Shown one piece after another: positions 1 through 64,000 of a DNA stretch of 64,000 nucleotides. Made by a program: the position numbers and the translations under genes. Below the pieces are notes generated by a model, which did no database searches, was not told the origin of the DNA, and was given only the letters and a program-made list of their open reading frames with translations. The stretch comes from Serratia marcescens (GTDB lineage Bacteria; Pseudomonadota; Gammaproteobacteria; Enterobacterales; Enterobacteriaceae): positions 186,001-250,000 of the forward strand of contig NZ_MJAO01000002.1 of NCBI RefSeq assembly GCF_001902635.1, in the 5' to 3' direction. Position 1 is the first letter of the stretch; each line of letters begins with the position of its first letter.

Positions 1-1
1 C

Positions 2-673
2 CGCGTATTCCTGGCCACCGGTTACACGGTGGACATGCTGCGGCAAAGCAAGGTGTTCCTCGACCAAGCGCGCCAGGCGGGGGTGCGGCATGTCGTGCAT
101 CTCGGCGCCTGCGGGCGCGACGACACCACCGTGGCGCACTGGGCCTGGCACCAGCTCATCGAATGTTACATCGAAGGAGCGGGTTTTTCTTTCACCCACC
201 TGCGGCCGGAGTGTTTCATGCAGAACTTGCTCAACTACGACGGCGTGCCGGCGGTGAAAAATGGCGTGATCCGGCAATATACCGGCGACGCCCCATTCAG
301 CTGGGTGGACGGCGACGATGTGGCGCAGGCGGCAGCGCTGGCGCTGCTGCACCCCGAGCTGCACGGCGGCAAAACCTACCGTATGGGCTATGACGTCAAA
401 TCCTATGGCGAGATCGCCGCCATAATGACGGAAGAGCTGGGACAGCCGTTCCGCTATGAAGCGCAGGATCCGCAGATTTTCCTGGAAGAGATGCGGGCGA
501 TGGGGGCCGAGATGGCCTATATGCGCTGCGTCTACGACAATTTTCGCCGCATAGCGGCTCGCGATATCCCTGGCGTCGAAGACGTTTTCGATAATTTCCC
601 GCAGATCGCCGGAAGAGAGCCGATGCGGCTCAGGGCGTTTATCCGCAAACACCGTGACAGTCTGGCCTACTGA
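2..673 (+). CDS. NmrA-like NAD(P)-binding protein, 5' truncated
   Basis: The frame is already open at base 2 and runs to TGA at 671-673, so the N-terminal Rossmann glycine motif lies outside the window. The visible part fits the NmrA/atypical short-chain dehydrogenase family: a VRHVVHLGA strand, then THLRPECFMQNLL, which matches the family's LRP-x-FMxN segment, and a helical C-terminal half. Such proteins bind NAD(P) and act either as reductases or as redox sensors; the substrate cannot be told here. The gene converges on the phospholipase-D-family gene, and a strong hairpin lies between them. An internal ATG at 29 is not the real start, because coding character continues upstream of it. Confidence 0.75.
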   Translation, partial: RVFLATGYTVDMLRQSKVFLDQARQAGVRHVVHLGACGRDDTTVAHWAWHQLIECYIEGAGFSFTHLRPECFMQNLLNYDGVPAVKNGVIRQYTGDAPFSWVDGDDVAQAAALALLHPELHGGKTYRMGYDVKSYGEIAAIMTEELGQPFRYEAQDPQIFLEEMRAMGAEMAYMRCVYDNFRRIAARDIPGVEDVFDNFPQIAGREPMRLRAFIRKHRDSLAY

Positions 674-680
674 GCCGCGC

Positions 681-713
681 AAGGTTCGCCTGGAAAACCC
701 GGCGAACCTTTTC
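681..713 (+). terminator. Rho-independent terminator between convergent genes
   Basis: A perfect 10-bp stem (AAGGTTCGCC at 681-690, GGCGAACCTT at 701-710) closes a 10-nt loop and is followed by TTTTC. It sits 7 bases after the stop of the NmrA-like gene. It may also end transcription of the opposing gene, although the T-tract is weaker on that side. Confidence 0.8.
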
Positions 714-733
714 TGCTCCCTGCCGCTGCGCCG

Positions 734-2311
734 TTACAGCATCCATTCGATCGGCAGCCAACCGGCCACGGTAAGAACAATGCGTTTTACCCAGCCGGCG
801 CCGGGCTCTTGCTGATGCACTTCGGTGTGGCCGTCTTCGAAGGCTTCGTTCCACACCATTTTGCCCTCGGGCGTCAATGTCGGCCGGTAGGCGGCAAACT
901 TGAGCGGGCCATCAAACAGCTGTCGGGTGTCGGCCGCCAGCGCCGGACTGTCGATCAGAAACCCCATTTCGCAGTTCAGGTGCGCCGAGCGTGGATCGAA
1001 GTTAAACGAGCCGATAAACACCCGCTTATCGTCGATGGCGAAAGTCTTCGCATGCAGCGCCGCACCGGACAGCCCCAGCGGCTTGAGCTCCTGCCGCCCC
1101 GTCGGTTGGCCGGCGCGCAGCTTCAGTTCGAACAGCTCAACGCCCGCCTGCAGCAGCGCCCGCCGATATTTGGCGTAGCCCGCATGCACCACCAGCACAT
1201 CGGTCGTATTCATCGCGTTAGTCAATACGCGAATGGATTTACCCTGCCTGGCGAGCGATTCAAAGTATGTCGCCCCCTCCCGGCCCGGCACGAAATAGGC
1301 GGACACCAGATCCAATTGCCGGCCGACGCCGCCGATGATCTTGCCCAGCTGCGTCACCATCAAATGATCGTGCGACGCCTTGCCCAGCCCCTTCACCGGA
1401 TCGTCGGCCACCAGCTGCACCGTGGTGAATTCCGGCTGCGCGGCGCCATCGCGAAAACGCACCGCGCTGGTTTCCAGCTGCACCGCCAGTTTGCGCGCGC
1501 GCTCGCCGGCTTCGGTGTCGGCGGCCTGCGTCAGGAATGCCGAAAGGTTGCCGTCGCGCCCGATAATTTGCTCAACCCCGTACACCGAGGCGCTGTTCCA
1601 GTAACGATCGAAGACATCGGCGGTCTCCGCCACCACCTTGCCGACGCTCAGCACGTCGAGATCGAGGAAATAGTTTTCGTCACCGACCTGGAAATATTCA
1701 TCGCCGATGTTGCGGCCACCGATGATCGCCACGGCGCCGTCGACGATGTAAGACTTGTTGTGCATGCGCCGGTTCATGCGCATAAAATCAAAGGCGTAAC
1801 CGGCCAGCTTAGGCGTGCGCACGGTCGACGGGTTGAACAGACGGATCTCGACGTTGTTCTGGGCGTTCAGCGCCGCCAGGGTATCGTCCATCGCGACGCC
1901 GTTATCGTCCAGCAGCAGTCGCACGCGCACGCCGCGCTGGGCGGCGTCATACAGGGTTTTCAGCAGGATCTGCCCGGAGGTATCGTTATGCCAGATGTAG
2001 TACTGGGCGTCGATCGACCTTTCCGCCATCCGCGCCAGCGCCAGGCGGCTGGCGAACGCATCGTGCCCGCTGACCAAAGGCAGCACGCCGCTCAGGCCCG
2101 GATGCGCCGCCATCAGTTCGGCGGCCCTGGCCGGCAATTGGGCGCTGGGATCTGCCGGCAACGCCATTTGCGGCAAACGCTGAGAAATATCCGGCAAACG
2201 AAAGATGACTCTTGCCGCAATAATGGCGATCGTCACGGCGATAATCAGATACACGACAATTTTTATCACGGAAAGCGGCCTCGAAGTTGACTGCTTTGCT
2301 TTATACGTCAT
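734..2311 (-). CDS. Phospholipase D family protein (cardiolipin synthase C-like)
   Basis: This 525-residue protein starts with a membrane segment (about residues 13-33), followed by two PLD domains. Both HKD motifs are intact: H184-x-K186-x4-D191 and H420-x-K422-x4-D427, each followed by the usual GG/GS-x-N stretch. This architecture is typical of ClsC/YmdC-type enzymes, which transfer phosphatidyl groups at the inner membrane. Whether it makes cardiolipin or hydrolyses another phosphodiester cannot be decided from sequence. It is monocistronic; an AraC-type gene lies upstream on the same strand after a 43-bp gap. The ribosome binding site ahead of the ATG is weak. Confidence 0.85.
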   Translation of the reverse strand: MTYKAKQSTSRPLSVIKIVVYLIIAVTIAIIAARVIFRLPDISQRLPQMALPADPSAQLPARAAELMAAHPGLSGVLPLVSGHDAFASRLALARMAERSIDAQYYIWHNDTSGQILLKTLYDAAQRGVRVRLLLDDNGVAMDDTLAALNAQNNVEIRLFNPSTVRTPKLAGYAFDFMRMNRRMHNKSYIVDGAVAIIGGRNIGDEYFQVGDENYFLDLDVLSVGKVVAETADVFDRYWNSASVYGVEQIIGRDGNLSAFLTQAADTEAGERARKLAVQLETSAVRFRDGAAQPEFTTVQLVADDPVKGLGKASHDHLMVTQLGKIIGGVGRQLDLVSAYFVPGREGATYFESLARQGKSIRVLTNAMNTTDVLVVHAGYAKYRRALLQAGVELFELKLRAGQPTGRQELKPLGLSGAALHAKTFAIDDKRVFIGSFNFDPRSAHLNCEMGFLIDSPALAADTRQLFDGPLKFAAYRPTLTPEGKMVWNEAFEDGHTEVHQQEPGAGWVKRIVLTVAGWLPIEWML

Positions 2312-2354
2312 TAGGTTGCTTCAATCTATAAGAGAAGCGCGTCATCTCATGCGG

Positions 2355-3146
2355 TTATAGCGTAAAGCGCGAAGGCGAAACGCCAAACAGTTTTTTAAAC
2401 GCCACCGAGTAGGCGCTGTGGCTTTCGTAACCGCTTTCGAAGGCCGCATGAATGATCGAGTTGCCGGCCAGCAACAGCGGAATGGATGACAGCAGCCGCA
2501 GGCGCTGTTTCCACTGGCCGAAGGTGATCCCGGTCTGCTGGCTGAAATGGCGTTGGAAGGTTTTCGCGCTGATCGACAATGACTCCGCCCAGGCATCAAT
2601 GCTGCGATCGTCGGCCGGTGTGATGACCAGCTGCCGGCAAATGTCGGCCATTCTCGCCTCGGCCGGCCAGGGAAGGTGCAGCGCCAACTGCTGCTGCAGG
2701 CACAGCTCTTCCAGGAACAGCGCTCTGAGCAGCGTATTGCGTTGGCTCTCGGCGTCCTCCGGGGCCATCGTCGTCACCTGCGCGATCAGTTCCCGCAGCA
2801 GCGGCGACACCTGCAACACGCCGTCGCGCAGCGGCAAGCGCGTGGCGGTGAGCTCATCGACGAAGACGCCGTAAACGCAGGTGTTGCTCTGCATGACGAT
2901 CTGATGCTCCACCATCGGCCGCAGCCAGACCGCGGTGGTCGGCGGCACGATCCAGCGCCCGCTGCCCGCCTCGACGGCCATGACGCCCTGCTGCGCATAG
3001 AGCAAATGACAGCGTCTGTGCGTATGGGAAGGAATAACGAAACCCGCCGGATAGTGTTTCACCAGCCCCGTCACCTCGAACGGCGAATTCTCGTAACCGC
3101 TCAGATCGATGCTTTTCGTCTCGGCGTTGTCTACCTCGTATCCCAT
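2355..3146 (-). CDS. AraC-family transcriptional regulator with cupin sensor domain
   Basis: An N-terminal cupin-like domain (roughly residues 15-110, with HTHRRCHLLY) precedes a C-terminal AraC double helix-turn-helix ending in the classic SAYSVAFKKLFGVSPSRF signature. I chose the ATG at 3146 (263 codons) because AAGGGA lies 9 bases before it. A longer version from a TTG at 3230 is possible but has a poor ribosome site. Regulators of this build usually control a neighbouring transporter or enzyme. The small cupin gene upstream on the same strand is the nearest candidate target, but nothing in the sequence proves this. Confidence 0.85.
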   Translation of the reverse strand: MGYEVDNAETKSIDLSGYENSPFEVTGLVKHYPAGFVIPSHTHRRCHLLYAQQGVMAVEAGSGRWIVPPTTAVWLRPMVEHQIVMQSNTCVYGVFVDELTATRLPLRDGVLQVSPLLRELIAQVTTMAPEDAESQRNTLLRALFLEELCLQQQLALHLPWPAEARMADICRQLVITPADDRSIDAWAESLSISAKTFQRHFSQQTGITFGQWKQRLRLLSSIPLLLAGNSIIHAAFESGYESHSAYSVAFKKLFGVSPSRFTL

Positions 3147-3504
3147 GCCCGTTTGTCCCTTTTGATAAAGCGAATGTCTTTTATTTGATAGAGGGGCCGC
3201 ATCATCCTCCATATAGTGACGTTCTCGCAAGCCACACCAGGGTCCTATGCGAAGAAAGTCATTGTTTAAGCCATAATTTCATCGTTCTGCGCTCTATCGA
3301 AGGCGGTGACATTGCGCATGCGCGGCGCAATGGCGGCATGTTGCGGGGGCGACGGTTGCCGTTAGTGATGGAAAGGGAAAGCGCGGCGGTATTATCAGGA
3401 GGTGGTCGCATTTATCGGCAGGAAGCTCAGCCTGGGGGGGCGGCTCGATGCTGAATGGATATGGAGAGCGCCTAGTCTCTCCGCTATCCATTATCACTCC
3501 GCTA
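3147..3504. other. Intergenic region upstream of the AraC gene
   Basis: No convincing gene. Bases 3147-3230 could be an N-terminal extension of the AraC protein. The octamer CCGCTATC occurs twice, at 3481-3488 and 3499-3506, with an 18-bp period; the second copy overlaps the end of the cupin gene. I see no clear promoter or terminator. Confidence 0.4.
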
Positions 3505-3822
3505 TCAGCGCGCCAACTCGGCACCATCCAGCTCGGAAATCGCCAGACAAATCACTTCCGTTATCGCCTGAACCGTATAGGCGGTATTGGCAGGGATAAT
3601 TAACATCTCATGAGGCTGCAACGTCTGATCGTCGACTTTCAGTTCGCCGCTCAGGACCATCAGTTTCACCCATCCCGGATGGAAGCGCGCCGGCTGCCGG
3701 CTGCCCGCATCCAGTTTCAATAACGCCGTATGACCAGGCGTCTCCCGTTTCAAAATGTGATAGTGCACCCCATCGTAAGGCATGTTTTCGTAATGCAGTG
3801 ACGCCAGTGTTCTCTTATGCAT
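3505..3822 (-). CDS. Small single-domain cupin protein
   Basis: This 105-residue protein is one cupin barrel. It contains ARFHPGWVKLMVLSGEL followed by a second motif around PHEMLIIPANTAY, which is the pattern of ChrR/anti-sigma-like and mannose-isomerase-like mini-cupins. It has a good Shine-Dalgarno (GAGGAC) before the ATG. The reaction, if any, is unknown; such proteins may bind a metal and a small ligand. It lies upstream of the AraC gene on the same strand and downstream of the MFS/FAD-oxidase pair, separated from each by more than 200 bp, so it is probably transcribed alone. Confidence 0.75.
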   Translation of the reverse strand: MHKRTLASLHYENMPYDGVHYHILKRETPGHTALLKLDAGSRQPARFHPGWVKLMVLSGELKVDDQTLQPHEMLIIPANTAYTVQAITEVICLAISELDGAELAR

Positions 3823-3973
3823 GCTAAGTGTCCTCGTAACCGGTGAGCAGCTGCTTCGCTTTCGGGCGCCCGATCAACGTATTGGCGGATATCCTTACCG
3901 AAAGCACAGGCCCGCAGCCTCTTGGCGAACGGATTTACTGTCGTACTTGCAGCGGCTGAACCCGCCGCCGTTT

Positions 3974-3997
3974 CATGCCTAACCTGCCTCAGGCATG
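3974..3997. promoter_or_regulatory. Inverted repeat upstream of the cupin gene
   Basis: CATGCCT (3974-3980) and AGGCATG (3991-3997) form a 7-bp dyad with a 10-bp gap, about 150 bp upstream of the cupin start and beside an AT-rich TAATAAATATAT stretch. It could be an operator or part of a terminator for the upstream FAD oxidoreductase; it has no T-tract on either strand. The remainder of 3823-4059 shows nothing I can assign. Confidence 0.3.
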
Positions 3998-4059
3998 CTA
4001 ATAAATATATAAGAGCCTCGCCGACGGCGCAAAATTCCGCTGCAACGTTGAGCGTATAT

Positions 4060-5103
4060 TCATTTCCCGTCGTCAAATCGCTCGGGGCGATAAGCGTGCG
4101 GAATGGCAGGATTGACGCCATACAGCAGCTCGTCGCTGATCAACCGGCCAAGCGTCGGCGCGCACATCACTGCCGGGTGCATCACCGCCACATAGAGCCG
4201 GGTAGCGCCCAGTGGCCCGATGATGGGATAACCGTCGCGCGGCCGGGGCCGCATCCCCACCGAACACGCCTGCAGTTGCAAGGGTGCCGTATCCGGCAGG
4301 CGGTTTTTAATCGCCGATTGCGCGTCGTTTTCCACCCGTTTAACCTCCCCCTCCGGCAGGTAATCCTCCGCCGCCAGCAGATCGCCGTTTTGCGTATGGC
4401 GCACTTCAACGTCATCGCCCGCAATCAGCGTGTTCACTGCCAGTGCCGCTGCACGATAGCGTAACAGAATCGCCGGCGACGCCTCGATCGGCAGCGAGAA
4501 CCCACTGCCATCCAGCAGTGCGGAGATTCCCGTGCCGCAGGCGAGCACCACCCGATCGGCGGCAATCGCGCCTTCCTCGGTAACGATGCCGATTATCTGC
4601 CCCTCTTCACGCAAAAATCCGGTGACGGTTCGCCCCAGGAGCAACTCCCCGCCCCACGCGCTAACGCACTCGAGCAACCGCTGTGTCACTTCTTGCGGAT
4701 CGACGGCGCCGTCACGCGCCGCAAAATAGGCTTGGCTATCGGGCTGCCTGAGCCCCGGTTCCAGCGCGTTCACCTCGGCGGAGGGCAAAAGCCGATTGTC
4801 GGGGTTTTGCGTCGCCGGCGCCTGGCCATAGCTGAGCGCGCCGGACCAATTCACCCAGAGATCCGGGATCTCCTGCGCCAGGCGCATCCAGTCAGCGACG
4901 ATCTCGCGCCGCAGAAACGCGTCGGGAGCGCCCTCAGGCACGCCTTCGCTGATCCAGCCAAACGAGCTGCCTGTGGCCCCCGCCGCGGGATGCGCCTGCT
5001 CAACGACGACAACGTGCTGCCCCTGGCGCGCGAGATGATAGGCGACCGATGCCCCGACAATCCCGGCGCCCACGATAACCATGCGTGATGATGTTCCATT
5101 CAT
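4060..5103 (-). CDS. FAD-dependent amino acid/amine oxidoreductase (DAO family)
   Basis: An N-terminal dinucleotide-binding motif, MVIVGAGIVGASVAYHLA, starts at about residue 8 and is followed by the acidic strand end VVVVEQ. The C-terminal SVGMRPRPRDGYPIIGPLG segment is typical of the D-amino-acid oxidase/glycine oxidase/sarcosine oxidase group. At 347 residues it has the usual length. Members oxidise the C-N bond of amino acids or amines using FAD. It lies 17 bp downstream of an MFS transporter gene, so the two probably take up and oxidise one amine compound. The divergent LysR gene is the likely regulator. The exact substrate is not predictable. Confidence 0.85.
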   Translation of the reverse strand: MNGTSSRMVIVGAGIVGASVAYHLARQGQHVVVVEQAHPAAGATGSSFGWISEGVPEGAPDAFLRREIVADWMRLAQEIPDLWVNWSGALSYGQAPATQNPDNRLLPSAEVNALEPGLRQPDSQAYFAARDGAVDPQEVTQRLLECVSAWGGELLLGRTVTGFLREEGQIIGIVTEEGAIAADRVVLACGTGISALLDGSGFSLPIEASPAILLRYRAAALAVNTLIAGDDVEVRHTQNGDLLAAEDYLPEGEVKRVENDAQSAIKNRLPDTAPLQLQACSVGMRPRPRDGYPIIGPLGATRLYVAVMHPAVMCAPTLGRLISDELLYGVNPAIPHAYRPERFDDGK

Positions 5104-5120
5104 TTAATGATGTCCGTACC

Positions 5121-6293
5121 TCATTTCAAGTGCTGCCGCCAAAGCAGGCAGGCCGCCAGACAGGCTACTCCACCGCCGCAGGCCAATACGGCATAAGACG
5201 TGCTCCAGCTCTGGGTGGCATCCATCACGACGCCAAAAGATAAGGGGGAAAACGAACCGATGCCGAACCCCAGTAACGATCGCCAGCCCATCACGCTGCC
5301 AAGCTGTTGCGGCGGCACGTTATCCGCCATTGCGGCAGAGAGTACGCCGGAGTCACCGAGGATAAAGAAGCAGCCTACGCTGACCGCCAGCAACGTCCAA
5401 CCCGTTCCCCAATCGGCCGACCACCCCATCATCAGCGATCCCAACGCGCCGGCGGCGCCCATAAACATCAGCACCGATGCGCGATTGAAATAGTCGGAAA
5501 CGGTGCCGACGATCAGCGTAGCAAACATGCCGGCCAGGTGGATCACCGCCGCAACGATCAATCCGGTGCTGAGCGGATCCAGAGAGAAACCGCTCAACGC
5601 CTCGCTGACCAGGCTGGGTGCCCAGGCCCAGTTGCCGAGCAGTTCCCAGCTGTGGGCGATATACCCGACCAGCAACAGCAGCGTCGCATAGGTGATAGCA
5701 TAGCTTTCACGTTTCGTCTGCCTCCCCAGCGTGCGCGGCTGCGGCTCCTGATAACCGACCAATGCCAACGAACCGGCCAGCGCCCCCAGCAACGCGCCGA
5801 CGGCGCACAGAGAGAACGCCACGCCGGCTCCCCAGCGCATGGCACTCCAGCCGGCAATGAAGACCGACAGAAAATACCCCAAAGAGCTGGCCGCCAGTAT
5901 CATACCGATGGCATAACCACGCCGGGCCGGGCCGTTCATCCCCATCGCCAACAGCAGCGCCGGCGTATAGGCGCCCCCCTGCGTCAGACCGACGAAGGCC
6001 ATCAACGCCAGCGCCCCGACATAAGAGTGGGCAAACACGGCGAACAGCACCAACGCGATGGCACCCAGCCAGGAAAACAGCAGATAAACCCGACGCGCGC
6101 CCAACGAATCACACCACCAGGAAGCCACCAGCAAAGCCACCGCATTGGTCAGGCTGAACACCGTCTGCACCGTGCCGGCGGAGGCGGCGTCGAGTTGCCA
6201 TTCGTTTCTGATGGTTGGCAGCGCGCCGGCGAACATCATGGTGCCCAGACAGAGGCCCGCCCGGCTCGCGCAAAGCAAATAAAAAGCCCGCAT
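5121..6293 (-). CDS. MFS transporter
   Basis: The gene encodes about 390 residues of 12-helix major facilitator type, with a short charged loop between helices 2 and 3 (WWCDSLGARRVYLLFSWLG) and a central hydrophilic loop near GYQEPQPRTLGRQTKRES. I chose the ATG at 6293: the protein then begins directly before helix 1, and a G-rich ribosome site lies about 12 bases upstream. An ATG at 6386 would add a 31-residue Cys/Pro-rich extension that looks non-coding. It is cotranscribed with the FAD oxidoreductase downstream and divergent from a LysR regulator. Substrate unknown, probably an amino acid or amine. Confidence 0.85.
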   Translation of the reverse strand: MRAFYLLCASRAGLCLGTMMFAGALPTIRNEWQLDAASAGTVQTVFSLTNAVALLVASWWCDSLGARRVYLLFSWLGAIALVLFAVFAHSYVGALALMAFVGLTQGGAYTPALLLAMGMNGPARRGYAIGMILAASSLGYFLSVFIAGWSAMRWGAGVAFSLCAVGALLGALAGSLALVGYQEPQPRTLGRQTKRESYAITYATLLLLVGYIAHSWELLGNWAWAPSLVSEALSGFSLDPLSTGLIVAAVIHLAGMFATLIVGTVSDYFNRASVLMFMGAAGALGSLMMGWSADWGTGWTLLAVSVGCFFILGDSGVLSAAMADNVPPQQLGSVMGWRSLLGFGIGSFSPLSFGVVMDATQSWSTSYAVLACGGGVACLAACLLWRQHLK

Positions 6294-6454
6294 TTCAGCG
6301 CCGTCCCCCCGCCAACCACAGGGTGAGGATAACGCCACTAACATAAACGGCCGATGACCAGGAGCATCGCATGGCAAACTCAGCAATCAGAGAGAAGTGC
6401 ATCATAATAGTGAGCAAAATCAAAGGCTGACAAACGATCTTTCCTCCCTCATTT

Positions 6455-6473
6455 GGTTGAGCTAGACTCAACC
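6455..6473. promoter_or_regulatory. LysR-type dyad abutting the regulator start codon
   Basis: GGTTGAG (6455-6461), a 5-bp spacer, then CTCAACC (6467-6473) form a perfect dyad that contains the T-N11-A pattern of LysR boxes. It ends one base before the ATG of the LysR gene, in the 181-bp divergent region shared with the MFS gene. It probably serves autorepression and control of the transporter operon. Confidence 0.55.
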
Positions 6474-6474
6474 T

Positions 6475-7344
6475 ATGAAGAAAGTTCACTCCCTGCCTCA
6501 CTTGCCCGCTTTCGAAGCCGCCGCGCGTCTCGGCAGCTTCAGCGCCGCTGCAGATGAGCTGTTTCTCACCACCGGCGCGGTCAGCCGCCACATTCGCAGC
6601 CTGGAAGAACAGCTGGGGATCACACTGTTTTATCGCGGGCACAAGTCGGTACGTTTGACGCAGGCCGGTGAAAACTTTTCCCGCACCGCCTCCCGGGTGA
6701 TAAGCGAACTGTTTGCCGCAGAAAGCGCGCTGAAAGAGAGCGCCGGCCAGCAGCGGCTGGTGGTACACAGCCTGCCGACATTCACCATGCACTGGCTGAT
6801 GCCGAAGCTGGCGGCGTTCAATGAAATCTATCCGGGGGTGGCGATTGATATCACCACCGGCATCGGTGCCGTCGATCGCAACACGCCGTTTGACGTAGCG
6901 ATCAGGCGCGATCCCGCGCATTTCTCCGGGCTGAAAGCGATCCCCTTCCTGCAGGAAGACAGCCTGCTGGTCTGCAGCCAGAGTTATTTGCGCGCCATGC
7001 CGGTCAACGCACCGGGCCTGCTTGCCGGACACACCGCCATCCGCATCCGCGCCCGTGAGGATTTGTGGCACAGCTGGTTGAATGCCTACCCGATGGCGCT
7101 GGACGACTCGCCGCCGCCGCTCACGCTCGATCATACCTTCGCCGCTATCCAGGCGGCCGAGGACGGCCTGGGGCTGGCCGTCGTGCCCTACCTGTTCTGC
7201 GCCAAACATTTGTCGTCCGGCCGGCTGGTGTCGCCTTTCCCGGCGTTGACTATCCGAACCGGCGTCTATTCCCTGCTGCTGCGCGATCGGGACGATGAGG
7301 TAGTGAGAAAATTCGCCGCCTGGCTGCAGACTTTCGGCGGCTAA
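6475..7344 (+). CDS. LysR-family regulator (GcvA-like)
   Basis: The 289-residue protein opens with the GcvA/AmpR-type helix-turn-helix (LPAFEAAARLGSFSAAADEL, then GAVSRHIRSLEEQLG). A periplasmic-binding-like effector domain follows from about residue 90 to the end. The start at 6475 has no visible Shine-Dalgarno because the upstream bases are occupied by a dyad. The conserved N-terminus nevertheless begins only a few codons in, so the start is credible. Its position, divergent from the MFS/FAD-oxidase operon, suggests it controls that operon. The last 4 bases overlap the convergent OpgC-like gene. Confidence 0.9.
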   Translation: MKKVHSLPHLPAFEAAARLGSFSAAADELFLTTGAVSRHIRSLEEQLGITLFYRGHKSVRLTQAGENFSRTASRVISELFAAESALKESAGQQRLVVHSLPTFTMHWLMPKLAAFNEIYPGVAIDITTGIGAVDRNTPFDVAIRRDPAHFSGLKAIPFLQEDSLLVCSQSYLRAMPVNAPGLLAGHTAIRIRAREDLWHSWLNAYPMALDDSPPPLTLDHTFAAIQAAEDGLGLAVVPYLFCAKHLSSGRLVSPFPALTIRTGVYSLLLRDRDDEVVRKFAAWLQTFGG

Positions 7345-8543
7345 TTGGGGACGATCTTGCGCAACAAACCGTAACGCGCTATCACCCACAGCGCCATCAA
7401 CCCGGACACATGTACCGCCGTGTTAAAAAGCCAATGCTGTGTCCAGAGATCAAAAGTCACGAACTGGCTGATGAACAGCACCAGATAGACATGGATGATG
7501 AAGGTATACAGCGAATTTTGCCCCAGCACGATCAAGAACCAGCCGGCGACCCTATTGATAGGCTGCCAGCAGACGGTGAGCAGCCAATAGGCGCTGGCGA
7601 TCAGGCAAAAATCATTCAGGATGCGTACGGGCCCCAGCGCATTCTTGGCGGCAAGGTGCTGATAAAACCAGTTGAATTCCCCCGCCGGGATCACGTGCAT
7701 CATCAGCGCCGGCGGCATAAAGGGATTGGTATGGTTCTGTGCGACGAACAGCATGACCAAAGCCACCGCCGCCATAGCGCAGGCGGTGACCTTGCCCATA
7801 CGCGTTTTGGCCAGTGACGCGATCTCCTCTTTATACCACCCGCAGCACAGGCCCAATACGTAGATTAACTGCCAGGCCAGGAACGGAAATGCGAACTCGA
7901 ACTCCGCCGAAGTCATTGGCATGCCGCTGATCTGGTAATAACCGTAAGCAATGAGCGACAGCGCCAAAAGCCAGGCCACTCGGCCCGAATTCAATAGCCA
8001 GAGAAACAGCGGGCTGAGCAACAGCAGATAAAAATAGAGCCCCAGGATTTGCGTTTGATGCGGCCCGATCTGCAAGAAAATAATCTCGTTTAACCAGGCC
8101 TCTTTGACCTGCTCATTAATTGGGTACATCGAATACACCGCGCCAGAAAAGCGGTCAACGAAGTGCGTCACCTCAAAGGTATCGATAAAGTCCAGCGTTT
8201 TTAGCAGTAGAATACTTATAATAATAACGATATTAACGAAATAAAGCTTCACCGCCCGCCGCACCAAGGAATAGGCCACCGTCAACATGGGTTCGGTTTG
8301 TAACTGCCGCCGTTTCATATTACCGAGAATAAATCCGGACAAAATAACAAAACCTTCCGCCCCGGTGGTTAACCCGAACCGTTCCCAGGTGAAAATATTC
8401 AAAATCGACATGATCTCTACATGCGCCACCACCATCATCACCAGCGCGACGCCGCGCAACATGTCGATGCGTAAATCGCGCTTTCCGGTGGCGACATAGT
8501 GAATCGCCGTCGCTGGATAGTGGTCAACTTGCTGTAAATTCAT
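7341..8543 (-). CDS. OpgC-like membrane acyltransferase
   Basis: The 400-residue polytopic membrane protein begins with RDLRIDMLRGVALVMMVVAH and continues with TGAEGFVILSGFILG, which are the hallmarks of the OpgC domain and the broader acyltransferase-3 fold. OpgC proteins move succinyl (or other acyl) groups onto periplasmic glucans. It is divergent from the GT2 polysaccharide synthase gene and shares its upstream region. I therefore infer that it may decorate the glycan made by that locus rather than osmoregulated periplasmic glucan. About ten hydrophobic segments are visible. Confidence 0.8.
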   Translation of the reverse strand: MNLQQVDHYPATAIHYVATGKRDLRIDMLRGVALVMMVVAHVEIMSILNIFTWERFGLTTGAEGFVILSGFILGNMKRRQLQTEPMLTVAYSLVRRAVKLYFVNIVIIISILLLKTLDFIDTFEVTHFVDRFSGAVYSMYPINEQVKEAWLNEIIFLQIGPHQTQILGLYFYLLLLSPLFLWLLNSGRVAWLLALSLIAYGYYQISGMPMTSAEFEFAFPFLAWQLIYVLGLCCGWYKEEIASLAKTRMGKVTACAMAAVALVMLFVAQNHTNPFMPPALMMHVIPAGEFNWFYQHLAAKNALGPVRILNDFCLIASAYWLLTVCWQPINRVAGWFLIVLGQNSLYTFIIHVYLVLFISQFVTFDLWTQHWLFNTAVHVSGLMALWVIARYGLLRKIVPN

Positions 8544-8848
8544 GCAGTTATCCCATGATAATTCAGACTGAAAGACATCGAAGCGCCTTTTGATTGCGTG
8601 TGTTATTAATTAAGATTTAAATCTATAACTCACTAATCTTTTATTGCCGCCACGGCACCTAGGAATTTTAGATGAAAAATTAAATTTATCCGCCCGAACC
8701 GCGTTTTTTACGATGCTATTATGAATCTGGCAATCATATAAAAAAGAAAGAGATGCGCTTTTAATTTTAAGGGCGCTGGCTTGCTAATCCTTCACCCTTA
8801 ACTAAACTCTCTATCTATATCACAACCTCCTTGCCGGGAATGAAATGC
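8544..8848. promoter_or_regulatory. Divergent AT-rich control region of the polysaccharide locus
   Basis: This 305-bp AT-rich gap separates the divergent OpgC-like and GT2 genes. It holds a perfect 12-bp palindrome AGATTTAAATCT at 8613-8624 and several long A/T runs. A weak sigma70-like pair (TTGCTA at 8781, TAAACT at 8803) precedes the GT2 gene. I see no coding sequence. The palindrome is the best candidate operator. Confidence 0.45.
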
Positions 8849-10681
8849 ATGGCGCATTTTTATTTTTCATCTTTTGAAAAAAGGAGCCCCCCTGCACCGC
8901 TAAAAACCTCGCGGGCAATAGAGTTCCTTTGGCAAATTCTTGCCGTTGCCGCCCTGGTGGTCGGCGCCAACTACATTCGCTGGCGTTGGATGGCGTCGCT
9001 CAATTATGATGCCTTATGGTATGCCGTTCCGTTGGTGATTGCGGAAACCCTGGCCTATTGCGGTACGATCCTGTTTACCATCAATCTGTGGCAAGTGCGC
9101 GACGTCAAACGCCGGCCGCCGCCGAGCGACATTCGGCAATGCCTTGAACCCGATGACGAGGTAGCCCCCCGTCCGGTAAAAGTCGATCTGTTTATCGCCA
9201 CTTACTCCGAAGATACCGAACTGGTCAGGTTGTCGATTCAGGACGCCAAGCGAGTGACCTACCCCTTCCCGCTGGATTACCGCATACATGTGCTGGACGA
9301 CGGCAAGCGTCCTGAGATGCGGCGCGTCGCTGAACAGGAAGGCGTAAATTATCTGTCGCGCGAGAACAATATCGGCTTTAAGGCCGGCAATCTGCGCAAC
9401 GGGCTGGAGCATACGGACGGGGATTTTATCGTCATCTGCGACGCCGATACCCGTGTCTTCCCGTCCATTCTGACCGATACCCTGGGGTATTTCCGCGATC
9501 CTCTGGTGGCCTGGGTGCAAACGCCGCAATGGTTTTACGATCTGCCCGCCGGTAAACGTGTGCCGCAGTTGCTGAAGGACAGGTTCGGACGACCCGGCCA
9601 TATCGCCGGACGCGCGCTGGAAGGGCTCGTCGGCCCTCTCACCGTCGGCCACGATCCCTTTTTCAACGATCCCAAAATGTTTTACGACGTGATACTGCGC
9701 CGCCGCAACTGGGCCAACGCCGCCTTCTGTTGCGGCGCGGCGTCGCTCCATCGGCGCGAGGCGATCATGCAGAGCGCGCTGCGCAGCTATGCGCACGCCG
9801 TCGAAACGGAAATCGATCGCTATACCCGCGACGTGACGGATGTCGGGCTGCGCGACGAGCTGGGCCGGGCGATGAAGCCCCAGGTTGCGTTCGATACGGA
9901 ATTGACCCCCTATAAATTCCACGTGTCGGAAGATATTTACACCTCGATCGTGCTGCACGGCGATCCCGAGCGGCGCTGGCGTTCCGTCATGCATCCTGAG
10001 GTGGAGTCGCGCATGCTGTCGCCGCAAGACTTGTTGACCTGGATGATCCAGCGCTTCAAATATGCGGCGGGCTCGTTGGACATCCTGTTGCACGATGCGC
10101 TGTTCAGCGCGAAGAACTTCAAACTGAGCCTGGCGCAAAAACTGATGTACGGCACCACGTTCTGGTCCTATCTGGCCTGCATGTGGAATACGGTGTTCCT
10201 GATCTCGCCGTTGATCTATCTGTTTACCGGCATTCCGCCGGTTTCTGCTTACTCGCTGCCCTTCTACCTGCACTTCTTGCCGTTCTTCCTGCTGTCGGAG
10301 CTGGCTTTCATGTTCGGCACCTGGGGGATCTCCGCCTGGGACGGCAAAGCCTCCTACCTTTCACTGTTCTCCATGAATCTGCGGGCGCTGGATACGGTGC
10401 TGCGCGGTGAGAAGATCAAATTCCACGTCACCCCCAAAGAGCGCCAGCAGGGCAACTTCCTGACGTTGGTCAAACCGCAGCTGGCCATCATCGCTTTGAC
10501 GTTGCTTGGGCTGTTGTGGGGGGGCATACAGCTGTATCTCGGCAGGGTTAACGACCCGTCCGGCTACGTGATCAACATTTTTTGGGGGGGCGTTAACATC
10601 ATCGCCATGCTGCCGATGGTGCTCGCGGCCCTGTGGCGCCCCGCGCCGGAAACCCCTTCCGAGCAGCAGGAGGCCGGATAA
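8849..10681 (+). CDS. Membrane-bound GT2 polysaccharide synthase (cellulose synthase-like)
   Basis: About 610 residues. Two N-terminal helices are followed by a cytosolic GT-A domain with LDDG, D198-A-D200 (the metal/UDP-sugar DxD), TPQWFYD and S-E-D362 (the catalytic base region, normally TED), then four or more C-terminal helices. The motif expected as QxxRW reads Q401-R-F-K-Y. There is no C-terminal PilZ domain, unlike BcsA. The protein should polymerise a nucleotide sugar and translocate the glycan across the inner membrane; the glycan cannot be named. I placed the start at ATG 8849 because GGGA lies 9 bases ahead; ATG 8840 and TTG 8831 are alternatives. It is the first of seven tightly packed rightward genes. 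Confidence 0.85.
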   Translation: MAHFYFSSFEKRSPPAPLKTSRAIEFLWQILAVAALVVGANYIRWRWMASLNYDALWYAVPLVIAETLAYCGTILFTINLWQVRDVKRRPPPSDIRQCLEPDDEVAPRPVKVDLFIATYSEDTELVRLSIQDAKRVTYPFPLDYRIHVLDDGKRPEMRRVAEQEGVNYLSRENNIGFKAGNLRNGLEHTDGDFIVICDADTRVFPSILTDTLGYFRDPLVAWVQTPQWFYDLPAGKRVPQLLKDRFGRPGHIAGRALEGLVGPLTVGHDPFFNDPKMFYDVILRRRNWANAAFCCGAASLHRREAIMQSALRSYAHAVETEIDRYTRDVTDVGLRDELGRAMKPQVAFDTELTPYKFHVSEDIYTSIVLHGDPERRWRSVMHPEVESRMLSPQDLLTWMIQRFKYAAGSLDILLHDALFSAKNFKLSLAQKLMYGTTFWSYLACMWNTVFLISPLIYLFTGIPPVSAYSLPFYLHFLPFFLLSELAFMFGTWGISAWDGKASYLSLFSMNLRALDTVLRGEKIKFHVTPKERQQGNFLTLVKPQLAIIALTLLGLLWGGIQLYLGRVNDPSGYVINIFWGGVNIIAMLPMVLAALWRPAPETPSEQQEAG

Positions 10682-10683
10682 AC

Positions 10684-12048
10684 ATGGCGTGGAAGCACTC
10701 ATTGCTGCAGGCGCGCAGCTATATTGCGGTGATCATCGGCTTCCTGCTGGCGTTCGGCGTCGTGGTGTATGTCGAGACCCACATGCCGCCCGCGCCGGCG
10801 GAAAGCACCGAGCTGGCGCTGAGCGCCGATTTCCCCACGCTGCCCGCGCCACGGGCGCTGACCTTCGATGAAGCGGTCTGGGCGCGCATCGCCTGGCAAT
10901 ATTTCATCAACAATACTCAGCCTAATGGACTGGTGAACGCCATCGACAACCAGCCCTATACCACCATGTGGGATACCGGCAGTTATCTGATGGCGGCGAT
11001 CAGCGCGCAACGTCTTGGGATCATTACGCGCGACGAGCTGAATGCGCGGGTGAATGCCGTTCTGACAACGCTGTCGTCGTTGCCCCTGGCCGACGGGCAA
11101 CTGCCGGCGCTGTATTACCATACCCAGCGTTCAGTCAGGCTGAACAGCCTCAGCCAAAATGAAAACCAACCCGATTGGTCGGCCGTCGATATCAGCCGTT
11201 TGTTGATGGCGTTGGATATCGCCGCCTGGCTGTACCCGGAGCAGACCGAGGCGATCACCCGCCTGACCGCGCCCTGGCAGTTCGACGCCTTGTTCATGCA
11301 ACAAGAGCCGCAACAACCGTTGAATTTCCGCGTGGCCAAAAAATGGCTGCTCGTCACCCAAAGCAACCGCGGCAGTTACGGTTACCAGCTTTACGCCGCC
11401 AACGGATTGCGCCGCGTGAGCCCCCTGGCCGGCATCGTACTCAGTTCGCAACAGCCGTCGCCGCACGCCATCAGCATTGACGGCATCCGTATACCCTACG
11501 ACAGCCTGGTTAAAATCGGCAAGGTCGATCATCCGGTCGTCACCACCATGCCCTATTTGCTGACCGGCCTGGAGGCTGGGTTCGACATCAACTCGGCGGA
11601 AATCAGCTGGCGGGTGATGAAAGTGCAGGAAAGCCGCTATCGCAGCCACGGCGATTACGCCTATGTGAACGCCGATTATGAAGAGCAATTGCCCCGCTTT
11701 ATCGACGAGACAGTCATCAGCCGTTTCCCGGCGCTGATCGACAAATCGCGTGCGGAGATCAAAGAAGCGGCGCTACAGCTGTCAACCAAATCGGTGTTCG
11801 GTTGGTACGCCCTGTTTCGCACGCCGTGGAGCGACGAGATGCGCCGCCGCGCCGGCGTCTTGTTCGAGCCGGGGCGCGGCTGGTATGACGGCATCATCGC
11901 CGCCAACGGGCAGCAGAGCCGGATGATCGGTGCCAATACCAACGCCCTGATATTGGAAAGCCTGGTCTATATCGCGCAAGGTCCGCTGTTCTGCCAAAAC
12001 TGCGCCCCCGCTTCCCCTTTGAATCTCGCCGACGGTCAACGGCCGTAA
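10684..12048 (+). CDS. DUF3131 protein 1, membrane-anchored
   Basis: The 454-residue protein starts with an inner-membrane anchor (about residues 11-31), and the rest should be periplasmic. It carries the DUF3131 signature: AWQYFINNTQP, then TTMWDTGSYLMA, a central LTGLEAGFD and a C-terminal NTNALILESLVY. DUF3131 proteins are thought to have an (alpha/alpha) toroid fold like glucoamylases and to occur with beta-glycan synthases; their chemistry is not established. The C-terminus has a C-x2-C pair. The ATG at 10684 follows an AGGAGG site and lies 2 bp after the synthase stop. An in-frame GTG at 10633 would overlap the synthase and is unlikely. Confidence 0.85.
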   Translation: MAWKHSLLQARSYIAVIIGFLLAFGVVVYVETHMPPAPAESTELALSADFPTLPAPRALTFDEAVWARIAWQYFINNTQPNGLVNAIDNQPYTTMWDTGSYLMAAISAQRLGIITRDELNARVNAVLTTLSSLPLADGQLPALYYHTQRSVRLNSLSQNENQPDWSAVDISRLLMALDIAAWLYPEQTEAITRLTAPWQFDALFMQQEPQQPLNFRVAKKWLLVTQSNRGSYGYQLYAANGLRRVSPLAGIVLSSQQPSPHAISIDGIRIPYDSLVKIGKVDHPVVTTMPYLLTGLEAGFDINSAEISWRVMKVQESRYRSHGDYAYVNADYEEQLPRFIDETVISRFPALIDKSRAEIKEAALQLSTKSVFGWYALFRTPWSDEMRRRAGVLFEPGRGWYDGIIAANGQQSRMIGANTNALILESLVYIAQGPLFCQNCAPASPLNLADGQRP

Positions 12049-12067
12049 CCAGTCATAAGGAGCCATT

Positions 12068-13645
12068 ATGCCTCACCATTATCTCATCAGGCCGTTTGTC
12101 ACGCTCGCCGCATTAATCCGGCGCGTGCTGTGCGGCTGCTTGTTGTTGTTGCTGATGGCACCCGCGGCCGTAGGCGATACCCAGTTGCCCGCCGCCGCCT
12201 ATCCGCAGCGCCACGGCGACCTGACGCCGCGCGAGCAAGCCATGGCGGCCAAGGCCTGGCAATACTTCGTCACCAACTACCAGCCGGCTACCGGGCTGGT
12301 CAACGCCGTCAACAACTACCCGTCGACCACCATGTGGGACAGCGCCTCCTATCTGGCCGCGCTGACGGCCGCCCGCGAACTCGGCCTTATCGACAAGGAG
12401 CAGTTCGATCAACGTCTGATCAAGTTTCTCGCCACGCTGAACACCGTGCCGCTGTTCCAAAATCAGATGCCCAACAAGGCGTATAACACCATCACCGCGC
12501 AAAAGGTCGACTACCTCAACAAGCCCGGCGAGATCGGTTTTTCATCCATTGATATCGGCAGAATGCTGCTGTGGTTGAAAATCATCAAAGAGCGCTATCC
12601 CGAATTCGCCAATGACATCGACAACGTCGTGCTGCGTTGGGATTTCAGTCATATCATCGACGATTGCGGCACGCTGTATGGCGCGAACCTGGACGCCAAC
12701 AAACAGCCGGTCTATGTGCAGGAAGGCCGGTTGGGTTATGAAGAGTATGCCGCCAGCGGTTTCCAACTGTGGGGATTCTCCACCTGCCAGGCTTCCCGCG
12801 CGGAGCCTTATCAACTGGCGGAAATCTACTGTGTTCTGGTGCCCTATGACTCGCGCGATCCGCGCACCACCAGTCAGCATAACTACGTGGCCACCGAACC
12901 CTATGTGCTGCACGGGCTGGAGATGGGCTGGGACACCAGCGACGATCGCAGCGCCGATCTCGGCAAACACAGCCATCCCTGGATGCAAGACTTCGCCAAT
13001 CGGGTCTATCAGGTTCAGGAAAACCGCTACCAGATTACCGGCCGCCTGACGGCGCGTTCCGAACACCAGCTCGACCGCGCGCCGTACTTCGTGTACGACA
13101 CGGTCTATTCCGACGGTTTCGACTGGAACACCATCACGGATAAGGGGGAGTACGTGCCGGACACCGCCGCTATCTCCCTCAAGGCGGCGCTCGGGATGTG
13201 GAGCCTGTGGCAATCCCCGTATACCGATCGGCTGCTCGACGTGATTGAGAATGCCAATGAAAAAGACAAAGGCTTCTACGAAGGCCTGTATGAAAACGGC
13301 GCCGGGCCGATCCGTGAGTTCACCGCCAACAACAACGGCATCATGCTTGAAGCCCTGCTGTTCAAAAAGCAGGGCCGCCTGTTGAAGTTCAATACCAATG
13401 ACCAAAGCAACAGCAAGTACGCGCCGGCGCTGTGGGATAAAACGCTGGTGAACGTGTTTGACGACAAAAACACGCCGTTTAACCGGCCTTTCATCACGCC
13501 GGACGCCAACCTGAAAACCTGGTGCCAGCAAACGGGGGTCGCGCTGCGCAACGCGCCGTCCTGCAAAGCCTGCAAATGTCCGCAGTGTCAGAATGACGCC
13601 CCCATGAAACTGCCTCCGGTAGCGACATCATGCTTAAAACCCTAA
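12068..13645 (+). CDS. DUF3131 protein 2, secreted, cysteine-rich C-terminus
   Basis: This is a 525-residue paralogue of the preceding protein, with a hydrophobic export signal (about residues 20-36) that ends near AAVGD. It repeats the family pattern: AWQYFVTNYQP, STTMWDSASYLAA, LHGLEMGWD and NNNGIMLEALLF. Its tail carries a cluster C-x2-C-x-C-x2-C (CKACKCPQC) plus a further Cys, which suggests disulfides or a metal site. A likely role is trimming or modifying the polymer in the periplasm, inferred only from family and context. AAGGAG precedes the ATG; its last 16 bases overlap the next gene. Confidence 0.85.
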   Translation: MPHHYLIRPFVTLAALIRRVLCGCLLLLLMAPAAVGDTQLPAAAYPQRHGDLTPREQAMAAKAWQYFVTNYQPATGLVNAVNNYPSTTMWDSASYLAALTAARELGLIDKEQFDQRLIKFLATLNTVPLFQNQMPNKAYNTITAQKVDYLNKPGEIGFSSIDIGRMLLWLKIIKERYPEFANDIDNVVLRWDFSHIIDDCGTLYGANLDANKQPVYVQEGRLGYEEYAASGFQLWGFSTCQASRAEPYQLAEIYCVLVPYDSRDPRTTSQHNYVATEPYVLHGLEMGWDTSDDRSADLGKHSHPWMQDFANRVYQVQENRYQITGRLTARSEHQLDRAPYFVYDTVYSDGFDWNTITDKGEYVPDTAAISLKAALGMWSLWQSPYTDRLLDVIENANEKDKGFYEGLYENGAGPIREFTANNNGIMLEALLFKKQGRLLKFNTNDQSNSKYAPALWDKTLVNVFDDKNTPFNRPFITPDANLKTWCQQTGVALRNAPSCKACKCPQCQNDAPMKLPPVATSCLKP

Positions 13646-15012
13646 CGCTGATCGTCTCCATCGTCGTTGCGCTCGCGCTGGTCGTACTGCTGGGCGTCAT
13701 GGCACGCCCTGACGGCGCCGGCCCGATGTGGGAACGCTGGCAGCATCAGTCTCGTCGCGGCGCACTGACCGAAGAACAGCGGCAATGGGCCGAGGTCGCC
13801 TGGCGCTATGTGCAAAACAACACGCAGCCGGGAACCGGGTTGGTGAACGGCAAAGATCGCTACCCGGTCGTCTCGCTGTGGAACATCGGCGACAGCCTGA
13901 TTGCAGTGACTGCCGCGCGGCGTTTGAACCTGATCCCGCAACAAGAGTTCGACGCCCGCCTGGCGGCGCTGCTGACGACGCTCGATCGTTTGCCTTTAAC
14001 CCGCATCGGAGCGCCGGGCGCGCTGTACGACGCCGCCAATGGCACATTCAGCCAGAACGGCGCCACCACCAGCGAAGCGCAAGGGATGGCGCGCTTGCTC
14101 GGCGGCATGCGTCTCACGGCGCAAAGCTTTCCCGAATACCGCACCTTTCTTGAACGCATCGCGCTGCGCTGGAACTTCTGTGAACTGCTGAACCAAGACG
14201 GGCAGCCGCTTGACGGCCGGGCGCAAAACGGCGATTGGCGCAGTACGGCGGCCGTCGATGTCGGTTACGCCGACTACAGCCGCGCCGCTTTTGGCTTGTG
14301 GGGGTTTCCGCATTCGTCAACGGGGGCAACGCCGCACAAAACGGCGATTATCTATGGCGTGCCTGTCGAGGTGACGGCGCGCGATCCGCGCCTGACCGGC
14401 GCGCCCGCCGGCATCGAAAGCACCCCCTACTTGCTCACCGGCCTCGAGATGGGATGGGCAGCGCCTCATTCCGGCAGTGACAGCGACGCCGGCGTGATGC
14501 AGCGTGCGCAGCGTCTTTACCAGGTGCAGGAAATGCGCTGGCGCCAAGAGAAAATCCTCACCGCCCGGGCGCAATATTCACGCAGCAGTGCACCGTGGGA
14601 GGTATATGACAGTCTGTTCGCCAACGGCTATCCCTGGAATACCCTGGCGGACGACGGCCGTTACGCGCCCGAGCTGGCGCTGCTCTCGACCCGCGCCATT
14701 TTCGGCCTGTGGGCGCTGTGGGATACCCGCTACACCGACGCCCTGATGCAGCTGGGGCGGCTGCATCAGGATGACAAACGCGGGTGGTTCGAAGGCCGTT
14801 ACGAAGCGAACGGCGGCTATAACACCACCTTCACCCTGACGACCAACACCGTCGTGCTGGAAGCCTTGCTGTTCAAACAGAACCGCGGCCCGCTGCTGCA
14901 GGCGGCGCTCCAGGACGGTTATCTCGATGCGCGCATGAAAGACATTTTCAATTGGCCTCGCCACTGTTTGCCGCAGGAGCGTCATCCGCTCCCCAGCGCA
15001 AAAGGAGGATGA
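13630..15012 (+). CDS. DUF3131 protein 3, membrane-anchored
   Basis: The third tandem paralogue (460 residues) has an N-terminal anchor at about residues 5-24. It keeps AWRYVQNNTQP, LTGLEMGWA and NTVVLEALLF. The motif seen as T-T-M-W-D in the first two is V-S-L-W-N here, so an acidic residue is replaced by Asn. If that Asp is catalytic, this copy may be inactive or have another specificity. It starts inside the end of the previous gene, so translation is probably coupled. The three copies are clearly diverged, which indicates old duplications rather than a recent amplification. Confidence 0.85.
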   Translation: MLKTLTLIVSIVVALALVVLLGVMARPDGAGPMWERWQHQSRRGALTEEQRQWAEVAWRYVQNNTQPGTGLVNGKDRYPVVSLWNIGDSLIAVTAARRLNLIPQQEFDARLAALLTTLDRLPLTRIGAPGALYDAANGTFSQNGATTSEAQGMARLLGGMRLTAQSFPEYRTFLERIALRWNFCELLNQDGQPLDGRAQNGDWRSTAAVDVGYADYSRAAFGLWGFPHSSTGATPHKTAIIYGVPVEVTARDPRLTGAPAGIESTPYLLTGLEMGWAAPHSGSDSDAGVMQRAQRLYQVQEMRWRQEKILTARAQYSRSSAPWEVYDSLFANGYPWNTLADDGRYAPELALLSTRAIFGLWALWDTRYTDALMQLGRLHQDDKRGWFEGRYEANGGYNTTFTLTTNTVVLEALLFKQNRGPLLQAALQDGYLDARMKDIFNWPRHCLPQERHPLPSAKGG

Positions 15013-15013
15013 C

Positions 15014-15466
15014 ATGGGGATTAATTACGAGGAATTGTTCAATAACAGCTACAGCCGAATCACGCAGGGAGACAAAGGCGATCGGTTTTTCGCCCATTTT
15101 TATGCGTTGTTCATCGGCAGCACCGAAGATATCAACACGCCGGGCAGCATCGCCCAGCGGCTGGAAAAACAAAAAATCATCTATAAAACCTTTTTCTATA
15201 TGCTTTCGGTCGCCAACACCCACATCGTGGCGGATTATTTGGTGCAGGTGACGCAGGAAGGCAGCCCGCAAAGCCTCAATCTGCCGCCGTCGATTTATGC
15301 GCTGTGGCGCAGAGCCGTGCTGCAAACCGTGCGCGATCTCGATCCCGAATGCGATGAGGAGATCCTGACCGCATGGGCCATCGTGCTGGCACCGGGCCTG
15401 GAGTTCATGCGGCGCCAGGCCGAACTGCATCACAATCCCGCCGCGCAATCGGGGCTGCCAGGATGA
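15014..15466 (+). CDS. Small globin-like protein coupled to the hybrid kinase
   Basis: A 150-residue protein with no signal peptide or membrane segment. Its pattern suggests a globin fold: [12 protein letters not shown] (helices A/B), [14 protein letters not shown] (helix E), [19 protein letters not shown] (helices F-G) and [15 protein letters not shown] (helix H with the conserved AW). Aligned on the LxLPPxxY segment, the position normally held by the heme-ligating proximal His is Gly83 (codon at 15260). It may therefore be a non-heme sensor globin, as in RsbR-type stressosome proteins. A strong AAGGAGG site precedes it. Its stop overlaps the start of the hybrid kinase (ATGA), so the two are probably partners. 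The globin assignment is my inference. Confidence 0.55.
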
Positions 15467-18153
15467 ACAAGATGCCGCTGCTCTCCGCGCTCGACGCGCC
15501 GCCGATCGCGCTGGCCATCTATGATGCCGAAGAAAAACTGAGCTACTGGAATCAGCGCGTGCTCGATTATTACCCCGGCCTGGAAAGCTGGCTGCGCGTC
15601 GGGGTGACGCTCGCCGACGTCTTGCACATGATGATCGACATCAGTTACCCCTCGCTGCATGACGACGCCCAAAAGCGCATGGTGGCCTCTCTGCTGGCCA
15701 GCTATCGTCAACACGACCATTACGAAGTCCGACGCATCACCGATCGGACGTTGTACATCCAACACCATCGCACCCCGGAAGGCGGCGTGATCAGCACCCA
15801 CACCGACATCAGCCGCTATGCCGACGTCATCAAAGCCGAGCAGCGGTTGCACAGCGATTTTATTCTGGCGGCGGAAACGTCGCGCATCGGCATCTGGGAG
15901 TGGGATTTGGCGACGGACGAGCTGCAGGTCAACGACGCGCTGCTGCTGTTGCTGGATATTCCGCGCACGCAACCGACGCTTTCCGGCGCCCTGTGGGCGC
16001 AGGCCTTCCCCGCCGACGACCTGGCGTACTTCAATCAGAGCATCCATCAGGCGAGCCGGGCGACCCTGCCGGTGTTCGCCTGCGAAGCGAAAGTCCAGCG
16101 CGCGGACGAGCATTACGGCTGGGTATCGCTGCAGGGCCAGATCGTGCAACAAGGCATGCAAGGTGAAGTGCAGCGAGTGATCGGCACGCTGCAAGACATC
16201 ACGGAACACAAGGAGGCGGAGGCCTCGTCTCGGCAGTCGGTGGAAATAGCCAAAGCGGCCAACCAGGCGAAAAGCGAGTTTCTCGCCAATATGAGCCATG
16301 AAATCCGCACGCCGATGAACGGCATTCTCGGTATGACTCAGCTCTGCCTGGAGACCGAGTTGAATCAGGAACAGCGCGACTACATCACGATGGCGTACAG
16401 CTCCGCGCGCGCTCTGTTGAAGATCATCGATGATATCCTGGACTTCTCCAAAATCGAAGCGGGCAAGATCAGCCTGGATCCGGAAGATTTCGCCCTACGG
16501 CCGCTGGTGCAGGAGATCACCCGCCCGCTGATGCCCAAGTTCTCCGAGAAAAACGTCGAGCTGCTGGTGGATATCCACCCCGACGTCGCCGACGAGATAT
16601 ACGGCGATCCGCTGCGCCTGCGCCAGATATTGACCAACCTGATCGGCAACGCGCTCAAGTTTACGCCCGCGGGCGAAGTGATACTGCGGATTGCGCCGGT
16701 CGCCAACGATCCGAGCCGTCTGTTGTTCAGCATCCGCGACAGCGGTATCGGCATCGCCGCCGACAAGCAGAAGGTCATTTTCGAATCATTCAGCCAGGCG
16801 GACAATTCGACGACGCGAAAGTACGGCGGTACCGGGCTGGGGCTGACGATCTCCGCCAGGCTGGTCGAGATGATGGGCGGCGAATTGCAGGTCGACAGCG
16901 ATGTGGGGCGCGGCAGCTGTTTCTATTTCTCGCTGCCGGTGTTGTCAGGCGCGCGCAGAAAAAGCGTCAGCTGGCCGCAAACGTTGGCGGGCATCGAGGT
17001 TCTGGTGGTGGACGACAACGCCACCAATTTGCGCCTGTTGTCCGACCTGCTGCGCAATATGGGGTTGAAACCGGTCACCGTCGGTTCGGGGAAAGAGGCG
17101 CTGGCACTGATGAACAACCGCGCCCCCTTCCCGTTGGTGCTGCTGGACGCGCAAATGCCGGAAATGGACGGCATGGCGCTGGCGCTGGAGATCATGTCCA
17201 CCCCGTCGTTACGGCACTGCACGCTGATCATGCTGAGCTCGACGGGAAGCCGCATCGATAAGGCCGTGCTGAAAAAAGTGGGCGTCTCCTTTTTCCTGAC
17301 GAAACCCATCGATGCCGGAGAGCTGTTTGCCGCGATGGAACAGGCGCTGGTGCCGATGCTGCCGAGCGTGCCCGCCGCTGTGGCGGCAACGGAGGCGCCG
17401 CCGACCGCCGCCGCCGCTCCTCATTACCATTTGCTGATCGCCGAAGACAACCCGGTCAACCAAAAGCTGGCGCTCAGCTTCATCGGCAAACTGGGGCACA
17501 GCGCCGACCTGGCCGGCAACGGCGCCGAAGCGCTGAGCCTGCTGCAAACGGCGCGCTACGACGTCATCTTAATGGATCTGCAGATGCCGGAAATGGACGG
17601 CGTCGAAGCGGTGCAGGCGATTCGCCTGGCGGAGCGACAGCAGCCGACGGGCGAGCCGCCGCAGCGGATCATCGCCATGACCGCGCACGCCATGAAAGGC
17701 GACAGAGAAAAATGCCTGCAGCTCGGCTTTGACGGTTATATCGCCAAACCGATCCTGCTGGACAAGCTGGCCGAAGAAATTGCACGTGTGATCGCCGCCG
17801 CGCCTGCCCCGGCGCCCGCGTTCGACTACCCACAGGCACTCGCGCAGTTGGACAACGATCCGGCGCTGTTCAACGAACTGGCGGCGATGTTCATCGACGA
17901 ACTGCCCAGATTGTTGAACGCGTTGCAGGCGGCGATCGCCGCCCAGGCATTCGATGAGATCAAACGCTGCGCGCACCGCCTCAAGGGCGAAACGCTGCAC
18001 TTTGCCGGTTCGGCGCTGGCACCCTGCCTGCAAACCATTGAGCTGGCCGCCGGCGCCCAAGAGTTCGCGTCGATAAGCCGTCTGCAGCCGCAGTTGACGC
18101 CGCTGAGTCATCAGTTGCGCGACGCACTGGTCGCCATCATGGAGGCAACATGA
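15463..18153 (+). CDS. Hybrid histidine kinase PAS-PAS-HisKA-HATPase-REC-REC-Hpt
   Basis: 896 residues, no evident membrane segment, so a cytosolic sensor. In order: a PAS_7-like domain (about 5-120), a second PAS (about 130-250), HisKA with phospho-acceptor H279 ([12 protein letters not shown]), an ATPase domain with GTGLGL, receiver 1 (D562), receiver 2 (D705) and a C-terminal Hpt domain with H838 (AHRLKGE). It can run a full phosphorelay to an outside receiver. The nearest unpaired receiver is the REC-PP2C protein of the opposite arm, which makes it the obvious candidate. The start at 15463 overlaps the stop of the globin-like gene; an upstream ATG at 15373 is out of keeping with that coupling. 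Confidence 0.9.
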
Positions 18154-20333
18154 AGACAACACTCTGGCTCTCGCTGTCGCTGCTGGCCTGCGCGCCATAC
18201 GCCGTTGCGCAGGCGCCGCGCGACTATTCTCTCGACGGCGTATGGCAATACAGCGACGCCAACCCGCCCCATGACGACCGACAACATCTGCCGCTGAACT
18301 GGCACCCCCTGCGGGTGCCGGCGAACTGGTACAGCGCCGGCGTCGACCATCAGGGCGCACTGTGGTACCGCACGACCTTCAACCTGCCGCGCCTCACCCG
18401 CGATCAGTTGGCCACGCTCACTTTCGACGGCGTCGATTACCGCGCGGACGCCTGGCTCAACCACCGCTTTCTCGGCCAACATCAGGGTTACTTTCAGCGT
18501 TTTCAATTCGACGTCACTCAGGCGGCGCGGCGCGAGAATCATCTGCTGGTTAAGGTGGACAGCCCGTTCGAAACTCCCGGCACCGTCTGGCCGCTGCACA
18601 AGCGCGTGATTAAAGGCGTGCTGTCGCAACACGATACCCGCCCCGGCGGCGCCTGGTCGCCACAGGGGCAGGACGCCAATTCGGGCGGTATCTGGCAACC
18701 TGTCACGCTACGTATCAGCCGCGGTGCGGCGATCGATACCGTCACGGCGCTGCCCGATTGGCGCAACGGGTTGGACAACCCGGCGCTTAACGTGCGCCTC
18801 GATTATCGGGTGAACCGACCGAAAAAGGCACGCCTGACCCTGCACCTGACGCCGCTGAACTTCACCGGCAAAAGCTATCGCCTTACCCGCCGCGTGGCGT
18901 TGACCGGTGACGCGCCGCTCTCCGTTTCGCTGCCGATGCCGGGCGCCGCACTGTGGTGGCCGTATGGCTACGGTGAGCAAAATCTTTATCGCATTGAGGC
19001 GACGTTGTCCGACGCCGAAGGGGTGCTGGATCGGCGCACGTCACAGACCGGCTTGAGAGAGGTCCGTGAGGTGGCGACAGGCCACGGCTGGACGATCAAC
19101 GGCCGTCGTCTGTTTATTCGCGGTACCAACTACATCGGCTCGCCGTGGCTCGGCACCATGACCGCACCGCTTTATCGGCGCGATTTGTTGTTGATGCGTG
19201 CGGCGAACATCAACGCCGTGCGGGTGCATGGGCACATCGCCGGTCAGGCGCTGTATCGCGAGGCCGATGAGCTGGGCATGTTGTTGTGGCAGGACATGCC
19301 GCTGCAATGGGGTTATGACGACAGCGAGGCCTTCGCCGCCGAAGCGGCGCGTCAGGCCGGCGATCTGCTGCGGCAACGGGGCAACCACCCTTCGGTGATC
19401 GTGTGGGCTGGGCAAAATGAGCCGCCTTTCGACTCGCCCTGGATGAAACAGCGGTTTGCCGACTGGACGCCCACGCTCAACCGGCGGCTGGCGCAGCGCG
19501 TGGCGGAGGCGCTGAGCGAAGACAACACCCGTATCGTCCACCGCTGGTCGACGGTGTCCGAACATTACTGGCAGGGCTGGTATTTCGGCACGATCAACGA
19601 CTTCCTCAAACCGGCGACCAGCCCGATCATCAGCGAGTTTGGCGCGCAGGCACTGCCCCGTCTCGCCACGTTGCGCACCATCATTCCGGCGGCGAAACTG
19701 TGGCCCGCCAGCGCGTCCCCCGACGATCCGGGCTGGAAGATCTGGCAATATCATAATTTCCAGCCCGAGCAGGCGTTCGGCCTGGCCAAACTGTCACGCG
19801 GCGCCACGATCGAGAGTTTTATCGCCAACACCCAGGCTTATCAGGCGGAAGGCATCCAGCTGGCGGCGGAGAGTTATCGGCGCCAGCGCTATCAGCCGGT
19901 CGCCGCCCTGTTCCAGTTTATGTTCAGCGAGACCTGGCCTTCGATCAACTGGGCGGTCATCGATTATCAGCGCCTGCCTAAAGCGGGTTATTACGCCTTG
20001 CAACAGGCCTATCAACCCGTATTGCCCTCCATCGAGCCGATCACGCTCAACTGGCGGCCGGGTGAAAGCGGCAACATCGGCCTGTGGGCGATCAACGATC
20101 GCTGGAAAGATTACCCCGCCGCCACGTTGCGTTGGCGAGTAACGCAAGGAGAGCACGAGCTGGCGCGCGGCGAGATGGCGCTCGATCTGCCGGCGGACAG
20201 CGGCCGCAAACTCAAGGAGCTCACCGTCACGCCGCGTTCGGCGCTGCCCCTGCAGGTGGTGACGGAACTGACGGACAGCGACGGCCTTCGGCTAGGTGAG
20301 AATCATCGGCGGTTTTCGGTGAGCGCCCCATAA
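18150..20333 (+). CDS. Secreted glycoside hydrolase family 2 (beta-mannosidase-like)
   Basis: A 727-residue protein with a classic signal peptide cleaved near AVA-Q (residues 1-21). A jelly-roll sugar-binding domain (about 25-190), an Ig-like domain and a TIM barrel follow. The acid/base is E424 in WAGQNEPP, and the probable nucleophile is E496 in PIISEFG. The W-x-G-x-N-E style is closer to beta-mannosidases than to LacZ. It should cut a beta-linked glycan in the periplasm or outside, and is probably the processing or release hydrolase of this locus. Its start overlaps the kinase stop by 4 bp. It is convergent with the EAL gene, with only 12 bp between the stops. Confidence 0.85.
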
Positions 20334-20345
20334 AACGGCGTTGCG

Positions 20346-22121
20346 CTACGAGCCCCGCCGCAGCTGTCCGTGGACATCGACCAACGCGCAGAGCTTTTCC
20401 GGCGCCACCGCCGGTGAAAAGAAGAAGCCCTGCGCGACGTCACACTGATACTGCGTCAGGTAACGGAGCGACTCCGGGTCTTCTACGCCTTCCGCCAGCA
20501 CTTCATAGTTGAGCTTATGCAGCATGTCGATGATGTTTTCCACAATAATGCGGCTTTCCGCATCGCTCTTTAGCTGTTTGATCAGCGAGGCGTCCAGTTT
20601 GACTACGTCGGCGGGGATATGGCGCAAATAGTTTAAATTGCTGTAACCGGCGCCGAAGTCATCCAGCGCGATGCGGTGCCCGTTGGCCTTGAGCGTGTGC
20701 AGACAGGCCAGCGCCGCGCTGCTTTCCTGAATGCGTTGCGACTCCAGACACTCTATCTCAATATCCCCCGGCTGCAGCCCGCGCCGGGCGATGGCATCGT
20801 TCAACCGTTCGGCAAAGTGTCGTTCAGCCAGGTTGCCGGCCGTCACGTTGATTGAAATTGGAAATGCCATCCCCGCCTTACGCAGCAACACCAGCTGTGC
20901 CAGCACCTGCGCGATGACGAACTCGGTCAGCGGTTTTATCAGCGAGGTGTTCTCTACCAGCGGAATGAACTCCTCTGTCGGGATCGCGCCCAGCGTCTCG
21001 TGCCGCCAGCGCAGCAGCGCTTCCGCGCCGACGATCCTGCCGCTCGCCAAATCAATCTGAGGCTGGTATTCCAAAAATAGCCCGCGTTTCTGCTTCAGGC
21101 TTTGTGCTAGTTCATTGAACAGATTGAATTTATGTTTACGTGCCGCATCTTTCGGCTCGCTGTAAAGGGAAACGATCCTGCCTTCGTCTATCGAATCATG
21201 CAGCGCGCTGGTCGCCTGGCGCAAAATTTCGGAAGGATCGGCATGCGGCGCGGAAAATAACGCATAACCTGCATAAAGCTCCAGACGCAACGGCACGTCT
21301 CCCCTCACTTCGCGGTACAGACGATCGGCGCAGCGCAACAGATCGTGCTTGGCCTGCGGCATTTGCTGCGCTTCGATAATGACGGCAAAACGTCCGGGCG
21401 CGATGCTGTACAACATCCGATCGCTGAGAAAAGTCTCTTTCAAAAAATGGCCGATATCCCCCAGCAGCAGTTCTACCGTAGACAGGCCGAAAGAACGTGC
21501 CATCTCGTAGGCGTATTTGATATCTATCGTATCGACCAGCAATAACGCGTATTTACCCGCATCCGGTAAATTGCCGAGTTCACCCATCAGCCGTTGGCGG
21601 TTGGGCAAACGCGTAATGGCATCGACCAGGCCGATTTCGTTCTGTGCTTCGATGAGCTCGCCAACGATAGTGGCCATACTGCGCAGCAGCTCGACCTGGC
21701 GATGCGTTAAGTGCTTTGGTCGTGGGCCAACGAGGCAGAATGCGCCGATCGTGTCACCTTCGCGGGTGGACAGCGGGATGGCGGTACAGTGGCGGATCGC
21801 CGCCGCCCCCCTGACCATGGGGTCCGATGCAAAGCGTTCATCCGCGAAAGTATCCGGACAAAACAGCGCCTCGCCGTGCAGGCGAACGAAATTGAACAAA
21901 GGGCTGGTGAAATCTATCTCTTCAAAGCCGATGTCAATCTGCGCCCGGAGCCAGATCTTGCGCGAACCGTACAGGCAAATGAGACATCCCGAAGCCTGCA
22001 GCAGCTTGCGGGTGATGCCCAGCACCTGGTGAATCGCGTCATCGCGGTGCGCCCCCAGGCCCGCCAACCTATCGATGGCCGCCAGGCGCTCATCTTCATT
22101 TTTACTGGGATATCGTAACAT
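20346..22121 (-). CDS. GAF-GGDEF(degenerate)-EAL c-di-GMP phosphodiesterase
   Basis: 591 residues. An N-terminal GAF domain (about 20-160) is followed by a GGDEF-like domain whose signature is lost (APGRF in its place) and an EAL domain with E367-A-L. The other catalytic motifs are present: ISINVTAGN, ECLES, ALDDFGAGYSN, the K in VVKLD, and LAEGVED. It should hydrolyse c-di-GMP to pGpG; the dead GGDEF may bind GTP as an activator. The ATG at 22121 lies 4 bases after the stop of the upstream cyclase gene, which decides the start; in-frame codons upstream to 22280 are shadow sequence. It is the last gene of the leftward arm. Confidence 0.88.
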   Translation of the reverse strand: MLRYPSKNEDERLAAIDRLAGLGAHRDDAIHQVLGITRKLLQASGCLICLYGSRKIWLRAQIDIGFEEIDFTSPLFNFVRLHGEALFCPDTFADERFASDPMVRGAAAIRHCTAIPLSTREGDTIGAFCLVGPRPKHLTHRQVELLRSMATIVGELIEAQNEIGLVDAITRLPNRQRLMGELGNLPDAGKYALLLVDTIDIKYAYEMARSFGLSTVELLLGDIGHFLKETFLSDRMLYSIAPGRFAVIIEAQQMPQAKHDLLRCADRLYREVRGDVPLRLELYAGYALFSAPHADPSEILRQATSALHDSIDEGRIVSLYSEPKDAARKHKFNLFNELAQSLKQKRGLFLEYQPQIDLASGRIVGAEALLRWRHETLGAIPTEEFIPLVENTSLIKPLTEFVIAQVLAQLVLLRKAGMAFPISINVTAGNLAERHFAERLNDAIARRGLQPGDIEIECLESQRIQESSAALACLHTLKANGHRIALDDFGAGYSNLNYLRHIPADVVKLDASLIKQLKSDAESRIIVENIIDMLHKLNYEVLAEGVEDPESLRYLTQYQCDVAQGFFFSPAVAPEKLCALVDVHGQLRRGS

Positions 22122-22125
22122 TCGC

Positions 22126-24006
22126 TCACAGTTCGCAGATGGCATAAGTGCCTTTACCGGCGGATTTCGCCTGGTACATCGCGCCGTCGGCGCTGGCCAA
22201 CAACATTTCCGCCGTGACCTCTCCGTTCGAAGAGATCGCCGCGCCAATACTGGCGGACAGGCTGACTTTCTGCTGGCCAATCTGCGAGATATCGGCCAGC
22301 CGCGCCAACACGTTTTCGCAAAATTCGTTGACCTCGCGCCGCGGCTCTGTCAACGGCCACAGGATCACCGTGAACTCGTCGCCGGCCAGGCGCGATACGC
22401 TGTGGCGCTCGCCGGCGCAGGCGCTGAGCAATTTGGCGAACGTTTTCAGGATCAGATCGCCGAAGTCGTGGCCATAGCTGTCGTTCAGGGTCTTGAAACC
22501 ATCGAGATCGATGAACAGTAGCGCCATCTGCCGCTGGTGGCAGCAGGACTGCAGCGTACCCGACAACCGCCGCAGAAATGCGCGGCGGTTGGTCAACCCG
22601 GTCAGCATGTCGTGCGTGGCGTCATATTCCAAGCGCTGCTGCAGACGCTTCAATTCGGTGATGTCCATGGCAAGAATGTAAAAACCCTGCGCCTCGCACG
22701 GCACCAGCGTGGTGTGGATCATCAGCAGCCCCTGCTGGGTCTGCAATTCGTTCTCGAAGCTGACCATTTCACCCGCCAGAGCCCGCTCGATCATCGGCTT
22801 GGCCATCTGGTACACACTTTCGCCCATAAACTCACGTACCGTCATACCCTGCAGGCTGGTCTCTTCCAGACCGAACCAGGTCTTATAGGCGCTGTTGGCA
22901 AACAGATAGCGTTCATTGGCGTCGATCTGGCTGATCAACGCCGGCATGTTGTCGGTAATGGCGCGCAGGCGCTCTTTCTCCGTGCTGAGCTGATATTCGG
23001 CCAGCACCCGGGTTTCTATCTCTTCATTGAGCTTTTTGACGGCCACACTCAGCTCATGCGTGCGAATTTCGACGCGTTCCTCCAGCTCATGCTGCAACGA
23101 GAACAGATCGGCCTCCGCCACCTTGCGCTCGCTGATATCGACGATGACGGAAATGAAATGATCAGGCTTGCCGTTTGGCAGCCGATTGAGCGCCACCGTC
23201 AGTTGCACCCAGACGATCGAACCGTCGGCGCGGAAATAGCGTTTTTCCATCGAATAGGTGCTGATCTCGTTTTTCAGCAGCTGTTGCAGATACTCCAGAT
23301 CGGAATTGAGATCGAGCGGATAAGTGATGTCCTGAAAGGTACGATCCATCAGCTCGCGTTCGGAGTAATGCAGCATTTCGCAGATGCGCGGATTGACCCG
23401 CAGCCAATACCCCTGCAGCGAGACCAGCGCCATCCCCACCGCCGCCTGGGAGAAGGTCTGTTCGAACAACGCCTCCGTGCGCTGCAGGTCGGATTTCAGA
23501 TTTTCGGTGTAGACGTGGCGCTCAATGCTCTGCAGATACTCCTCCACCACGGCGGCGAAGTCATGCAGGTCGGCTAACTTATCCTGAGGAAACGGCTGCG
23601 GGTGGCTGTCGATAATACACAGCGTGCCAAGCGGCAAGCCGTCGAGCGACAGCAGCGGTTGCCCGACGTAAAAACCGATCCTCGGGCCCCCGACCACCAG
23701 CGGGTTATCGAAAAAGCGCGGGTCTTTGGCGGTGTCGGGTACCACCAGGGTTTCGCGTTGCAAAATCGCATGGCCGCAAAACGAGATATTGCGCGGCGTT
23801 TCCCGGGCGTCCAGCCCGTAGCGCGATAGAAACCATTGGCGATCCCGATCGATCAGTGACACCAGCGCAATGGTCACGCCGAAATATTTCGCGGCCAGAC
23901 GCGTGATGCGGTCCAGCTTTTCCACTGAGGTCGAATCCAGCACATTCAGCGAATTCAATACCGAGAGGCGTTCGGCTTCGTTTTCGGGGAAGCATGGCTC
24001 GAGCAT
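22126..24006 (-). CDS. GAF-PAS-PAS-GGDEF diguanylate cyclase
   Basis: 626 residues. A GAF domain (about 25-155), two PAS domains (about 170-290 and 325-450) joined by a coiled-coil segment (DLFSLQHELEERVEIRTHEL), then GGDEF. The active-site signature is A541-G-D-E-F, a functional variant in other cyclases. The RxxD inhibitory site upstream of it is absent, so product inhibition is not expected. It should make c-di-GMP from GTP. By analogy with HsbD of Pseudomonas aeruginosa, it may be switched by the STAS protein encoded two genes upstream. AGGAG precedes the ATG. Confidence 0.88.
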   Translation of the reverse strand: MLEPCFPENEAERLSVLNSLNVLDSTSVEKLDRITRLAAKYFGVTIALVSLIDRDRQWFLSRYGLDARETPRNISFCGHAILQRETLVVPDTAKDPRFFDNPLVVGGPRIGFYVGQPLLSLDGLPLGTLCIIDSHPQPFPQDKLADLHDFAAVVEEYLQSIERHVYTENLKSDLQRTEALFEQTFSQAAVGMALVSLQGYWLRVNPRICEMLHYSERELMDRTFQDITYPLDLNSDLEYLQQLLKNEISTYSMEKRYFRADGSIVWVQLTVALNRLPNGKPDHFISVIVDISERKVAEADLFSLQHELEERVEIRTHELSVAVKKLNEEIETRVLAEYQLSTEKERLRAITDNMPALISQIDANERYLFANSAYKTWFGLEETSLQGMTVREFMGESVYQMAKPMIERALAGEMVSFENELQTQQGLLMIHTTLVPCEAQGFYILAMDITELKRLQQRLEYDATHDMLTGLTNRRAFLRRLSGTLQSCCHQRQMALLFIDLDGFKTLNDSYGHDFGDLILKTFAKLLSACAGERHSVSRLAGDEFTVILWPLTEPRREVNEFCENVLARLADISQIGQQKVSLSASIGAAISSNGEVTAEMLLASADGAMYQAKSAGKGTYAICEL

Positions 24007-24047
24007 GTTGACTCCTGTTACGTCTCCAACGGGCCGTTCGCCGCCTT

Positions 24048-24500
24048 TCAGGCCTGCTCGACCGTCGCGTTTTTAATCAGAATCAGCTCGTTGCGTCCGG
24101 CGGTGGAACGGTAACGAACATCGTCCATCATGGAATAAATCAGTATCAATCCGATTCCGCTTTCTGGCCAACTTTCCAGGGTGCCGGATTCGGGGAATGT
24201 CCGCTGTTTCTCCGCCAAAGCCTGCAGAATCTCCGGCGGTATCGGACGCCCGCCGTCGACCAGCGTGAGGCTGAGCGCGCCGGCAGAAAGTGACATAGTC
24301 ACATCAACCGCTTGCCGGCCATCGTGATTGACACCATGCCTGACGATGTTGCTGAATGCCTCACTGGCCGCCAGATCCATCTGGTATATCGCCGCCGGAT
24401 CGAGCGCGAACGGCGCCACGAACCGTTGGAGGGCGCTGCTCAGCGCATCCAGGTTTTCAAGCGTCGCGCCCAGGCGCAACGCGGTGGTGGCAGTCTCCAT
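24048..24500 (-). CDS. RsbW-like serine kinase / anti-sigma-type ATPase
   Basis: A 150-residue GHKL ATPase of the anti-sigma-factor kinase class. The N box is EAFSNIVRH, the G1 box LVDGGRPIPPE and the G2 box ESGIGLILI. Such proteins phosphorylate a serine on a partner STAS protein. I chose ATG 24500 because GGAGG lies directly upstream; a TTG at 24539 would overlap the STAS gene. It lies 25 bp downstream of the STAS gene and completes a partner-switching trio with the PP2C phosphatase. No sigma factor is encoded nearby, so the output partner may be the adjacent cyclase. Confidence 0.88.
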   Translation of the reverse strand: METATTALRLGATLENLDALSSALQRFVAPFALDPAAIYQMDLAASEAFSNIVRHGVNHDGRQAVDVTMSLSAGALSLTLVDGGRPIPPEILQALAEKQRTFPESGTLESWPESGIGLILIYSMMDDVRYRSTAGRNELILIKNATVEQA

Positions 24501-24525
24501 CAGGGCCTCCCGGCAATGCGCCGCG

Positions 24526-24867
24526 CTATTCGTGGGCAAGGATATCCAACGCGTCCTGACGCGTAGCGCCGATGGTAAAGATACGATCCATTCGGGTCAG
24601 CTTGAACAGGTGCTGGATATTGCCGTTCAGCGAACACAGCACCAGCTCCCCTTTACCGTTCAACGTTTTGAGTATCGAAACCAACGCGCCCAGGCAGCTA
24701 CTGTCGATAAAATCGACCCGGCTGAAGTCGAGCAGCACATGATTGCCGTTGCGCGCGATCACCTCCAGCACCTGCTGCTTGAACGCCAGCGCGACAGAGG
24801 CGTCGAGACGGCGCACCAGCGGCACCACGATCTCAATGTCATTTTCGGTGTACATTTCAAAATTCAT
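24526..24867 (-). CDS. STAS-domain anti-sigma factor antagonist
   Basis: A 113-residue single STAS domain of the SpoIIAA/RsbV type. The phosphorylation loop is VDFIDSSCLGALVSI; by alignment with SpoIIAA the target is Ser57. The neighbouring kinase should phosphorylate it and the neighbouring PP2C phosphatase dephosphorylate it, making it the switch of the module. ATG 24867 is preferred because AGGA lies a few bases upstream; an ATG at 24879 would add four residues. It is the counterpart of HsbA in the Pseudomonas HptB pathway, where the STAS protein controls both a sigma antagonist and a diguanylate cyclase. Confidence 0.9.
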   Translation of the reverse strand: MNFEMYTENDIEIVVPLVRRLDASVALAFKQQVLEVIARNGNHVLLDFSRVDFIDSSCLGALVSILKTLNGKGELVLCSLNGNIQHLFKLTRMDRIFTIGATRQDALDILAHE

Positions 24868-24894
24868 GGTATTCCTCATCGATGTTGTCTGGAA

Positions 24895-26136
24895 TCATTC
24901 GGTGCGTTCGATCGCCACCAGCGAGATATCGTCATTAAAGAAACGGCCATACTCCGTGAGCGCGTCGGCTTCCGGCCGGCTCCAATTCACCAGTTCGCGC
25001 TCAACGCATTGAAAAATTTCCGACCGCGCCCGCAGCCGCTGCTCAATCAACAGTTGCTGCAACCGCGTTTCGCCATAGAGCTCGCCCGCCCGGTTTTCGC
25101 ATTCACTGACGCCGTCGCTGTACAGATAGAGCCTGTCGCCCGGCGCCAGCGAAAATTCGCAGCTCTGGTAGTCCGACTGCGGAAACAACCCGACGGGGAC
25201 ACCACCGAGGCCGACGGTGCACAGTTCTCCGTCCCGGCGAATAATGAAAGGCGTGGGATGCCCGGCCTGGCATAGCGCGCCCTGCCCGGTTTGAGTGTCG
25301 ATAAACCCGTAGATGAGGGTGAAATAGCTGGTGATCTCTTCGTTATCCAGGCAAAAACGCCGGTTGAGCGCCGCCACCACCTGATGCGGCGCGACCACGT
25401 TCCCTTCAACGATCAGCAGCCGTTCATCGACCCGCCCGGTGAGAAACTCCCTGGCAACCGCCAGGGAGAGCATGGCGGCGCTGACCCCATGACCGGCGAC
25501 GTCGATGCAGTAAAACGCCAGATGACGGTTATCGAGCGCGAAATAGTTCAGCAGATCGCCGGAAACGTACGCGGAAGGCAAAAACATCCAGTCCGCCTGA
25601 TAGCCGCTGAACGCCAGCGCGGCCGCAGGCAACACGCTGCGCTGCAGCCGCGCGGCGGCCTGCAGATCTTGCTCAATCTGCCGGTAGGCGCTGCTCAGCC
25701 GTTGGTTGCGCACCGCCAACGTGCTTTCCAGCGTCAGGATGCGTTCGGCGGCATGCAGCCGGGCGCGCAGCTGGCTTTGATTGACCGGTTTGGAGAGGAA
25801 ATCGTCAGCGCCGGACTCCAAGCCCTGCACCAGATCGTCGATCGACTGGCGTGCCGTCACCAAAATGGCATAGATGTAATGGCCGAAATCACGCTGGCGA
25901 ATTTGGCGGCACAGCGCCACGCCGTCCATTTGCGGCATTTCCCAGTCGCTGATGACGGCATTGATGGTTTGCGTTTCCAACAGCGCCAGCGCATGCACGC
26001 CGTCCTGCGCCTCCAGCACCCGGTAGCCCCATTTGCTCAGCATGCTGCCGAGCAGATGCCGGTAACTCCTCGAGTCATCGACAATCAGGATGGTCAGAGA
26101 GGACGCACTGTCTTTATCCGTCGATTCCACAGTCAC
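24895..26136 (-). CDS. Response regulator with PP2C (SpoIIE/RsbU) phosphatase domain
   Basis: 413 residues. An N-terminal receiver (phospho-acceptor D64 in VISDWEMPQMDG) is followed by a helical linker (about 130-180) and a PPM/SpoIIE-type phosphatase domain with CIDVAGHGVSAAM, LYSDGVSE and the C-terminal metal-binding N-D-D. Phosphorylation of D64 should control dephosphorylation of the STAS protein. The layout corresponds to HsbR of P. aeruginosa except that the kinase part is a separate gene here. The start appears to be GTG at 26136, 6 bp after the stop of the beta-barrel gene. The hybrid kinase on the opposite arm is the likely phosphodonor. Confidence 0.88.
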   Translation of the reverse strand: MTVESTDKDSASSLTILIVDDSRSYRHLLGSMLSKWGYRVLEAQDGVHALALLETQTINAVISDWEMPQMDGVALCRQIRQRDFGHYIYAILVTARQSIDDLVQGLESGADDFLSKPVNQSQLRARLHAAERILTLESTLAVRNQRLSSAYRQIEQDLQAAARLQRSVLPAAALAFSGYQADWMFLPSAYVSGDLLNYFALDNRHLAFYCIDVAGHGVSAAMLSLAVAREFLTGRVDERLLIVEGNVVAPHQVVAALNRRFCLDNEEITSYFTLIYGFIDTQTGQGALCQAGHPTPFIIRRDGELCTVGLGGVPVGLFPQSDYQSCEFSLAPGDRLYLYSDGVSECENRAGELYGETRLQQLLIEQRLRARSEIFQCVERELVNWSRPEADALTEYGRFFNDDISLVAIERTE

Positions 26137-26142
26137 ACTCGC

Positions 26143-27030
26143 TTAAAACGGGAGCGTCCAGCTCAGGTTGATCGTCCCGCTACGAAAATTGGCATTGGCG
26201 TCTCTGCGCCACGGGTAGCGCGTGCCGGTGTAGTTGTCATAATGTATGGAAACCGCGCCCGGCAAATAACTGGAAACATAGCCGATGCTGTAGGTGTAAT
26301 CGTAATCCCAGGGTTGCTGTTGCTGGTTGTCGGGGTAATAGAACGACGACACGCGCAGAAAGTAGTGTTGCAGCAGCGTGTAGCCGCAGCTGGCCAACAG
26401 CGAACTTTTGTTACGTTTGATGTCGCCGTCGGCCAGGGAAAAGTAGCGCGGGACATAGCTGTACCCCACCTGGCAGATCAGCGCGTCTTCTTTGTTGATC
26501 AACAGGTGCTTTTCGAGGCTGTCCGGCAGAGCGAACTTATAGGCGAAGGTCCAGGCGCCTTGTTCAAAATAGGTGTGTCTGGCGCCGCTGGTGGTATAAA
26601 AATGGTTATTTTCGTTATAGTTGCCGTATACCAGGCTGAAAGTGCCCGGATGCCAGTCATCGTAGCCGAAGCTGTAGACGAAGTCGGTGCTGTATTTGTT
26701 GGTATCCTGCAGCGGCACGCGCACCGTCATGTTGACGAAGAAATAGCTCAGTGGCGAATACTGCATACTCAGCAACAGACGCTGATTGTACTTATCACGG
26801 ATCTCGGAAGAATCGCGCCCCGTAGGCACATAAACCTCATGCCGCGCCAAATCGGAGTTATAGGTTAACGCCGTGGAAAAAGACGACTCGCTGCCGGAAA
26901 ACAGACGCGCCCAGGGGCTGGTGAACACCCGCACCGCCGGCTGGTTAGGCGCGGTGTCCGCCGCCCAGCCGCAAACGCTGAACAGACAGCCGGCAAGCGG
27001 GGACAGGCGCCGCAAAAAACGGGTGGTCAT
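26143..27030 (-). CDS. Outer-membrane beta-barrel protein of unknown family
   Basis: 295 residues with a signal peptide (about 1-23, ending CGWAA). The rest is rich in alternating aromatic/polar strands (YFFVNMTVRVP, FSLVYGNYNENNHFYT, AVSIHYDNYTG) and ends in Phe (INLSWTLPF), the usual C-terminal signature for BAM-dependent outer-membrane barrels. I count roughly 12 strands. I do not recognise the family. Placed between the phosphorylase and the signalling genes of this locus, it could be the polymer's exit pore or a surface anchor. It begins 1 bp after the phosphorylase stop codon, so translation is coupled. Confidence 0.75.
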   Translation of the reverse strand: MTTRFLRRLSPLAGCLFSVCGWAADTAPNQPAVRVFTSPWARLFSGSESSFSTALTYNSDLARHEVYVPTGRDSSEIRDKYNQRLLLSMQYSPLSYFFVNMTVRVPLQDTNKYSTDFVYSFGYDDWHPGTFSLVYGNYNENNHFYTTSGARHTYFEQGAWTFAYKFALPDSLEKHLLINKEDALICQVGYSYVPRYFSLADGDIKRNKSSLLASCGYTLLQHYFLRVSSFYYPDNQQQQPWDYDYTYSIGYVSSYLPGAVSIHYDNYTGTRYPWRRDANANFRSGTINLSWTLPF

Positions 27031-27031
27031 A

Positions 27032-29473
27032 TCAGTAATTCATCCCCCAAATATCCCTGGCATAGCCACGAATGGTGCGATCGCTGGAAAAACCGCCCAT
27101 GCGCGCGATCGTCAACAGCGCGCGACGATGCCACTGTTCCGGCTCGTCGAAATCGGTCGCCGCCCGCTGCTGGGCCAGCCGATAGCTCTCGAAATCTTGC
27201 AGGTGGCAGAAATAGTCACTGGTGGTCAGAATGTGACGCAGCGGGGCAAACAGCTCGGTATCGGCCGCGAATAGCCCCGACGTCAGCGAGTCCACCACGC
27301 GGGCGATACGCGGGTTGTTGCGATAATGATCGCCGCCGTGGTAACCGTTGTGCCTGATGGCGTCGATTTCCTCGGCGGTGGCGCCGAACAGGTAAAAATT
27401 GCTCTCCCCAACCGCATCGCGGATCTCGATGTTCGCCCCATCCAGCGTGCCGATGGTCAGCGCGCCATTGAGCGCGAACTTCATGTTGCTGGTGCCCGAG
27501 GCTTCGGTGCCGGCGGTTGAGATCTGCTCGGACAGGTCGGTCGCGGGAATAATGCGTTCGGCCAGCGAGACCTTATAGTCCTCCAGGAACACCACCTTCA
27601 GTTGGCCGCCGACGCGCGAGTCTTGGTTGATGCGCTGCGCCACAGCGCCGATCAGTTGAATGATCAGCTTGGCCACCGCATAACTGGGTGCGGCCTTACC
27701 GGCGAACAGATGCACTTTGGGCGCGATGGTTTTACCGCCCTCCTTGATCTCCAGATAAAGGTCTATCACGTGGAGGATGTTCAGCAATTGCCGTTTATAT
27801 TCATGGATCCGCTTCACCTGGCAGTCGAACATCGCCATCGGATCGAGATGGATACCGTGCCGCTGGGCGATCAGCTGGCACAACGCAACCTTGTTGGCGC
27901 GTTTTATCGTGCGTATCTCGTCGATCGCGCCGATGTCGTCGGCCAATTTTTCCAGGCCGGCCAGCTGTTGCAGATCAGTCGGCCATTCATCCCCCAGGTG
28001 TTGATGTAAAAACGCCGCCAACGGCGGGTTGGCCTGCTGTACCCAGCGGCGCGGCGTCACGCCGTTAGTCTGGTTAATGAACTTTTCCGGTGAGATAAAA
28101 TAAAAATCCGGCACCAGATTTTTCTTGATCAATTCCGAATGCAGCTTCGCCACGCCGTTAACCCGATGGCTGCCGACGATCGCCAGGTTGGCCATGCGCA
28201 TCTTCTTATCGTTCTCGCCTGCAAACAGCGAAAGCGACGGCAACAGCTGCGGTTGATCGGGCCAACGTTCGGCGACCTCCGCCAGAAAACGCCGGTTAAT
28301 CTCATAAATGATCTGCAGATGGCGCGGCAGCAGCTTTTCGAACAGGCTCACCGACCAGGTTTCCAGCGCTTCAGGCATCAGCGTGTGGTTGGTGAAAGCG
28401 CAGGTTCGCTGCGTGATGTCCCAGGCTTGCTCCCACGGCAGTTGATGCTCATCGACCAACAGACGCATCAGTTCTGCCACCGCCAGGGCGGGATGGGTGT
28501 CGTTAAGCTGGATCGCCACCCGCTCAGGCAACGCCGTGATAGGCGCCTCTTCAGCGGCGTAATCGGCCAGCACATCCCGCAGCGTGCAGGCGACCAGGAA
28601 ATATTCCTGCGTAAGGCGCAGTTCCTTGCCGGTCAACGCCTCATCCGCCGGGTAGAGTATTTTCGAGATATTCTCGGAGGCGATTTTCTCGCTCACCGCC
28701 TTGATGTAGTCGCCCCGGTTGAAGATGTGAATATTGAAGGAGTCGGAAGCCAACGCGCTGTAAAGGCGCAGTTTATTGGTCGCCGAGCCTTGATAGCCGG
28801 AAACGAAATAGTCGTGCGGGACACCGACGATAATCCGCCAGTCCATCCACATCGGGTTGTAGTTGCCTTCGGTGTCTTCCCCGTGCTCCACGCGGCCGCC
28901 GATGGGGATCAACATCTGTTGGGCATGGTGTTCCACCAACCACGGCGAGTGCGTGGAGTGCCAGTCATCCGGCTGTTCGACCTGCCTGCCGTCGTGGAGC
29001 GCCTGTTTGAACAGCCCATACTCGTACTTGATGCCGTGCCCGGAGGCGGCAATATCCAGGGTGGCCATCGAATCGATGAAACAGGCGGCCAAACGCCCCA
29101 ACCCGCCATTGCCTAACGCCGCATCGGGTTCTTCATCCACGATACTGTCGAAGTCGAAGCCTAACGCGGCGACCGCTCGCCGCATATTCGTCAACAAGCC
29201 GGTATTGATCAGGTTATTGCGCAACGACTGGCCCAGTAAGAACTCCATCGACAAATAATAAAGACGTTTCTTTTTTTCCGCCCGCTGTCTTTGGTGCGTA
29301 TTCAGGAAGTCATCGTATTGATAATGGCGAATGGTCAGCGCAACAGCATTGAAAATATCCCTGTCAGTTGCCGCTTTCAAAGGGACACAAAGTTGATATT
29401 TAAGGTTATTTTCAATCTGTGCGCTCAGATCGCTAACGCTCGGCACATTGGCTACAGGCTGTTCTGGTTTCAT
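27032..29473 (-). CDS. Glycogen/alpha-glucan phosphorylase (GT35)
   Basis: 813 residues, the normal size for GlgP. It has the family's N-terminal YYLSMEFLLGQSL, the GNGGLGRLAAC glycine loop and the pyridoxal-phosphate site with K665 in EASGTSNMKF. It releases glucose-1-phosphate from alpha-1,4-glucans. It is not next to other glg genes; instead it is the first gene of a seven-gene leftward operon carrying a beta-barrel and partner-switching and c-di-GMP genes. A simple idea is that it feeds glucose-1-phosphate toward UDP-glucose for the polysaccharide synthase. AAGGAAG lies 4 bases before the ATG. Confidence 0.92.
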   Translation of the reverse strand: MKPEQPVANVPSVSDLSAQIENNLKYQLCVPLKAATDRDIFNAVALTIRHYQYDDFLNTHQRQRAEKKKRLYYLSMEFLLGQSLRNNLINTGLLTNMRRAVAALGFDFDSIVDEEPDAALGNGGLGRLAACFIDSMATLDIAASGHGIKYEYGLFKQALHDGRQVEQPDDWHSTHSPWLVEHHAQQMLIPIGGRVEHGEDTEGNYNPMWMDWRIIVGVPHDYFVSGYQGSATNKLRLYSALASDSFNIHIFNRGDYIKAVSEKIASENISKILYPADEALTGKELRLTQEYFLVACTLRDVLADYAAEEAPITALPERVAIQLNDTHPALAVAELMRLLVDEHQLPWEQAWDITQRTCAFTNHTLMPEALETWSVSLFEKLLPRHLQIIYEINRRFLAEVAERWPDQPQLLPSLSLFAGENDKKMRMANLAIVGSHRVNGVAKLHSELIKKNLVPDFYFISPEKFINQTNGVTPRRWVQQANPPLAAFLHQHLGDEWPTDLQQLAGLEKLADDIGAIDEIRTIKRANKVALCQLIAQRHGIHLDPMAMFDCQVKRIHEYKRQLLNILHVIDLYLEIKEGGKTIAPKVHLFAGKAAPSYAVAKLIIQLIGAVAQRINQDSRVGGQLKVVFLEDYKVSLAERIIPATDLSEQISTAGTEASGTSNMKFALNGALTIGTLDGANIEIRDAVGESNFYLFGATAEEIDAIRHNGYHGGDHYRNNPRIARVVDSLTSGLFAADTELFAPLRHILTTSDYFCHLQDFESYRLAQQRAATDFDEPEQWHRRALLTIARMGGFSSDRTIRGYARDIWGMNY

Positions 29474-29659
29474 TGCACTTCCTTTCGGGAATGATGTTCA
29501 ACGTTATATTCGTTAAACGGCAATAAGTTATCAGATAAATTTTAGCGCCTTTTCCTGTAATGTCTTTTTTTCACGGAATTTATTTTCCGTTCAAAATGAA
29601 ATGGTGAGATTGTTAATTATATTAAGATAGAAAAAATTAAATAACAGCCGGGCAATGAT
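29474..29659. other. AT-rich upstream region of the phosphorylase operon
   Basis: 186 bases of AT-rich sequence (notably 29510-29640, with long A and T runs) upstream of the phosphorylase start. It should hold the leftward operon's promoter, but I cannot pick a confident -35/-10 pair. It is bounded on the right by a regulator relic. Confidence 0.35.
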
Positions 29660-29765
29660 TCACGCCGCTCCGTTTTCCACCAGCCGGGCATCGCCGCCCT
29701 GCATCAGCCCCTGCTGTGCGTAGTAGCGTATCGCCGGTGCGATCCGTCAATTCTCCGCTCTCATA
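29660..29765 (-). pseudogene. Relic of a MerR-family regulator
   Basis: On the minus strand, from 29765, one frame reads YESGELTDRTG and then another frame reads IRYYAQQGLMQGG...ENGAA up to TGA at 29660-29662. Joined, they give the start of a MerR helix-turn-helix (xIGELxxRTG...IRYYxxQGL). About 14 bases are missing between the two parts, which shifts the frame, and most of the C-terminal body is gone. It is divergent from the Old Yellow Enzyme gene, the usual arrangement for MerR/NmlR-type regulators. The decay is my reading of a short stretch. Confidence 0.5.
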
Positions 29766-29770
29766 CCCTA

Positions 29771-29801
29771 TTGACCTTAAAGTTAACTTTAAACCTAGTA
29801 T
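29771..29801 (+). promoter_or_regulatory. MerR-type promoter with 19-bp spacer and palindromic operator
   Basis: TTGACC (29771-29776) and TAGTAT (29796-29801) are separated by 19 bp, the overlong spacer typical of MerR-activated promoters. The spacer contains the perfect 16-bp palindrome TTAAAGTTAACTTTAA (29777-29792), similar to operators of the NmlR/AdhR aldehyde- and electrophile-responsive branch. It should drive the Old Yellow Enzyme gene. Confidence 0.65.
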
Positions 29802-29836
29802 AGCGGTATTCACCTCACGACAGGAGCGCACATCCG

Positions 29837-31057
29837 ATGTTTACCCCACTGATTCTGCCCAACGGCAGCCGCTTGACCAACCGTCTGGCCAAGGCGGCGA
29901 TGGAGGAAAATCTGGCCGACCAGGGCCAACTGCCCGGCCCCGCACTGTGGCGTTTGTATCGCTACTGGGCTGAAGGCGGCGCCGGTTTGATCATCACCGG
30001 CAACGTGATGATCGACGGCCGCGCCATGACCGGCCCCGGTGGCGTGGTATTGGAACAAGACACGCCGCTCGCCCCCTTCAAAACCTGGGCCAAGGCCGCA
30101 CGCCAGGGCAACGCACAGGTGTGGATGCAGCTCAACCATCCGGGCCGCCAGGTGATGGCAAACATGGGCGGCAACGCGTGGGCCCCCTCCGCCATTCCGC
30201 TGGCGATGGGCAAACACAGCAAGCTGTTCGCCCAGCCGCAGGCTATGGATGAAGCGCAGATCGCCGAGGTTATCGCCCGCTTCGCCGCCAGCGCGCACGC
30301 CGCCGAACAGGCCGGCTTTACCGGCGTGGAGATCCACGCGGCGCACGGCTACCTCATTTCCCAGTTTTTGTCGCCGCTGACCAACCAGCGCAGCGACCGT
30401 TGGGGCGGCGAGTTGGCGAATCGCGCCCGCCTGTTGCTTGAAGTGGTGCGCGCGGTGCGCGAGCGTGTCTCGCCGGGCTTTTGCGTGGCGGTCAAGCTTA
30501 ACTCCGCCGATTTTCAGCGCGGCGGTTTTTCATCAGACGATGCCCGCCAGGTGGTGCTGATGCTGAACGAACTGCCGGTCGATCTGATCGAACTGTCCGG
30601 CGGCAGTTATGAAAGCCCGGCGATGCAAGGGGAAACGGCGGATGGCCGCACCCTGGCGCGTGAAGCCTATTTTCTGACCTTCGCCCGCGATCTCGCCGCG
30701 GTAGCCCGCATGCCGGTGATGACCACCGGCGGCATCGCCCGCCCGTCGGTGGCGCAGCGGGTGCTCGACAGCGGCGTCGCCGTTGCCGGTATCGCCACCG
30801 CCATGGCGGAAGTGCCCGATCTGCCGCAGCGTTGGCAAACCGGCGCGGCGCCCCATGCGTTGCCCGCCCCGGTCGCCTGGCGCAGCAAAGCAATGGCGTC
30901 GCTCGCCCGCATGGCGTTGGTCAAGCGCCGAATGCGGGCGCTGAGCGACGACCGGTCGCGCAGCGTGCGCTATTCTCCACTGTTCACGCTGATCGTCGAT
31001 CGGTGGCGCACCCGCCGCATCCTGCGGCGCTACCACGCATGGTTACGGCAACGTTAA
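29837..31057 (+). CDS. Old Yellow Enzyme family NADH:flavin oxidoreductase
   Basis: 406 residues. A FMN-binding TIM barrel runs to about residue 340, with WMQLNHPGRQ, the HAAHGYLISQFLSPLTNQRSD signature of the OYE/2,4-dienoyl-CoA reductase family and MTTGGIARP in the phosphate-binding region; a basic helical tail follows (about 345-406). These enzymes reduce activated C=C bonds of enals, enones and quinones with NAD(P)H. The promoter is of the electrophile-responsive MerR type, which fits a detoxification role. It is monocistronic. The basic tail beyond the barrel is longer than in short OYEs. Confidence 0.88.
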   Translation: MFTPLILPNGSRLTNRLAKAAMEENLADQGQLPGPALWRLYRYWAEGGAGLIITGNVMIDGRAMTGPGGVVLEQDTPLAPFKTWAKAARQGNAQVWMQLNHPGRQVMANMGGNAWAPSAIPLAMGKHSKLFAQPQAMDEAQIAEVIARFAASAHAAEQAGFTGVEIHAAHGYLISQFLSPLTNQRSDRWGGELANRARLLLEVVRAVRERVSPGFCVAVKLNSADFQRGGFSSDDARQVVLMLNELPVDLIELSGGSYESPAMQGETADGRTLAREAYFLTFARDLAAVARMPVMTTGGIARPSVAQRVLDSGVAVAGIATAMAEVPDLPQRWQTGAAPHALPAPVAWRSKAMASLARMALVKRRMRALSDDRSRSVRYSPLFTLIVDRWRTRRILRRYHAWLRQR

Positions 31058-31447
31058 CAACAGCAACGCCGGCGAACAGGCCGGCACTGCATAAAAATCA
31101 CGCTATTTTGATCGCGCTACGTGAAATCTGAGAAAAATCACCGCCCTGGACACGGCGCTTTTAACGCTCAACCGTTTATATTCATCACAAACTTTGTGTA
31201 TATAAACGCTATAGGACTTAATGTGGTGAATAGATGAAAATAAGCCGTTATTTTCTATTTATGTTATTAACCGGAAATTCACCTTATTAATAAACGCATT
31301 AAAGGCGCCTCCGGGTTGGCGCCGGAAAGGGCTTTTGCATTATGTTAACAATATGTTGTTTTTTGCCGCAAAAACCAACGGTCAATAAATCAACAACATA
31401 TTGATGAACCTAAGAAAAAACTAAACAATTCAAAACAAAATCGGCTA
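31058..31447. other. Intergenic region before dat
   Basis: About 390 bases without a gene. A GCCGGC/GCCGGC hairpin (31068-31085) lies just after the OYE stop without a T-tract. A GGCGCC/GGCGCC hairpin (about 31303-31322) is followed shortly by GGGCTTTT and may be a weak terminator. The right half is AT-rich and carries a long-spaced inverted repeat upstream of the dat promoter. Confidence 0.4.
31349..31403. repeat. 12-bp inverted repeat upstream of the dat promoter
   Basis: CAATATGTTGTT (31349-31360) and AACAACATATTG (31392-31403) are exact reverse complements 31 bp apart. They end about 45 bp upstream of the -35 box of dat, a position suited to an activator or looping regulator. Confidence 0.6.
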
Positions 31448-31476
31448 TTGAGTCCCAGGCGAAAAAGCCATATATT
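31448..31476 (+). promoter_or_regulatory. Sigma70 promoter of dat-ddc
   Basis: TTGAGT (31448-31453), a 17-bp spacer, then TATATT (31471-31476). The transcript would start near 31483 and have an untranslated leader of about 77 bases ending in an AGGAG ribosome site. Confidence 0.65.
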
Positions 31477-31559
31477 GGACGCGCTTTTCACAAGGCAGTT
31501 ACTTTTCTAATTCATTAATTCAATCGGAGCGTGTTGAGACCTTCGGTTGTAGGAGAGAT

Positions 31560-32945
31560 ATGATGACGGATAAAGTCCGTATTGATACTTTAGTTGCAAA
31601 CTCATTAAACGGAAACAATGAAACCTATTTGGCGCGTCAAGCCGAATTTGAGTCGAATGTTAGGAGTTATCCGCGTAAATTGCCGCTGGCAATTGCGAAA
31701 GCCCAGGGCGTTTGGATCACTGATGTTGAGAATAATCAATATCTTGATTGCCTGGCTGGGGCGGGAACGTTGGCTCTTGGACATAATCACCCCGACGTCC
31801 TGCAAAGCATCCAAAATGTCATTACCAGCGGCTTGCCGTTACATACCCTCGATCTCACGACCCCGTTAAAAGATCGTTTCTCCGACTACCTGCTCTCTCT
31901 GTTGCCGGGTGAAGGCAAAGAGTATTGCCTGCAGTTCTGCGGCCCTTCCGGCGCCGATGCGGTGGAAGCCGCGCTGAAGCTGGCGAAAAAACACACCGGC
32001 CGTTCCGGCGTGATCAGCTTCTCCGGCGGTTATCACGGCATGACCCACGGCGCGCTGTCGGTCACCGGCAACCTGTCGCCGAAGGCGGCAATCAACGGCA
32101 TGATGCCGGAAGTGCAGTTCATGCCTTATCCGCATGAATACCGCTGCCCGCTGGGCATCGGCGGCGAAGCCGGCGTCAAGGCGCTGACCTACTACTTCGA
32201 CAACCTGATCAACGACGTGGAAAGCGGCGTGCGTAAGCCGGCCGCGGTGATCCTGGAAGCCGTTCAGGGCGAAGGCGGCGTTAACCCGGCACCGGCCGAG
32301 TGGCTGCAGCGCATCCGCAAAGTGACGCAAGAGCATGGCATTCTGCTGATCATCGACGAAGTTCAGGCCGGCTTCGCCCGCACAGGCAAGCTGTTTGCCT
32401 TCGAACACGCGGGTATCGAACCGGACATCATCGTGATGTCGAAAGCGGTCGGCGGCGGCTTGCCGCTCGCGGTACTGGGCATCAAGAAACAGTTCGACGC
32501 CTGGGAACCGGGTCACCACACCGGCACATTCCGCGGCAACCAGCTGGCGATGGCCACCGGCCTGACTACCCTGCAATACCTGAAAGAGCACAAGGTCGCC
32601 GACAAAGTGGCCGCGCAGGGCGAATGGCTGAAAGGCAAACTAGCCGATCTGCAGAAACGTTATCCGGTGATCGGTCACGTCCGCGGTCTGGGCCTGATGA
32701 TCGGCATCGAGATCGTCAAGCCGAACGAAGCGCAGGATCACATGGGCTGCTACCCGGCCGATGGTGAGCTGTCCGCGCTGCTGCAGAAAAAATGCTTCGA
32801 ATCCGGTCTGATCCTGGAGCGCGGCGGGCGCAACGGCTGCGTGCTGCGTCTGCTGCCTTCCCTGCTGATCACCAATGATGAGCTGGGCATTTTCCTGGAT
32901 AAATTTGAGCAGGCGCTGTTGGCCGCCGGCGTCAAGCCAGTCTGA
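31560..32945 (+). CDS. dat: Diaminobutyrate--2-oxoglutarate aminotransferase
   Basis: A 461-residue class III PLP aminotransferase. It shows the glycine-rich [21 protein letters not shown] cofactor region, [19 protein letters not shown] and the PLP lysine in [15 protein letters not shown]. Length and its partner gene identify it as Dat, which converts aspartate semialdehyde and glutamate to 2,4-diaminobutyrate. It is the first gene of a two-gene operon with ddc; together they make 1,3-diaminopropane, a precursor of norspermidine in other bacteria. A sigma70-like promoter and an upstream inverted repeat precede it. Confidence 0.93.
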
Positions 32946-32963
32946 TTGGAGCGAATGACCGCG

Positions 32964-34433
32964 ATGTCCAAGTTAAACCCGATTCTGGCTTCCTCGGCGC
33001 ACAGCGCCGAGGCTTACCGCCAGGCGATCGCGCAGAGCAGCGAAGCCGTCGTGCAGTGGCTGCAACAACCTGAGATGTATCAGGGCAAAACCGTTGCCGA
33101 ACTGCGCGAGCGCATCAAGCTCGACTTCAACCCGCAGGGCCTGGGCAACCAGGCGGCGATCGAACGCGCCATCGAATATTTTTTGAAAGACAGCCTGTCG
33201 GTGCACCACCCACAGTGCGTGGCGCACCTGCACTGCCCGAGCCTGGTGATTAGCCAGGCTGCCGAAGTGCTGATCAACGCCACCAACCAGAGCATGGACT
33301 CCTGGGATCAAAGCCCGTCGGCCACGCTGATCGAAATGAAGCTGATCGAGTGGCTGCGCGCCCAGGTCGGTTACCAACCCGGCGACGCCGGGGTGTTTAC
33401 CAGCGGCGGCACCCAGAGCAACCTGATGGGGCTGATGCTGGCGCGCGATGCGTTCTTCGCGCGTCAGGGCCACTCCGTGCAGCAGGACGGCCTAGTGGGC
33501 GATCTGCGCAAACTGAAGGTGTTCTGTTCTGAAAACGCCCACTTCTCGGTGCAGAAGAACATGGCGCTGATGGGCCTCGGCTATCAGTCCGTCACCCTGG
33601 TGAAAACCGATCGCTTCGCCCGCATGGACGTGAACGATCTGGCGGAAAAACTGGCGCAGGCCAAGGCCAACGGCGAGCAGGTCATGGCGATTGTCGCGAC
33701 CGCCGGCACCACCGACGCCGGGGCGATCGACCCGCTGCGCGACATCGCGCGGCTGGCGGCGGAGCAGCAGATCTGGGTGCACGTGGATGCGGCCTGGGGC
33801 GGCGCACTGCTGCTCTCCGAGCAGTACCGCGACTACCTGGACGGCCTGGAACTGGTGGACTCCATCACGCTGGACTTCCACAAGCAGTTCTTCCAGACCA
33901 TCAGCTGCGGCGCCTTCCTGCTGAAAGACGCGCACCACTATGAGCTGATGCGCTACCAGGCGGCTTACCTGAACTCCGAGTTCGACGAAGCGCAAGGCGT
34001 GCCGAACCTGGTGTCCAAGTCGCTGCAGACCACCCGCCGCTTCGATGCGTTGAAGCTGTGGATGGGGCTGGAAGCGCTGGGGCAGAAGCAATATGCCGAG
34101 ATCATCGATCATGGCGTGACGCTGGCGCAACAGGTGGCGCGCTACATCGCCGATCAGGAATCGCTGGAACTGGTGATGCAGCCGCAGTTGGCCAGCGTGC
34201 TGTTCCGCTACCGTCCGGCGCCGCTGGCGGCCAACGGCGACGCGGCCGTCGCCCTGTTCAACCAGCGCATCGGCGACGCCCTGCTGGAATCGGGCCGCGC
34301 CAACGTCGGCGTGACCGAGTTCGATGGCGTGACCTGCCTGAAGATGACGCTGCTGAACCCGACAGTGACGCTGGAAGACATCAAGCTGTTGCTGGCGCTG
34401 GTCGAGAAAACCGCGCAGCAGCTGCCGGCGTAA
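32964..34433 (+). CDS. ddc: L-2,4-diaminobutyrate decarboxylase
   Basis: About 489 residues, a group II PLP decarboxylase (glutamate/aromatic decarboxylase fold). It carries FTSGGTQSNLMG, VHVDAAWGGALLLSEQYR and the PLP lysine in LDFHKQFFQ. It releases CO2 from 2,4-diaminobutyrate to give 1,3-diaminopropane. Start choice is uncertain: ATG 32955 has GGAG only 3 bases ahead and ATG 32964 has it 12 bases ahead; I prefer 32964 (MSKLNP), where the coding pattern begins. It follows dat by 18 bp and is closed by a strong terminator. Confidence 0.93.
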   Translation: MSKLNPILASSAHSAEAYRQAIAQSSEAVVQWLQQPEMYQGKTVAELRERIKLDFNPQGLGNQAAIERAIEYFLKDSLSVHHPQCVAHLHCPSLVISQAAEVLINATNQSMDSWDQSPSATLIEMKLIEWLRAQVGYQPGDAGVFTSGGTQSNLMGLMLARDAFFARQGHSVQQDGLVGDLRKLKVFCSENAHFSVQKNMALMGLGYQSVTLVKTDRFARMDVNDLAEKLAQAKANGEQVMAIVATAGTTDAGAIDPLRDIARLAAEQQIWVHVDAAWGGALLLSEQYRDYLDGLELVDSITLDFHKQFFQTISCGAFLLKDAHHYELMRYQAAYLNSEFDEAQGVPNLVSKSLQTTRRFDALKLWMGLEALGQKQYAEIIDHGVTLAQQVARYIADQESLELVMQPQLASVLFRYRPAPLAANGDAAVALFNQRIGDALLESGRANVGVTEFDGVTCLKMTLLNPTVTLEDIKLLLALVEKTAQQLPA

Positions 34434-34454
34434 CGTCGCGCAGCCTGCTCGTTC

Positions 34455-34486
34455 AAGCCGATAACGCCCGTTATCGGCTTTTTATT
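34455..34486 (+). terminator. Terminator of the dat-ddc operon
   Basis: A perfect 12-bp stem (34455-34466 and 34469-34480) with a 2-base loop is followed by TTTATT. It starts 22 bases after the ddc stop and also lies at the 3' end of the convergent dioxygenase gene. Confidence 0.9.
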
Positions 34487-34489
34487 GCC

Positions 34490-35491
34490 TCAAATACGCG
34501 ACAGATACTCTTCCAACACCAGCGGATAGCCACCGCCGGAAGGATGCTCGATCGCCACGCCGGCGAAAGTGCTGGCTTCCGCCACCCATTTGCGCTGCGG
34601 CGGCAACCCCCAGGGCAGCAGTTGCTGGCGTTGATCCGCCTCCAGCAGATTGGTCTCCAGCTCAATATCGATCATTTGATACGGCGTGTTATGCAACTCA
34701 AGACGATGCCCGTCGGGATCGCGCAGATAAACGAACAGCACGTGCCCCATGCCGTGCCGGCCCGGCCCTCTCTCCACCGCGTCACCAAACCCCATGTTGC
34801 CGGCGGTATCGCAGGCGCGCAGGATCTCCTGAGAATCCGGAATGGTATAGCCGAAGTGGTGCAGGCGCGGCCCCGGCCCATGCAAATACACCAAATCCTG
34901 CGTATTGCCCTTGCGCTGCAAAAAGGCGGCGCCCAACCCCTGCTCGTTCAAATAGATGTCCGAGGCACGAAACCCCAACTGCGTCATGTAGAATTCTGCC
35001 GCCCGCTGCACATAGGGGGTATGCAGTTGAAAATGGTCAAGCCGCTGCGCGCTGCCGCCGCGGTACAGATGCACCTGATGGTGCAGACGCGGTACGACCG
35101 GCATGGTGGCGCACAGTTCGATCGGCGTGCCTACTGGGTCGGTGAAATGTAGGGTACGCCCCTGAAAAGGCACCTCCGCCCAGCGATTCTCAAGGCCCTG
35201 CAGATCCAGAAACTGCTTGGCCGCTGCCAGATCTTTTTCCTGAAACACCCGCAGGCCGATGCGCTCGCAGTGGGGTTCCGCCTTGCTGTAGGTGATCACC
35301 AGACTGTGATGGCAGGCCTCTTCCAAACCGCGCAGATACAGCCGTCGATCGTCCTTGTGCGTCAGTACCATACCGGCCACCTGGGTATAAAACCGCTCGC
35401 TGGCGGCCAGGTCTTGCGAGGTCAGCACCAGGTGGCTGGCGCGGGTGATGGCGAAAGGCGGATCGTACTGGGTAACCGGTATTCGGCTCAT
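34490..35491 (-). CDS. Extradiol ring-cleavage dioxygenase (VOC, HpaD/HPCD-like)
   Basis: 333 residues with two vicinal-oxygen-chelate modules. Putative Fe/Mn ligands are H153 (RLDHFQLH), H212 (LHHFGY) and E265 (GHRLELHNTPYQ), close to the 155/214/267 pattern of homoprotocatechuate 2,3-dioxygenase. It should open a catechol ring next to the hydroxyls. It is the last gene of a five-gene leftward unit that also encodes an aldehyde dehydrogenase and an FAH-family hydrolase, matching a meta-cleavage route. The exact catechol is unknown, since the hpaBC hydroxylase and hpaFHI genes are not here. AAGGAG precedes the ATG. Confidence 0.87.
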   Translation of the reverse strand: MSRIPVTQYDPPFAITRASHLVLTSQDLAASERFYTQVAGMVLTHKDDRRLYLRGLEEACHHSLVITYSKAEPHCERIGLRVFQEKDLAAAKQFLDLQGLENRWAEVPFQGRTLHFTDPVGTPIELCATMPVVPRLHHQVHLYRGGSAQRLDHFQLHTPYVQRAAEFYMTQLGFRASDIYLNEQGLGAAFLQRKGNTQDLVYLHGPGPRLHHFGYTIPDSQEILRACDTAGNMGFGDAVERGPGRHGMGHVLFVYLRDPDGHRLELHNTPYQMIDIELETNLLEADQRQQLLPWGLPPQRKWVAEASTFAGVAIEHPSGGGYPLVLEEYLSRI

Positions 35492-35532
35492 TACCGCTCC
35501 TTATGGGGCGCCCGGCCCCGCTTCAGTAGGGC

Positions 35533-37020
35533 TCAGTAACACATGATGACGGATTTCAGCTCGGTGTAGGATTCGATAAACGCACTGCCGAACTCGCGGC
35601 CGATGCCGGAGGCTTTCCAGCCGCCGAACGGCACGGCCGGATCCATGATGGTATGCGAATTGATCCACACCATGCCCGCCTCGATACGCCGCATCAGGCG
35701 CAGCGCTTTGCTGAAGTCATTGGTCCAAATACTGGCGGACAAGCCGTAGGCGCTGTCGTTCATCCAATGCAGCAGCTTTTCTTCGTCGTCAAACGGCATA
35801 AAGCTCAGCACGCCGGCAAACGCCTCTTCGCGCATCAGCGGATCGTCATGCCCGCGGGCACGGATCACCGTCGGCGTCACGTAAAAACCGTCCCCCGATA
35901 GCGCCCGCCCGCCGCTCAGCACCTGGCCGCCCTGCCGCGCCCGTTCGAACAGCGCCTGCATACGGGCAAAGTGCGGTTGGTTGGCCAACGGCCCGTATTG
36001 CGTCGCCTCATCCAGCGGCGAACCGATGCGCAGCGCTTCAACGCGCGCGATCACCCGTTCGACGATTTCGTCGAAGCGCGAAGCGTGGATATAAAAGCGC
36101 TCTGCGGATGAGCAAACCTGCCCCTGATGCACCAGACCGGCGAGCATGATGCCGTCCACCGCCCGATCGGCATCGACGTCGGCGAGAAACGCCGCCGGGT
36201 TTTTGCCGCCCAGCTCCAACGTCACGCGGGTCAGATCGGCTTTGAGCGCCGCCTGGCCGATAGCGATGCCGGCGGGCACGGAACCGGTGAAACTGACTTT
36301 ATTGACGCGCGGATGTTCGATCAACCACTGCCCGACCTGGCGCCCGCCGTTGACCACATTGAACACCCCGGCGGGCACGCCGGCCTGATGGGCCAACTCG
36401 GCCAGACGCAGCAGCGTCAACGGCGCGAACTCACTCGGTTTCAGCACGATGCAGCAGCCGGTGCAAAGCGCGGCGGCGACTTTCCAGATGGCGATCATCA
36501 CCGGAAAGTTCCAGGGAACGATCGCCGCCACCACCCCCACCGGCTCCCGGTAGGTCATGGCGGTGTACTGTTCGCCGGCGAACGAAGGGATGGACGGCAT
36601 CAGCGTTTCGCCGTGCAGTTTAGTGGCCCAGCCCGCGTAATACCGGATGAAAACGCAAGTATGGTCAACCTCGAAGCGACGCGCGTCGCCGATCAGTTTG
36701 CCATTGGTCAACGACTCCAGTTGAGCAAACTCCTCGCGATGCGCCTCGAGCAGATCGGCAAAACGCAGCAATATCTGCTGGCGTTGCGCGGGCAAACAGC
36801 GGCCCCATTCCCCCTGCAACGCGCGCCCGGCACTCTCCAGCGCCCGGTCTACGTCGTCGGCAGAGGCCGACGCCACATCGGCTATCGTCCTGCCGTTGGC
36901 CGGATTGATCACCGGCAAGCGCTCGCCGTTGGCCGTCGTGCGATACTGTCCATCGATAAATTGCCCGTGATCCTGCGCCAAAAAGGCGGAAACCTGCGGC
37001 AGAATGTGAATATCAGCCAT
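35533..37020 (-). CDS. NAD(P)-dependent aldehyde dehydrogenase
   Basis: 495 residues of the ALDH superfamily. VVAAIVPWNFPVMIAIWK, the Glu in LELGGKNP and the catalytic Cys in HQGQVCSS are all in place. The sequence style is near phenylacetaldehyde and hydroxymuconic-semialdehyde dehydrogenases. In this operon it could oxidise the ring-cleavage semialdehyde made by the downstream dioxygenase, or an aldehyde produced by the divergent GMC alcohol oxidoreductase. GGAGGAG lies just before the ATG. It is 42 bp from the upstream FAH-family gene. Confidence 0.9.
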   Translation of the reverse strand: MADIHILPQVSAFLAQDHGQFIDGQYRTTANGERLPVINPANGRTIADVASASADDVDRALESAGRALQGEWGRCLPAQRQQILLRFADLLEAHREEFAQLESLTNGKLIGDARRFEVDHTCVFIRYYAGWATKLHGETLMPSIPSFAGEQYTAMTYREPVGVVAAIVPWNFPVMIAIWKVAAALCTGCCIVLKPSEFAPLTLLRLAELAHQAGVPAGVFNVVNGGRQVGQWLIEHPRVNKVSFTGSVPAGIAIGQAALKADLTRVTLELGGKNPAAFLADVDADRAVDGIMLAGLVHQGQVCSSAERFYIHASRFDEIVERVIARVEALRIGSPLDEATQYGPLANQPHFARMQALFERARQGGQVLSGGRALSGDGFYVTPTVIRARGHDDPLMREEAFAGVLSFMPFDDEEKLLHWMNDSAYGLSASIWTNDFSKALRLMRRIEAGMVWINSHTIMDPAVPFGGWKASGIGREFGSAFIESYTELKSVIMCY

Positions 37021-37062
37021 CGTACTCCTCCTGCTTCGTCGGGTGGGTATGAGCGAGCGCCG

Positions 37063-37914
37063 TCAGGCGTCGGTATCGTGAATAACGGGATTGCTGAGCG
37101 TACCGAGCCCGGCGATCGCCACCTCAACCCGATCGCCGGCCTGCAGCCAGAGCGGCGGCTGGCGGAAGGCACCCACGCCACCGGGCGTGCCGGTCACCAG
37201 CACGTCGCCCGGCGCCAGCGCGGTAAAGGTTGAACAGTAGGCGATCAACGCCGGGATGGAAAAGATCAGTTCCGCCAGCGAAGCCTGCTGCATGACCGCG
37301 CCGTTGACGCGAGTTTCCAGCTGCAATGCGCTCGGCTCGGGCACGCGATCCGCACTCAGCAACCACGGGCCGAAGGCGCCGGTGCCGCTGAAGTTCTTAC
37401 CGGCCGTGAACTGCGAGCTGTGGCGCTGCCAGTCGCGCACGCTGCCGTCGTTGTAACAGGCATAGCCGGCGACGTGCCGCAGGGCATCGTGTTCGGCAAT
37501 GCGCCGCCCGCCCAAGCCAATCACCACCGCCAGCTCGCCTTCATAATCAAGCTTCGTCGATTCCGCCGGGATCAGCAGTGGCTGGCAGTGGCCTACCTGC
37601 GAGGCGGGCAACCGCAGAAACAGCGTCGGATGGTCGGGCGCTTCACGGCCCGTTTCCAGCAGATGCGGCCGATAATTGAGGCCGACGCAGAGGATTTTCT
37701 CCGGGTTGACGATCGGCGGCAACCAACTGACCTCTGCGGCCTTCAGCGTGGCCGGCGCGTCGCGCAGCGGGGCAAAAGCCGCCATGCCGCCGGCGGCCAA
37801 CGCGCTGCGGACATCGGGATAAGGCAGCAGCGCGCTGCCATCGACAATCTCATCTTCTCCACGCAGCAGGCCGTAACCGCTGCGCCCGCTGGCAATAAAA
37901 CTGACGATTCGCAT
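37063..37914 (-). CDS. Fumarylacetoacetate hydrolase family protein
   Basis: 283 residues. ILCVGLNYRPHLLETG, the metal-binding DYEGELAVVIG with E-x-E, and LVTGTPGGVG are the standard FAH-superfamily motifs. Relatives are hydrolases of acylpyruvates, HpaG-type isomerase/decarboxylases or hydratases of the meta-cleavage route. Placed with an extradiol dioxygenase and an aldehyde dehydrogenase, it probably acts on the ring-opened product. It is cotranscribed with the GntR gene 8 bp upstream. A good AGGAG site precedes the ATG. Confidence 0.9.
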   Translation of the reverse strand: MRIVSFIASGRSGYGLLRGEDEIVDGSALLPYPDVRSALAAGGMAAFAPLRDAPATLKAAEVSWLPPIVNPEKILCVGLNYRPHLLETGREAPDHPTLFLRLPASQVGHCQPLLIPAESTKLDYEGELAVVIGLGGRRIAEHDALRHVAGYACYNDGSVRDWQRHSSQFTAGKNFSGTGAFGPWLLSADRVPEPSALQLETRVNGAVMQQASLAELIFSIPALIAYCSTFTALAPGDVLVTGTPGGVGAFRQPPLWLQAGDRVEVAIAGLGTLSNPVIHDTDA

Positions 37915-37922
37915 GGGATCTC

Positions 37923-38651
37923 CTATCGCGTGGAGCCGCCATTGAAAGCGGGATTGTCCGTCTGTTCGATAATCCGCTGCGCGGTGTGCTGATAGTGCTG
38001 GGCCAGCAACGCGGCCGCACGATCCGCATCCCGTGCCAACGCGGCGTCCATGATCGCCTGGTGCTCGCCGTCCACGTCACGCGCCGGCTCTGCACCGGCC
38101 AGTTCATAACCGAAACGCAGCCGGCGATAGCGCTCGGACTGATCGAACAACAGATCGGAGAAGCGCAACATCCACGGCGAGCCGCAGGCCATCAGCAGGC
38201 TGCGGTGAAAGGCGTAGTGAAGCTGGCTCCAGGCGTGCGTTTGGCTCTCATCCTCCAGACGCGGGCTGCGTTTGAGGCGGTGAAACGCGGCGATGATCCC
38301 CGCCTCCCATTCGGCATCGCCGTTGGCTATGGACAGCCGCAGCGCGTGGGTTTCGATCATTTGCCGGTTGGCGGTAATGTCCTGCAATTCCTTCAGCGAT
38401 ACCTCGCTGGCGCGGAAACCGCGCTGTTCATGGGCGGTGACCAGGCCTTCGGTCACCAGCCGCGACAACGCTTCACGCACCAGGCCGGGGCTGATGTCCA
38501 GTTCGGCGGAGATATTGCCGATCACCAGTTTACTGCCGGGTTGATATTGCCCATCGATAATGCGGCGACGGATCAACGCCACCGCGGCGCCGCTCAGGCT
38601 TTTGAACTCCCCCTGCTGCTGCAGCGGGTTTTCCGTAGGTTTATTGTTCAT
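37923..38651 (-). CDS. GntR-family regulator (FCD/FadR-type)
   Basis: 242 residues. The winged helix has IGNISAELDISPGLVREALSRLVTEGLV, followed by a helical FCD ligand domain (about 95-230) in which metal-binding His residues are likely. It is the second gene of the leftward catabolic unit and probably regulates it in response to a pathway acid. The phased AT-rich repeats upstream of the unit are candidate binding sites, though GntR operators are more often short palindromes. Confidence 0.9.
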   Translation of the reverse strand: MNNKPTENPLQQQGEFKSLSGAAVALIRRRIIDGQYQPGSKLVIGNISAELDISPGLVREALSRLVTEGLVTAHEQRGFRASEVSLKELQDITANRQMIETHALRLSIANGDAEWEAGIIAAFHRLKRSPRLEDESQTHAWSQLHYAFHRSLLMACGSPWMLRFSDLLFDQSERYRRLRFGYELAGAEPARDVDGEHQAIMDAALARDADRAAALLAQHYQHTAQRIIEQTDNPAFNGGSTR

Positions 38652-38674
38652 TGCGCTCTCTTATCGTTGCTTTG

Positions 38675-39454
38675 CTATAACAAGGCGGGATAGGCGCCGC
38701 CATCCAGATGCATGTTTTGTCCCGTCATATATCCGCTCATCTCGCTGCACAGGTAGGCGCAGGCGGCGCCGAACTCTTCCGGCAACCCCATTCGCCCGGC
38801 GGGAATGGAGTCGATCTGGCTCTGCCGCGCCTGCTGGAAGGTGATGCCGCGCTGTTCCATGGCAATATGCGCCATCTGTTGCTGGCGCGGCGTATCGAAA
38901 CGTTCGGGCAACAGGTTATTGATCGTGACGTTGTCGGCGACAAACTCGCGCGACAGCCCCTTGCAAGCCGCCGTCAGACCCGCGCGTGAGGCGGCGGACA
39001 GCGTCATGTGGCCACGCGGCGTGCTGACCATCGCCGAGGTAATATTGATGATGCGGCCGAATTTACGCGCCCGCATCCCCGGCGTCAGCGCGCGGATCAA
39101 CATCAGCGGCGCGAGCAGATTCCCCTGCAGCGCCGTCAACCACGCTTGCTCATCGAAGCCGAAGAAGTTGCCCGGCTCCGGGCCGGCATTGTTATTGACC
39201 AGAATATCGGCGTCCGGACAGGCCGCCAGCAGGGCCGCACGCCCTTCCTGCGTGGTGATGTCGGCGGCCACCGCCTGCACGCGGCCGCCGATTTCCGCCA
39301 ACAGGCGCCGCCGAGCCGCTTCCAACCGCTGCGCATTGCGCCCGTTGATCCAGACGCTTGCCCCCTCTTTCAACAGCGCGGCGGCGCAAGCATACCCCAA
39401 CCCGCTGCTGGAAGCGCAGACCAAGGCGCGTTTATCCGCAAGCTTCATATCCAT
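38675..39454 (-). CDS. Short-chain dehydrogenase/reductase
   Basis: About 259 residues with an N-terminal cofactor motif ALVCASSSGLGYACA in place of the usual TGxxxGIG, NNNAG near residue 90 and a C-terminal MTGQNMHLDGG. The catalytic Tyr of YxxxK is not obvious: the region reads STPRGHMTLSAASRAGLTAAC, with Ser-Ala where Tyr and Lys normally fall, as in some divergent SDRs. It is the first gene of the leftward unit. ATG 39454 has AGGAG about 11 bases upstream; a longer start at 39496 is less likely. Confidence 0.8.
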   Translation of the reverse strand: MDMKLADKRALVCASSSGLGYACAAALLKEGASVWINGRNAQRLEAARRRLLAEIGGRVQAVAADITTQEGRAALLAACPDADILVNNNAGPEPGNFFGFDEQAWLTALQGNLLAPLMLIRALTPGMRARKFGRIINITSAMVSTPRGHMTLSAASRAGLTAACKGLSREFVADNVTINNLLPERFDTPRQQQMAHIAMEQRGITFQQARQSQIDSIPAGRMGLPEEFGAACAYLCSEMSGYMTGQNMHLDGGAYPALL

Positions 39455-39525
39455 AACCGGTCTCTCCTGTCGCCAGATAAGCCCATCGCTGAGCATGGTG
39501 ATGTTGCTTAAATGTCATGCTAACG

Positions 39526-39581
39526 ATAAAAAATATAGACATCAATAAAAAATATTCTTTACTATAAAAAATATATTTTTT
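39526..39581. repeat. Three phased direct repeats and a palindrome in the divergent promoter region
   Basis: ATAAAAAATAT occurs exactly at 39526-39536, 39545-39555 and 39564-39574, a constant 19-bp period. The third copy overlaps the perfect 16-bp palindrome AAAAAATATATTTTTT (39566-39581). The array sits between the divergent SDR and GMC genes, about 40 bp before the GMC start. It may be a regulator binding array or an intrinsically bent promoter. Confidence 0.7.
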
Positions 39582-39622
39582 GCGTTTCTGGCATTTCCAC
39601 TATCACCCTTCAGGGAGAGCGC

Positions 39623-41245
39623 ATGCAAGAGAACGAACGGTATGACTATATTGTGGTGGGCGGCGGTTCCGCCGGTTGCGTGGTGGCGGGCTTGTTGGCG
39701 GAAAGAACCGCCGCGCGCATTTTGCTGCTGGAAGCCGGGCGGGAGGACAAAAGCCTGTTCATCCGGATGCCGGCCGGCTTTCCGGAGATCGTCGGCAAGC
39801 TGGTTTGGCCCTACCAAAGCGACGATGAGCCGCATATGCGCCATCGTGCTATGGGCATACCGCAAGGGCGCGTGTTGGGCGGCGGCAGCTCGGTAAACGG
39901 GCAGCTGTATGTGCGCGGCCATGCACAGGACTACGATGACTGGGAGCAGCTCGACGGCTGTACCGGTTGGGGCTACCGCGATGTGCTGCCCTATTTTATC
40001 AAAGCGGAGTGCAACCAGAGCCTGCATGATGCCTACCACGGCGACCGCGGCCATCTCAAGGTCAGCGACTCCGGCTACCGCCACCCGCTGAGCTACGCCA
40101 TCGTCAAAGCCGGGCAAGAGCTGGGTTATCCCTACTCCCTGGATTTCAACGGCCAACAGCAACAGGGCATCGGTTTCTATCAAACGACTACCTTTCAGGG
40201 GCGGCGCTGCAGCACCGCCGCAGCCTACCTGACGCCGATGCGCCGCCAACCCCATCTGCGCGTGATGAGCGGCGTACTGGTGGAACGCCTGTTGTTCGAA
40301 CACGATCGCGCCGTCGGCGTCGCCTACATCGATACCGACGGCAAACGCCAGCAGGCGATGGCCGACCGCGAGATCGTGCTGTGCGCCGGCGCCATCGGCA
40401 CGCCGAAGCTACTGATGCTGTCCGGTATCGGCCCGGCAGATCATCTGCGTGAGGTCGGCATCAAACTCACTCTCGACAGCCCGCTGGTTGGCCAACGCCT
40501 GCAGGATCACCTGCACTTCTCCGTTATCGCCGCCTTGAAGCACCCCATCAGCCTGCTCGGGCAGGACAAGGGCGTTAAAGCGCTGGCGAACGGCCTGGAA
40601 TGGCTGCTGTTCAAACGCGGCATTTGCGCCTCCAACCTGCTGGAGTGCGGCGGATTTTTCGCCACCGGCGACGATGAGCGGCCTGACGTGCAGCTGATGG
40701 GGCTGGCGGCGGCGGACAACGTGGACGACAAAGGCCGGCAGGCGCAGAAGCTGCACGCGGTCTCGCTGAAGCTGGCCCACCTGCGGCCGCAGGCCCGCGG
40801 CGAAGTACGCTTGCGGGACAGCAACCCACGTTCGCTGCCCCGCATTCGGCTGAATTATCTGGCCGAGGAAGCGGACGTCGCCGCGCAAATCAGGGCGGTA
40901 CGTCTGGGTTTGCGGCTGTTTCAGGCGCCGGCCTTGGCCGACGTGATCGAACGCGTGCTGTTGCCGACGCCGGATCAGCGCAGCGATGAACAGCTGGCGG
41001 AGTTCGTGCGCCAGCACGGTAAAACCGAGTACCACCCCGTCGGCACTTGCCGCATGGGCGCCGCGCCGGCGGATTCGGTGGTGGATTTACAGCTGCGCTT
41101 GCACGGCATAAGCGGCGTCCGCATCGCGGATGCCTCGGTGTTTCCCCGCATTCCGGCAGGCAACACCAACGCGCCAACCATCATGGTGGCGGAACGCGCG
41201 GTCGATATGATGCTGACAAGCCTCGAGGAGCAAGACGATGCATAA
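39623..41245 (+). CDS. GMC-family alcohol oxidoreductase (cytosolic)
   Basis: 540 residues, FAD-dependent glucose-methanol-choline family. The ADP-binding motif YIVVGGGSAGCVVAGLLAE is followed by the GMC signature GRVLGGGSSVNGQLYVRG and a C-terminal EYHPVGTCRMG, with the catalytic His in HPVG and an Asn in GNTNAPTIM. It has no signal peptide. It should oxidise a primary alcohol to an aldehyde. It opens the rightward unit of the catabolic island and overlaps the NodB-like gene by 8 bp. GGAGAG precedes the ATG. Confidence 0.9.
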   Translation: MQENERYDYIVVGGGSAGCVVAGLLAERTAARILLLEAGREDKSLFIRMPAGFPEIVGKLVWPYQSDDEPHMRHRAMGIPQGRVLGGGSSVNGQLYVRGHAQDYDDWEQLDGCTGWGYRDVLPYFIKAECNQSLHDAYHGDRGHLKVSDSGYRHPLSYAIVKAGQELGYPYSLDFNGQQQQGIGFYQTTTFQGRRCSTAAAYLTPMRRQPHLRVMSGVLVERLLFEHDRAVGVAYIDTDGKRQQAMADREIVLCAGAIGTPKLLMLSGIGPADHLREVGIKLTLDSPLVGQRLQDHLHFSVIAALKHPISLLGQDKGVKALANGLEWLLFKRGICASNLLECGGFFATGDDERPDVQLMGLAAADNVDDKGRQAQKLHAVSLKLAHLRPQARGEVRLRDSNPRSLPRIRLNYLAEEADVAAQIRAVRLGLRLFQAPALADVIERVLLPTPDQRSDEQLAEFVRQHGKTEYHPVGTCRMGAAPADSVVDLQLRLHGISGVRIADASVFPRIPAGNTNAPTIMVAERAVDMMLTSLEEQDDA

Positions 41246-41894
41246 AAAACTGACGCTGACGTTTGACAACGGCCCCCACCCGGTAGGCACGCCGCTGGTG
41301 CTGCAAACGCTGGCGGAACGTCGAATTCTGGCCAACTTCTTTCCCATCGGCGAGAAAATCGCCGCAAAAGGCGGCGAAGCGCTGGTCGCCGCCGTCAAAC
41401 AGGCCGGACACCGCGTCGGCATCCATACCCTGACCCACTCGTTGCCTTTGGGGCTCGGGGCGCCGGGCTTCGCTCGCCATGAGATCGCCGAAGGGCAAGC
41501 CCGGCTCGGCGTCTACAGCGAATCGCCCCCGCTGTTTCGCCCCTATGCCGGCAAAGGCATTCTTGGCCCGCACGTGCTGAACCAGGAAGCGGTCGAGGTT
41601 TTGCAGCAGCAGGGTTTTACCCTGGTGCTGTGGAATTCGGTGCCGCGCGACTGGGAACTGCCGACCCACGGTTGGGTGACGCGTGCGCTGGAAGATGTCG
41701 CCGCCCAGCCCTGGACGGTGATGGTGTTGCACGACGCGCGCCCGGAGGCGATGGAACATCTCGGCGATTTTCTCGATCGGTTGGTGCTGCGGGATGTGGA
41801 AATTACCCAGCAACTGCCCGACTGGGTGATGCCGATCCAGGCCGGCGTGGCACGCCATCCCTTCGCCGCCCTGGTGGCGCCGGCAACCGAGTAA
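41238..41894 (+). CDS. NodB-like polysaccharide deacetylase family protein
   Basis: 218 residues of NodB homology. Motif 1 reads TFDNGP instead of TFDDGP, so the second Asp, normally a metal ligand, is Asn; motif 2, H-T-L-T-H-S, keeps both His. It has no signal peptide, so it is cytosolic. In a catabolic operon it more likely acts as an amidase or hydrolase on a small substrate than on a polysaccharide. Translation is coupled to the GMC gene by an 8-bp overlap. The exact reaction is unknown. Confidence 0.75.
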   Translation: MHKKLTLTFDNGPHPVGTPLVLQTLAERRILANFFPIGEKIAAKGGEALVAAVKQAGHRVGIHTLTHSLPLGLGAPGFARHEIAEGQARLGVYSESPPLFRPYAGKGILGPHVLNQEAVEVLQQQGFTLVLWNSVPRDWELPTHGWVTRALEDVAAQPWTVMVLHDARPEAMEHLGDFLDRLVLRDVEITQQLPDWVMPIQAGVARHPFAALVAPATE

Positions 41895-41916
41895 CAGCGC
41901 GATAAGGAGACAGGTT

Positions 41917-43632
41917 ATGCAACCCGATAACGTGATTGGCGAGTTTCACTATCAACAATACCCGGTTAGGCTGCCACCGCTGGAGAGCGGCCGCGAAACG
42001 CGCCGCCATCAGGTGGTTATCGTCGGCGGCGGGCCGGTCGGTTTGGCCACCGCGCTGGCGCTGGCGCGACAGGGCGTCGCCTCGCTGGTTCTGGAGAACA
42101 ACACCCAGGTGTGCACCGGCAGCCGAGCGGCCTGCATCTCGCGCCGCAGCCTGGAAATCCTCGATAAGCTGGGCGTCGCCGCCGCCTTTGTCGACAAAGG
42201 GCTGGCCTGGACGCGCGGCCGCAGCTTTTATCACGGCGAACAGGTGATGCAATTCGACATGCTGCTGGATGACAACCAGCAGTTTCCGGCGATGATCAAC
42301 TTGCAGCAGTACTACATCGAGCAGTTCCTGTTGGACGCAGCGATGCATTGCGACGATCTGATCGAAATCCGCTGGGGTTCTGAGGCGCAGCGCATCGTGC
42401 CGTCAGACGAGGGCGTCAGCGTGTCGGTGCAGGCGGCGGGCGTCGATTATCAGCTCGAAGCCGATTGGCTGCTCGCCTGCGACGGCGGCCGCAGCCGCAT
42501 GCGGGAGCAGCTGGGCTTGCATCTGCAGGGCCAGGTGCATAAAGGGCGTTTCGCCATCATCGATATCGAATTGGAAAGCGATACGCCGGCTGAGCGCCGG
42601 GTTTGGTTCGAAACGCCGCTGCGGCCCGGTCCGATGTGGATGCACCGCCAGCCTGACAATATCTGGCGCATCGATTACCTGCTGGAGGATCATGTCAGTG
42701 ACGAAGAGGGTCTGAAACCGGAAAACGTGCTGCCGGTGGTGGAAGATTTTCTGCAGATGGTCGGCGAAACGGGACAATGGCGACCGATCTGGATCAGCAT
42801 GTACAACGCCAAGGCACTGTCGCTGGAGCGTTACCGCCACGGCCGGGTGCTGTTCGTCGGCGATGCAGCGCACGTAGTGCCGATCTTCGGCGTGCGCGGC
42901 CTCAACGGTGGCCTGGACGACGCCTACAATCTGGGGTGGAAACTGGCCTATGTTCTGCAAGGGCGCGCGCCGGAGCGCCTGCTGGACAGCTACTCCCACG
43001 AACGGCGCGGCGCCTGGCGCGATAATGCCGATCAAGCGAGCCGCAGCGCGGAATTCATGTGCCCCGCTACGCCCGGCGGCACCACGCTGCGCAACGCGGT
43101 GCTGTCGCTGGCGGCCCGTCATCCGCAGTTTTCGTCGCTGATCAACCCACGTCAGACCCACAGCATCCGCTATGCGGACTCGCCGCTGAATACCCTGACG
43201 ACGGGCGACGATCTGCCCGGCCCGGCGGTAGGCGCGGTGTTGGCCGAGTACCCGCTGTTGCGGGACGGCCGCCCTCACGCGCTGACCGGGTTGATCGACG
43301 CGCGCAGCTTCACCCTGCTGCGTTTCCCGGCGCGAGAAGAACATGGCGACACGGTACGGGAACGGCAAACGCGTTATCCGCTGCGCGTCGTCACCGTCGG
43401 TCTGCCGGGGCAGCCGCAGCCCGGCGATGCCGGCATGATTGAGGATCCGCACGGGCGGCTGCATGCCGCTTACGGCACCGCACAAGGCGCGCTGTATCTG
43501 GTTAGGCCCGATGGCCACGTGTGCTGGCGCTGGGAGCGGGCGCAACCGGCCACGGCCCAACAAATCGAGCAGGCCCTGCTGCGCGCCTGCGCTCACCTGA
43601 GCGGCGACGAGGAGACAACCGATGAACGCTGA
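41917..43632 (+). CDS. FAD-dependent aromatic hydroxylase (MhpA/PheA-like)
   Basis: 571 residues of the flavoprotein monooxygenase class A. The N-terminal HQVVIVGGGPVGLATALALA, the GD motif LFVGDAAHVVPIFGVRGLNGG and a C-terminal thioredoxin-like domain are present. These enzymes use NAD(P)H and O2 to hydroxylate phenolic rings and produce the catechols that extradiol dioxygenases cleave. Its presence opposite the dioxygenase unit supports a common aromatic pathway. GGAGACAGG precedes the ATG. It overlaps the DUF2783 gene by 11 bp. Confidence 0.88.
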   Translation: MQPDNVIGEFHYQQYPVRLPPLESGRETRRHQVVIVGGGPVGLATALALARQGVASLVLENNTQVCTGSRAACISRRSLEILDKLGVAAAFVDKGLAWTRGRSFYHGEQVMQFDMLLDDNQQFPAMINLQQYYIEQFLLDAAMHCDDLIEIRWGSEAQRIVPSDEGVSVSVQAAGVDYQLEADWLLACDGGRSRMREQLGLHLQGQVHKGRFAIIDIELESDTPAERRVWFETPLRPGPMWMHRQPDNIWRIDYLLEDHVSDEEGLKPENVLPVVEDFLQMVGETGQWRPIWISMYNAKALSLERYRHGRVLFVGDAAHVVPIFGVRGLNGGLDDAYNLGWKLAYVLQGRAPERLLDSYSHERRGAWRDNADQASRSAEFMCPATPGGTTLRNAVLSLAARHPQFSSLINPRQTHSIRYADSPLNTLTTGDDLPGPAVGAVLAEYPLLRDGRPHALTGLIDARSFTLLRFPAREEHGDTVRERQTRYPLRVVTVGLPGQPQPGDAGMIEDPHGRLHAAYGTAQGALYLVRPDGHVCWRWERAQPATAQQIEQALLRACAHLSGDEETTDER

Positions 43633-43846
43633 GCTGAACGACCGTCAACGCGATGAGATCTATCGTCATTTCGAGCAGGCCGCCGGCCGCTTCAGCGGTG
43701 AAGACCTGGCGCTGTTTTTGGCGCGGCTGAACCTGTTGCTGCTGGAGGCACTGGCGGATGAACAAACGGCCCGGGCGTTGATTACCGAGGCTGCTGAGCT
43801 ACCGCCAGAAAGCGTTCAACCCCCGGCGGAAAAAGCGGCACGCTGA
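43622..43846 (+). CDS. DUF2783-like small protein
   Basis: 74 residues, helical, with DEIYRHFEQAAGRFSGEDLALFLARLNLLLLEAL, which fits the small DUF2783 family often encoded directly after MhpA-like hydroxylases. Its function is unknown; it may be an accessory subunit. It starts within the end of the hydroxylase gene (GGCGACGAGGAG site just upstream), so coupling is likely. Its tail overlaps the convergent LysR gene by 31 bp. Confidence 0.75.
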   Translation: MNAELNDRQRDEIYRHFEQAAGRFSGEDLALFLARLNLLLLEALADEQTARALITEAAELPPESVQPPAEKAAR

Positions 43847-44721
43847 TAATACTCCGCCAGGAAGTCCACGAAGCTGCGTATGTTAACCGGCAGGTAGCGC
43901 CGGTTAACGTACAGCACGTACAGCGAACGGCTGGTCCACACGTATTCCGCCATCACCCTGACCAACGCACCGGCGGCCAGCGCTTCCCTGACCACGAACT
44001 CCGGCTCCAGGATAATGCCCCGGCCTTCAAGCGCGCTGGCGAGCAGCGCATCGCCGCTGTTGGCGCGCAGCGTGCCGAACACCGGCACTTCAATCGCCCG
44101 GCCCTGCGCATCCAGATATTCCCATTGTTCCGTACGCGGCAACAATGAATACATCAGGCAGTTGTGGTCCCGCAGCGCCTGCGGCGTGGCGGGAACGCCG
44201 TGCCGCGCCAAATACTCGGGCGAAGCGCAGAGAATGCGCGGAATGTCGCACAGCCGGCGTGCCACCAGAGTGGAGTCAGACAGGTTGGCTACGCGGATCG
44301 CCACGTCGATGCCCTGTTCGATCAGGTTGACCAGCTGATCGCTGAGGCAAAACTCCACCGCTACGCGCGGATAGCGGCGCTGATAGGCGGCGACGATAGC
44401 CGCCAGTTCGGCGCGGCAATAAGGGTGCGGCGCGCTGATGCGCAACGTGCCGCCCGGCTGCCCCTGGTTACCCATATACTCCTCCAGCGCCTGACATTCA
44501 GCGGTGATGCGCTGGCTGAACGCGTGGCATTCCCGCCCCGCTTCCGTCAGCGTCATCGAGCGCGTCGTACGCTGCAGCAAACGCACGCCGAAATGCTGCT
44601 CCAGCTCGGCGATGTGTTTGCTAACCCGCGGGCGTGAGAGATCGAGCGCCTCAGCGGCGGCGGTGAAACTGCCGCTGGCCACCACCGCGTTAAATACGCG
44701 CAATGCGTTGATCATATCCAT
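43816..44721 (-). CDS. LysR-family regulator
   Basis: 301 residues. The winged helix reads FNAVVASGSFTAAAEALDLSRPRVSKHIAELEQ, and the effector domain follows from about residue 90. It belongs to the large group of AaeR/DmlR-like regulators. It is divergent from the aldehyde dehydrogenase-GMC pair, with 160 bp between, so these genes are its most likely targets. The shared region contains CTATAGGCCATCTATTGG near 44758, a weak dyad (ATAG/CTAT) of LysR-box spacing. I cannot assign an effector. Confidence 0.88.
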   Translation of the reverse strand: MDMINALRVFNAVVASGSFTAAAEALDLSRPRVSKHIAELEQHFGVRLLQRTTRSMTLTEAGRECHAFSQRITAECQALEEYMGNQGQPGGTLRISAPHPYCRAELAAIVAAYQRRYPRVAVEFCLSDQLVNLIEQGIDVAIRVANLSDSTLVARRLCDIPRILCASPEYLARHGVPATPQALRDHNCLMYSLLPRTEQWEYLDAQGRAIEVPVFGTLRANSGDALLASALEGRGIILEPEFVVREALAAGALVRVMAEYVWTSRSLYVLYVNRRYLPVNIRSFVDFLAEYYQRAAFSAGG

Positions 44722-44881
44722 GTTTTCTTCCCGTTTCCCCAGCGCGTTATTAGCACACTATAGGCCATCTATTGGTGCCTGTGTGTTACCAGTATGGTGC
44801 CGTTTGTCTACTCGTCGCGGTAACGTCGTCCCGCTAGTTTAGTTATTCACCCGCTAAGCGGTGTCCACTAAGGGATCCGAA

Positions 44882-46399
44882 ATGAGTAGCCAAAGCAAAA
44901 CCTTCGCCCAATGGCGGCAGCAAGCCGCCGGGCTGCAAATTGAAGGCCGCGCCTATATCGCCGGCCGGTATCAGGATTCAGCCGATGGCGCGACCTTCGT
45001 CGACGCCAGCCCGATCGACGGGCGACCGCTGGCCAACATCGCCGACTGTGATGAAGCCACGGTCAACCGCGCCGTGGCGGCCGCCGAACAGGCGTTCAAA
45101 GCCGGCGACTGGGCGCGGCGCACGCCGGCGCAACGCAAGGCGGCGCTGCTGCGGCTCGCCGACCTGGTGGCGCAACACCAGGAGGAGCTGGCGCTGCTGG
45201 AAAGCCTGGACACCGGCAAAACCATCCGCGAATCGCTGGATATGGACATGCAGGATGTGCAGACCGCCATCCGCTATTACGCCGAGGCGATCGACAAGGT
45301 CGCCGGCGAGATCGCCCCGACAGGTGATGCCTTTCACGGCATGATTACCCTGGCGCCGCTCGGCGTGGTGGCGGTGATGACGCCGTGGAACAACCCGCTG
45401 ATGATCGCCTGTTGGAAGATCGCTCCGGCGCTGGCGATGGGCAACTCGGTGGTGTTCAAGCCGTCGGAGAAAGCGCCGCTGACCGGTATTCGCCTGGCCG
45501 AGCTGACCCGTCTGGCCGGTATCCCCGACGGCGTGTTCAACGTGGTCACCGGTGGCGCACAGGTGGGGAAAACGCTGGCGTTGCACCCGCGGGTGCGCGC
45601 AATGGCGTTCACCGGCTCCACTCAGGTGGCCAAACAACTGCTGATCTACGCCGGGCAGTCGAACATGAAACGCACCTTCCTTGAAGGCGGCGGTAAAAAT
45701 GCGCACATCATTTTTGCCGACACGCCGGATCTGGCGCGCGCGGCGCGCTTCGCCGCGCTGGGATTCTGTGCCAATCAGGGCGCGGTGTGCGCTTCCGGCA
45801 CCCGACTGCTGGTGCAATCCTCCATCAAAGACCGGTTCCTGACGCTGCTGCTGGAAGAGTTGAAGAAATGGCAGCCGGGCCATCCGCTGGATCCGGCCAC
45901 GGCAATGGGCCCCTTAATCGATGCTCAACATCAGGCCAACGTGTTGCGCTATATCGAATCGGCGCGCGCTGAAGGTGCCGGCATCGTCAGCGGCGGCCAG
46001 GCCGACAACGCCCTGCTGCCGGGCGGGTATGTGCTGCCGCCCACGCTGATCGACAACGCCACGCCGGACATGACCGCTTCGCAAAACGAAATCTTCGGGC
46101 CGGTCGCCTCGTTGATGACCTTCGAAGACGAGGAGCAGGCCATTCGGTTGGCGAACGACAGCGAATACGGTCTGACCGTCGGATTCTGGACGCCGGACAT
46201 CGCCAAGGTGCACCGCGTCGCTAGACAGTTGGAGGCCGGCACCGTGTGGGTCAACCATTTCCTGACGCGCGACATCCTTTCGCCGTTCGGCGGTTTCAAA
46301 CAGTCCGGCATCGGCCGCGATCTGTCGCTGCACGCCCTGCCGCAGTACGGCGAAATGAAGGCCACCTGGATCGCGCTGCAAGATGTCGATGCCCATTGA
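44882..46399 (+). CDS. Aldehyde dehydrogenase (betaine/gamma-aminobutyraldehyde type)
   Basis: 505 residues of the ALDH superfamily. VVAVMTPWNNPLMIACWK, the Glu in FLEGGGKN and the catalytic Cys in NQGAVCASG are present. The first gene of a two-gene operon with a Tat-signalled GMC oxidoreductase, it probably completes oxidation of an alcohol to an acid, although the partner enzyme would be in the periplasm. The ATG at 44882 follows AGGGATCCG; an in-frame start at 44861 lacks a ribosome site. It is divergent from the LysR gene. Confidence 0.9.
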   Translation: MSSQSKTFAQWRQQAAGLQIEGRAYIAGRYQDSADGATFVDASPIDGRPLANIADCDEATVNRAVAAAEQAFKAGDWARRTPAQRKAALLRLADLVAQHQEELALLESLDTGKTIRESLDMDMQDVQTAIRYYAEAIDKVAGEIAPTGDAFHGMITLAPLGVVAVMTPWNNPLMIACWKIAPALAMGNSVVFKPSEKAPLTGIRLAELTRLAGIPDGVFNVVTGGAQVGKTLALHPRVRAMAFTGSTQVAKQLLIYAGQSNMKRTFLEGGGKNAHIIFADTPDLARAARFAALGFCANQGAVCASGTRLLVQSSIKDRFLTLLLEELKKWQPGHPLDPATAMGPLIDAQHQANVLRYIESARAEGAGIVSGGQADNALLPGGYVLPPTLIDNATPDMTASQNEIFGPVASLMTFEDEEQAIRLANDSEYGLTVGFWTPDIAKVHRVARQLEAGTVWVNHFLTRDILSPFGGFKQSGIGRDLSLHALPQYGEMKATWIALQDVDAH

Positions 46400-46418
46400 T
46401 CGGTCGAGAGGAAACACC

Positions 46419-48044
46419 ATGAAGCAAGACAAAATCACCGCTAACGCCGGACGCCGCAAATTCATTGCCGCCAGCCTGGCGATGGGGGCGGCGGCGGCGC
46501 TGCCGTTTTCCGGCTATGCGCGCACTACCGCCCGCACCAACGATCCCAAATACGATTTTATCGTCATCGGCGCCGGTTCCGCCGGTTCGGTCGTGACTCG
46601 GCGACTGGTGGACGCCGGCCTGCGCGTGCTGTTGCTTGAGGCGGGGCCGCGCGATGACATGCCGGCGATCCATAACCCGCCGGAAGCGATGGCGCTGTGG
46701 CACTCCGCCGTTGACTGGGGGTTTTCGACTCAGCCGCAGACCTTCGCCGGCAAACAGGATATCTATTGGCCGCGCGGAAAAACGCTGGGCGGATCCAGCG
46801 CCATCAACGGCATGATGTACGTGCGCGGCCTGCCGGCAGATTATGACAACTGGGCCGCGCTGGGCGCCGCCGGCTGGGCCTGGCGAGATGTGCTGCCCTA
46901 TTTCCGCAAGGCGGAAAACTGCAATATCGCCGGGCTTTCCGCGCAGCATGCCACCGGTGGCCTATTGCAGGTTTCACGCCCGGCGATGACGCCGCTGGCC
47001 CACGCGTTTGTCGAAGCGGGCCAACAGGCGGGCTTGCGCTGGGTTGAGGATTACAACGACGGCAACGATCCCAGCGGAGTCAGCTTCCCGCAATACACCA
47101 TGACGCCGGACGGCAAACGGGCCAGCGCCTGGGTGTGCTACGGCGACGCCATTCGCCAGGCACCGAACCTGTCGGTCATGACGGAAGCGCGGGTGTTGAA
47201 GCTGTTGAACCAGGGCGATCGCATTACTGGGGTACACTTCCTGCATCGCGGCATCGACTATCGTATTGAAGCTAAACATGAGGTGCTGCTGTGCGCCGGG
47301 TCGCTGATGAGTCCTTCCATTTTGCTGCACTCCGGCATCGGCCCGGCGCAGCAGCTGGAAAAACTGGGCATGACGGCGCTGGTCAACCTGCCCGGTGTCG
47401 GTGAGAACCTGCACGATCACCTGGTCTGCCCGATGGTGTGGTCTTCCCCGCAGCCGGTCGCGGTCGGCCAGGCTTCCGGCATCGAAGCACAGATTTTCCA
47501 TAAATCAGCGCCGCAGCTGAGTGGCCCGGATACGCAGTCGCTGCTGTTCACCATGCCGTTCCTGCCCGGCGTTAGCCAGGGGTATACCGTCACGCCGGGT
47601 CTGGTACGGCCGAAAAGTCGCGGCCGGCTGTGGCTCGGTTCACGCGATCCCCTGCGTCCCCCGTTGATGGATCCGCAGGTGTATGCCGAGAACGAAGATC
47701 TGGAGATCATGACCGACAAGGCACTGTTAATGCGCGACGTGATGCACCAGAGCGCGATGGCACCGTGGCGCGGCCGGGAACAAGGCCTGGATGGCGTGAA
47801 CAGTCGCGCGCAAATGCGCGACTATATCCGCCGTGCCACCGGTTCCTACCACCATCAGGTGGGCACCGCGCGCATGGGCGTCGACGACATGGCGGTGGTC
47901 AATCCGCAGCTGCAGGTGCGCGGTTTGTCGGGGCTGCGGGTGATCGACGCCTCGGTGATGCCGGTCATTCCCAGCGGCAACACCAATGCGCCCAGCATCA
48001 TGATCGGTGAAAAGGCCGCCGACATGATCCTCGCCGGTCGTTAA
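46419..48044 (+). CDS. GMC-family oxidoreductase with Tat signal
   Basis: About 541 residues. The N-terminus GRRKFIAASLAMGAAAALPF is a twin-arginine export signal, followed by FAD-binding FIVIGAGSAGSVVTRRL, the GMC signature GKTLGGSSAINGMMYVRG and a C-terminal YHHQVGTARMG. The folded flavoprotein should thus be exported to the periplasm to oxidise an alcohol. ATG 46419 after GAGAGGAAA is preferred over 46383, because the Tat motif then sits at the proper distance. It follows the aldehyde dehydrogenase gene by 19 bp and is closed by a hairpin. Confidence 0.88.
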   Translation: MKQDKITANAGRRKFIAASLAMGAAAALPFSGYARTTARTNDPKYDFIVIGAGSAGSVVTRRLVDAGLRVLLLEAGPRDDMPAIHNPPEAMALWHSAVDWGFSTQPQTFAGKQDIYWPRGKTLGGSSAINGMMYVRGLPADYDNWAALGAAGWAWRDVLPYFRKAENCNIAGLSAQHATGGLLQVSRPAMTPLAHAFVEAGQQAGLRWVEDYNDGNDPSGVSFPQYTMTPDGKRASAWVCYGDAIRQAPNLSVMTEARVLKLLNQGDRITGVHFLHRGIDYRIEAKHEVLLCAGSLMSPSILLHSGIGPAQQLEKLGMTALVNLPGVGENLHDHLVCPMVWSSPQPVAVGQASGIEAQIFHKSAPQLSGPDTQSLLFTMPFLPGVSQGYTVTPGLVRPKSRGRLWLGSRDPLRPPLMDPQVYAENEDLEIMTDKALLMRDVMHQSAMAPWRGREQGLDGVNSRAQMRDYIRRATGSYHHQVGTARMGVDDMAVVNPQLQVRGLSGLRVIDASVMPVIPSGNTNAPSIMIGEKAADMILAGR

Positions 48045-48050
48045 GGCCTT

Positions 48051-48076
48051 TGCCGCCCGACGCCGGGCGGCACTCT
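48051..48076 (+). terminator. Hairpin after the ALDH-GMC operon
   Basis: A 9-bp GC-rich perfect stem, TGCCGCCCG (48051-48059) and CGGGCGGCA (48064-48072), with a 4-base loop. The tail CTCTTC is poor in T, so termination may be partial or Rho-aided. Confidence 0.6.
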
Positions 48077-48212
48077 TCACACTCTCAAACAGATAAGTCA
48101 TAGCGTGCGAAAAAGATAACCATGCATAATGGCAAGCGGCGGATGCAGCATAGGTGACGTTCACCTGCATCAGACGCCTTCTCTTATCTTCAGCGCCACA
48201 GGATACGCACGC

Positions 48213-49124
48213 ATGACTGACCCCGATTTCAACCTGCTGATCGCGCTCGACGCGCTGCTGACGGCGGGCAGCGTCGCCGGCGCGGCACGGCGTCTCGGTT
48301 TAAGCGCCTCGGCGATGAGCCGCACGCTCAGCCGGCTGCGCGCCGCCACCGGCGATCCCCTGCTGGTGCGCGCCGGCCGCCATATGGTACTGACACCTTA
48401 TGCCGAAACGCTGCGTGAGCGGGCGCGAAACGCGACGTTCGAAGCCCGCGCGGTGCTGCGACCGGCACAGGGTGAGCTGGATCCGGCCAGGCTGGATCGC
48501 ACCTTTACGCTGCGCGCCAACGACGGTTTCGTCGAGGCCTTCGGCCCGGCGCTGATCGCCGCCGCTGCCGAACAGGCGCCGCGAGTACGGCTGCGCTTTG
48601 CGCCCAAACCGGAGAAAAGCGACCGCCCCCTGCGTGAAGGGCTGGTCGACCTGGAGATTGGCGTGCTGGGCGATATGGGGCCGGAAATCCGCCTGCAGGC
48701 GCTGTTCCGCGATCGTTTCGTCGGCGTGATGAGAACCGCACATCCACTGGCGCGGCAACCGGAGATCGGCGCCGCCGCCTATGCCGCCTGCGGCCACGTG
48801 GTGGCCTCGCGCAGCGGACGCATCCTCGGGCCGGTTGACGCCGCGCTGGCAGAGCTGGGGCTGGCGCGCCATATCGCCGCCGTGGTGCCGAGCTTTCCGG
48901 CTGCGCTGGCGGTCGCGCAAGCCTCGAACCTGCTGGCGTTGCTGCCCGCCTCCTTCCTGCACGCGCAACCGGCCGACGGCCCGCTGCGCGTTTTCGAACT
49001 GCCGGTGAAAACGCCGCCCATCACCGTGTCGCAAATGTGGCATCCGCGCCTGGACGCCGAGGCAGATCACCGCTGGCTGCGGCAGCTGGTGCTGACTGTC
49101 TGCCGCCAGAGATCAGATAAATAA
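48213..49124 (+). CDS. LysR-family regulator (NodD/LinR-like)
   Basis: 303 residues beginning MTDPDFNLLIALDALLTAG, the NodD/YbeF-like start, with a helix-turn-helix at SVAGAARRLGLSASAMSRTLSRL and an effector domain after residue 90. ATG 48213 was chosen over 48129 because the conserved N-terminus begins there. It stands alone between the catabolic island and the SLATT gene; the target is unknown. The region 48045-48212 upstream holds the preceding operon's hairpin and no other clear signal. Confidence 0.88.
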   Translation: MTDPDFNLLIALDALLTAGSVAGAARRLGLSASAMSRTLSRLRAATGDPLLVRAGRHMVLTPYAETLRERARNATFEARAVLRPAQGELDPARLDRTFTLRANDGFVEAFGPALIAAAAEQAPRVRLRFAPKPEKSDRPLREGLVDLEIGVLGDMGPEIRLQALFRDRFVGVMRTAHPLARQPEIGAAAYAACGHVVASRSGRILGPVDAALAELGLARHIAAVVPSFPAALAVAQASNLLALLPASFLHAQPADGPLRVFELPVKTPPITVSQMWHPRLDAEADHRWLRQLVLTVCRQRSDK

Positions 49125-49151
49125 AATGCATTCCGAACAATAAAACCTTAA

Positions 49152-49619
49152 TCAGTTGCGCACTAATGCTGACTTAGGTGTCAGTGGTGAGTTTTCAGAT
49201 ATATACTCCCACTCAATACGCAATACTTTCAATTTTGAAATCATGTCATCATCTTGTAGTCCTGATTTTTTTGAACGGAGGTTCTCTAGTTGCCGTCTTA
49301 ATTTCCCATAACTGCTGGCGGCAGAACGATGCAACTCGGCTTTCTCAGCAAAGCGGCCGAACGACACGATGCCCGACAATGCCGCTGACAGAACGCTGAT
49401 GAAAAACAGCATGAGTTTTAATCCACCATCGGCCTGTAGAAAAAAGCACGACGTCACAATCGTTGAGCTAAAAATCAATAAATAGCCTGTATAATCAGCC
49501 CACCGATACAACCTTTCCGAACACACATAGTGCCCCGTTTGAGCATTGCATAACCTTGTGTACCAATCCGCCATCAAAGCATCCATGTCCTTATATTTCT
49601 CAATCCCAGAATCGCTCAC
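49152..49619 (-). CDS. SLATT-domain two-helix membrane protein
   Basis: 155 residues. Two transmembrane helices (about 45-62 and 68-88) are followed by an amphipathic helical tail with GRFAEKAELHRSAASSYGKLRRQLENLR, the pattern of SLATT domains. SLATT proteins are predicted pore-forming effectors of nucleotide-signal defence systems (the SMODS/SLOG groups). No nucleotide cyclase or sensor gene is adjacent, so this is an orphan. The gene and its surroundings are much richer in A/T than the neighbours, consistent with acquisition by transfer. The ATG at 49619 has a weak ribosome site (GGAGT about 10 bases upstream). Confidence 0.65.
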   Translation of the reverse strand: MSDSGIEKYKDMDALMADWYTRLCNAQTGHYVCSERLYRWADYTGYLLIFSSTIVTSCFFLQADGGLKLMLFFISVLSAALSGIVSFGRFAEKAELHRSAASSYGKLRRQLENLRSKKSGLQDDDMISKLKVLRIEWEYISENSPLTPKSALVRN

Positions 49620-49882
49620 AATTCACTCCAAATAAGCTGTAGTAGATAAAATAACAATAAGAAATTATTCCAATGAAAATGGAATGCGTGCAAAGATCTC
49701 CGCTTATAATAATCTCTTTAGGCTAAAATTTATTTTGCCAAAAGTAAATTTGACGTCAAGTGCTCACCACTATTATCTATTATTTTTTAAATATCCTGCC
49801 GAATTGAATAATGTGAAAACTTGCCAGGTATTGCGCAATAATACAACATAGCGCTCATGATGCCTGACTCAGTGAAACGCCC
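49620..49882. other. AT-rich intergenic stretch between SLATT and dipeptidase genes
   Basis: 263 bases, strongly AT-rich around 49630-49790. I see no gene and no strong hairpin. It must contain the promoters of both divergent genes, but no convincing -35/-10 pair stands out. Composition contrasts with both flanks and matches the SLATT gene. Confidence 0.35.
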
Positions 49883-50932
49883 ATGACGCTTCCCCCTCTC
49901 TGGCCGGTATTCGACGGCCATAACGACCTGCTGCTCAACCTGTGGCTGCAGCACGACGACGATCCGGTCACCGCCTTCTATTCGCGCGTCGCGCCAGGCC
50001 ACCTCGATTTTTCTCGCATGCGGCGCGGCGGATTCTGCGGCGGGCTGTTCGCGGTGTTTATTCCGCCGGTCAGCTATATCGCTCAGGTGCGCAACCAAAC
50101 GCAGGATGAGGCGCAGGCGGCCTTCGATCCGTTGGCGATCGCCGAACGGCAGGTAGCCATCATGCAGCAGCTGGAACAGGCCTCCCAAGGGCAGTTGCGT
50201 ATCTGCCGTACGGCCAAAGAAATAGAACAGTGCCGTCTCAACCGGCAAATCGCCGCGGTGTTGCATATCGAAGGCGCCGGTATGATCGACGCGGAGCTGA
50301 CGCAGCTGGATGCCTTCTATCAGCTGGGCGTGCGCAGCATCGGGCCGTTCTGGAATCTGCCGAACGCCTTCGGCACCGGCGTCAGCGGGCCGTTCCCCGG
50401 CTCACCCGATACCGGTCCCGGCCTGACGCCGGCCGGGGAAGCGTTGATTCACGCCTGCAACCGGCGCCGCATCCTGATCGACGTCTCGCACATGAACGAG
50501 AAAACCTTCTGGCAAACCGCCGCGCTGAGCCGCGCGCCGCTGGTCGCCACCCACTCCAACGCCCACGCCCTCTGCGCGCAGCCGCGCAACCTGACCGACG
50601 CGCAGCTGGACGCCATCGCCCAGAGCGACGGAATGGTCGGCGTCAATTTCGGCACCGCCTTCCTGCGGGCGGACGGCAAACGTGACAGTGCAACGACTGA
50701 CGTAACCGAAATTGTTAAACACGTTGAGTATTTGATCGCTAAACTTGGAGAAGATCGCGTGGGATTTGGCTCTGATTTTGACGGGGTCAACGTACCGCAA
50801 CCGTTGGAGGATGTCGGTGGGCTGCCGCGCCTGACGCAAGCGCTGGCGCAGGCCGGGTTCGATAACCGGCTGCTGGAAAAGCTGACCTGGCGCAACTGGC
50901 TGAACGTGCTCGCCGCCACCTGGGGTGAATAA
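49883..50932 (+). CDS. Membrane-dipeptidase family metallopeptidase (M19)
   Basis: 349 residues of the renal-dipeptidase-like amidohydrolase fold. FDGHNDLLL supplies the H-x-D metal ligands, VLHIEGAGMID the bridging Glu, LIDVSHMNEKTFW and VATHSNAHAL further His ligands, and GFGSDFDG the Asp. There is no signal peptide, so it is probably cytosolic. It lies 117 bp upstream of pqqA on the same strand. It could clear peptides left from PqqA processing, but this link is only by position. No Shine-Dalgarno is evident just before the ATG. Confidence 0.87.
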   Translation: MTLPPLWPVFDGHNDLLLNLWLQHDDDPVTAFYSRVAPGHLDFSRMRRGGFCGGLFAVFIPPVSYIAQVRNQTQDEAQAAFDPLAIAERQVAIMQQLEQASQGQLRICRTAKEIEQCRLNRQIAAVLHIEGAGMIDAELTQLDAFYQLGVRSIGPFWNLPNAFGTGVSGPFPGSPDTGPGLTPAGEALIHACNRRRILIDVSHMNEKTFWQTAALSRAPLVATHSNAHALCAQPRNLTDAQLDAIAQSDGMVGVNFGTAFLRADGKRDSATTDVTEIVKHVEYLIAKLGEDRVGFGSDFDGVNVPQPLEDVGGLPRLTQALAQAGFDNRLLEKLTWRNWLNVLAATWGE

Positions 50933-51049
50933 ACCGGTTACGCTTTAAAAGTTGCGATCTCCGTCACATTTCGTCAACACTGGGCCAGCCTAATGCGAAC
51001 GTTTCTCATTGGGTTTGACACATCACGCTGCATGCAAAGGAGCACCGCT

Positions 51050-51127
51050 ATGACTACCTGGACTAAACCTGAGTTTGTTGACCTGCGTCTGGGGCTGGAA
51101 GTGACGCTGTACATTTCCAACCGTTAA
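51050..51127 (+). CDS. pqqA: PQQ precursor peptide PqqA
   Basis: The 25-residue peptide reads [15 protein letters not shown] followed by [10 protein letters not shown]. It contains the conserved E17-x3-Y21 pair whose side chains are cross-linked by PqqE and become PQQ. The upstream AAGGAG site (51037-51042) is strong. It is too short for most gene callers. A hairpin between it and pqqB probably makes pqqA the most abundant message of the operon. Confidence 0.96.
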
Positions 51128-51136
51128 TCGCCTGTC

Positions 51137-51165
51137 TGCCCGCCTCTCGCGCGGGCATTTCTTTC
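51137..51165 (+). terminator. Attenuator-like hairpin between pqqA and pqqB
   Basis: TGCCCGC (51137-51143) pairs with GCGGGCA (51151-51157) around a 7-base loop and is followed by TTTCTTTCC. It can act as a partial terminator or a 3' stabiliser of the pqqA message. Confidence 0.65.
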
Positions 51166-51185
51166 CTTTTTCTTCTGGTTCAGAC

Positions 51186-52097
51186 ATGCAGATAAAAGTT
51201 CTCGGCTCGGCGGCGGGCGGCGGCTTTCCCCAGTGGAATTGCAACTGCGAAAACTGCCGCGGCGTGCGCGACCACAGCATCAACGCCACGCGCCGCACGC
51301 AATCCTCTATCGCCGTCAGCGACGACGGTAAAAACTGGGTGCTGTGCAACGTTTCCCCGGACATTTGCCATCAGCTGCTGGCCGCACCCGAATTGAATAA
51401 TCCCGACGTGCTGCGCGGCACCGGCATTGGCGCGATCGTGCTGACCGACAGCCAGATCGATCACAGCGCGGGCTTACTCAATTTGCGTGAGGGCTGCCCG
51501 CACCACGTCTGGTGCACCCCTGAGGTGCATGACGATCTCAGCACCGGTTTCCCGGTGTTTCCCATGCTCTCCCACTGGAACGGCGGGTTGATTCACCACC
51601 CGGTAACGCCCGGTGAACCGTTCCACACGGCGGTCTGCCCGAACGTGCGCTTCACCGCCATTCCGCTACTCAGCAACGCGCCGCCTTATTCGCCGTACCG
51701 CGATCGCCCGCTGCCAGGCCACAACGTGGCGCTGTTTATCGAAGATACCGCGCGCGGGGTCGGCCTACTGTATGCGCCGGGCCTGGGTGAGCCGGACGCG
51801 GCGCTGATGCCGTGGCTGCGCCGCGCCGATTGCCTGCTGATCGACGGCACGCTGTGGCGCGACAACGAGCTGGCCAACGTCGGCGTGGGCCGCAATACCG
51901 GCAAAGACATGGGGCATTTGGCGCTGGCGGAAGAACACGGGCTGGCGGCCCTGCTCGCTACCTTGCCCGCCAGGCGCAAAATCCTGATCCACATTAACAA
52001 TACCAACCCAATCCTCAATGAAGACTCGGTAGAGCGGCAAAGCCTGACCGCCACCGGCATCGAGGTGAGCTGGGACGGCATGCACATCGAACTGTAG
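51186..52097 (+). CDS. pqqB: PQQ biosynthesis protein PqqB
   Basis: 303 residues, metallo-beta-lactamase fold. It starts [20 protein letters not shown], which is diagnostic for PqqB, and has [14 protein letters not shown] as its metal-region motif. PqqB is a hydroxylase acting on the excised Glu-Tyr dipeptide. It is the second gene of the operon, 58 bp after pqqA because of the intervening hairpin, with 9 bp to pqqC. Confidence 0.95.
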
Positions 52098-52106
52098 GGA
52101 ACCGCC

Positions 52107-52862
52107 ATGACGCAACCACTTCCCCTTTCTCCGCAGGCGTTTGAAGCGGCGCTGCGCGCCAAAGGCGCTTATTATCATATTCACCACCCGTACCACATCG
52201 CGATGCATAACGGCGAAGCGACCCGCGCGCAGATTCAGGGCTGGGTGGCCAACCGCTTCTACTACCAGACCAGCATTCCGATCAAGGACGCGGCGATCAT
52301 GGCCAACTGCCCGCAGCCGGAAACCCGTCGTAAATGGGTGCAGCGCATCCTGGATCACGACGGCTACGGTGACAGCGAAGGCGGCATCGAAGCGTGGCTG
52401 CGCCTGGGCGAAGCCGTCGGGCTGCAGCGCGACGCCCTGCTCTCTGAAGAGCTGGTGCTGCCGGGCGTGCGCTTCGCGGTGGATGCTTACGTCAATTTCG
52501 CACGCCGCGCCTGCTGGCAGGAAGCGGCCTGCAGCTCGCTGACCGAACTGTTCGCGCCGCAGATCCACCAGTCGCGCCTTGACAGCTGGCCGCAGCATTA
52601 CCCGTGGATCGACGCCGCCGGCTACGACTATTTCCGCAGCCGCCTCGGCCAGGCCAACCGCGACGTGGAGCACGGCCTGTCATTGGCGCTGGACTATTGC
52701 GACACCGTAGAGAAGCAACAGCGCATGCTGGAGATCCTGCAGTTCAAGCTGGATATTCTGTGGAGCATGCTGGACGCCATGAGCATGGCCTATACCCTGA
52801 ACCGTCCCCCGTACCACAGCGTGACCACCGCGCGGGTATGGCACAACCAGAGGCTGGTGTAA
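52107..52862 (+). CDS. pqqC: PQQ synthase PqqC
   Basis: 251 residues, all-helical heme-oxygenase-like fold without a cofactor. It has [15 protein letters not shown] near the N-terminus and [14 protein letters not shown] near residue 190, as in known PqqC. It catalyses the final ring closure and eight-electron oxidation to PQQ. Its stop overlaps the pqqD start (TAATG). Confidence 0.95.
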
Positions 52863-53140
52863 TGACGCTGAACCCTGAACACACCCCCGTCTTCCGCCGC
52901 GGTTACCGCCTGCAATGGGAGCAGGTGCAAAACAGCCACGTGATCCTCTACCCGGAGGGCATGGCCAAGCTGAACGACAGCGCCGCCGCCATTTTGCAGC
53001 TGGTCGACGGCCAAACCACGCTGCACGGCATCATCGCGCAGCTAAACGCCCGCTTCCCCGGTGCCGAAGGGCTGGCGGACGACGTGCTGGAGTTTTTCCA
53101 GCGCGCCTACGAACAGAAATGGGTGACCTTCCGTGACTGA
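52862..53140 (+). CDS. pqqD: PqqA-binding chaperone PqqD
   Basis: 92 residues. A winged-helix RiPP recognition element (RRE) with [14 protein letters not shown] and [19 protein letters not shown]. It binds PqqA and presents it to PqqE. It starts inside the pqqC stop and overlaps pqqE by 8 bp. Confidence 0.94.
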
Positions 53141-54269
53141 ACCACGCGCGCCGGCGGTGAATCCGCCACTTTGGCTGCTCGCGGAGCTGACCTACCGCTG
53201 CCCGCTGCAGTGCCCGTACTGCTCCAACCCGCTCGATTTCGCCGCGCAGGAAAAGGAGCTGACCACCGCGCAGTGGATCGAGGTGTTTCGCCAGGCGCGG
53301 GCGATGGGCAGCGTGCAGCTCGGTTTCTCCGGCGGCGAACCGTTGGTGCGTAAAGACCTGCCCGAGCTGATCGCCGCCGCGCGCGATCTCGGGTTTTACA
53401 CCAACCTGATCACCTCCGGCATCGGCCTGACCGAGAAAAAGTTGCAGACCTTCGCCGACGCCGGGCTGGACCATATCCAGATCAGTTTTCAGGCCAGCGA
53501 CGAAACGCTGAATGCCGCGCTGGCGGGTTCCGCCAAGGCGTTTCAGCAGAAGCTGGCGATGGCCAAAGCGGTCAAGGCGCTCGGCTATCCGATGGTGCTC
53601 AACTTCGTGCTGCATCGCCATAATATCGACCAGATCGACCGCATCATCGAACTGGCGATCCAGCTGGACGCCGACGACGTCGAGCTGGCGACCTGCCAGT
53701 TCTACGGCTGGGCGCACCTGAACCGCGAAGGCCTGTTACCGACCCGCGAACAGATCGTCGCAGCGGAAGCGGTGGTGAAACGCTATCGCGAACGCATGGC
53801 CGCCGACGGCAAGCTGGCCAACCTGCTGTTCGTCACCCCGGACTACTACGAAGAACGGCCCAAAGGCTGTATGGGCGGCTGGGGAGCGATCTTCATGAGC
53901 GTGACGCCGGAAGGCATGGCGTTACCCTGTCACAGTGCTCGTCAGCTACCGATCGCCTTCCCGTCGGTGCTGGAGCACGATCTGCAGCATATCTGGTACC
54001 ACTCGTTCGGTTTTAACCGCTATCGCGGCGATGACTGGATGCCGGAGCCCTGCCGTTCCTGCTCGGAGAAAGAGAAAGACTACGGCGGCTGCCGCTGCCA
54101 GGCGTTCATGCTGACCGGCAACGCCGACAACGCCGACCCGGTATGCGGCAAATCGCCACACCACGGCGCTATTCTGGCGGCACGCGAAGCGGCGAACCGC
54201 ACGCAGATCGGTATCGAACAGCTGCGTTTTCGCAATCAGGCCAACTCCCGGCTGATCTTCAAGGGTTGA
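53133..54269 (+). CDS. pqqE: Radical SAM protein PqqE
   Basis: 378 residues. The radical-SAM cluster motif is C-x3-C-x2-C in [11 protein letters not shown], followed by [12 protein letters not shown]-terminal SPASM region, with Cys in CHSA, CRSC and GGCRC, binds auxiliary iron-sulfur clusters. It forms the Glu-Tyr carbon-carbon bond in PqqA. The start codon is GTG inside the pqqD end. Confidence 0.95.
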
Positions 54270-54271
54270 CC

Positions 54272-56617
54272 ATGACACTCACCGCCGCCTCGTGGCAGCT
54301 CGAAAACGGTTTGGCCGTCAAAGCGATAACCGCCCCCACGGCCACCGGCGCCGCCGCACTGGTGCGCATCGAAGCGGGCAGTTTTCAGGCGCCCGTCGCC
54401 TGGCCGGGCCTGGCGCATCTGCTGGAACATATGCTGTTTCGCGGCAGTGCGAATTTCACCGCGCAGGATGGCCTGATGAGCTGGACACCGGCGACCGGCG
54501 GCCGGCTGAACGCCACCACCCAAGCCACGCAAACCGCTTTTTTCTTCGAGGTGGGCGCCGACCATGTCGAGCAGGGGTTGGCGCGGCTTTGCGATATGCT
54601 TGCCGCCCCGCAGCTGGCGGCGGAAGCGATAGCGCAGGAGATCGAAGTCATCGACGCCGAATATCGCCTGCTGCGCGCCGATACTGAAACCCGCTGCGAA
54701 GCCGCGCAGCGGCAGATGTTCCGCGGCCTTGACGCGTTGCACCGTTTTCATATCGGCAGCCGCGCAGTTTTCGGCAACGATATTCCGGCGTTGCAACACG
54801 CGCTGCGGCAATTTCACCGCCGCTATTTCCGCGCGCCGAACATGACGCTGTGGCTGCAAGGCCCCCAGTCGCTGGAGCAATTGCATGTGCTGGCACAGCG
54901 CTACGGCAGCCTTTTGCCCCAGGGCCGCGTCGCGCCGCACGTGACGTTGCCGCCGCTGAGCGCCGCCGAAGATTACACCCTTGATCTCCCCGGCGCGCCG
55001 CAGCTGCGGCTGGTGTTCGCCCTGCCGCACTCCCGGTCGCGCGGCTGGCTGCGGCGGCTGGAGCGTTTGTTGCTGGACGCAGCGCCCGGCGGGCTGCTGG
55101 CCCGGCTGCGCGCTCAGGCGTGGTGCGACGGCATTCGGCTGGATTATGCGCGCTGCAGCGAGAACAGCGCGCTACTGAGCGTTATATTCACCGTCAATCA
55201 CGGTTCTGCCGCTGAAGCCGCCCATATCGAAAGCGCCCTGCGGGCGTGGCTGCAGGCATTGCTCTCGCTGACGCCGGCTCAGCTTGCGCATTACGGGCAA
55301 CTGGCAAATCGCGACTTCCACCGTTTGGCGCCGCTCGATCAGCTGCGGGCCAGAGCGCTTGGGTTACCGCCGACGGAACCGAATGACGACTGGGCACGGC
55401 ATATCGCCGCGCTGATTGCGGCACGGCACCGTCGCCTGGTCGTGCGGCCCGATGGCGGCGGCGAAACGCGTGAAATTCAGGGGTTGCCGCTGGCGCTCGG
55501 CACCTTCGCCGGCGCCGCACTCACGCCCGCAGTGGAGCCTTTCCACTTTTTCTCTTCCTCGGCGGCGCTGCCGAACCCGACACTGCCTGCGGGCCTGGCG
55601 CCACTGCGGCATCGGCTCCCTGGCGCAGCGCAGCCGGTGTTGATGCTGCGACCGGCGCCGTTCAGCGCATTCAGCGATGAACAGGCCTACCGCATACAGG
55701 CGGCGTTACGCGCCGGCTCGGCAGAATTGGCGCACCGGGAGGGACATTTAAGCTTCGAACGCCATCAGGGCGTCTGGTTGCTGCAACTGACGGGCAGCGA
55801 AGCGCTGATCTGCCACGGGCTGAGCATCGTTAACCGCGCGCTGGCGGCGTTCTCACCGGCCATCATCAACGAGGCGGCGAGAAACCTGCGCCATGCCCAG
55901 TTGAAAGAGCAAAACGATATTGCCATTCGCCGTCTGTTAGCCCAGCTGCCGGCGACGTTAAGCGTGGCGACGTCACCGGCGCAGTGGCATGCCACCTTGA
56001 TCGGCGGCGGTGATGCGCTACCACAGCAGCTGTCGCATTTACTGTACGACTTCCCCTATTCCGTAACTACGGAGCCGCAGGTGCCGCCCCATCAGTATCA
56101 TCGCCCCGTCACGCTGACGGAAAGCGGCACTGAGCACGCCCTGCTGCAGTTTTACCCGCTGCCACACAACGAAGCCGAAGGGCGCTGGGCGCTGCGCGTG
56201 CTGGCCCAGCTTTATGCACCGCGTTATTTCCAGCGGCTGCGCGTACAGCGCAACGTCGGCTATGTAGTGCAATGCGCCTTCCACCGCAGCGCCGATACCG
56301 AAGGCCTGCTGTTCGCCCTGCAATCCCCGGCATTCGCCGTTGAGCAGCTACGGCAGTTTACCGACGACTTTTTACGGCAAATGCGCCATGAACTGGCACA
56401 CCTCGGCGGTGAAGAGTGGGAACAGGCGCAACAGACGTTGCGGCAACGTTTGCAACACCTCAGCGCGGAGCCGTTGCAGCGCGCCTGTGAAATCGTCCTG
56501 GAAAATCGCCCCGCTGTGGCACAGGTGGCCGCAATGCCGGCGGAGCAGCTGCGGCGCTGGCAGCAGCGGCTATTCAATTGGCCAAACAACAGCGGTGCCA
56601 CGTGGCGGAGGCCATGA
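54272..56617 (+). CDS. pqqF: PQQ-associated zinc protease PqqF
   Basis: 781 residues, M16 (pitrilysin) family. The inverted zinc motif HxxEH is in GLAHLLEHMLFRG near the N-terminus, with the downstream Glu in EIEVIDAEYR. PqqF, usually with a partner peptidase such as PqqG where present, cuts the modified PqqA. ATG 54272 lies 2 bp after the pqqE stop; longer in-frame starts overlap pqqE. It is the last gene of the operon. Confidence 0.93.
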   Translation: MTLTAASWQLENGLAVKAITAPTATGAAALVRIEAGSFQAPVAWPGLAHLLEHMLFRGSANFTAQDGLMSWTPATGGRLNATTQATQTAFFFEVGADHVEQGLARLCDMLAAPQLAAEAIAQEIEVIDAEYRLLRADTETRCEAAQRQMFRGLDALHRFHIGSRAVFGNDIPALQHALRQFHRRYFRAPNMTLWLQGPQSLEQLHVLAQRYGSLLPQGRVAPHVTLPPLSAAEDYTLDLPGAPQLRLVFALPHSRSRGWLRRLERLLLDAAPGGLLARLRAQAWCDGIRLDYARCSENSALLSVIFTVNHGSAAEAAHIESALRAWLQALLSLTPAQLAHYGQLANRDFHRLAPLDQLRARALGLPPTEPNDDWARHIAALIAARHRRLVVRPDGGGETREIQGLPLALGTFAGAALTPAVEPFHFFSSSAALPNPTLPAGLAPLRHRLPGAAQPVLMLRPAPFSAFSDEQAYRIQAALRAGSAELAHREGHLSFERHQGVWLLQLTGSEALICHGLSIVNRALAAFSPAIINEAARNLRHAQLKEQNDIAIRRLLAQLPATLSVATSPAQWHATLIGGGDALPQQLSHLLYDFPYSVTTEPQVPPHQYHRPVTLTESGTEHALLQFYPLPHNEAEGRWALRVLAQLYAPRYFQRLRVQRNVGYVVQCAFHRSADTEGLLFALQSPAFAVEQLRQFTDDFLRQMRHELAHLGGEEWEQAQQTLRQRLQHLSAEPLQRACEIVLENRPAVAQVAAMPAEQLRRWQQRLFNWPNNSGATWRRP

Positions 56618-56650
56618 TTACCATCGTCGACGGCTTGCCGCTCACCCAAT

Positions 56651-56679
56651 AAAAAGCCCCCATCGTTGCGATGGAGGCT
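56651..56679 (-). terminator. Terminator of the serine-protease autotransporter gene
   Basis: An 11-bp stem with one mismatch (56655-56665 and 56669-56679) and a 3-base loop. On the minus strand it is followed by TTTTTATT, so it ends the leftward protease transcript. It may also slow transcription coming from pqqF. Confidence 0.85.
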
Positions 56680-56705
56680 GAGTAAGGTCAAACGGGATAA
56701 AGCGA

Positions 56706-59700
56706 TCAGAAGCGCCAGGTCAGACCGGCGTTGACGCTGTTGTCCTGGTGGTTTGACGACAATTGCCCGCCGTAGCCGAGGGACAAGACGGCGTTCTTGT
56801 TAACCGAAACGTCCACGCCTGCCTTCAGAACCGCGCCATCGCGAGAAACCGGCACGCTGTTCACGTCAAACGCCGCATCGGTGCGTTTGAACATCAACTG
56901 CGTTTTGCGCTCCAGCTTGCCATACTGGTGCTGCCAGCCCAACTCACCGCGCAGCGCGATCGCCACGCTATCGGCCTGCCACTGCGTATCGGCGCGCAGA
57001 CCCAGCGTCGAAGCGGTGGCGGACTGGTTTTGCTTGTCCCCCCGCAGCGCCGCCGCGCCGCCGTGCTCGTTGATCCCTTCGTTACGATAGTGGGTGTACG
57101 CCAGGTTAACGAACGGCTCAAGATTGAGCGTGTCGTTGCTCCAGTCGTAACCGCTTTCGATAAACAGCTGGCCGGTGCGCGCGTTATAGCTGGCTTTTTC
57201 GCGATCCGACTGCGCACCGTAGTTCACCGAGCGCGAGGTGTCGATACGGTGCCAGGTATAGGCGCTCCCCGCCCGCAGCGCCAACGCGCCGAAGCGTTTG
57301 CCGCCGTACAGCCCCAGATGGTAGTTGTCGCTGTGAGCGTCTGACTGATAACCGCCATCCAGCGAGGTGCGGGTGTACCCGGTCATCACCCCAAGCCGAC
57401 CGTCGTCAAACAGCTCACTGTCCAGCCCCAATAACACGCCGTAGGTGGATGTCTGGTAACCGGTGGCGTTGTCGTTGCCGGAAGCATGTCCCCAGCTGCC
57501 CAGCAGTTTCGCCCAGGCGCCGTTATCATCCGCTTTGATGTCGGTAGCAATGCGGCGGCCTTCCGCCTGGCGCAGACGCTCGGTAGCCGTGTCGCGCAGA
57601 TAGCGGCTTTCGTTGAGCTGGGCGGCAGCCATATCCGCGTGGATCTGGCCGGACAGCTGGCGGGTTGCCTGTTGCAGCTCTCTGGCCGAGGTGAAACCGA
57701 GGAAGCTTTCATAAACCGGATGACCGGCAACCGGATTCACGTCTTCGGTAACGGCTTGCGCCTCGCCTTCATCGCCTTGCAGCAGGTTCGCCGCTGCAGC
57801 GGTTGGGGCCGCCACGCTGCGCTTGACCGTTTCCGTTACCGGTTCCGTCGCGTTGAGCGTTTCCACCGCGCGAGCCACCGCTTTCTCGTTCTCCGTACCG
57901 GCCAAGCTGTCGAAGCGGGCGGCGGTGCGCGTGATGCCAAGACCGACCTCATTGCCCTGATAATCCAGCGCCACGTTGACAAACGGGTACGCAGGGTTGG
58001 CGTTTTCGAAACGGCCGGTGACGCCGCTCGTCGTCGTCAGGATAGTGTATTTGTTGCCCAGCAGGCTTTGCGCTTCACTCTGCGACAGCAGGTTAGTGCT
58101 GTGCTCCAGGCTGACATTCACGCTACCGCCGTTCAACAAGGCGCGGCGCGCCTCGATTTTATCGCTGCGGCCATTTCCCGCCACTTCGACGTTATACTGC
58201 GAGCCGCGTTCGAATATGGCGTCATTCAACACGTGCAGCGTGCCGATGCCGTTACCCGGCGCAACGCTGCCGCCCCGGCCGGCCCTGAAGGCATTCACGG
58301 TGCCGCTGCCGGCCAAGGTGCCGCTATTTTCGATATAGACGTTGGAAACCACCGAACCATTGATCGCCAGCGCCCCCTGTTTCACCCAGGTATCGCCGCT
58401 GTAGGTATTGTTGCCCAACAGCGCCAACGTGCCGGCACCCGTTTTGGTCAATCCCCCGTGGCCGGTGATGTCATTGCTCCACGAATCGAAGTCGCATTCG
58501 ATCGACGTGCAGCGCCGTTCAACCGTGGTGCCAGGTTCGACGATATTTCCCAGACCGGGAATATTCACCACGAACTGTTTTTCGCTATAAGAGCCAGGCA
58601 CATAAAATTCCTGCGGAATATCCTCTTTGGTGATAAACATTTTCGGCCCGTTGATCGCATCCCGTAAATTGACGCGCCCCCAGCCGAACAGATTGTCAAT
58701 ACCGGCAACGCCCAAATCGGTGGCAGTGGTTTTAATTACCGCGGATATTTGATCGGCGCTCATATAAGGGAAGCGTTGCATCAATACGGCAGCGACGCCG
58801 GTAACATGCGGTGCCGCCATTGAGGTGCCGGATTTATTGCCGTAGCCGGGATTAAGCGACAGCTCGCCTTTATTATAGGCTTCACGATTAACGGCGCCGC
58901 CGGTATTCGATTCCAGTCGGCCGACGGTGCTGTAGATATCGGAACCCGGTGCGGAAACGCAGTAACTGGCCGTTTGCCCACAGCTGGTCGAAGAGACGCT
59001 TAACGTGTTTTCGTCGCTCAGGTTGGTCACGATCAGGTAATTATTCAACACGTCCGGGAAGGCGTAAGGCAGTGACTTTTGCGCCTCAGGAATATTGTAG
59101 TTGTTGTAATTGCCCGCCGAGAAGACGATCAGCTTACCGTGTCTGGCCGCCCGCAGCAGCGCCGACATGGAGTTATGTGCGCCGGTTGGTACCGGCTGTT
59201 CGCTGCCCCATTCCACGCTGGCCTTGCTGCGCATCATTTCGCCGATCACGTCGCTTTTAACGAACGCCACATAGTCCGGTCTGCCATTCGGCAACCAAAT
59301 GATATCGCCTTTCGCGTCTCGCCGAATGTCCGGCGCAATCCCCCAACTGTTGTTGATGACGCGAGCAGCGCTCTGAATCAGCTCTTCACGGCCGTTGCGG
59401 TTACCGTAGTCATTCAACTTGGTGCCGATAATATCCGCGTCGAAAGCCACGCCGTGCATGCCGGAACCGTCTCTTTTCGCCGCTGCAATACCGGCTACGT
59501 GGGTGCCGTGATCGCCAAAAGACATATTATCTTGTCTATCGTACGAGAAATTATAGCTGCCGTTATCCAGCCGCGTCAGTTTGCCGGCGAATTCAGAATG
59601 GGAAAGAACGGCATTATCGATAATGCCGATTGTCACGCCTTTTCCGGTATACCCCCGGGCGTAGGCGAATTCGGCAGAAATAGCCCCAAGCCCCCATTGA

Positions 59701-59843
59701 CGATTAAATTCAGCGGTTTTCCAACTGCCGGGCGAACCGAGCAAGCCGGGATCATTATAAGCGGCGAGAGAAGAATGTATGGATAAGCCATAACAGCCAA
59801 GAAAAACGCAGTACGCTAACTTCAATTTTTTATTAAGTATCAT
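56706..59843 (-). CDS. ssp: Subtilisin-type autotransporter serine protease (Ssp)
   Basis: 1045 residues from ATG 59843, which has GGAG 6 bases upstream; the ATG at 59855 contains that ribosome site. The layout is a signal peptide (1-27), an S8 protease domain with D76 (IGIIDNA), H112 (DHGTHVAG) and S341 (GTSMAAPHV), and a beta-helix/PATR stalk (about 430-560). A C-terminal autotransporter barrel (about 780-1045) ends in TWRF. Length, N-terminus and catalytic residues match the secreted serine protease described in S. marcescens. The barrel places the passenger outside the cell, where it is released. It is convergent with pqqF, with a terminator between. Confidence 0.95.
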   Translation of the reverse strand: MILNKKLKLAYCVFLGCYGLSIHSSLAAYNDPGLLGSPGSWKTAEFNRQWGLGAISAEFAYARGYTGKGVTIGIIDNAVLSHSEFAGKLTRLDNGSYNFSYDRQDNMSFGDHGTHVAGIAAAKRDGSGMHGVAFDADIIGTKLNDYGNRNGREELIQSAARVINNSWGIAPDIRRDAKGDIIWLPNGRPDYVAFVKSDVIGEMMRSKASVEWGSEQPVPTGAHNSMSALLRAARHGKLIVFSAGNYNNYNIPEAQKSLPYAFPDVLNNYLIVTNLSDENTLSVSSTSCGQTASYCVSAPGSDIYSTVGRLESNTGGAVNREAYNKGELSLNPGYGNKSGTSMAAPHVTGVAAVLMQRFPYMSADQISAVIKTTATDLGVAGIDNLFGWGRVNLRDAINGPKMFITKEDIPQEFYVPGSYSEKQFVVNIPGLGNIVEPGTTVERRCTSIECDFDSWSNDITGHGGLTKTGAGTLALLGNNTYSGDTWVKQGALAINGSVVSNVYIENSGTLAGSGTVNAFRAGRGGSVAPGNGIGTLHVLNDAIFERGSQYNVEVAGNGRSDKIEARRALLNGGSVNVSLEHSTNLLSQSEAQSLLGNKYTILTTTSGVTGRFENANPAYPFVNVALDYQGNEVGLGITRTAARFDSLAGTENEKAVARAVETLNATEPVTETVKRSVAAPTAAAANLLQGDEGEAQAVTEDVNPVAGHPVYESFLGFTSARELQQATRQLSGQIHADMAAAQLNESRYLRDTATERLRQAEGRRIATDIKADDNGAWAKLLGSWGHASGNDNATGYQTSTYGVLLGLDSELFDDGRLGVMTGYTRTSLDGGYQSDAHSDNYHLGLYGGKRFGALALRAGSAYTWHRIDTSRSVNYGAQSDREKASYNARTGQLFIESGYDWSNDTLNLEPFVNLAYTHYRNEGINEHGGAAALRGDKQNQSATASTLGLRADTQWQADSVAIALRGELGWQHQYGKLERKTQLMFKRTDAAFDVNSVPVSRDGAVLKAGVDVSVNKNAVLSLGYGGQLSSNHQDNSVNAGLTWRF

Positions 59844-60661
59844 TTTACGCTCCATGTTTATTTATACCCAGAAGAAAACTTACGTTTTAACCGCCCTGCG
59901 ACCTCCCGTAACAGCGAAACGATAGATGGCGCATGCCGGCCCGATGTGGGCTGCATGAGAAATTGAGTCGGTACAAACGGGTGCGGGCATCCAGCGACGG
60001 CATGCCGCCGCGCCACGCACTTAAAGCGTGGGTGCCTGAACAGGAGGCGAATGGACGTTGGCCGGGGAGGATCCCGGTTTCGTTACGCCGTCTGCGCCCG
60101 GCCGTCTGGCTTGGGCGCGAGCATCTGGCTGTGGTTGCATCTCGCTTAATTATCCAGTTTTATTAATGATTTTCATTCGCGAGGCTATCTTATACGTAAG
60201 CAAAGTGTCAACAGATGAAACAAAACATTTCTTGATTTGCATCATGACTTTTCTGGCAAGCGCCCACAAATGCCCCTCCGCCGGCCGACGAAGAGTGCAT
60301 AAAATGGCGTTTATTGCCGCTTTGAGTGAGGATTTCTTCAGTGAACGCGCATAAGCCGTACCCCATGCCGGCCAGAGTAACATCATGCCGGCTGTTCATT
60401 TCGCCAAATAGAAACATCAATAGTCATTAATTTTCAGGGCAATCACGCGATGTGGTCGGAGCACTTATTTTTCTTCGCAATATAAGATCCGCTTATAAAT
60501 AACAGGAATATTCCTAATGCGTTCACGCAAGATGTATTCCATGCTACCGGGCTGATTTTTAGTCGCGTCCCCTGGCTATTCCAATTTTCGTTGGCAAGAC
60601 TATATTGATAGAGGCTCTGCTATAGAGCGAGAATATGGGTAATTTTCCGAGGAAATACCGC
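59844..60661. other. Long non-coding region upstream of the protease
   Basis: About 820 bases between the divergent protease and GGDEF-EAL genes with no ORF I can support. The protease side has TATAAAT about 18 bases before the start codon (minus strand), with TTAAAA 18 bp further up. A small dyad GCTCT/AGAGC lies near 60615-60629, before the GGDEF-EAL gene. The middle part (about 60000-60130) is GC-rich with short frames of low coding quality. Confidence 0.4.
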
Positions 60662-62755
60662 ATGACCCTGTTGCCCGAGCAGACCAATAACAAAAATCCG
60701 ATTGATATCTATGGTGAAATCGTCGACGACTTACCCGGTCTGATTTGCTTCGGCAACCGCCTTGGCGGTTACTTTAATAAACTGTGGCGCGACTATACCG
60801 GTGCAATCGCCGGTGAACACGGCGCCGCCGACTGGCTCGACGCCCTGCATCCCGACGATCGCGAGCGGCTGGCCACGCAATGGCGCCAGGCGATGGTCGC
60901 CCTCTCCTCGTTCGCCGGCGAAGCTCGCCTGTGCGATCGCAGCGGCGAATTCCGTTGGTTTATGCTGGCGTTCAATGCCCGCCAGGATGGCGTGGCGCTG
61001 GAGCCAAGCTGGTACCTCACCGCCACCGACATCCACCCGCAAATACTGCAACGCCAGCAAAACGCGCAGGCGCTCTCCATCCAGCAAGACATGTTGGACG
61101 CCAGCGTCGACTGCATCAAAGTGATCAATAACGACGGCACGCTGCGCCACATGAACCGCTCCGGCAGCCTGGCGCTCGGCCTCGATCCGGCGCAAAAGGA
61201 GTTCGGCATGCCCTGGCTGGGGCTGTTGTCGCCCGAGGTCCGCCGCCGCGGCAGCAAGGCGCTGCGCAACGTCAGGGCCGGTAAGAACGCGCGCTTCACG
61301 GGGTTAAGCGTCACGCCGCAGGGCAAGAAACAGCACTGGGACAACATTCTCACGCCGGTCAGCGATGAACACGGCGCGGTGGCCGAGATCTTGTGCGTCT
61401 CGCGCGACGTGACTTCACAGCGCGTAATGGAACAGCGCCTGCTGCTCGCCAGCGAGTATGATGAATTGACCGGCCTGCCCAACCGGCGCTTGTTCAAGAA
61501 AAAGCTGAAGCAAGAGATGAAGCGCGCCCTGCACGGCAACAAGTCGCTCGGACTGGTGCTGCTGGATCTCGACCATTTCAAACTGGTGAACGACACGCTG
61601 GGCCACGCAGCGGGCGATCACCTACTGCGGGTTCTGGGCAAAAGGCTTAGCGCCTGCATGAATGCGCATTCGTTCGTCTCTCGCCTCGGCGGCGACGAAT
61701 TCGCGGTGGTCATCAGCGACGTCGAAAACGAGCAAGATATTTTCCGCATCGCCAACAAGTTTCTGCTGCAGTTGGAGACGCCGATCACCCACGGCGGCAA
61801 GACGCTGCATTGCGGCATGAGCATCGGTGGCGCCATTTACCCCAAAGACGCCCGCGACGCCTCCGAGTTGATGAAATGCGCCGATACCGCGCTGTATGAG
61901 CTGAAAGACGGCGGCCGCGGCGGGGTGTACATGTTCGATCGCAAGATGATGGACAAGGCCCGCGCCCGCGCCAGTCAACTGAACTACGCGCGCCAGATCG
62001 TGCGCGACAATCGCATTCGCCCCAGCTACCAGCCGAAGGTCAGCCTGACCGACGGCAGCATCGTCGGCTTCGAAGCGCTGCTGCGCTGGCATTGCCCAAT
62101 CAACGGCGTGCAGTTGCCGGCGACGGTGTGCGAGGCGTTTAACGACTACGAACTGGCGACCAAAATCAGCGAAGCCATGCAGTTGAAGGTCTTCGCCGAT
62201 ATCGCCCGCTGGCGCGCGGCCGGCGTGGCGGTGCGGCCCATCTCGCTGAACGTGTCGCCGATCGAGTTTTTACGCGACAACTACGCCGAAACCTTCCTGC
62301 AGCGCCTGCTGAAATTCCACATTCCCCACCACCTGATCGAGCTGGAGGTAACCGAACACGCGTTCAACAAGCACGGGTCGAAATACGTGCTGCGCGCGCT
62401 GCAAATGCTCAAAGAGATGGGCATCCGCATCGCGCTGGACGACTTCGGCACCGGCCACTCCTCGTTCAGCCACATCATGGACTACCCGCTGGACTGCATT
62501 AAGCTGGACTGCGACTTCATTCAGCGTATGAACAGCGAACCGGCGATCCTGGCCATCGTGGAAAGCATCGGCATCCTCGGACAAAAACTGTCGATCGATA
62601 TCATCGCCGAGGGCGTGGAAACCGAGCAGCAGCGGCAAACGCTGTGCGAAGCCGGTTTCCATATTGGCCAGGGGTTCCTGTTCAGCCGGGCGGTGGAATC
62701 CCAGCGGGTACCGGCGCTGCTGCAGGCGGCACCGCAGCCTATCGACGGCCGCTGA
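60662..62755 (+). CDS. PAS-GGDEF-EAL bifunctional c-di-GMP protein
   Basis: 697 residues, no membrane segment. Two PAS-like domains (about 15-120 and 130-250) precede a GGDEF domain with an intact G343-G-D-E-F but no RxxD inhibitory site. The EAL domain has E471-A-L, SLNVSPIEF, VTEHAF, ALDDFGTGHSS and IIAEGVET. Both catalytic halves look competent, so net activity cannot be told; many such proteins act mainly as phosphodiesterases. ATG 60662 has GAGGAAA 9 bases upstream and is preferred to ATG 60635. It is monocistronic. Confidence 0.88.
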   Translation: MTLLPEQTNNKNPIDIYGEIVDDLPGLICFGNRLGGYFNKLWRDYTGAIAGEHGAADWLDALHPDDRERLATQWRQAMVALSSFAGEARLCDRSGEFRWFMLAFNARQDGVALEPSWYLTATDIHPQILQRQQNAQALSIQQDMLDASVDCIKVINNDGTLRHMNRSGSLALGLDPAQKEFGMPWLGLLSPEVRRRGSKALRNVRAGKNARFTGLSVTPQGKKQHWDNILTPVSDEHGAVAEILCVSRDVTSQRVMEQRLLLASEYDELTGLPNRRLFKKKLKQEMKRALHGNKSLGLVLLDLDHFKLVNDTLGHAAGDHLLRVLGKRLSACMNAHSFVSRLGGDEFAVVISDVENEQDIFRIANKFLLQLETPITHGGKTLHCGMSIGGAIYPKDARDASELMKCADTALYELKDGGRGGVYMFDRKMMDKARARASQLNYARQIVRDNRIRPSYQPKVSLTDGSIVGFEALLRWHCPINGVQLPATVCEAFNDYELATKISEAMQLKVFADIARWRAAGVAVRPISLNVSPIEFLRDNYAETFLQRLLKFHIPHHLIELEVTEHAFNKHGSKYVLRALQMLKEMGIRIALDDFGTGHSSFSHIMDYPLDCIKLDCDFIQRMNSEPAILAIVESIGILGQKLSIDIIAEGVETEQQRQTLCEAGFHIGQGFLFSRAVESQRVPALLQAAPQPIDGR

Positions 62756-62767
62756 ATCAGACGGCCT

Positions 62768-63955
62768 TCAGCGTTTGTCTAACGGCTTTAGCTGCATGCC
62801 CAGCAGCGTCGCCACGCAAATGCTCGCTCCGGCGTAGAAGGTGGCGGCGGAACCGACCAGCTCCCACAGCGCGCCGGCGCCAAGGCTCGCCAACAGTAGC
62901 GCCACGCCGCTGATCAGGTTGAACATGCCGAACGCGGTGCCGCGCAGGTGCGCCGGCGCGGTCTGCGCCACCATCGCCGCCAACAACCCCTGGGTCATGC
63001 CCATGTGCACGCCCCACAGCGCCACGCCAAACAGCACCCCCGCCCAATGATCGCTCAGCGCCAAGACCAGATCGGCGGCGATCAGCACCAGCAAACCGGC
63101 CGTTAACAGCCCCTGGTGGCTCAAACGGTCGGAAAGCTTGCCGAACGGATAGGCCGAGCAGGCGTAGACCAGATTCATGGCGACCATCACCAGCGGGATC
63201 AACGCCAGCGGCGTGCCGCCCTGCTGCGCCTTCAGCACCAGAAACGCCTCGCTGAAGCGCGCCAGAGTGAAAACGGCACCGATGCCCACCACCCACCAAT
63301 AGCCGCGCCCCAGCAGCCGCAGGTTGGCGCGGGTGATCGGGTTGGTGCGCTTGTGGGTTATCGCGGCGGCCGGCTCTTTCAGGCCGAAAAACAGCAGCGC
63401 GATGGCCAGCGCAGCCGGGATCGCCGCCACCCAGAAGATGGCGCGAAAATCGTTGTGCCACAGCAGCATCAGGCCAACAGCCAGCAGCGGCCCGAGAAAA
63501 GCGCCGACGGTATCCAGCGACTGCCGCAGCCCGAAGGCCGCGCCGCGAATCTCCGGCGGCGTTACGTCGGCTACCAGAGCATCTCGTGGCGCGCCGCGGA
63601 TGCCTTTGCCCACGCGATCCAGCAGACGCGCGCTCATCACCATACCGGACGACGAAGCGATGGCAAAAAACGGTTTGCTGACGGCGCCCAGACCGTAACC
63701 TAACAACGCCAACCCTTTGCGTTTGCCGAGATAATCGCTGAGCGCTCCGGAAAACACCTTGACGATCAGCGCCGTCGCCTCCGCCACCCCCTCGATCAGC
63801 CCGATGACGATCACGCTGACACCCAGCGTCGTCGCCATAAACAGCGGCAGCAGGCTGTGGATCATTTCCGAGGAAACGTCCATCAGCAGACTCACCCCGC
63901 CCAACACCCACACGCCGCGCGGTATGCGGCCCAACGTAGCGAAACGCAGCAGCAT
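62768..63955 (-). CDS. MFS transporter
   Basis: 395 residues with 12 predicted helices. GALSDYLGKRKGLALLGYG is the family's loop 2-3 motif, and YPFGKLSDRLSHQGLL is its repeat in the second half. The frame is set by continuous hydrophobic helices; another long frame over the same bases is arginine/glycine-rich and spurious. GGGGAT precedes the ATG. The substrate is unknown. The remaining bases to 64000 upstream hold only its leader. Confidence 0.88.
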   Translation of the reverse strand: MLLRFATLGRIPRGVWVLGGVSLLMDVSSEMIHSLLPLFMATTLGVSVIVIGLIEGVAEATALIVKVFSGALSDYLGKRKGLALLGYGLGAVSKPFFAIASSSGMVMSARLLDRVGKGIRGAPRDALVADVTPPEIRGAAFGLRQSLDTVGAFLGPLLAVGLMLLWHNDFRAIFWVAAIPAALAIALLFFGLKEPAAAITHKRTNPITRANLRLLGRGYWWVVGIGAVFTLARFSEAFLVLKAQQGGTPLALIPLVMVAMNLVYACSAYPFGKLSDRLSHQGLLTAGLLVLIAADLVLALSDHWAGVLFGVALWGVHMGMTQGLLAAMVAQTAPAHLRGTAFGMFNLISGVALLLASLGAGALWELVGSAATFYAGASICVATLLGMQLKPLDKR

Positions 63956-64000
63956 GGTTCATCCCCGATGCATTCAGCGCCGCCGGTGGCGCTTCATGAT

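Follow-up and report, generated by a model that had tools for sequence, protein, structure and literature searches.

A cluster of ca. 22 kb in Serratia marcescens was found to join polysaccharide synthase genes to a hybrid histidine kinase and to a partner switch composed of a PP2C phosphatase, a STAS protein and an RsbW-type kinase, a combination proposed in the earlier note. Its DUF3131 array is spread over 18 genera of the family, and genes of synthase and switch recur together in three other families of the order. The locus probably makes a sugar polymer that is so far uncharacterised. The STAS gene has a glycogen phosphorylase gene in its neighbourhood, and the whole suggests that stored glycogen may be turned into surface polymer on command.

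In the window (the whole stretch of 64,000 nucleotides analysed), 14 genes were located in the positions and orientations claimed before, seven rightward facing seven leftward with 12 bp between the two arms. Consecutive genes are spaced by 2, 19, −16, 1, −4 and −4 bp in the rightward arm and, counting from the EAL gene, by about 4, 41, −14, 15, 6 and 1 bp in the leftward one. Pfam searches matched the domain calls of the earlier note (GT2, three DUF3131, hybrid kinase, GH2, EAL, GGDEF, RsbW, STAS, REC-PP2C and phosphorylase), and its globin-like call was borne out by sequence match to 1tu9/PA3967, whereas its beta-barrel stays putative, on the grounds of a sequence rich in beta structure that ends in Phe. 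The span that it gave, 8849..29473, proved incomplete, as it omits an OpgC gene (7341..8543, − strand) that is a conserved member of the locus. A scan of positions 8400–9000 for promoters and terminators found none. The grouping is more than chance: 18 genera of the family have the DUF3131 array, and the genes that accompany it are found with it repeatedly.

The array was present in 31 of the 392 genomes surveyed in the family. As for co-occurrence across Enterobacterales, which the earlier note had proposed as a check, GT2, DUF3131, barrel, REC-PP2C and STAS genes were found together in seven genomes belonging to three other families of the order. Related clusters were detected in Vibrio sp. 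HDW18 and in two Rhodobacterales; in stretches of Paracoccus and Octadecabacter, PP2C-STAS genes lie beside GT2/DUF3131 and the phosphorylase is absent. The locus was also located on plasmids of Pantoea and Salmonella, and when E. coli was searched in 'distant' mode with the second DUF3131 gene, nothing matched at the DNA level. Independent occurrence of the two arms, named beforehand as evidence against a joint system, was observed in part: 5 of 35 genomes have REC-PP2C and lack the array, 1 of 31 has the array and lacks REC-PP2C, and in Edwardsiella the two lie apart.

The GT2 synthase (8849..10681, +), present in 39 of 39 loci, is cellulose-synthase-like and shares with Bcs cellulose synthesis a core with DxD and ED motifs. 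Unlike in Bcs, no PilZ domain was matched (Pfam, E 0.001), QxxRW is replaced by QxxKY (48 of 49 relatives; BcsA shows QRIRW), and neither BcsB nor BcsC is among the Pfam matches of the locus. With MdoH the match reached 18 bits. The OpgC-type acyltransferase (PF10129, 173 bits), probably a succinyl transferase, is encoded divergently from GT2, has no NCBIfam family assigned, and was found in 30 of 32 loci of the family and in none of 7 loci of other families. Such a transferase is also found among the osmoregulated periplasmic glucan genes, but OpgG and OpgH are missing from the Pfam matches of the locus genes. The GH2 glycosidase (18150..20333, +) has a signal-like N terminus, retains NE and EFG motifs and has a beta-mannosidase as its nearest solved structure. 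The putative outer-membrane barrel (26143..27030, −) matched neither Pfam nor a PDB profile, and its AlphaFold model, built from five sequences, had a pLDDT of 35 and was unusable.

Three DUF3131 proteins are encoded at 10684..12048 (+; Pfam 260 bits), 12068..13645 (+; 433 bits) and 13630..15012 (+; 269 bits), the first with relaxed acidic positions, and the first and third with an N-terminal hydrophobic anchor. The second is the most constrained copy, and it alone carries the claim of a full fold: its model predicts an (alpha/alpha)6 fold whose nearest relatives are GH144/162/189/192-194, the beta-1,2-glucan enzymes of the SGL clan. Asp/Glu residues at 162, 219, 261 and 285 are invariant in this copy and are candidates for comparison with XcSGL E239, Y367 and F286. 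When DUF3131 alignments were compared by hhalign with cyclisation domains from eight loci (L150-L157), probabilities were 85% for protein 2, 68% for protein 1 and 4% for protein 3, the match being convincing over an N-terminal stretch only. Likeness to the giant synthase described in the available text of PMC12102758 lies in the modelled DUF3131 fold and the N-terminal sequence profile; here, however, the DUF3131 proteins are separate, in threes, beside a BcsA-like GT2 instead of forming a synthase domain. Instead of the proposed beta-1,2-glucan-type chain, the polymer might be cellulose or a beta-mannan and the DUF3131 proteins general (alpha/alpha)6 glycan hydrolases; this is considered rather unlikely.

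Two genes of the rightward arm may serve in sensing. The globin-like protein (15014..15466, +) had no Pfam match and aligned with 1tu9/PA3967 at E 1.6e-6 as a single protein and 3.4e-11 as a profile. A heme globin was rejected, since neither this protein nor any of 26 relatives has a His at the position aligned to that His of 1tu9 which we take to be the heme ligand; the protein is probably a non-heme sensor. In one relative (L008) a His stands one residue off this position. The adjacent hybrid histidine kinase (15463..18153, +) has the architecture PAS-PAS-HisKA-HATPase-REC-REC-Hpt, and an SHE-RTP motif was conserved in 34 of 34 relatives.

In the leftward arm, a REC-PP2C (REC-SpoIIE/PP2C) serine phosphatase (24895..26136, −), a STAS protein with a DSS phosphosite motif (24526..24879, −) and an RsbW-type serine kinase of the HATPase_c_2 family (24048..24539, −) have conserved motifs and constitute a partner-switching module; a Pfam search restricted to the locus genes disclosed no cognate sigma factor. 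The parallel drawn earlier with HptB-HsbR-HsbA-HsbD of Pseudomonas aeruginosa holds for the logic, as both have a phosphorelay to a REC-PP2C, a single-domain STAS protein with a phosphorylatable Ser (DSS in 47 of 48 aligned rows here) and a cyclase in reach, but fails in that HsbR unites REC, PP2C and kinase in one protein, which are encoded here by separate REC-PP2C and RsbW-type genes (PMC6482189, available passages). Those passages give FlgM, RpoS and HsbD as targets and contain neither polysaccharide genes nor a phosphorylase. In the Syp system of Vibrio fischeri, phosphorelay and partner switch are likewise built into a polysaccharide locus; SypE combines the kinase and phosphatase that are separate here, and in the text available the 18-gene locus is described with DUF3131 and phosphorylase unmentioned (PMC4517449).

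The earlier note put the locus under c-di-GMP as well, with HsbRAD as the precedent; on such a model, c-di-GMP made by the GGDEF protein would turn on the synthase. A GAF-PAS-PAS-GGDEF cyclase (22126..24006, −) and a GAF-(degenerate GGDEF)-EAL phosphodiesterase (20346..22121, −; weak GGDEF match, 31 bits) do come after RsbW within a single run of genes, both in this genome and in G210; G483 keeps the switch together with GGDEF (67%) and EAL (55%) genes and has no polymer genes; a REC-GGDEF gene follows a hybrid kinase in G392 and G388, with GGDEF matches at equal distance in G467 and G588; and in G367 an EAL gene adjoins a STAS-phosphorylase pair, with a GGDEF gene about 6 kb off. By contrast, of 39 loci just 4 have GGDEF/EAL genes within 5 kb and a further 3 have them at ca. 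5.1 kb, the GT2 lacks a PilZ match, and the cyclase occurs at the same site, with 92–93% identity, in three Serratia genomes devoid of the locus, and so exists independently. Neither gene was regarded as core, c-di-GMP was rejected as the core output, and activation of the synthase by this route appears improbable.

These Serratia genomes also bear on the history of the locus. The array was found in only 2 of 30 genomes of the genus, the present one included. Flanking genes were searched in 10 locus-free genomes of the genus, of which 7 had the OYE gene and 3 the LysR gene (G210, searched too, carries the locus), and the site was fetched in the three with LysR only. Apart from the cyclase, kept in 3 of 3, a 31-residue 3′ end of RsbW with 58% identity remains at the site in L173, and L171 and L172 have shorter matches at the DNA level. 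Because of these remnants in the three genomes, recent insertion in Serratia was set aside, and loss from an older copy fits better.

The phosphorylase gene (27032..29473, −), first of the leftward arm, encodes a glycogen/alpha-glucan phosphorylase that is the third such paralog of the genome. Synechocystis icfG reportedly provides a parallel, to which no weight is given as evidence. The enzyme might be a metabolic passenger that supplies glucose-1-phosphate and is carried by the shared operon; the switch would then, like that of Syp, have no output other than the polymer synthase or transcription. Consistent with this, in 21 of the 31 array genomes REC-PP2C accompanies the array and a locus-type phosphorylase is missing, the phosphorylase is absent as well from the stretches of Paracoccus and Octadecabacter mentioned above, and SypA controls polysaccharide biofilm by a mode of action that is unknown according to the text available (PMC4517449). 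Against it, switch and phosphorylase were kept without intact polymer genes in four genomes; in Edwardsiella a PP2C-STAS-RsbW-phosphorylase group stands at a distance from the polymer genes, and in G367 the STAS-phosphorylase pair is bare. This alternative as a whole is considered rather unlikely. Among plasmids, 575 records matched the locus-type phosphorylase, none with at least 60% identity. A literature search, with most subscription journals and bioRxiv outside it, returned glycogen phosphorylase and STAS domain together only in PMC3656116 (Mycobacterium africanum), with one mention of each. In the same literature, DUF3131 is named in 3 papers.

From the gene content, conserved linkage, modelled DUF3131 fold and STAS-phosphorylase neighbourhood, we propose, at somewhat less than an even chance, that a glucan-type polymer is made and exported by the locus in a manner coupled to glycogen breakdown. 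The GT2 would polymerise a nucleotide sugar while moving it through the inner membrane; the DUF3131 proteins, above all the second, would be exported and reshape the chain, hydrolysing or transglycosylating it like their structural relatives that act on beta-1,2-glucan; OpgC would succinylate and GH2 trim it, and the putative barrel could offer the exit. Globin-like protein and PAS hybrid kinase would sense an internal signal, and Hpt would phosphorylate or dephosphorylate REC-PP2C, which with the RsbW-type kinase would set the phosphorylation state of STAS. In one state, STAS may bind and set its clients, the polymer machinery and the dedicated phosphorylase, which would free glucose-1-phosphate from glycogen.

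The set of genes, for which the earlier note gave no described system, does appear in the available text of PMC12974863 as K. pneumoniae block 3b, with cellulose synthase, three DUF3131, OpgC, hybrid kinase, and anti-sigma factor plus antagonist; block 3a has an EAL protein, as here, and glycogen/PTS genes. In that text 3a and 3b are grouped by linkage disequilibrium and serve as markers of population structure, without function or mechanism; the K. pneumoniae block ranks with those whose tie to a main axis of that structure is strongest. The glycogen gene lies elsewhere on the chromosome there, whereas in the present genome the switch operon begins with the phosphorylase. A more specific and decidedly tentative version is that a sigma-factor-free switch, through phosphorylation-dependent binding of STAS to phosphorylase and synthase complex, lets one sensor direct glycogen into exported succinylated beta-1,2-glucan, the Klebsiella halves, about 0.5 Mb apart, being held by selection.

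In the family, an uncharacterised polysaccharide locus is carried by 31 of the 392 genomes; it occurs also on Pantoea and Salmonella plasmids and, according to the available text of PMC12974863, in K. pneumoniae. The predicted DUF3131 fold, whose characterised nearest relatives act on beta-1,2-glucans, would make the polymer chemistry directly testable, and the neighbouring phosphorylase is a concrete candidate target for the STAS protein. Coupling between glycogen and polymer would also explain in physical terms why the Klebsiella blocks are linked over a long range.

All fourteen genes that the earlier note had assigned to an exopolysaccharide locus at 8849..29473 were found in place, and Pfam backed the domain calls for the GT2 synthase, the three DUF3131 proteins, hybrid kinase with Hpt, GH2, EAL, GGDEF, RsbW-type kinase, STAS, REC-PP2C and phosphorylase. 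A further conserved member, an OpgC-type acyltransferase (7341-8543; PF10129, 173 bits), lies beyond that span. Motifs DAD and SED of GT2 were kept in 49/49 relatives, and NE and EFG of GH2 in 40/40; among named organisms, the third DUF3131 protein has its closest relative in Serratia nevei (86%). That this is a polysaccharide locus is highly probable, as is the placement of DUF3131 in the beta-1,2-glucan fold clan; for a beta-1,2 linkage in the polymer itself the chances are about even. The closest match of GH2 is a beta-mannosidase, which does not by itself fix the sugar.

The partner switch (REC-PP2C phosphatase, STAS and RsbW-type kinase) very likely receives input from the hybrid kinase. 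The locus operates in like manner to HsbRAD and Syp, but falls outside HsbRAD on the one-protein criterion. It is also separated from Bcs cellulose synthesis: QxxKY is present in 48/49 relatives of GT2 where BcsA has QxxRW, and no PilZ match was found by Pfam on GT2. The 150-residue globin-like protein matches globin PA3967, but the aligned His was absent in 26/26 relatives. In stressosome RsbR proteins, globin domains of the non-heme kind act as sensors, and a sensor of this type would suit the switch.

Gene presence was scored, at thresholds chosen for this analysis, in 38 fetched loci plus that of the window, namely 32 from the family (window included) and seven from other families. GT2, three DUF3131 and GH2 were present in 32/32 family loci, OpgC and the putative barrel in 30, the kinase in 29, REC-PP2C and STAS in 27, RsbW-type kinase in 24, globin in 22, phosphorylase in six and a window-type GGDEF in two; one genome among the misses, G405, has a contig break, with barrel and PP2C on the next contig. 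Other-family loci contained GT2, DUF3131, barrel, REC-PP2C and STAS in 7/7 and GH2 in 2/7, and at the thresholds used none matched OpgC, globin, kinase, RsbW-type kinase or phosphorylase. The usual family layout is divergent: switch, barrel and OpgC point leftward, and the genes from GT2 to GH2 point rightward. Of the loci scored, four share a convergent layout with the whole switch, namely the window, G210 (a genome of the window's genus), G301 and Vibrio sp. HDW18. Sugar-1-phosphate nucleotidyltransferase genes adjoin STAS or lie near the locus in three fetched stretches (L074, 6327-7490; L132, 13301-14425; L009, 5756-6658, GalU-like), and L132, from another family of the order, carries a GH16 glycosidase gene near the array (4711-5502). 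Two copies are on plasmids: that of Pantoea stewartii pDSJ10 (L146), where OpgC is split in two and an IS66 element lies within the switch, is a decaying copy, and that of a Salmonella enterica IncFIB plasmid (L147) is a complete-looking divergent form beside a ccdAB-type pair.

DUF3131 matches were obtained in 41/392 family genomes, 31 of which, from 18 genera, have three such genes grouped as an array in a span of about 4 kb. The other ten have a weak partial match only, nine of them inside open frames of 2855-2890 residues that are probably cyclic glucan synthases; in these nine (G434, G560, G542, G430, G385, G559, G431, G501 and G396) the weak match covers the first ~90 positions. The array was found in 2/30 genomes of the genus sample, own genome counted. 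In the order sample, 10/197 genomes matched: the own genome, two weak partial cases, and seven genomes that belong to three other families and carry four DUF3131 genes apiece.

Array and barrel were each found in 31 of 392 genomes and occur together in 30. G516 has the array and no barrel, and in G388 barrel pieces with stops lie beside a decayed locus (L162). REC-PP2C (E 1e-60 or better) was found in 35 genomes, and the array in 30 of these; Fisher values are tiny but ignore shared descent. Five REC-PP2C genomes lack the array. One of them, G388, is a decayed full locus. G413, G483 and G265 have globin, kinase, RsbW, STAS, PP2C and phosphorylase together, and their fetched stretches gave no match to GT2, to OpgC or to the barrel; in G413 a piece of the third DUF3131 remains (44% identical). 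G354 has a shortened PP2C with RsbW and a STAS whose DSS motif is gone, and its fetched stretch gave no phosphorylase match. In Edwardsiella-genus genomes G444, G569 and G510, polymer genes and barrel are at one site and PP2C, STAS, RsbW and phosphorylase at another; G569 has a second putative-barrel copy distant from the polymer genes (L167, 7238-8110).

By contrast to the earlier proposal, c-di-GMP is a recurrent companion outside the core of the locus. GGDEF or EAL genes lie within 5 kb of other locus genes in 4/39 loci; in G392, G467 and G588 the distance is about 5.1 kb. In three locus-free Serratia genomes (L171, L172, L173), the site bounded by LysR and OYE (window 7344-29837) retains an intact cyclase (92-93% identity) with the same flanking genes. 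Beside it is a remnant of the RsbW 3' end, which is clear in one genome and amounts to short DNA matches in two. Because cyclase and remnants lie between the same flanks, the locus was most likely once present and then lost, leaving the cyclase behind. Enolase-like, DHH, AraC-type and DUF2000 genes occupy the remainder of the site in L171. In G483 the same GGDEF and EAL adjoin the switch, polymer genes being absent, and in G392 and G388 a REC-GGDEF gene comes after the kinase, that of G392 starting with a CHASE domain. In the G392 locus (L074, 16529-20000, with L075) this CHASE-PAS hybrid kinase substitutes for the usual one; the G388 remnant (L162, 12649-18182) has a kinase of equal length and a REC-GGDEF protein.

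Locus-type phosphorylases (58-100% identical to the window protein, other paralogs at most 49%, in 38 selected genomes) were found in 13 of 392 genomes, nine of which also have the array. All 13 have a STAS of the locus family within 2.5 kb, 12 together with PP2C and RsbW. In the exception, G367, which has STAS only, about 0.5 Mb separates the STAS-phosphorylase pair from the array; the pair adjoins an EAL gene, and farther out come an ABC transporter and a GGDEF gene. The STAS of this pair groups with those of Serratia, G301, G413 and Vibrio sp. HDW18 (support 100/99), on a long branch whose exact placement is unsure, and its array STAS falls elsewhere in the tree; Vibrio sp. HDW18 gave no phosphorylase match. 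The phosphorylase label required four changes versus 12.3 in shuffles, a low count that near copies favour.

PMC12974863 describes K. pneumoniae blocks 3a, 3b and 3c, grouped by linkage disequilibrium though 3b is sited elsewhere; 3b contains a cellulose synthase, three DUF3131, OpgC, hybrid kinase, anti-sigma factor and antagonist, and the description of 3a/3c there fits the G367 pair site. A K. pneumoniae record matched this site with 93% identity over 24% of the query; its annotation there lists a phosphodiesterase and a substrate-binding protein, and neither phosphorylase nor STAS. We infer that G367 is a Klebsiella and that its pair corresponds to the glycogen gene of that source. An action of STAS on phosphorylase is a tentative proposal, and the combined account, in which the switch would couple polymer synthesis and export to glycogen breakdown, has somewhat less than an even chance of being right in outline.
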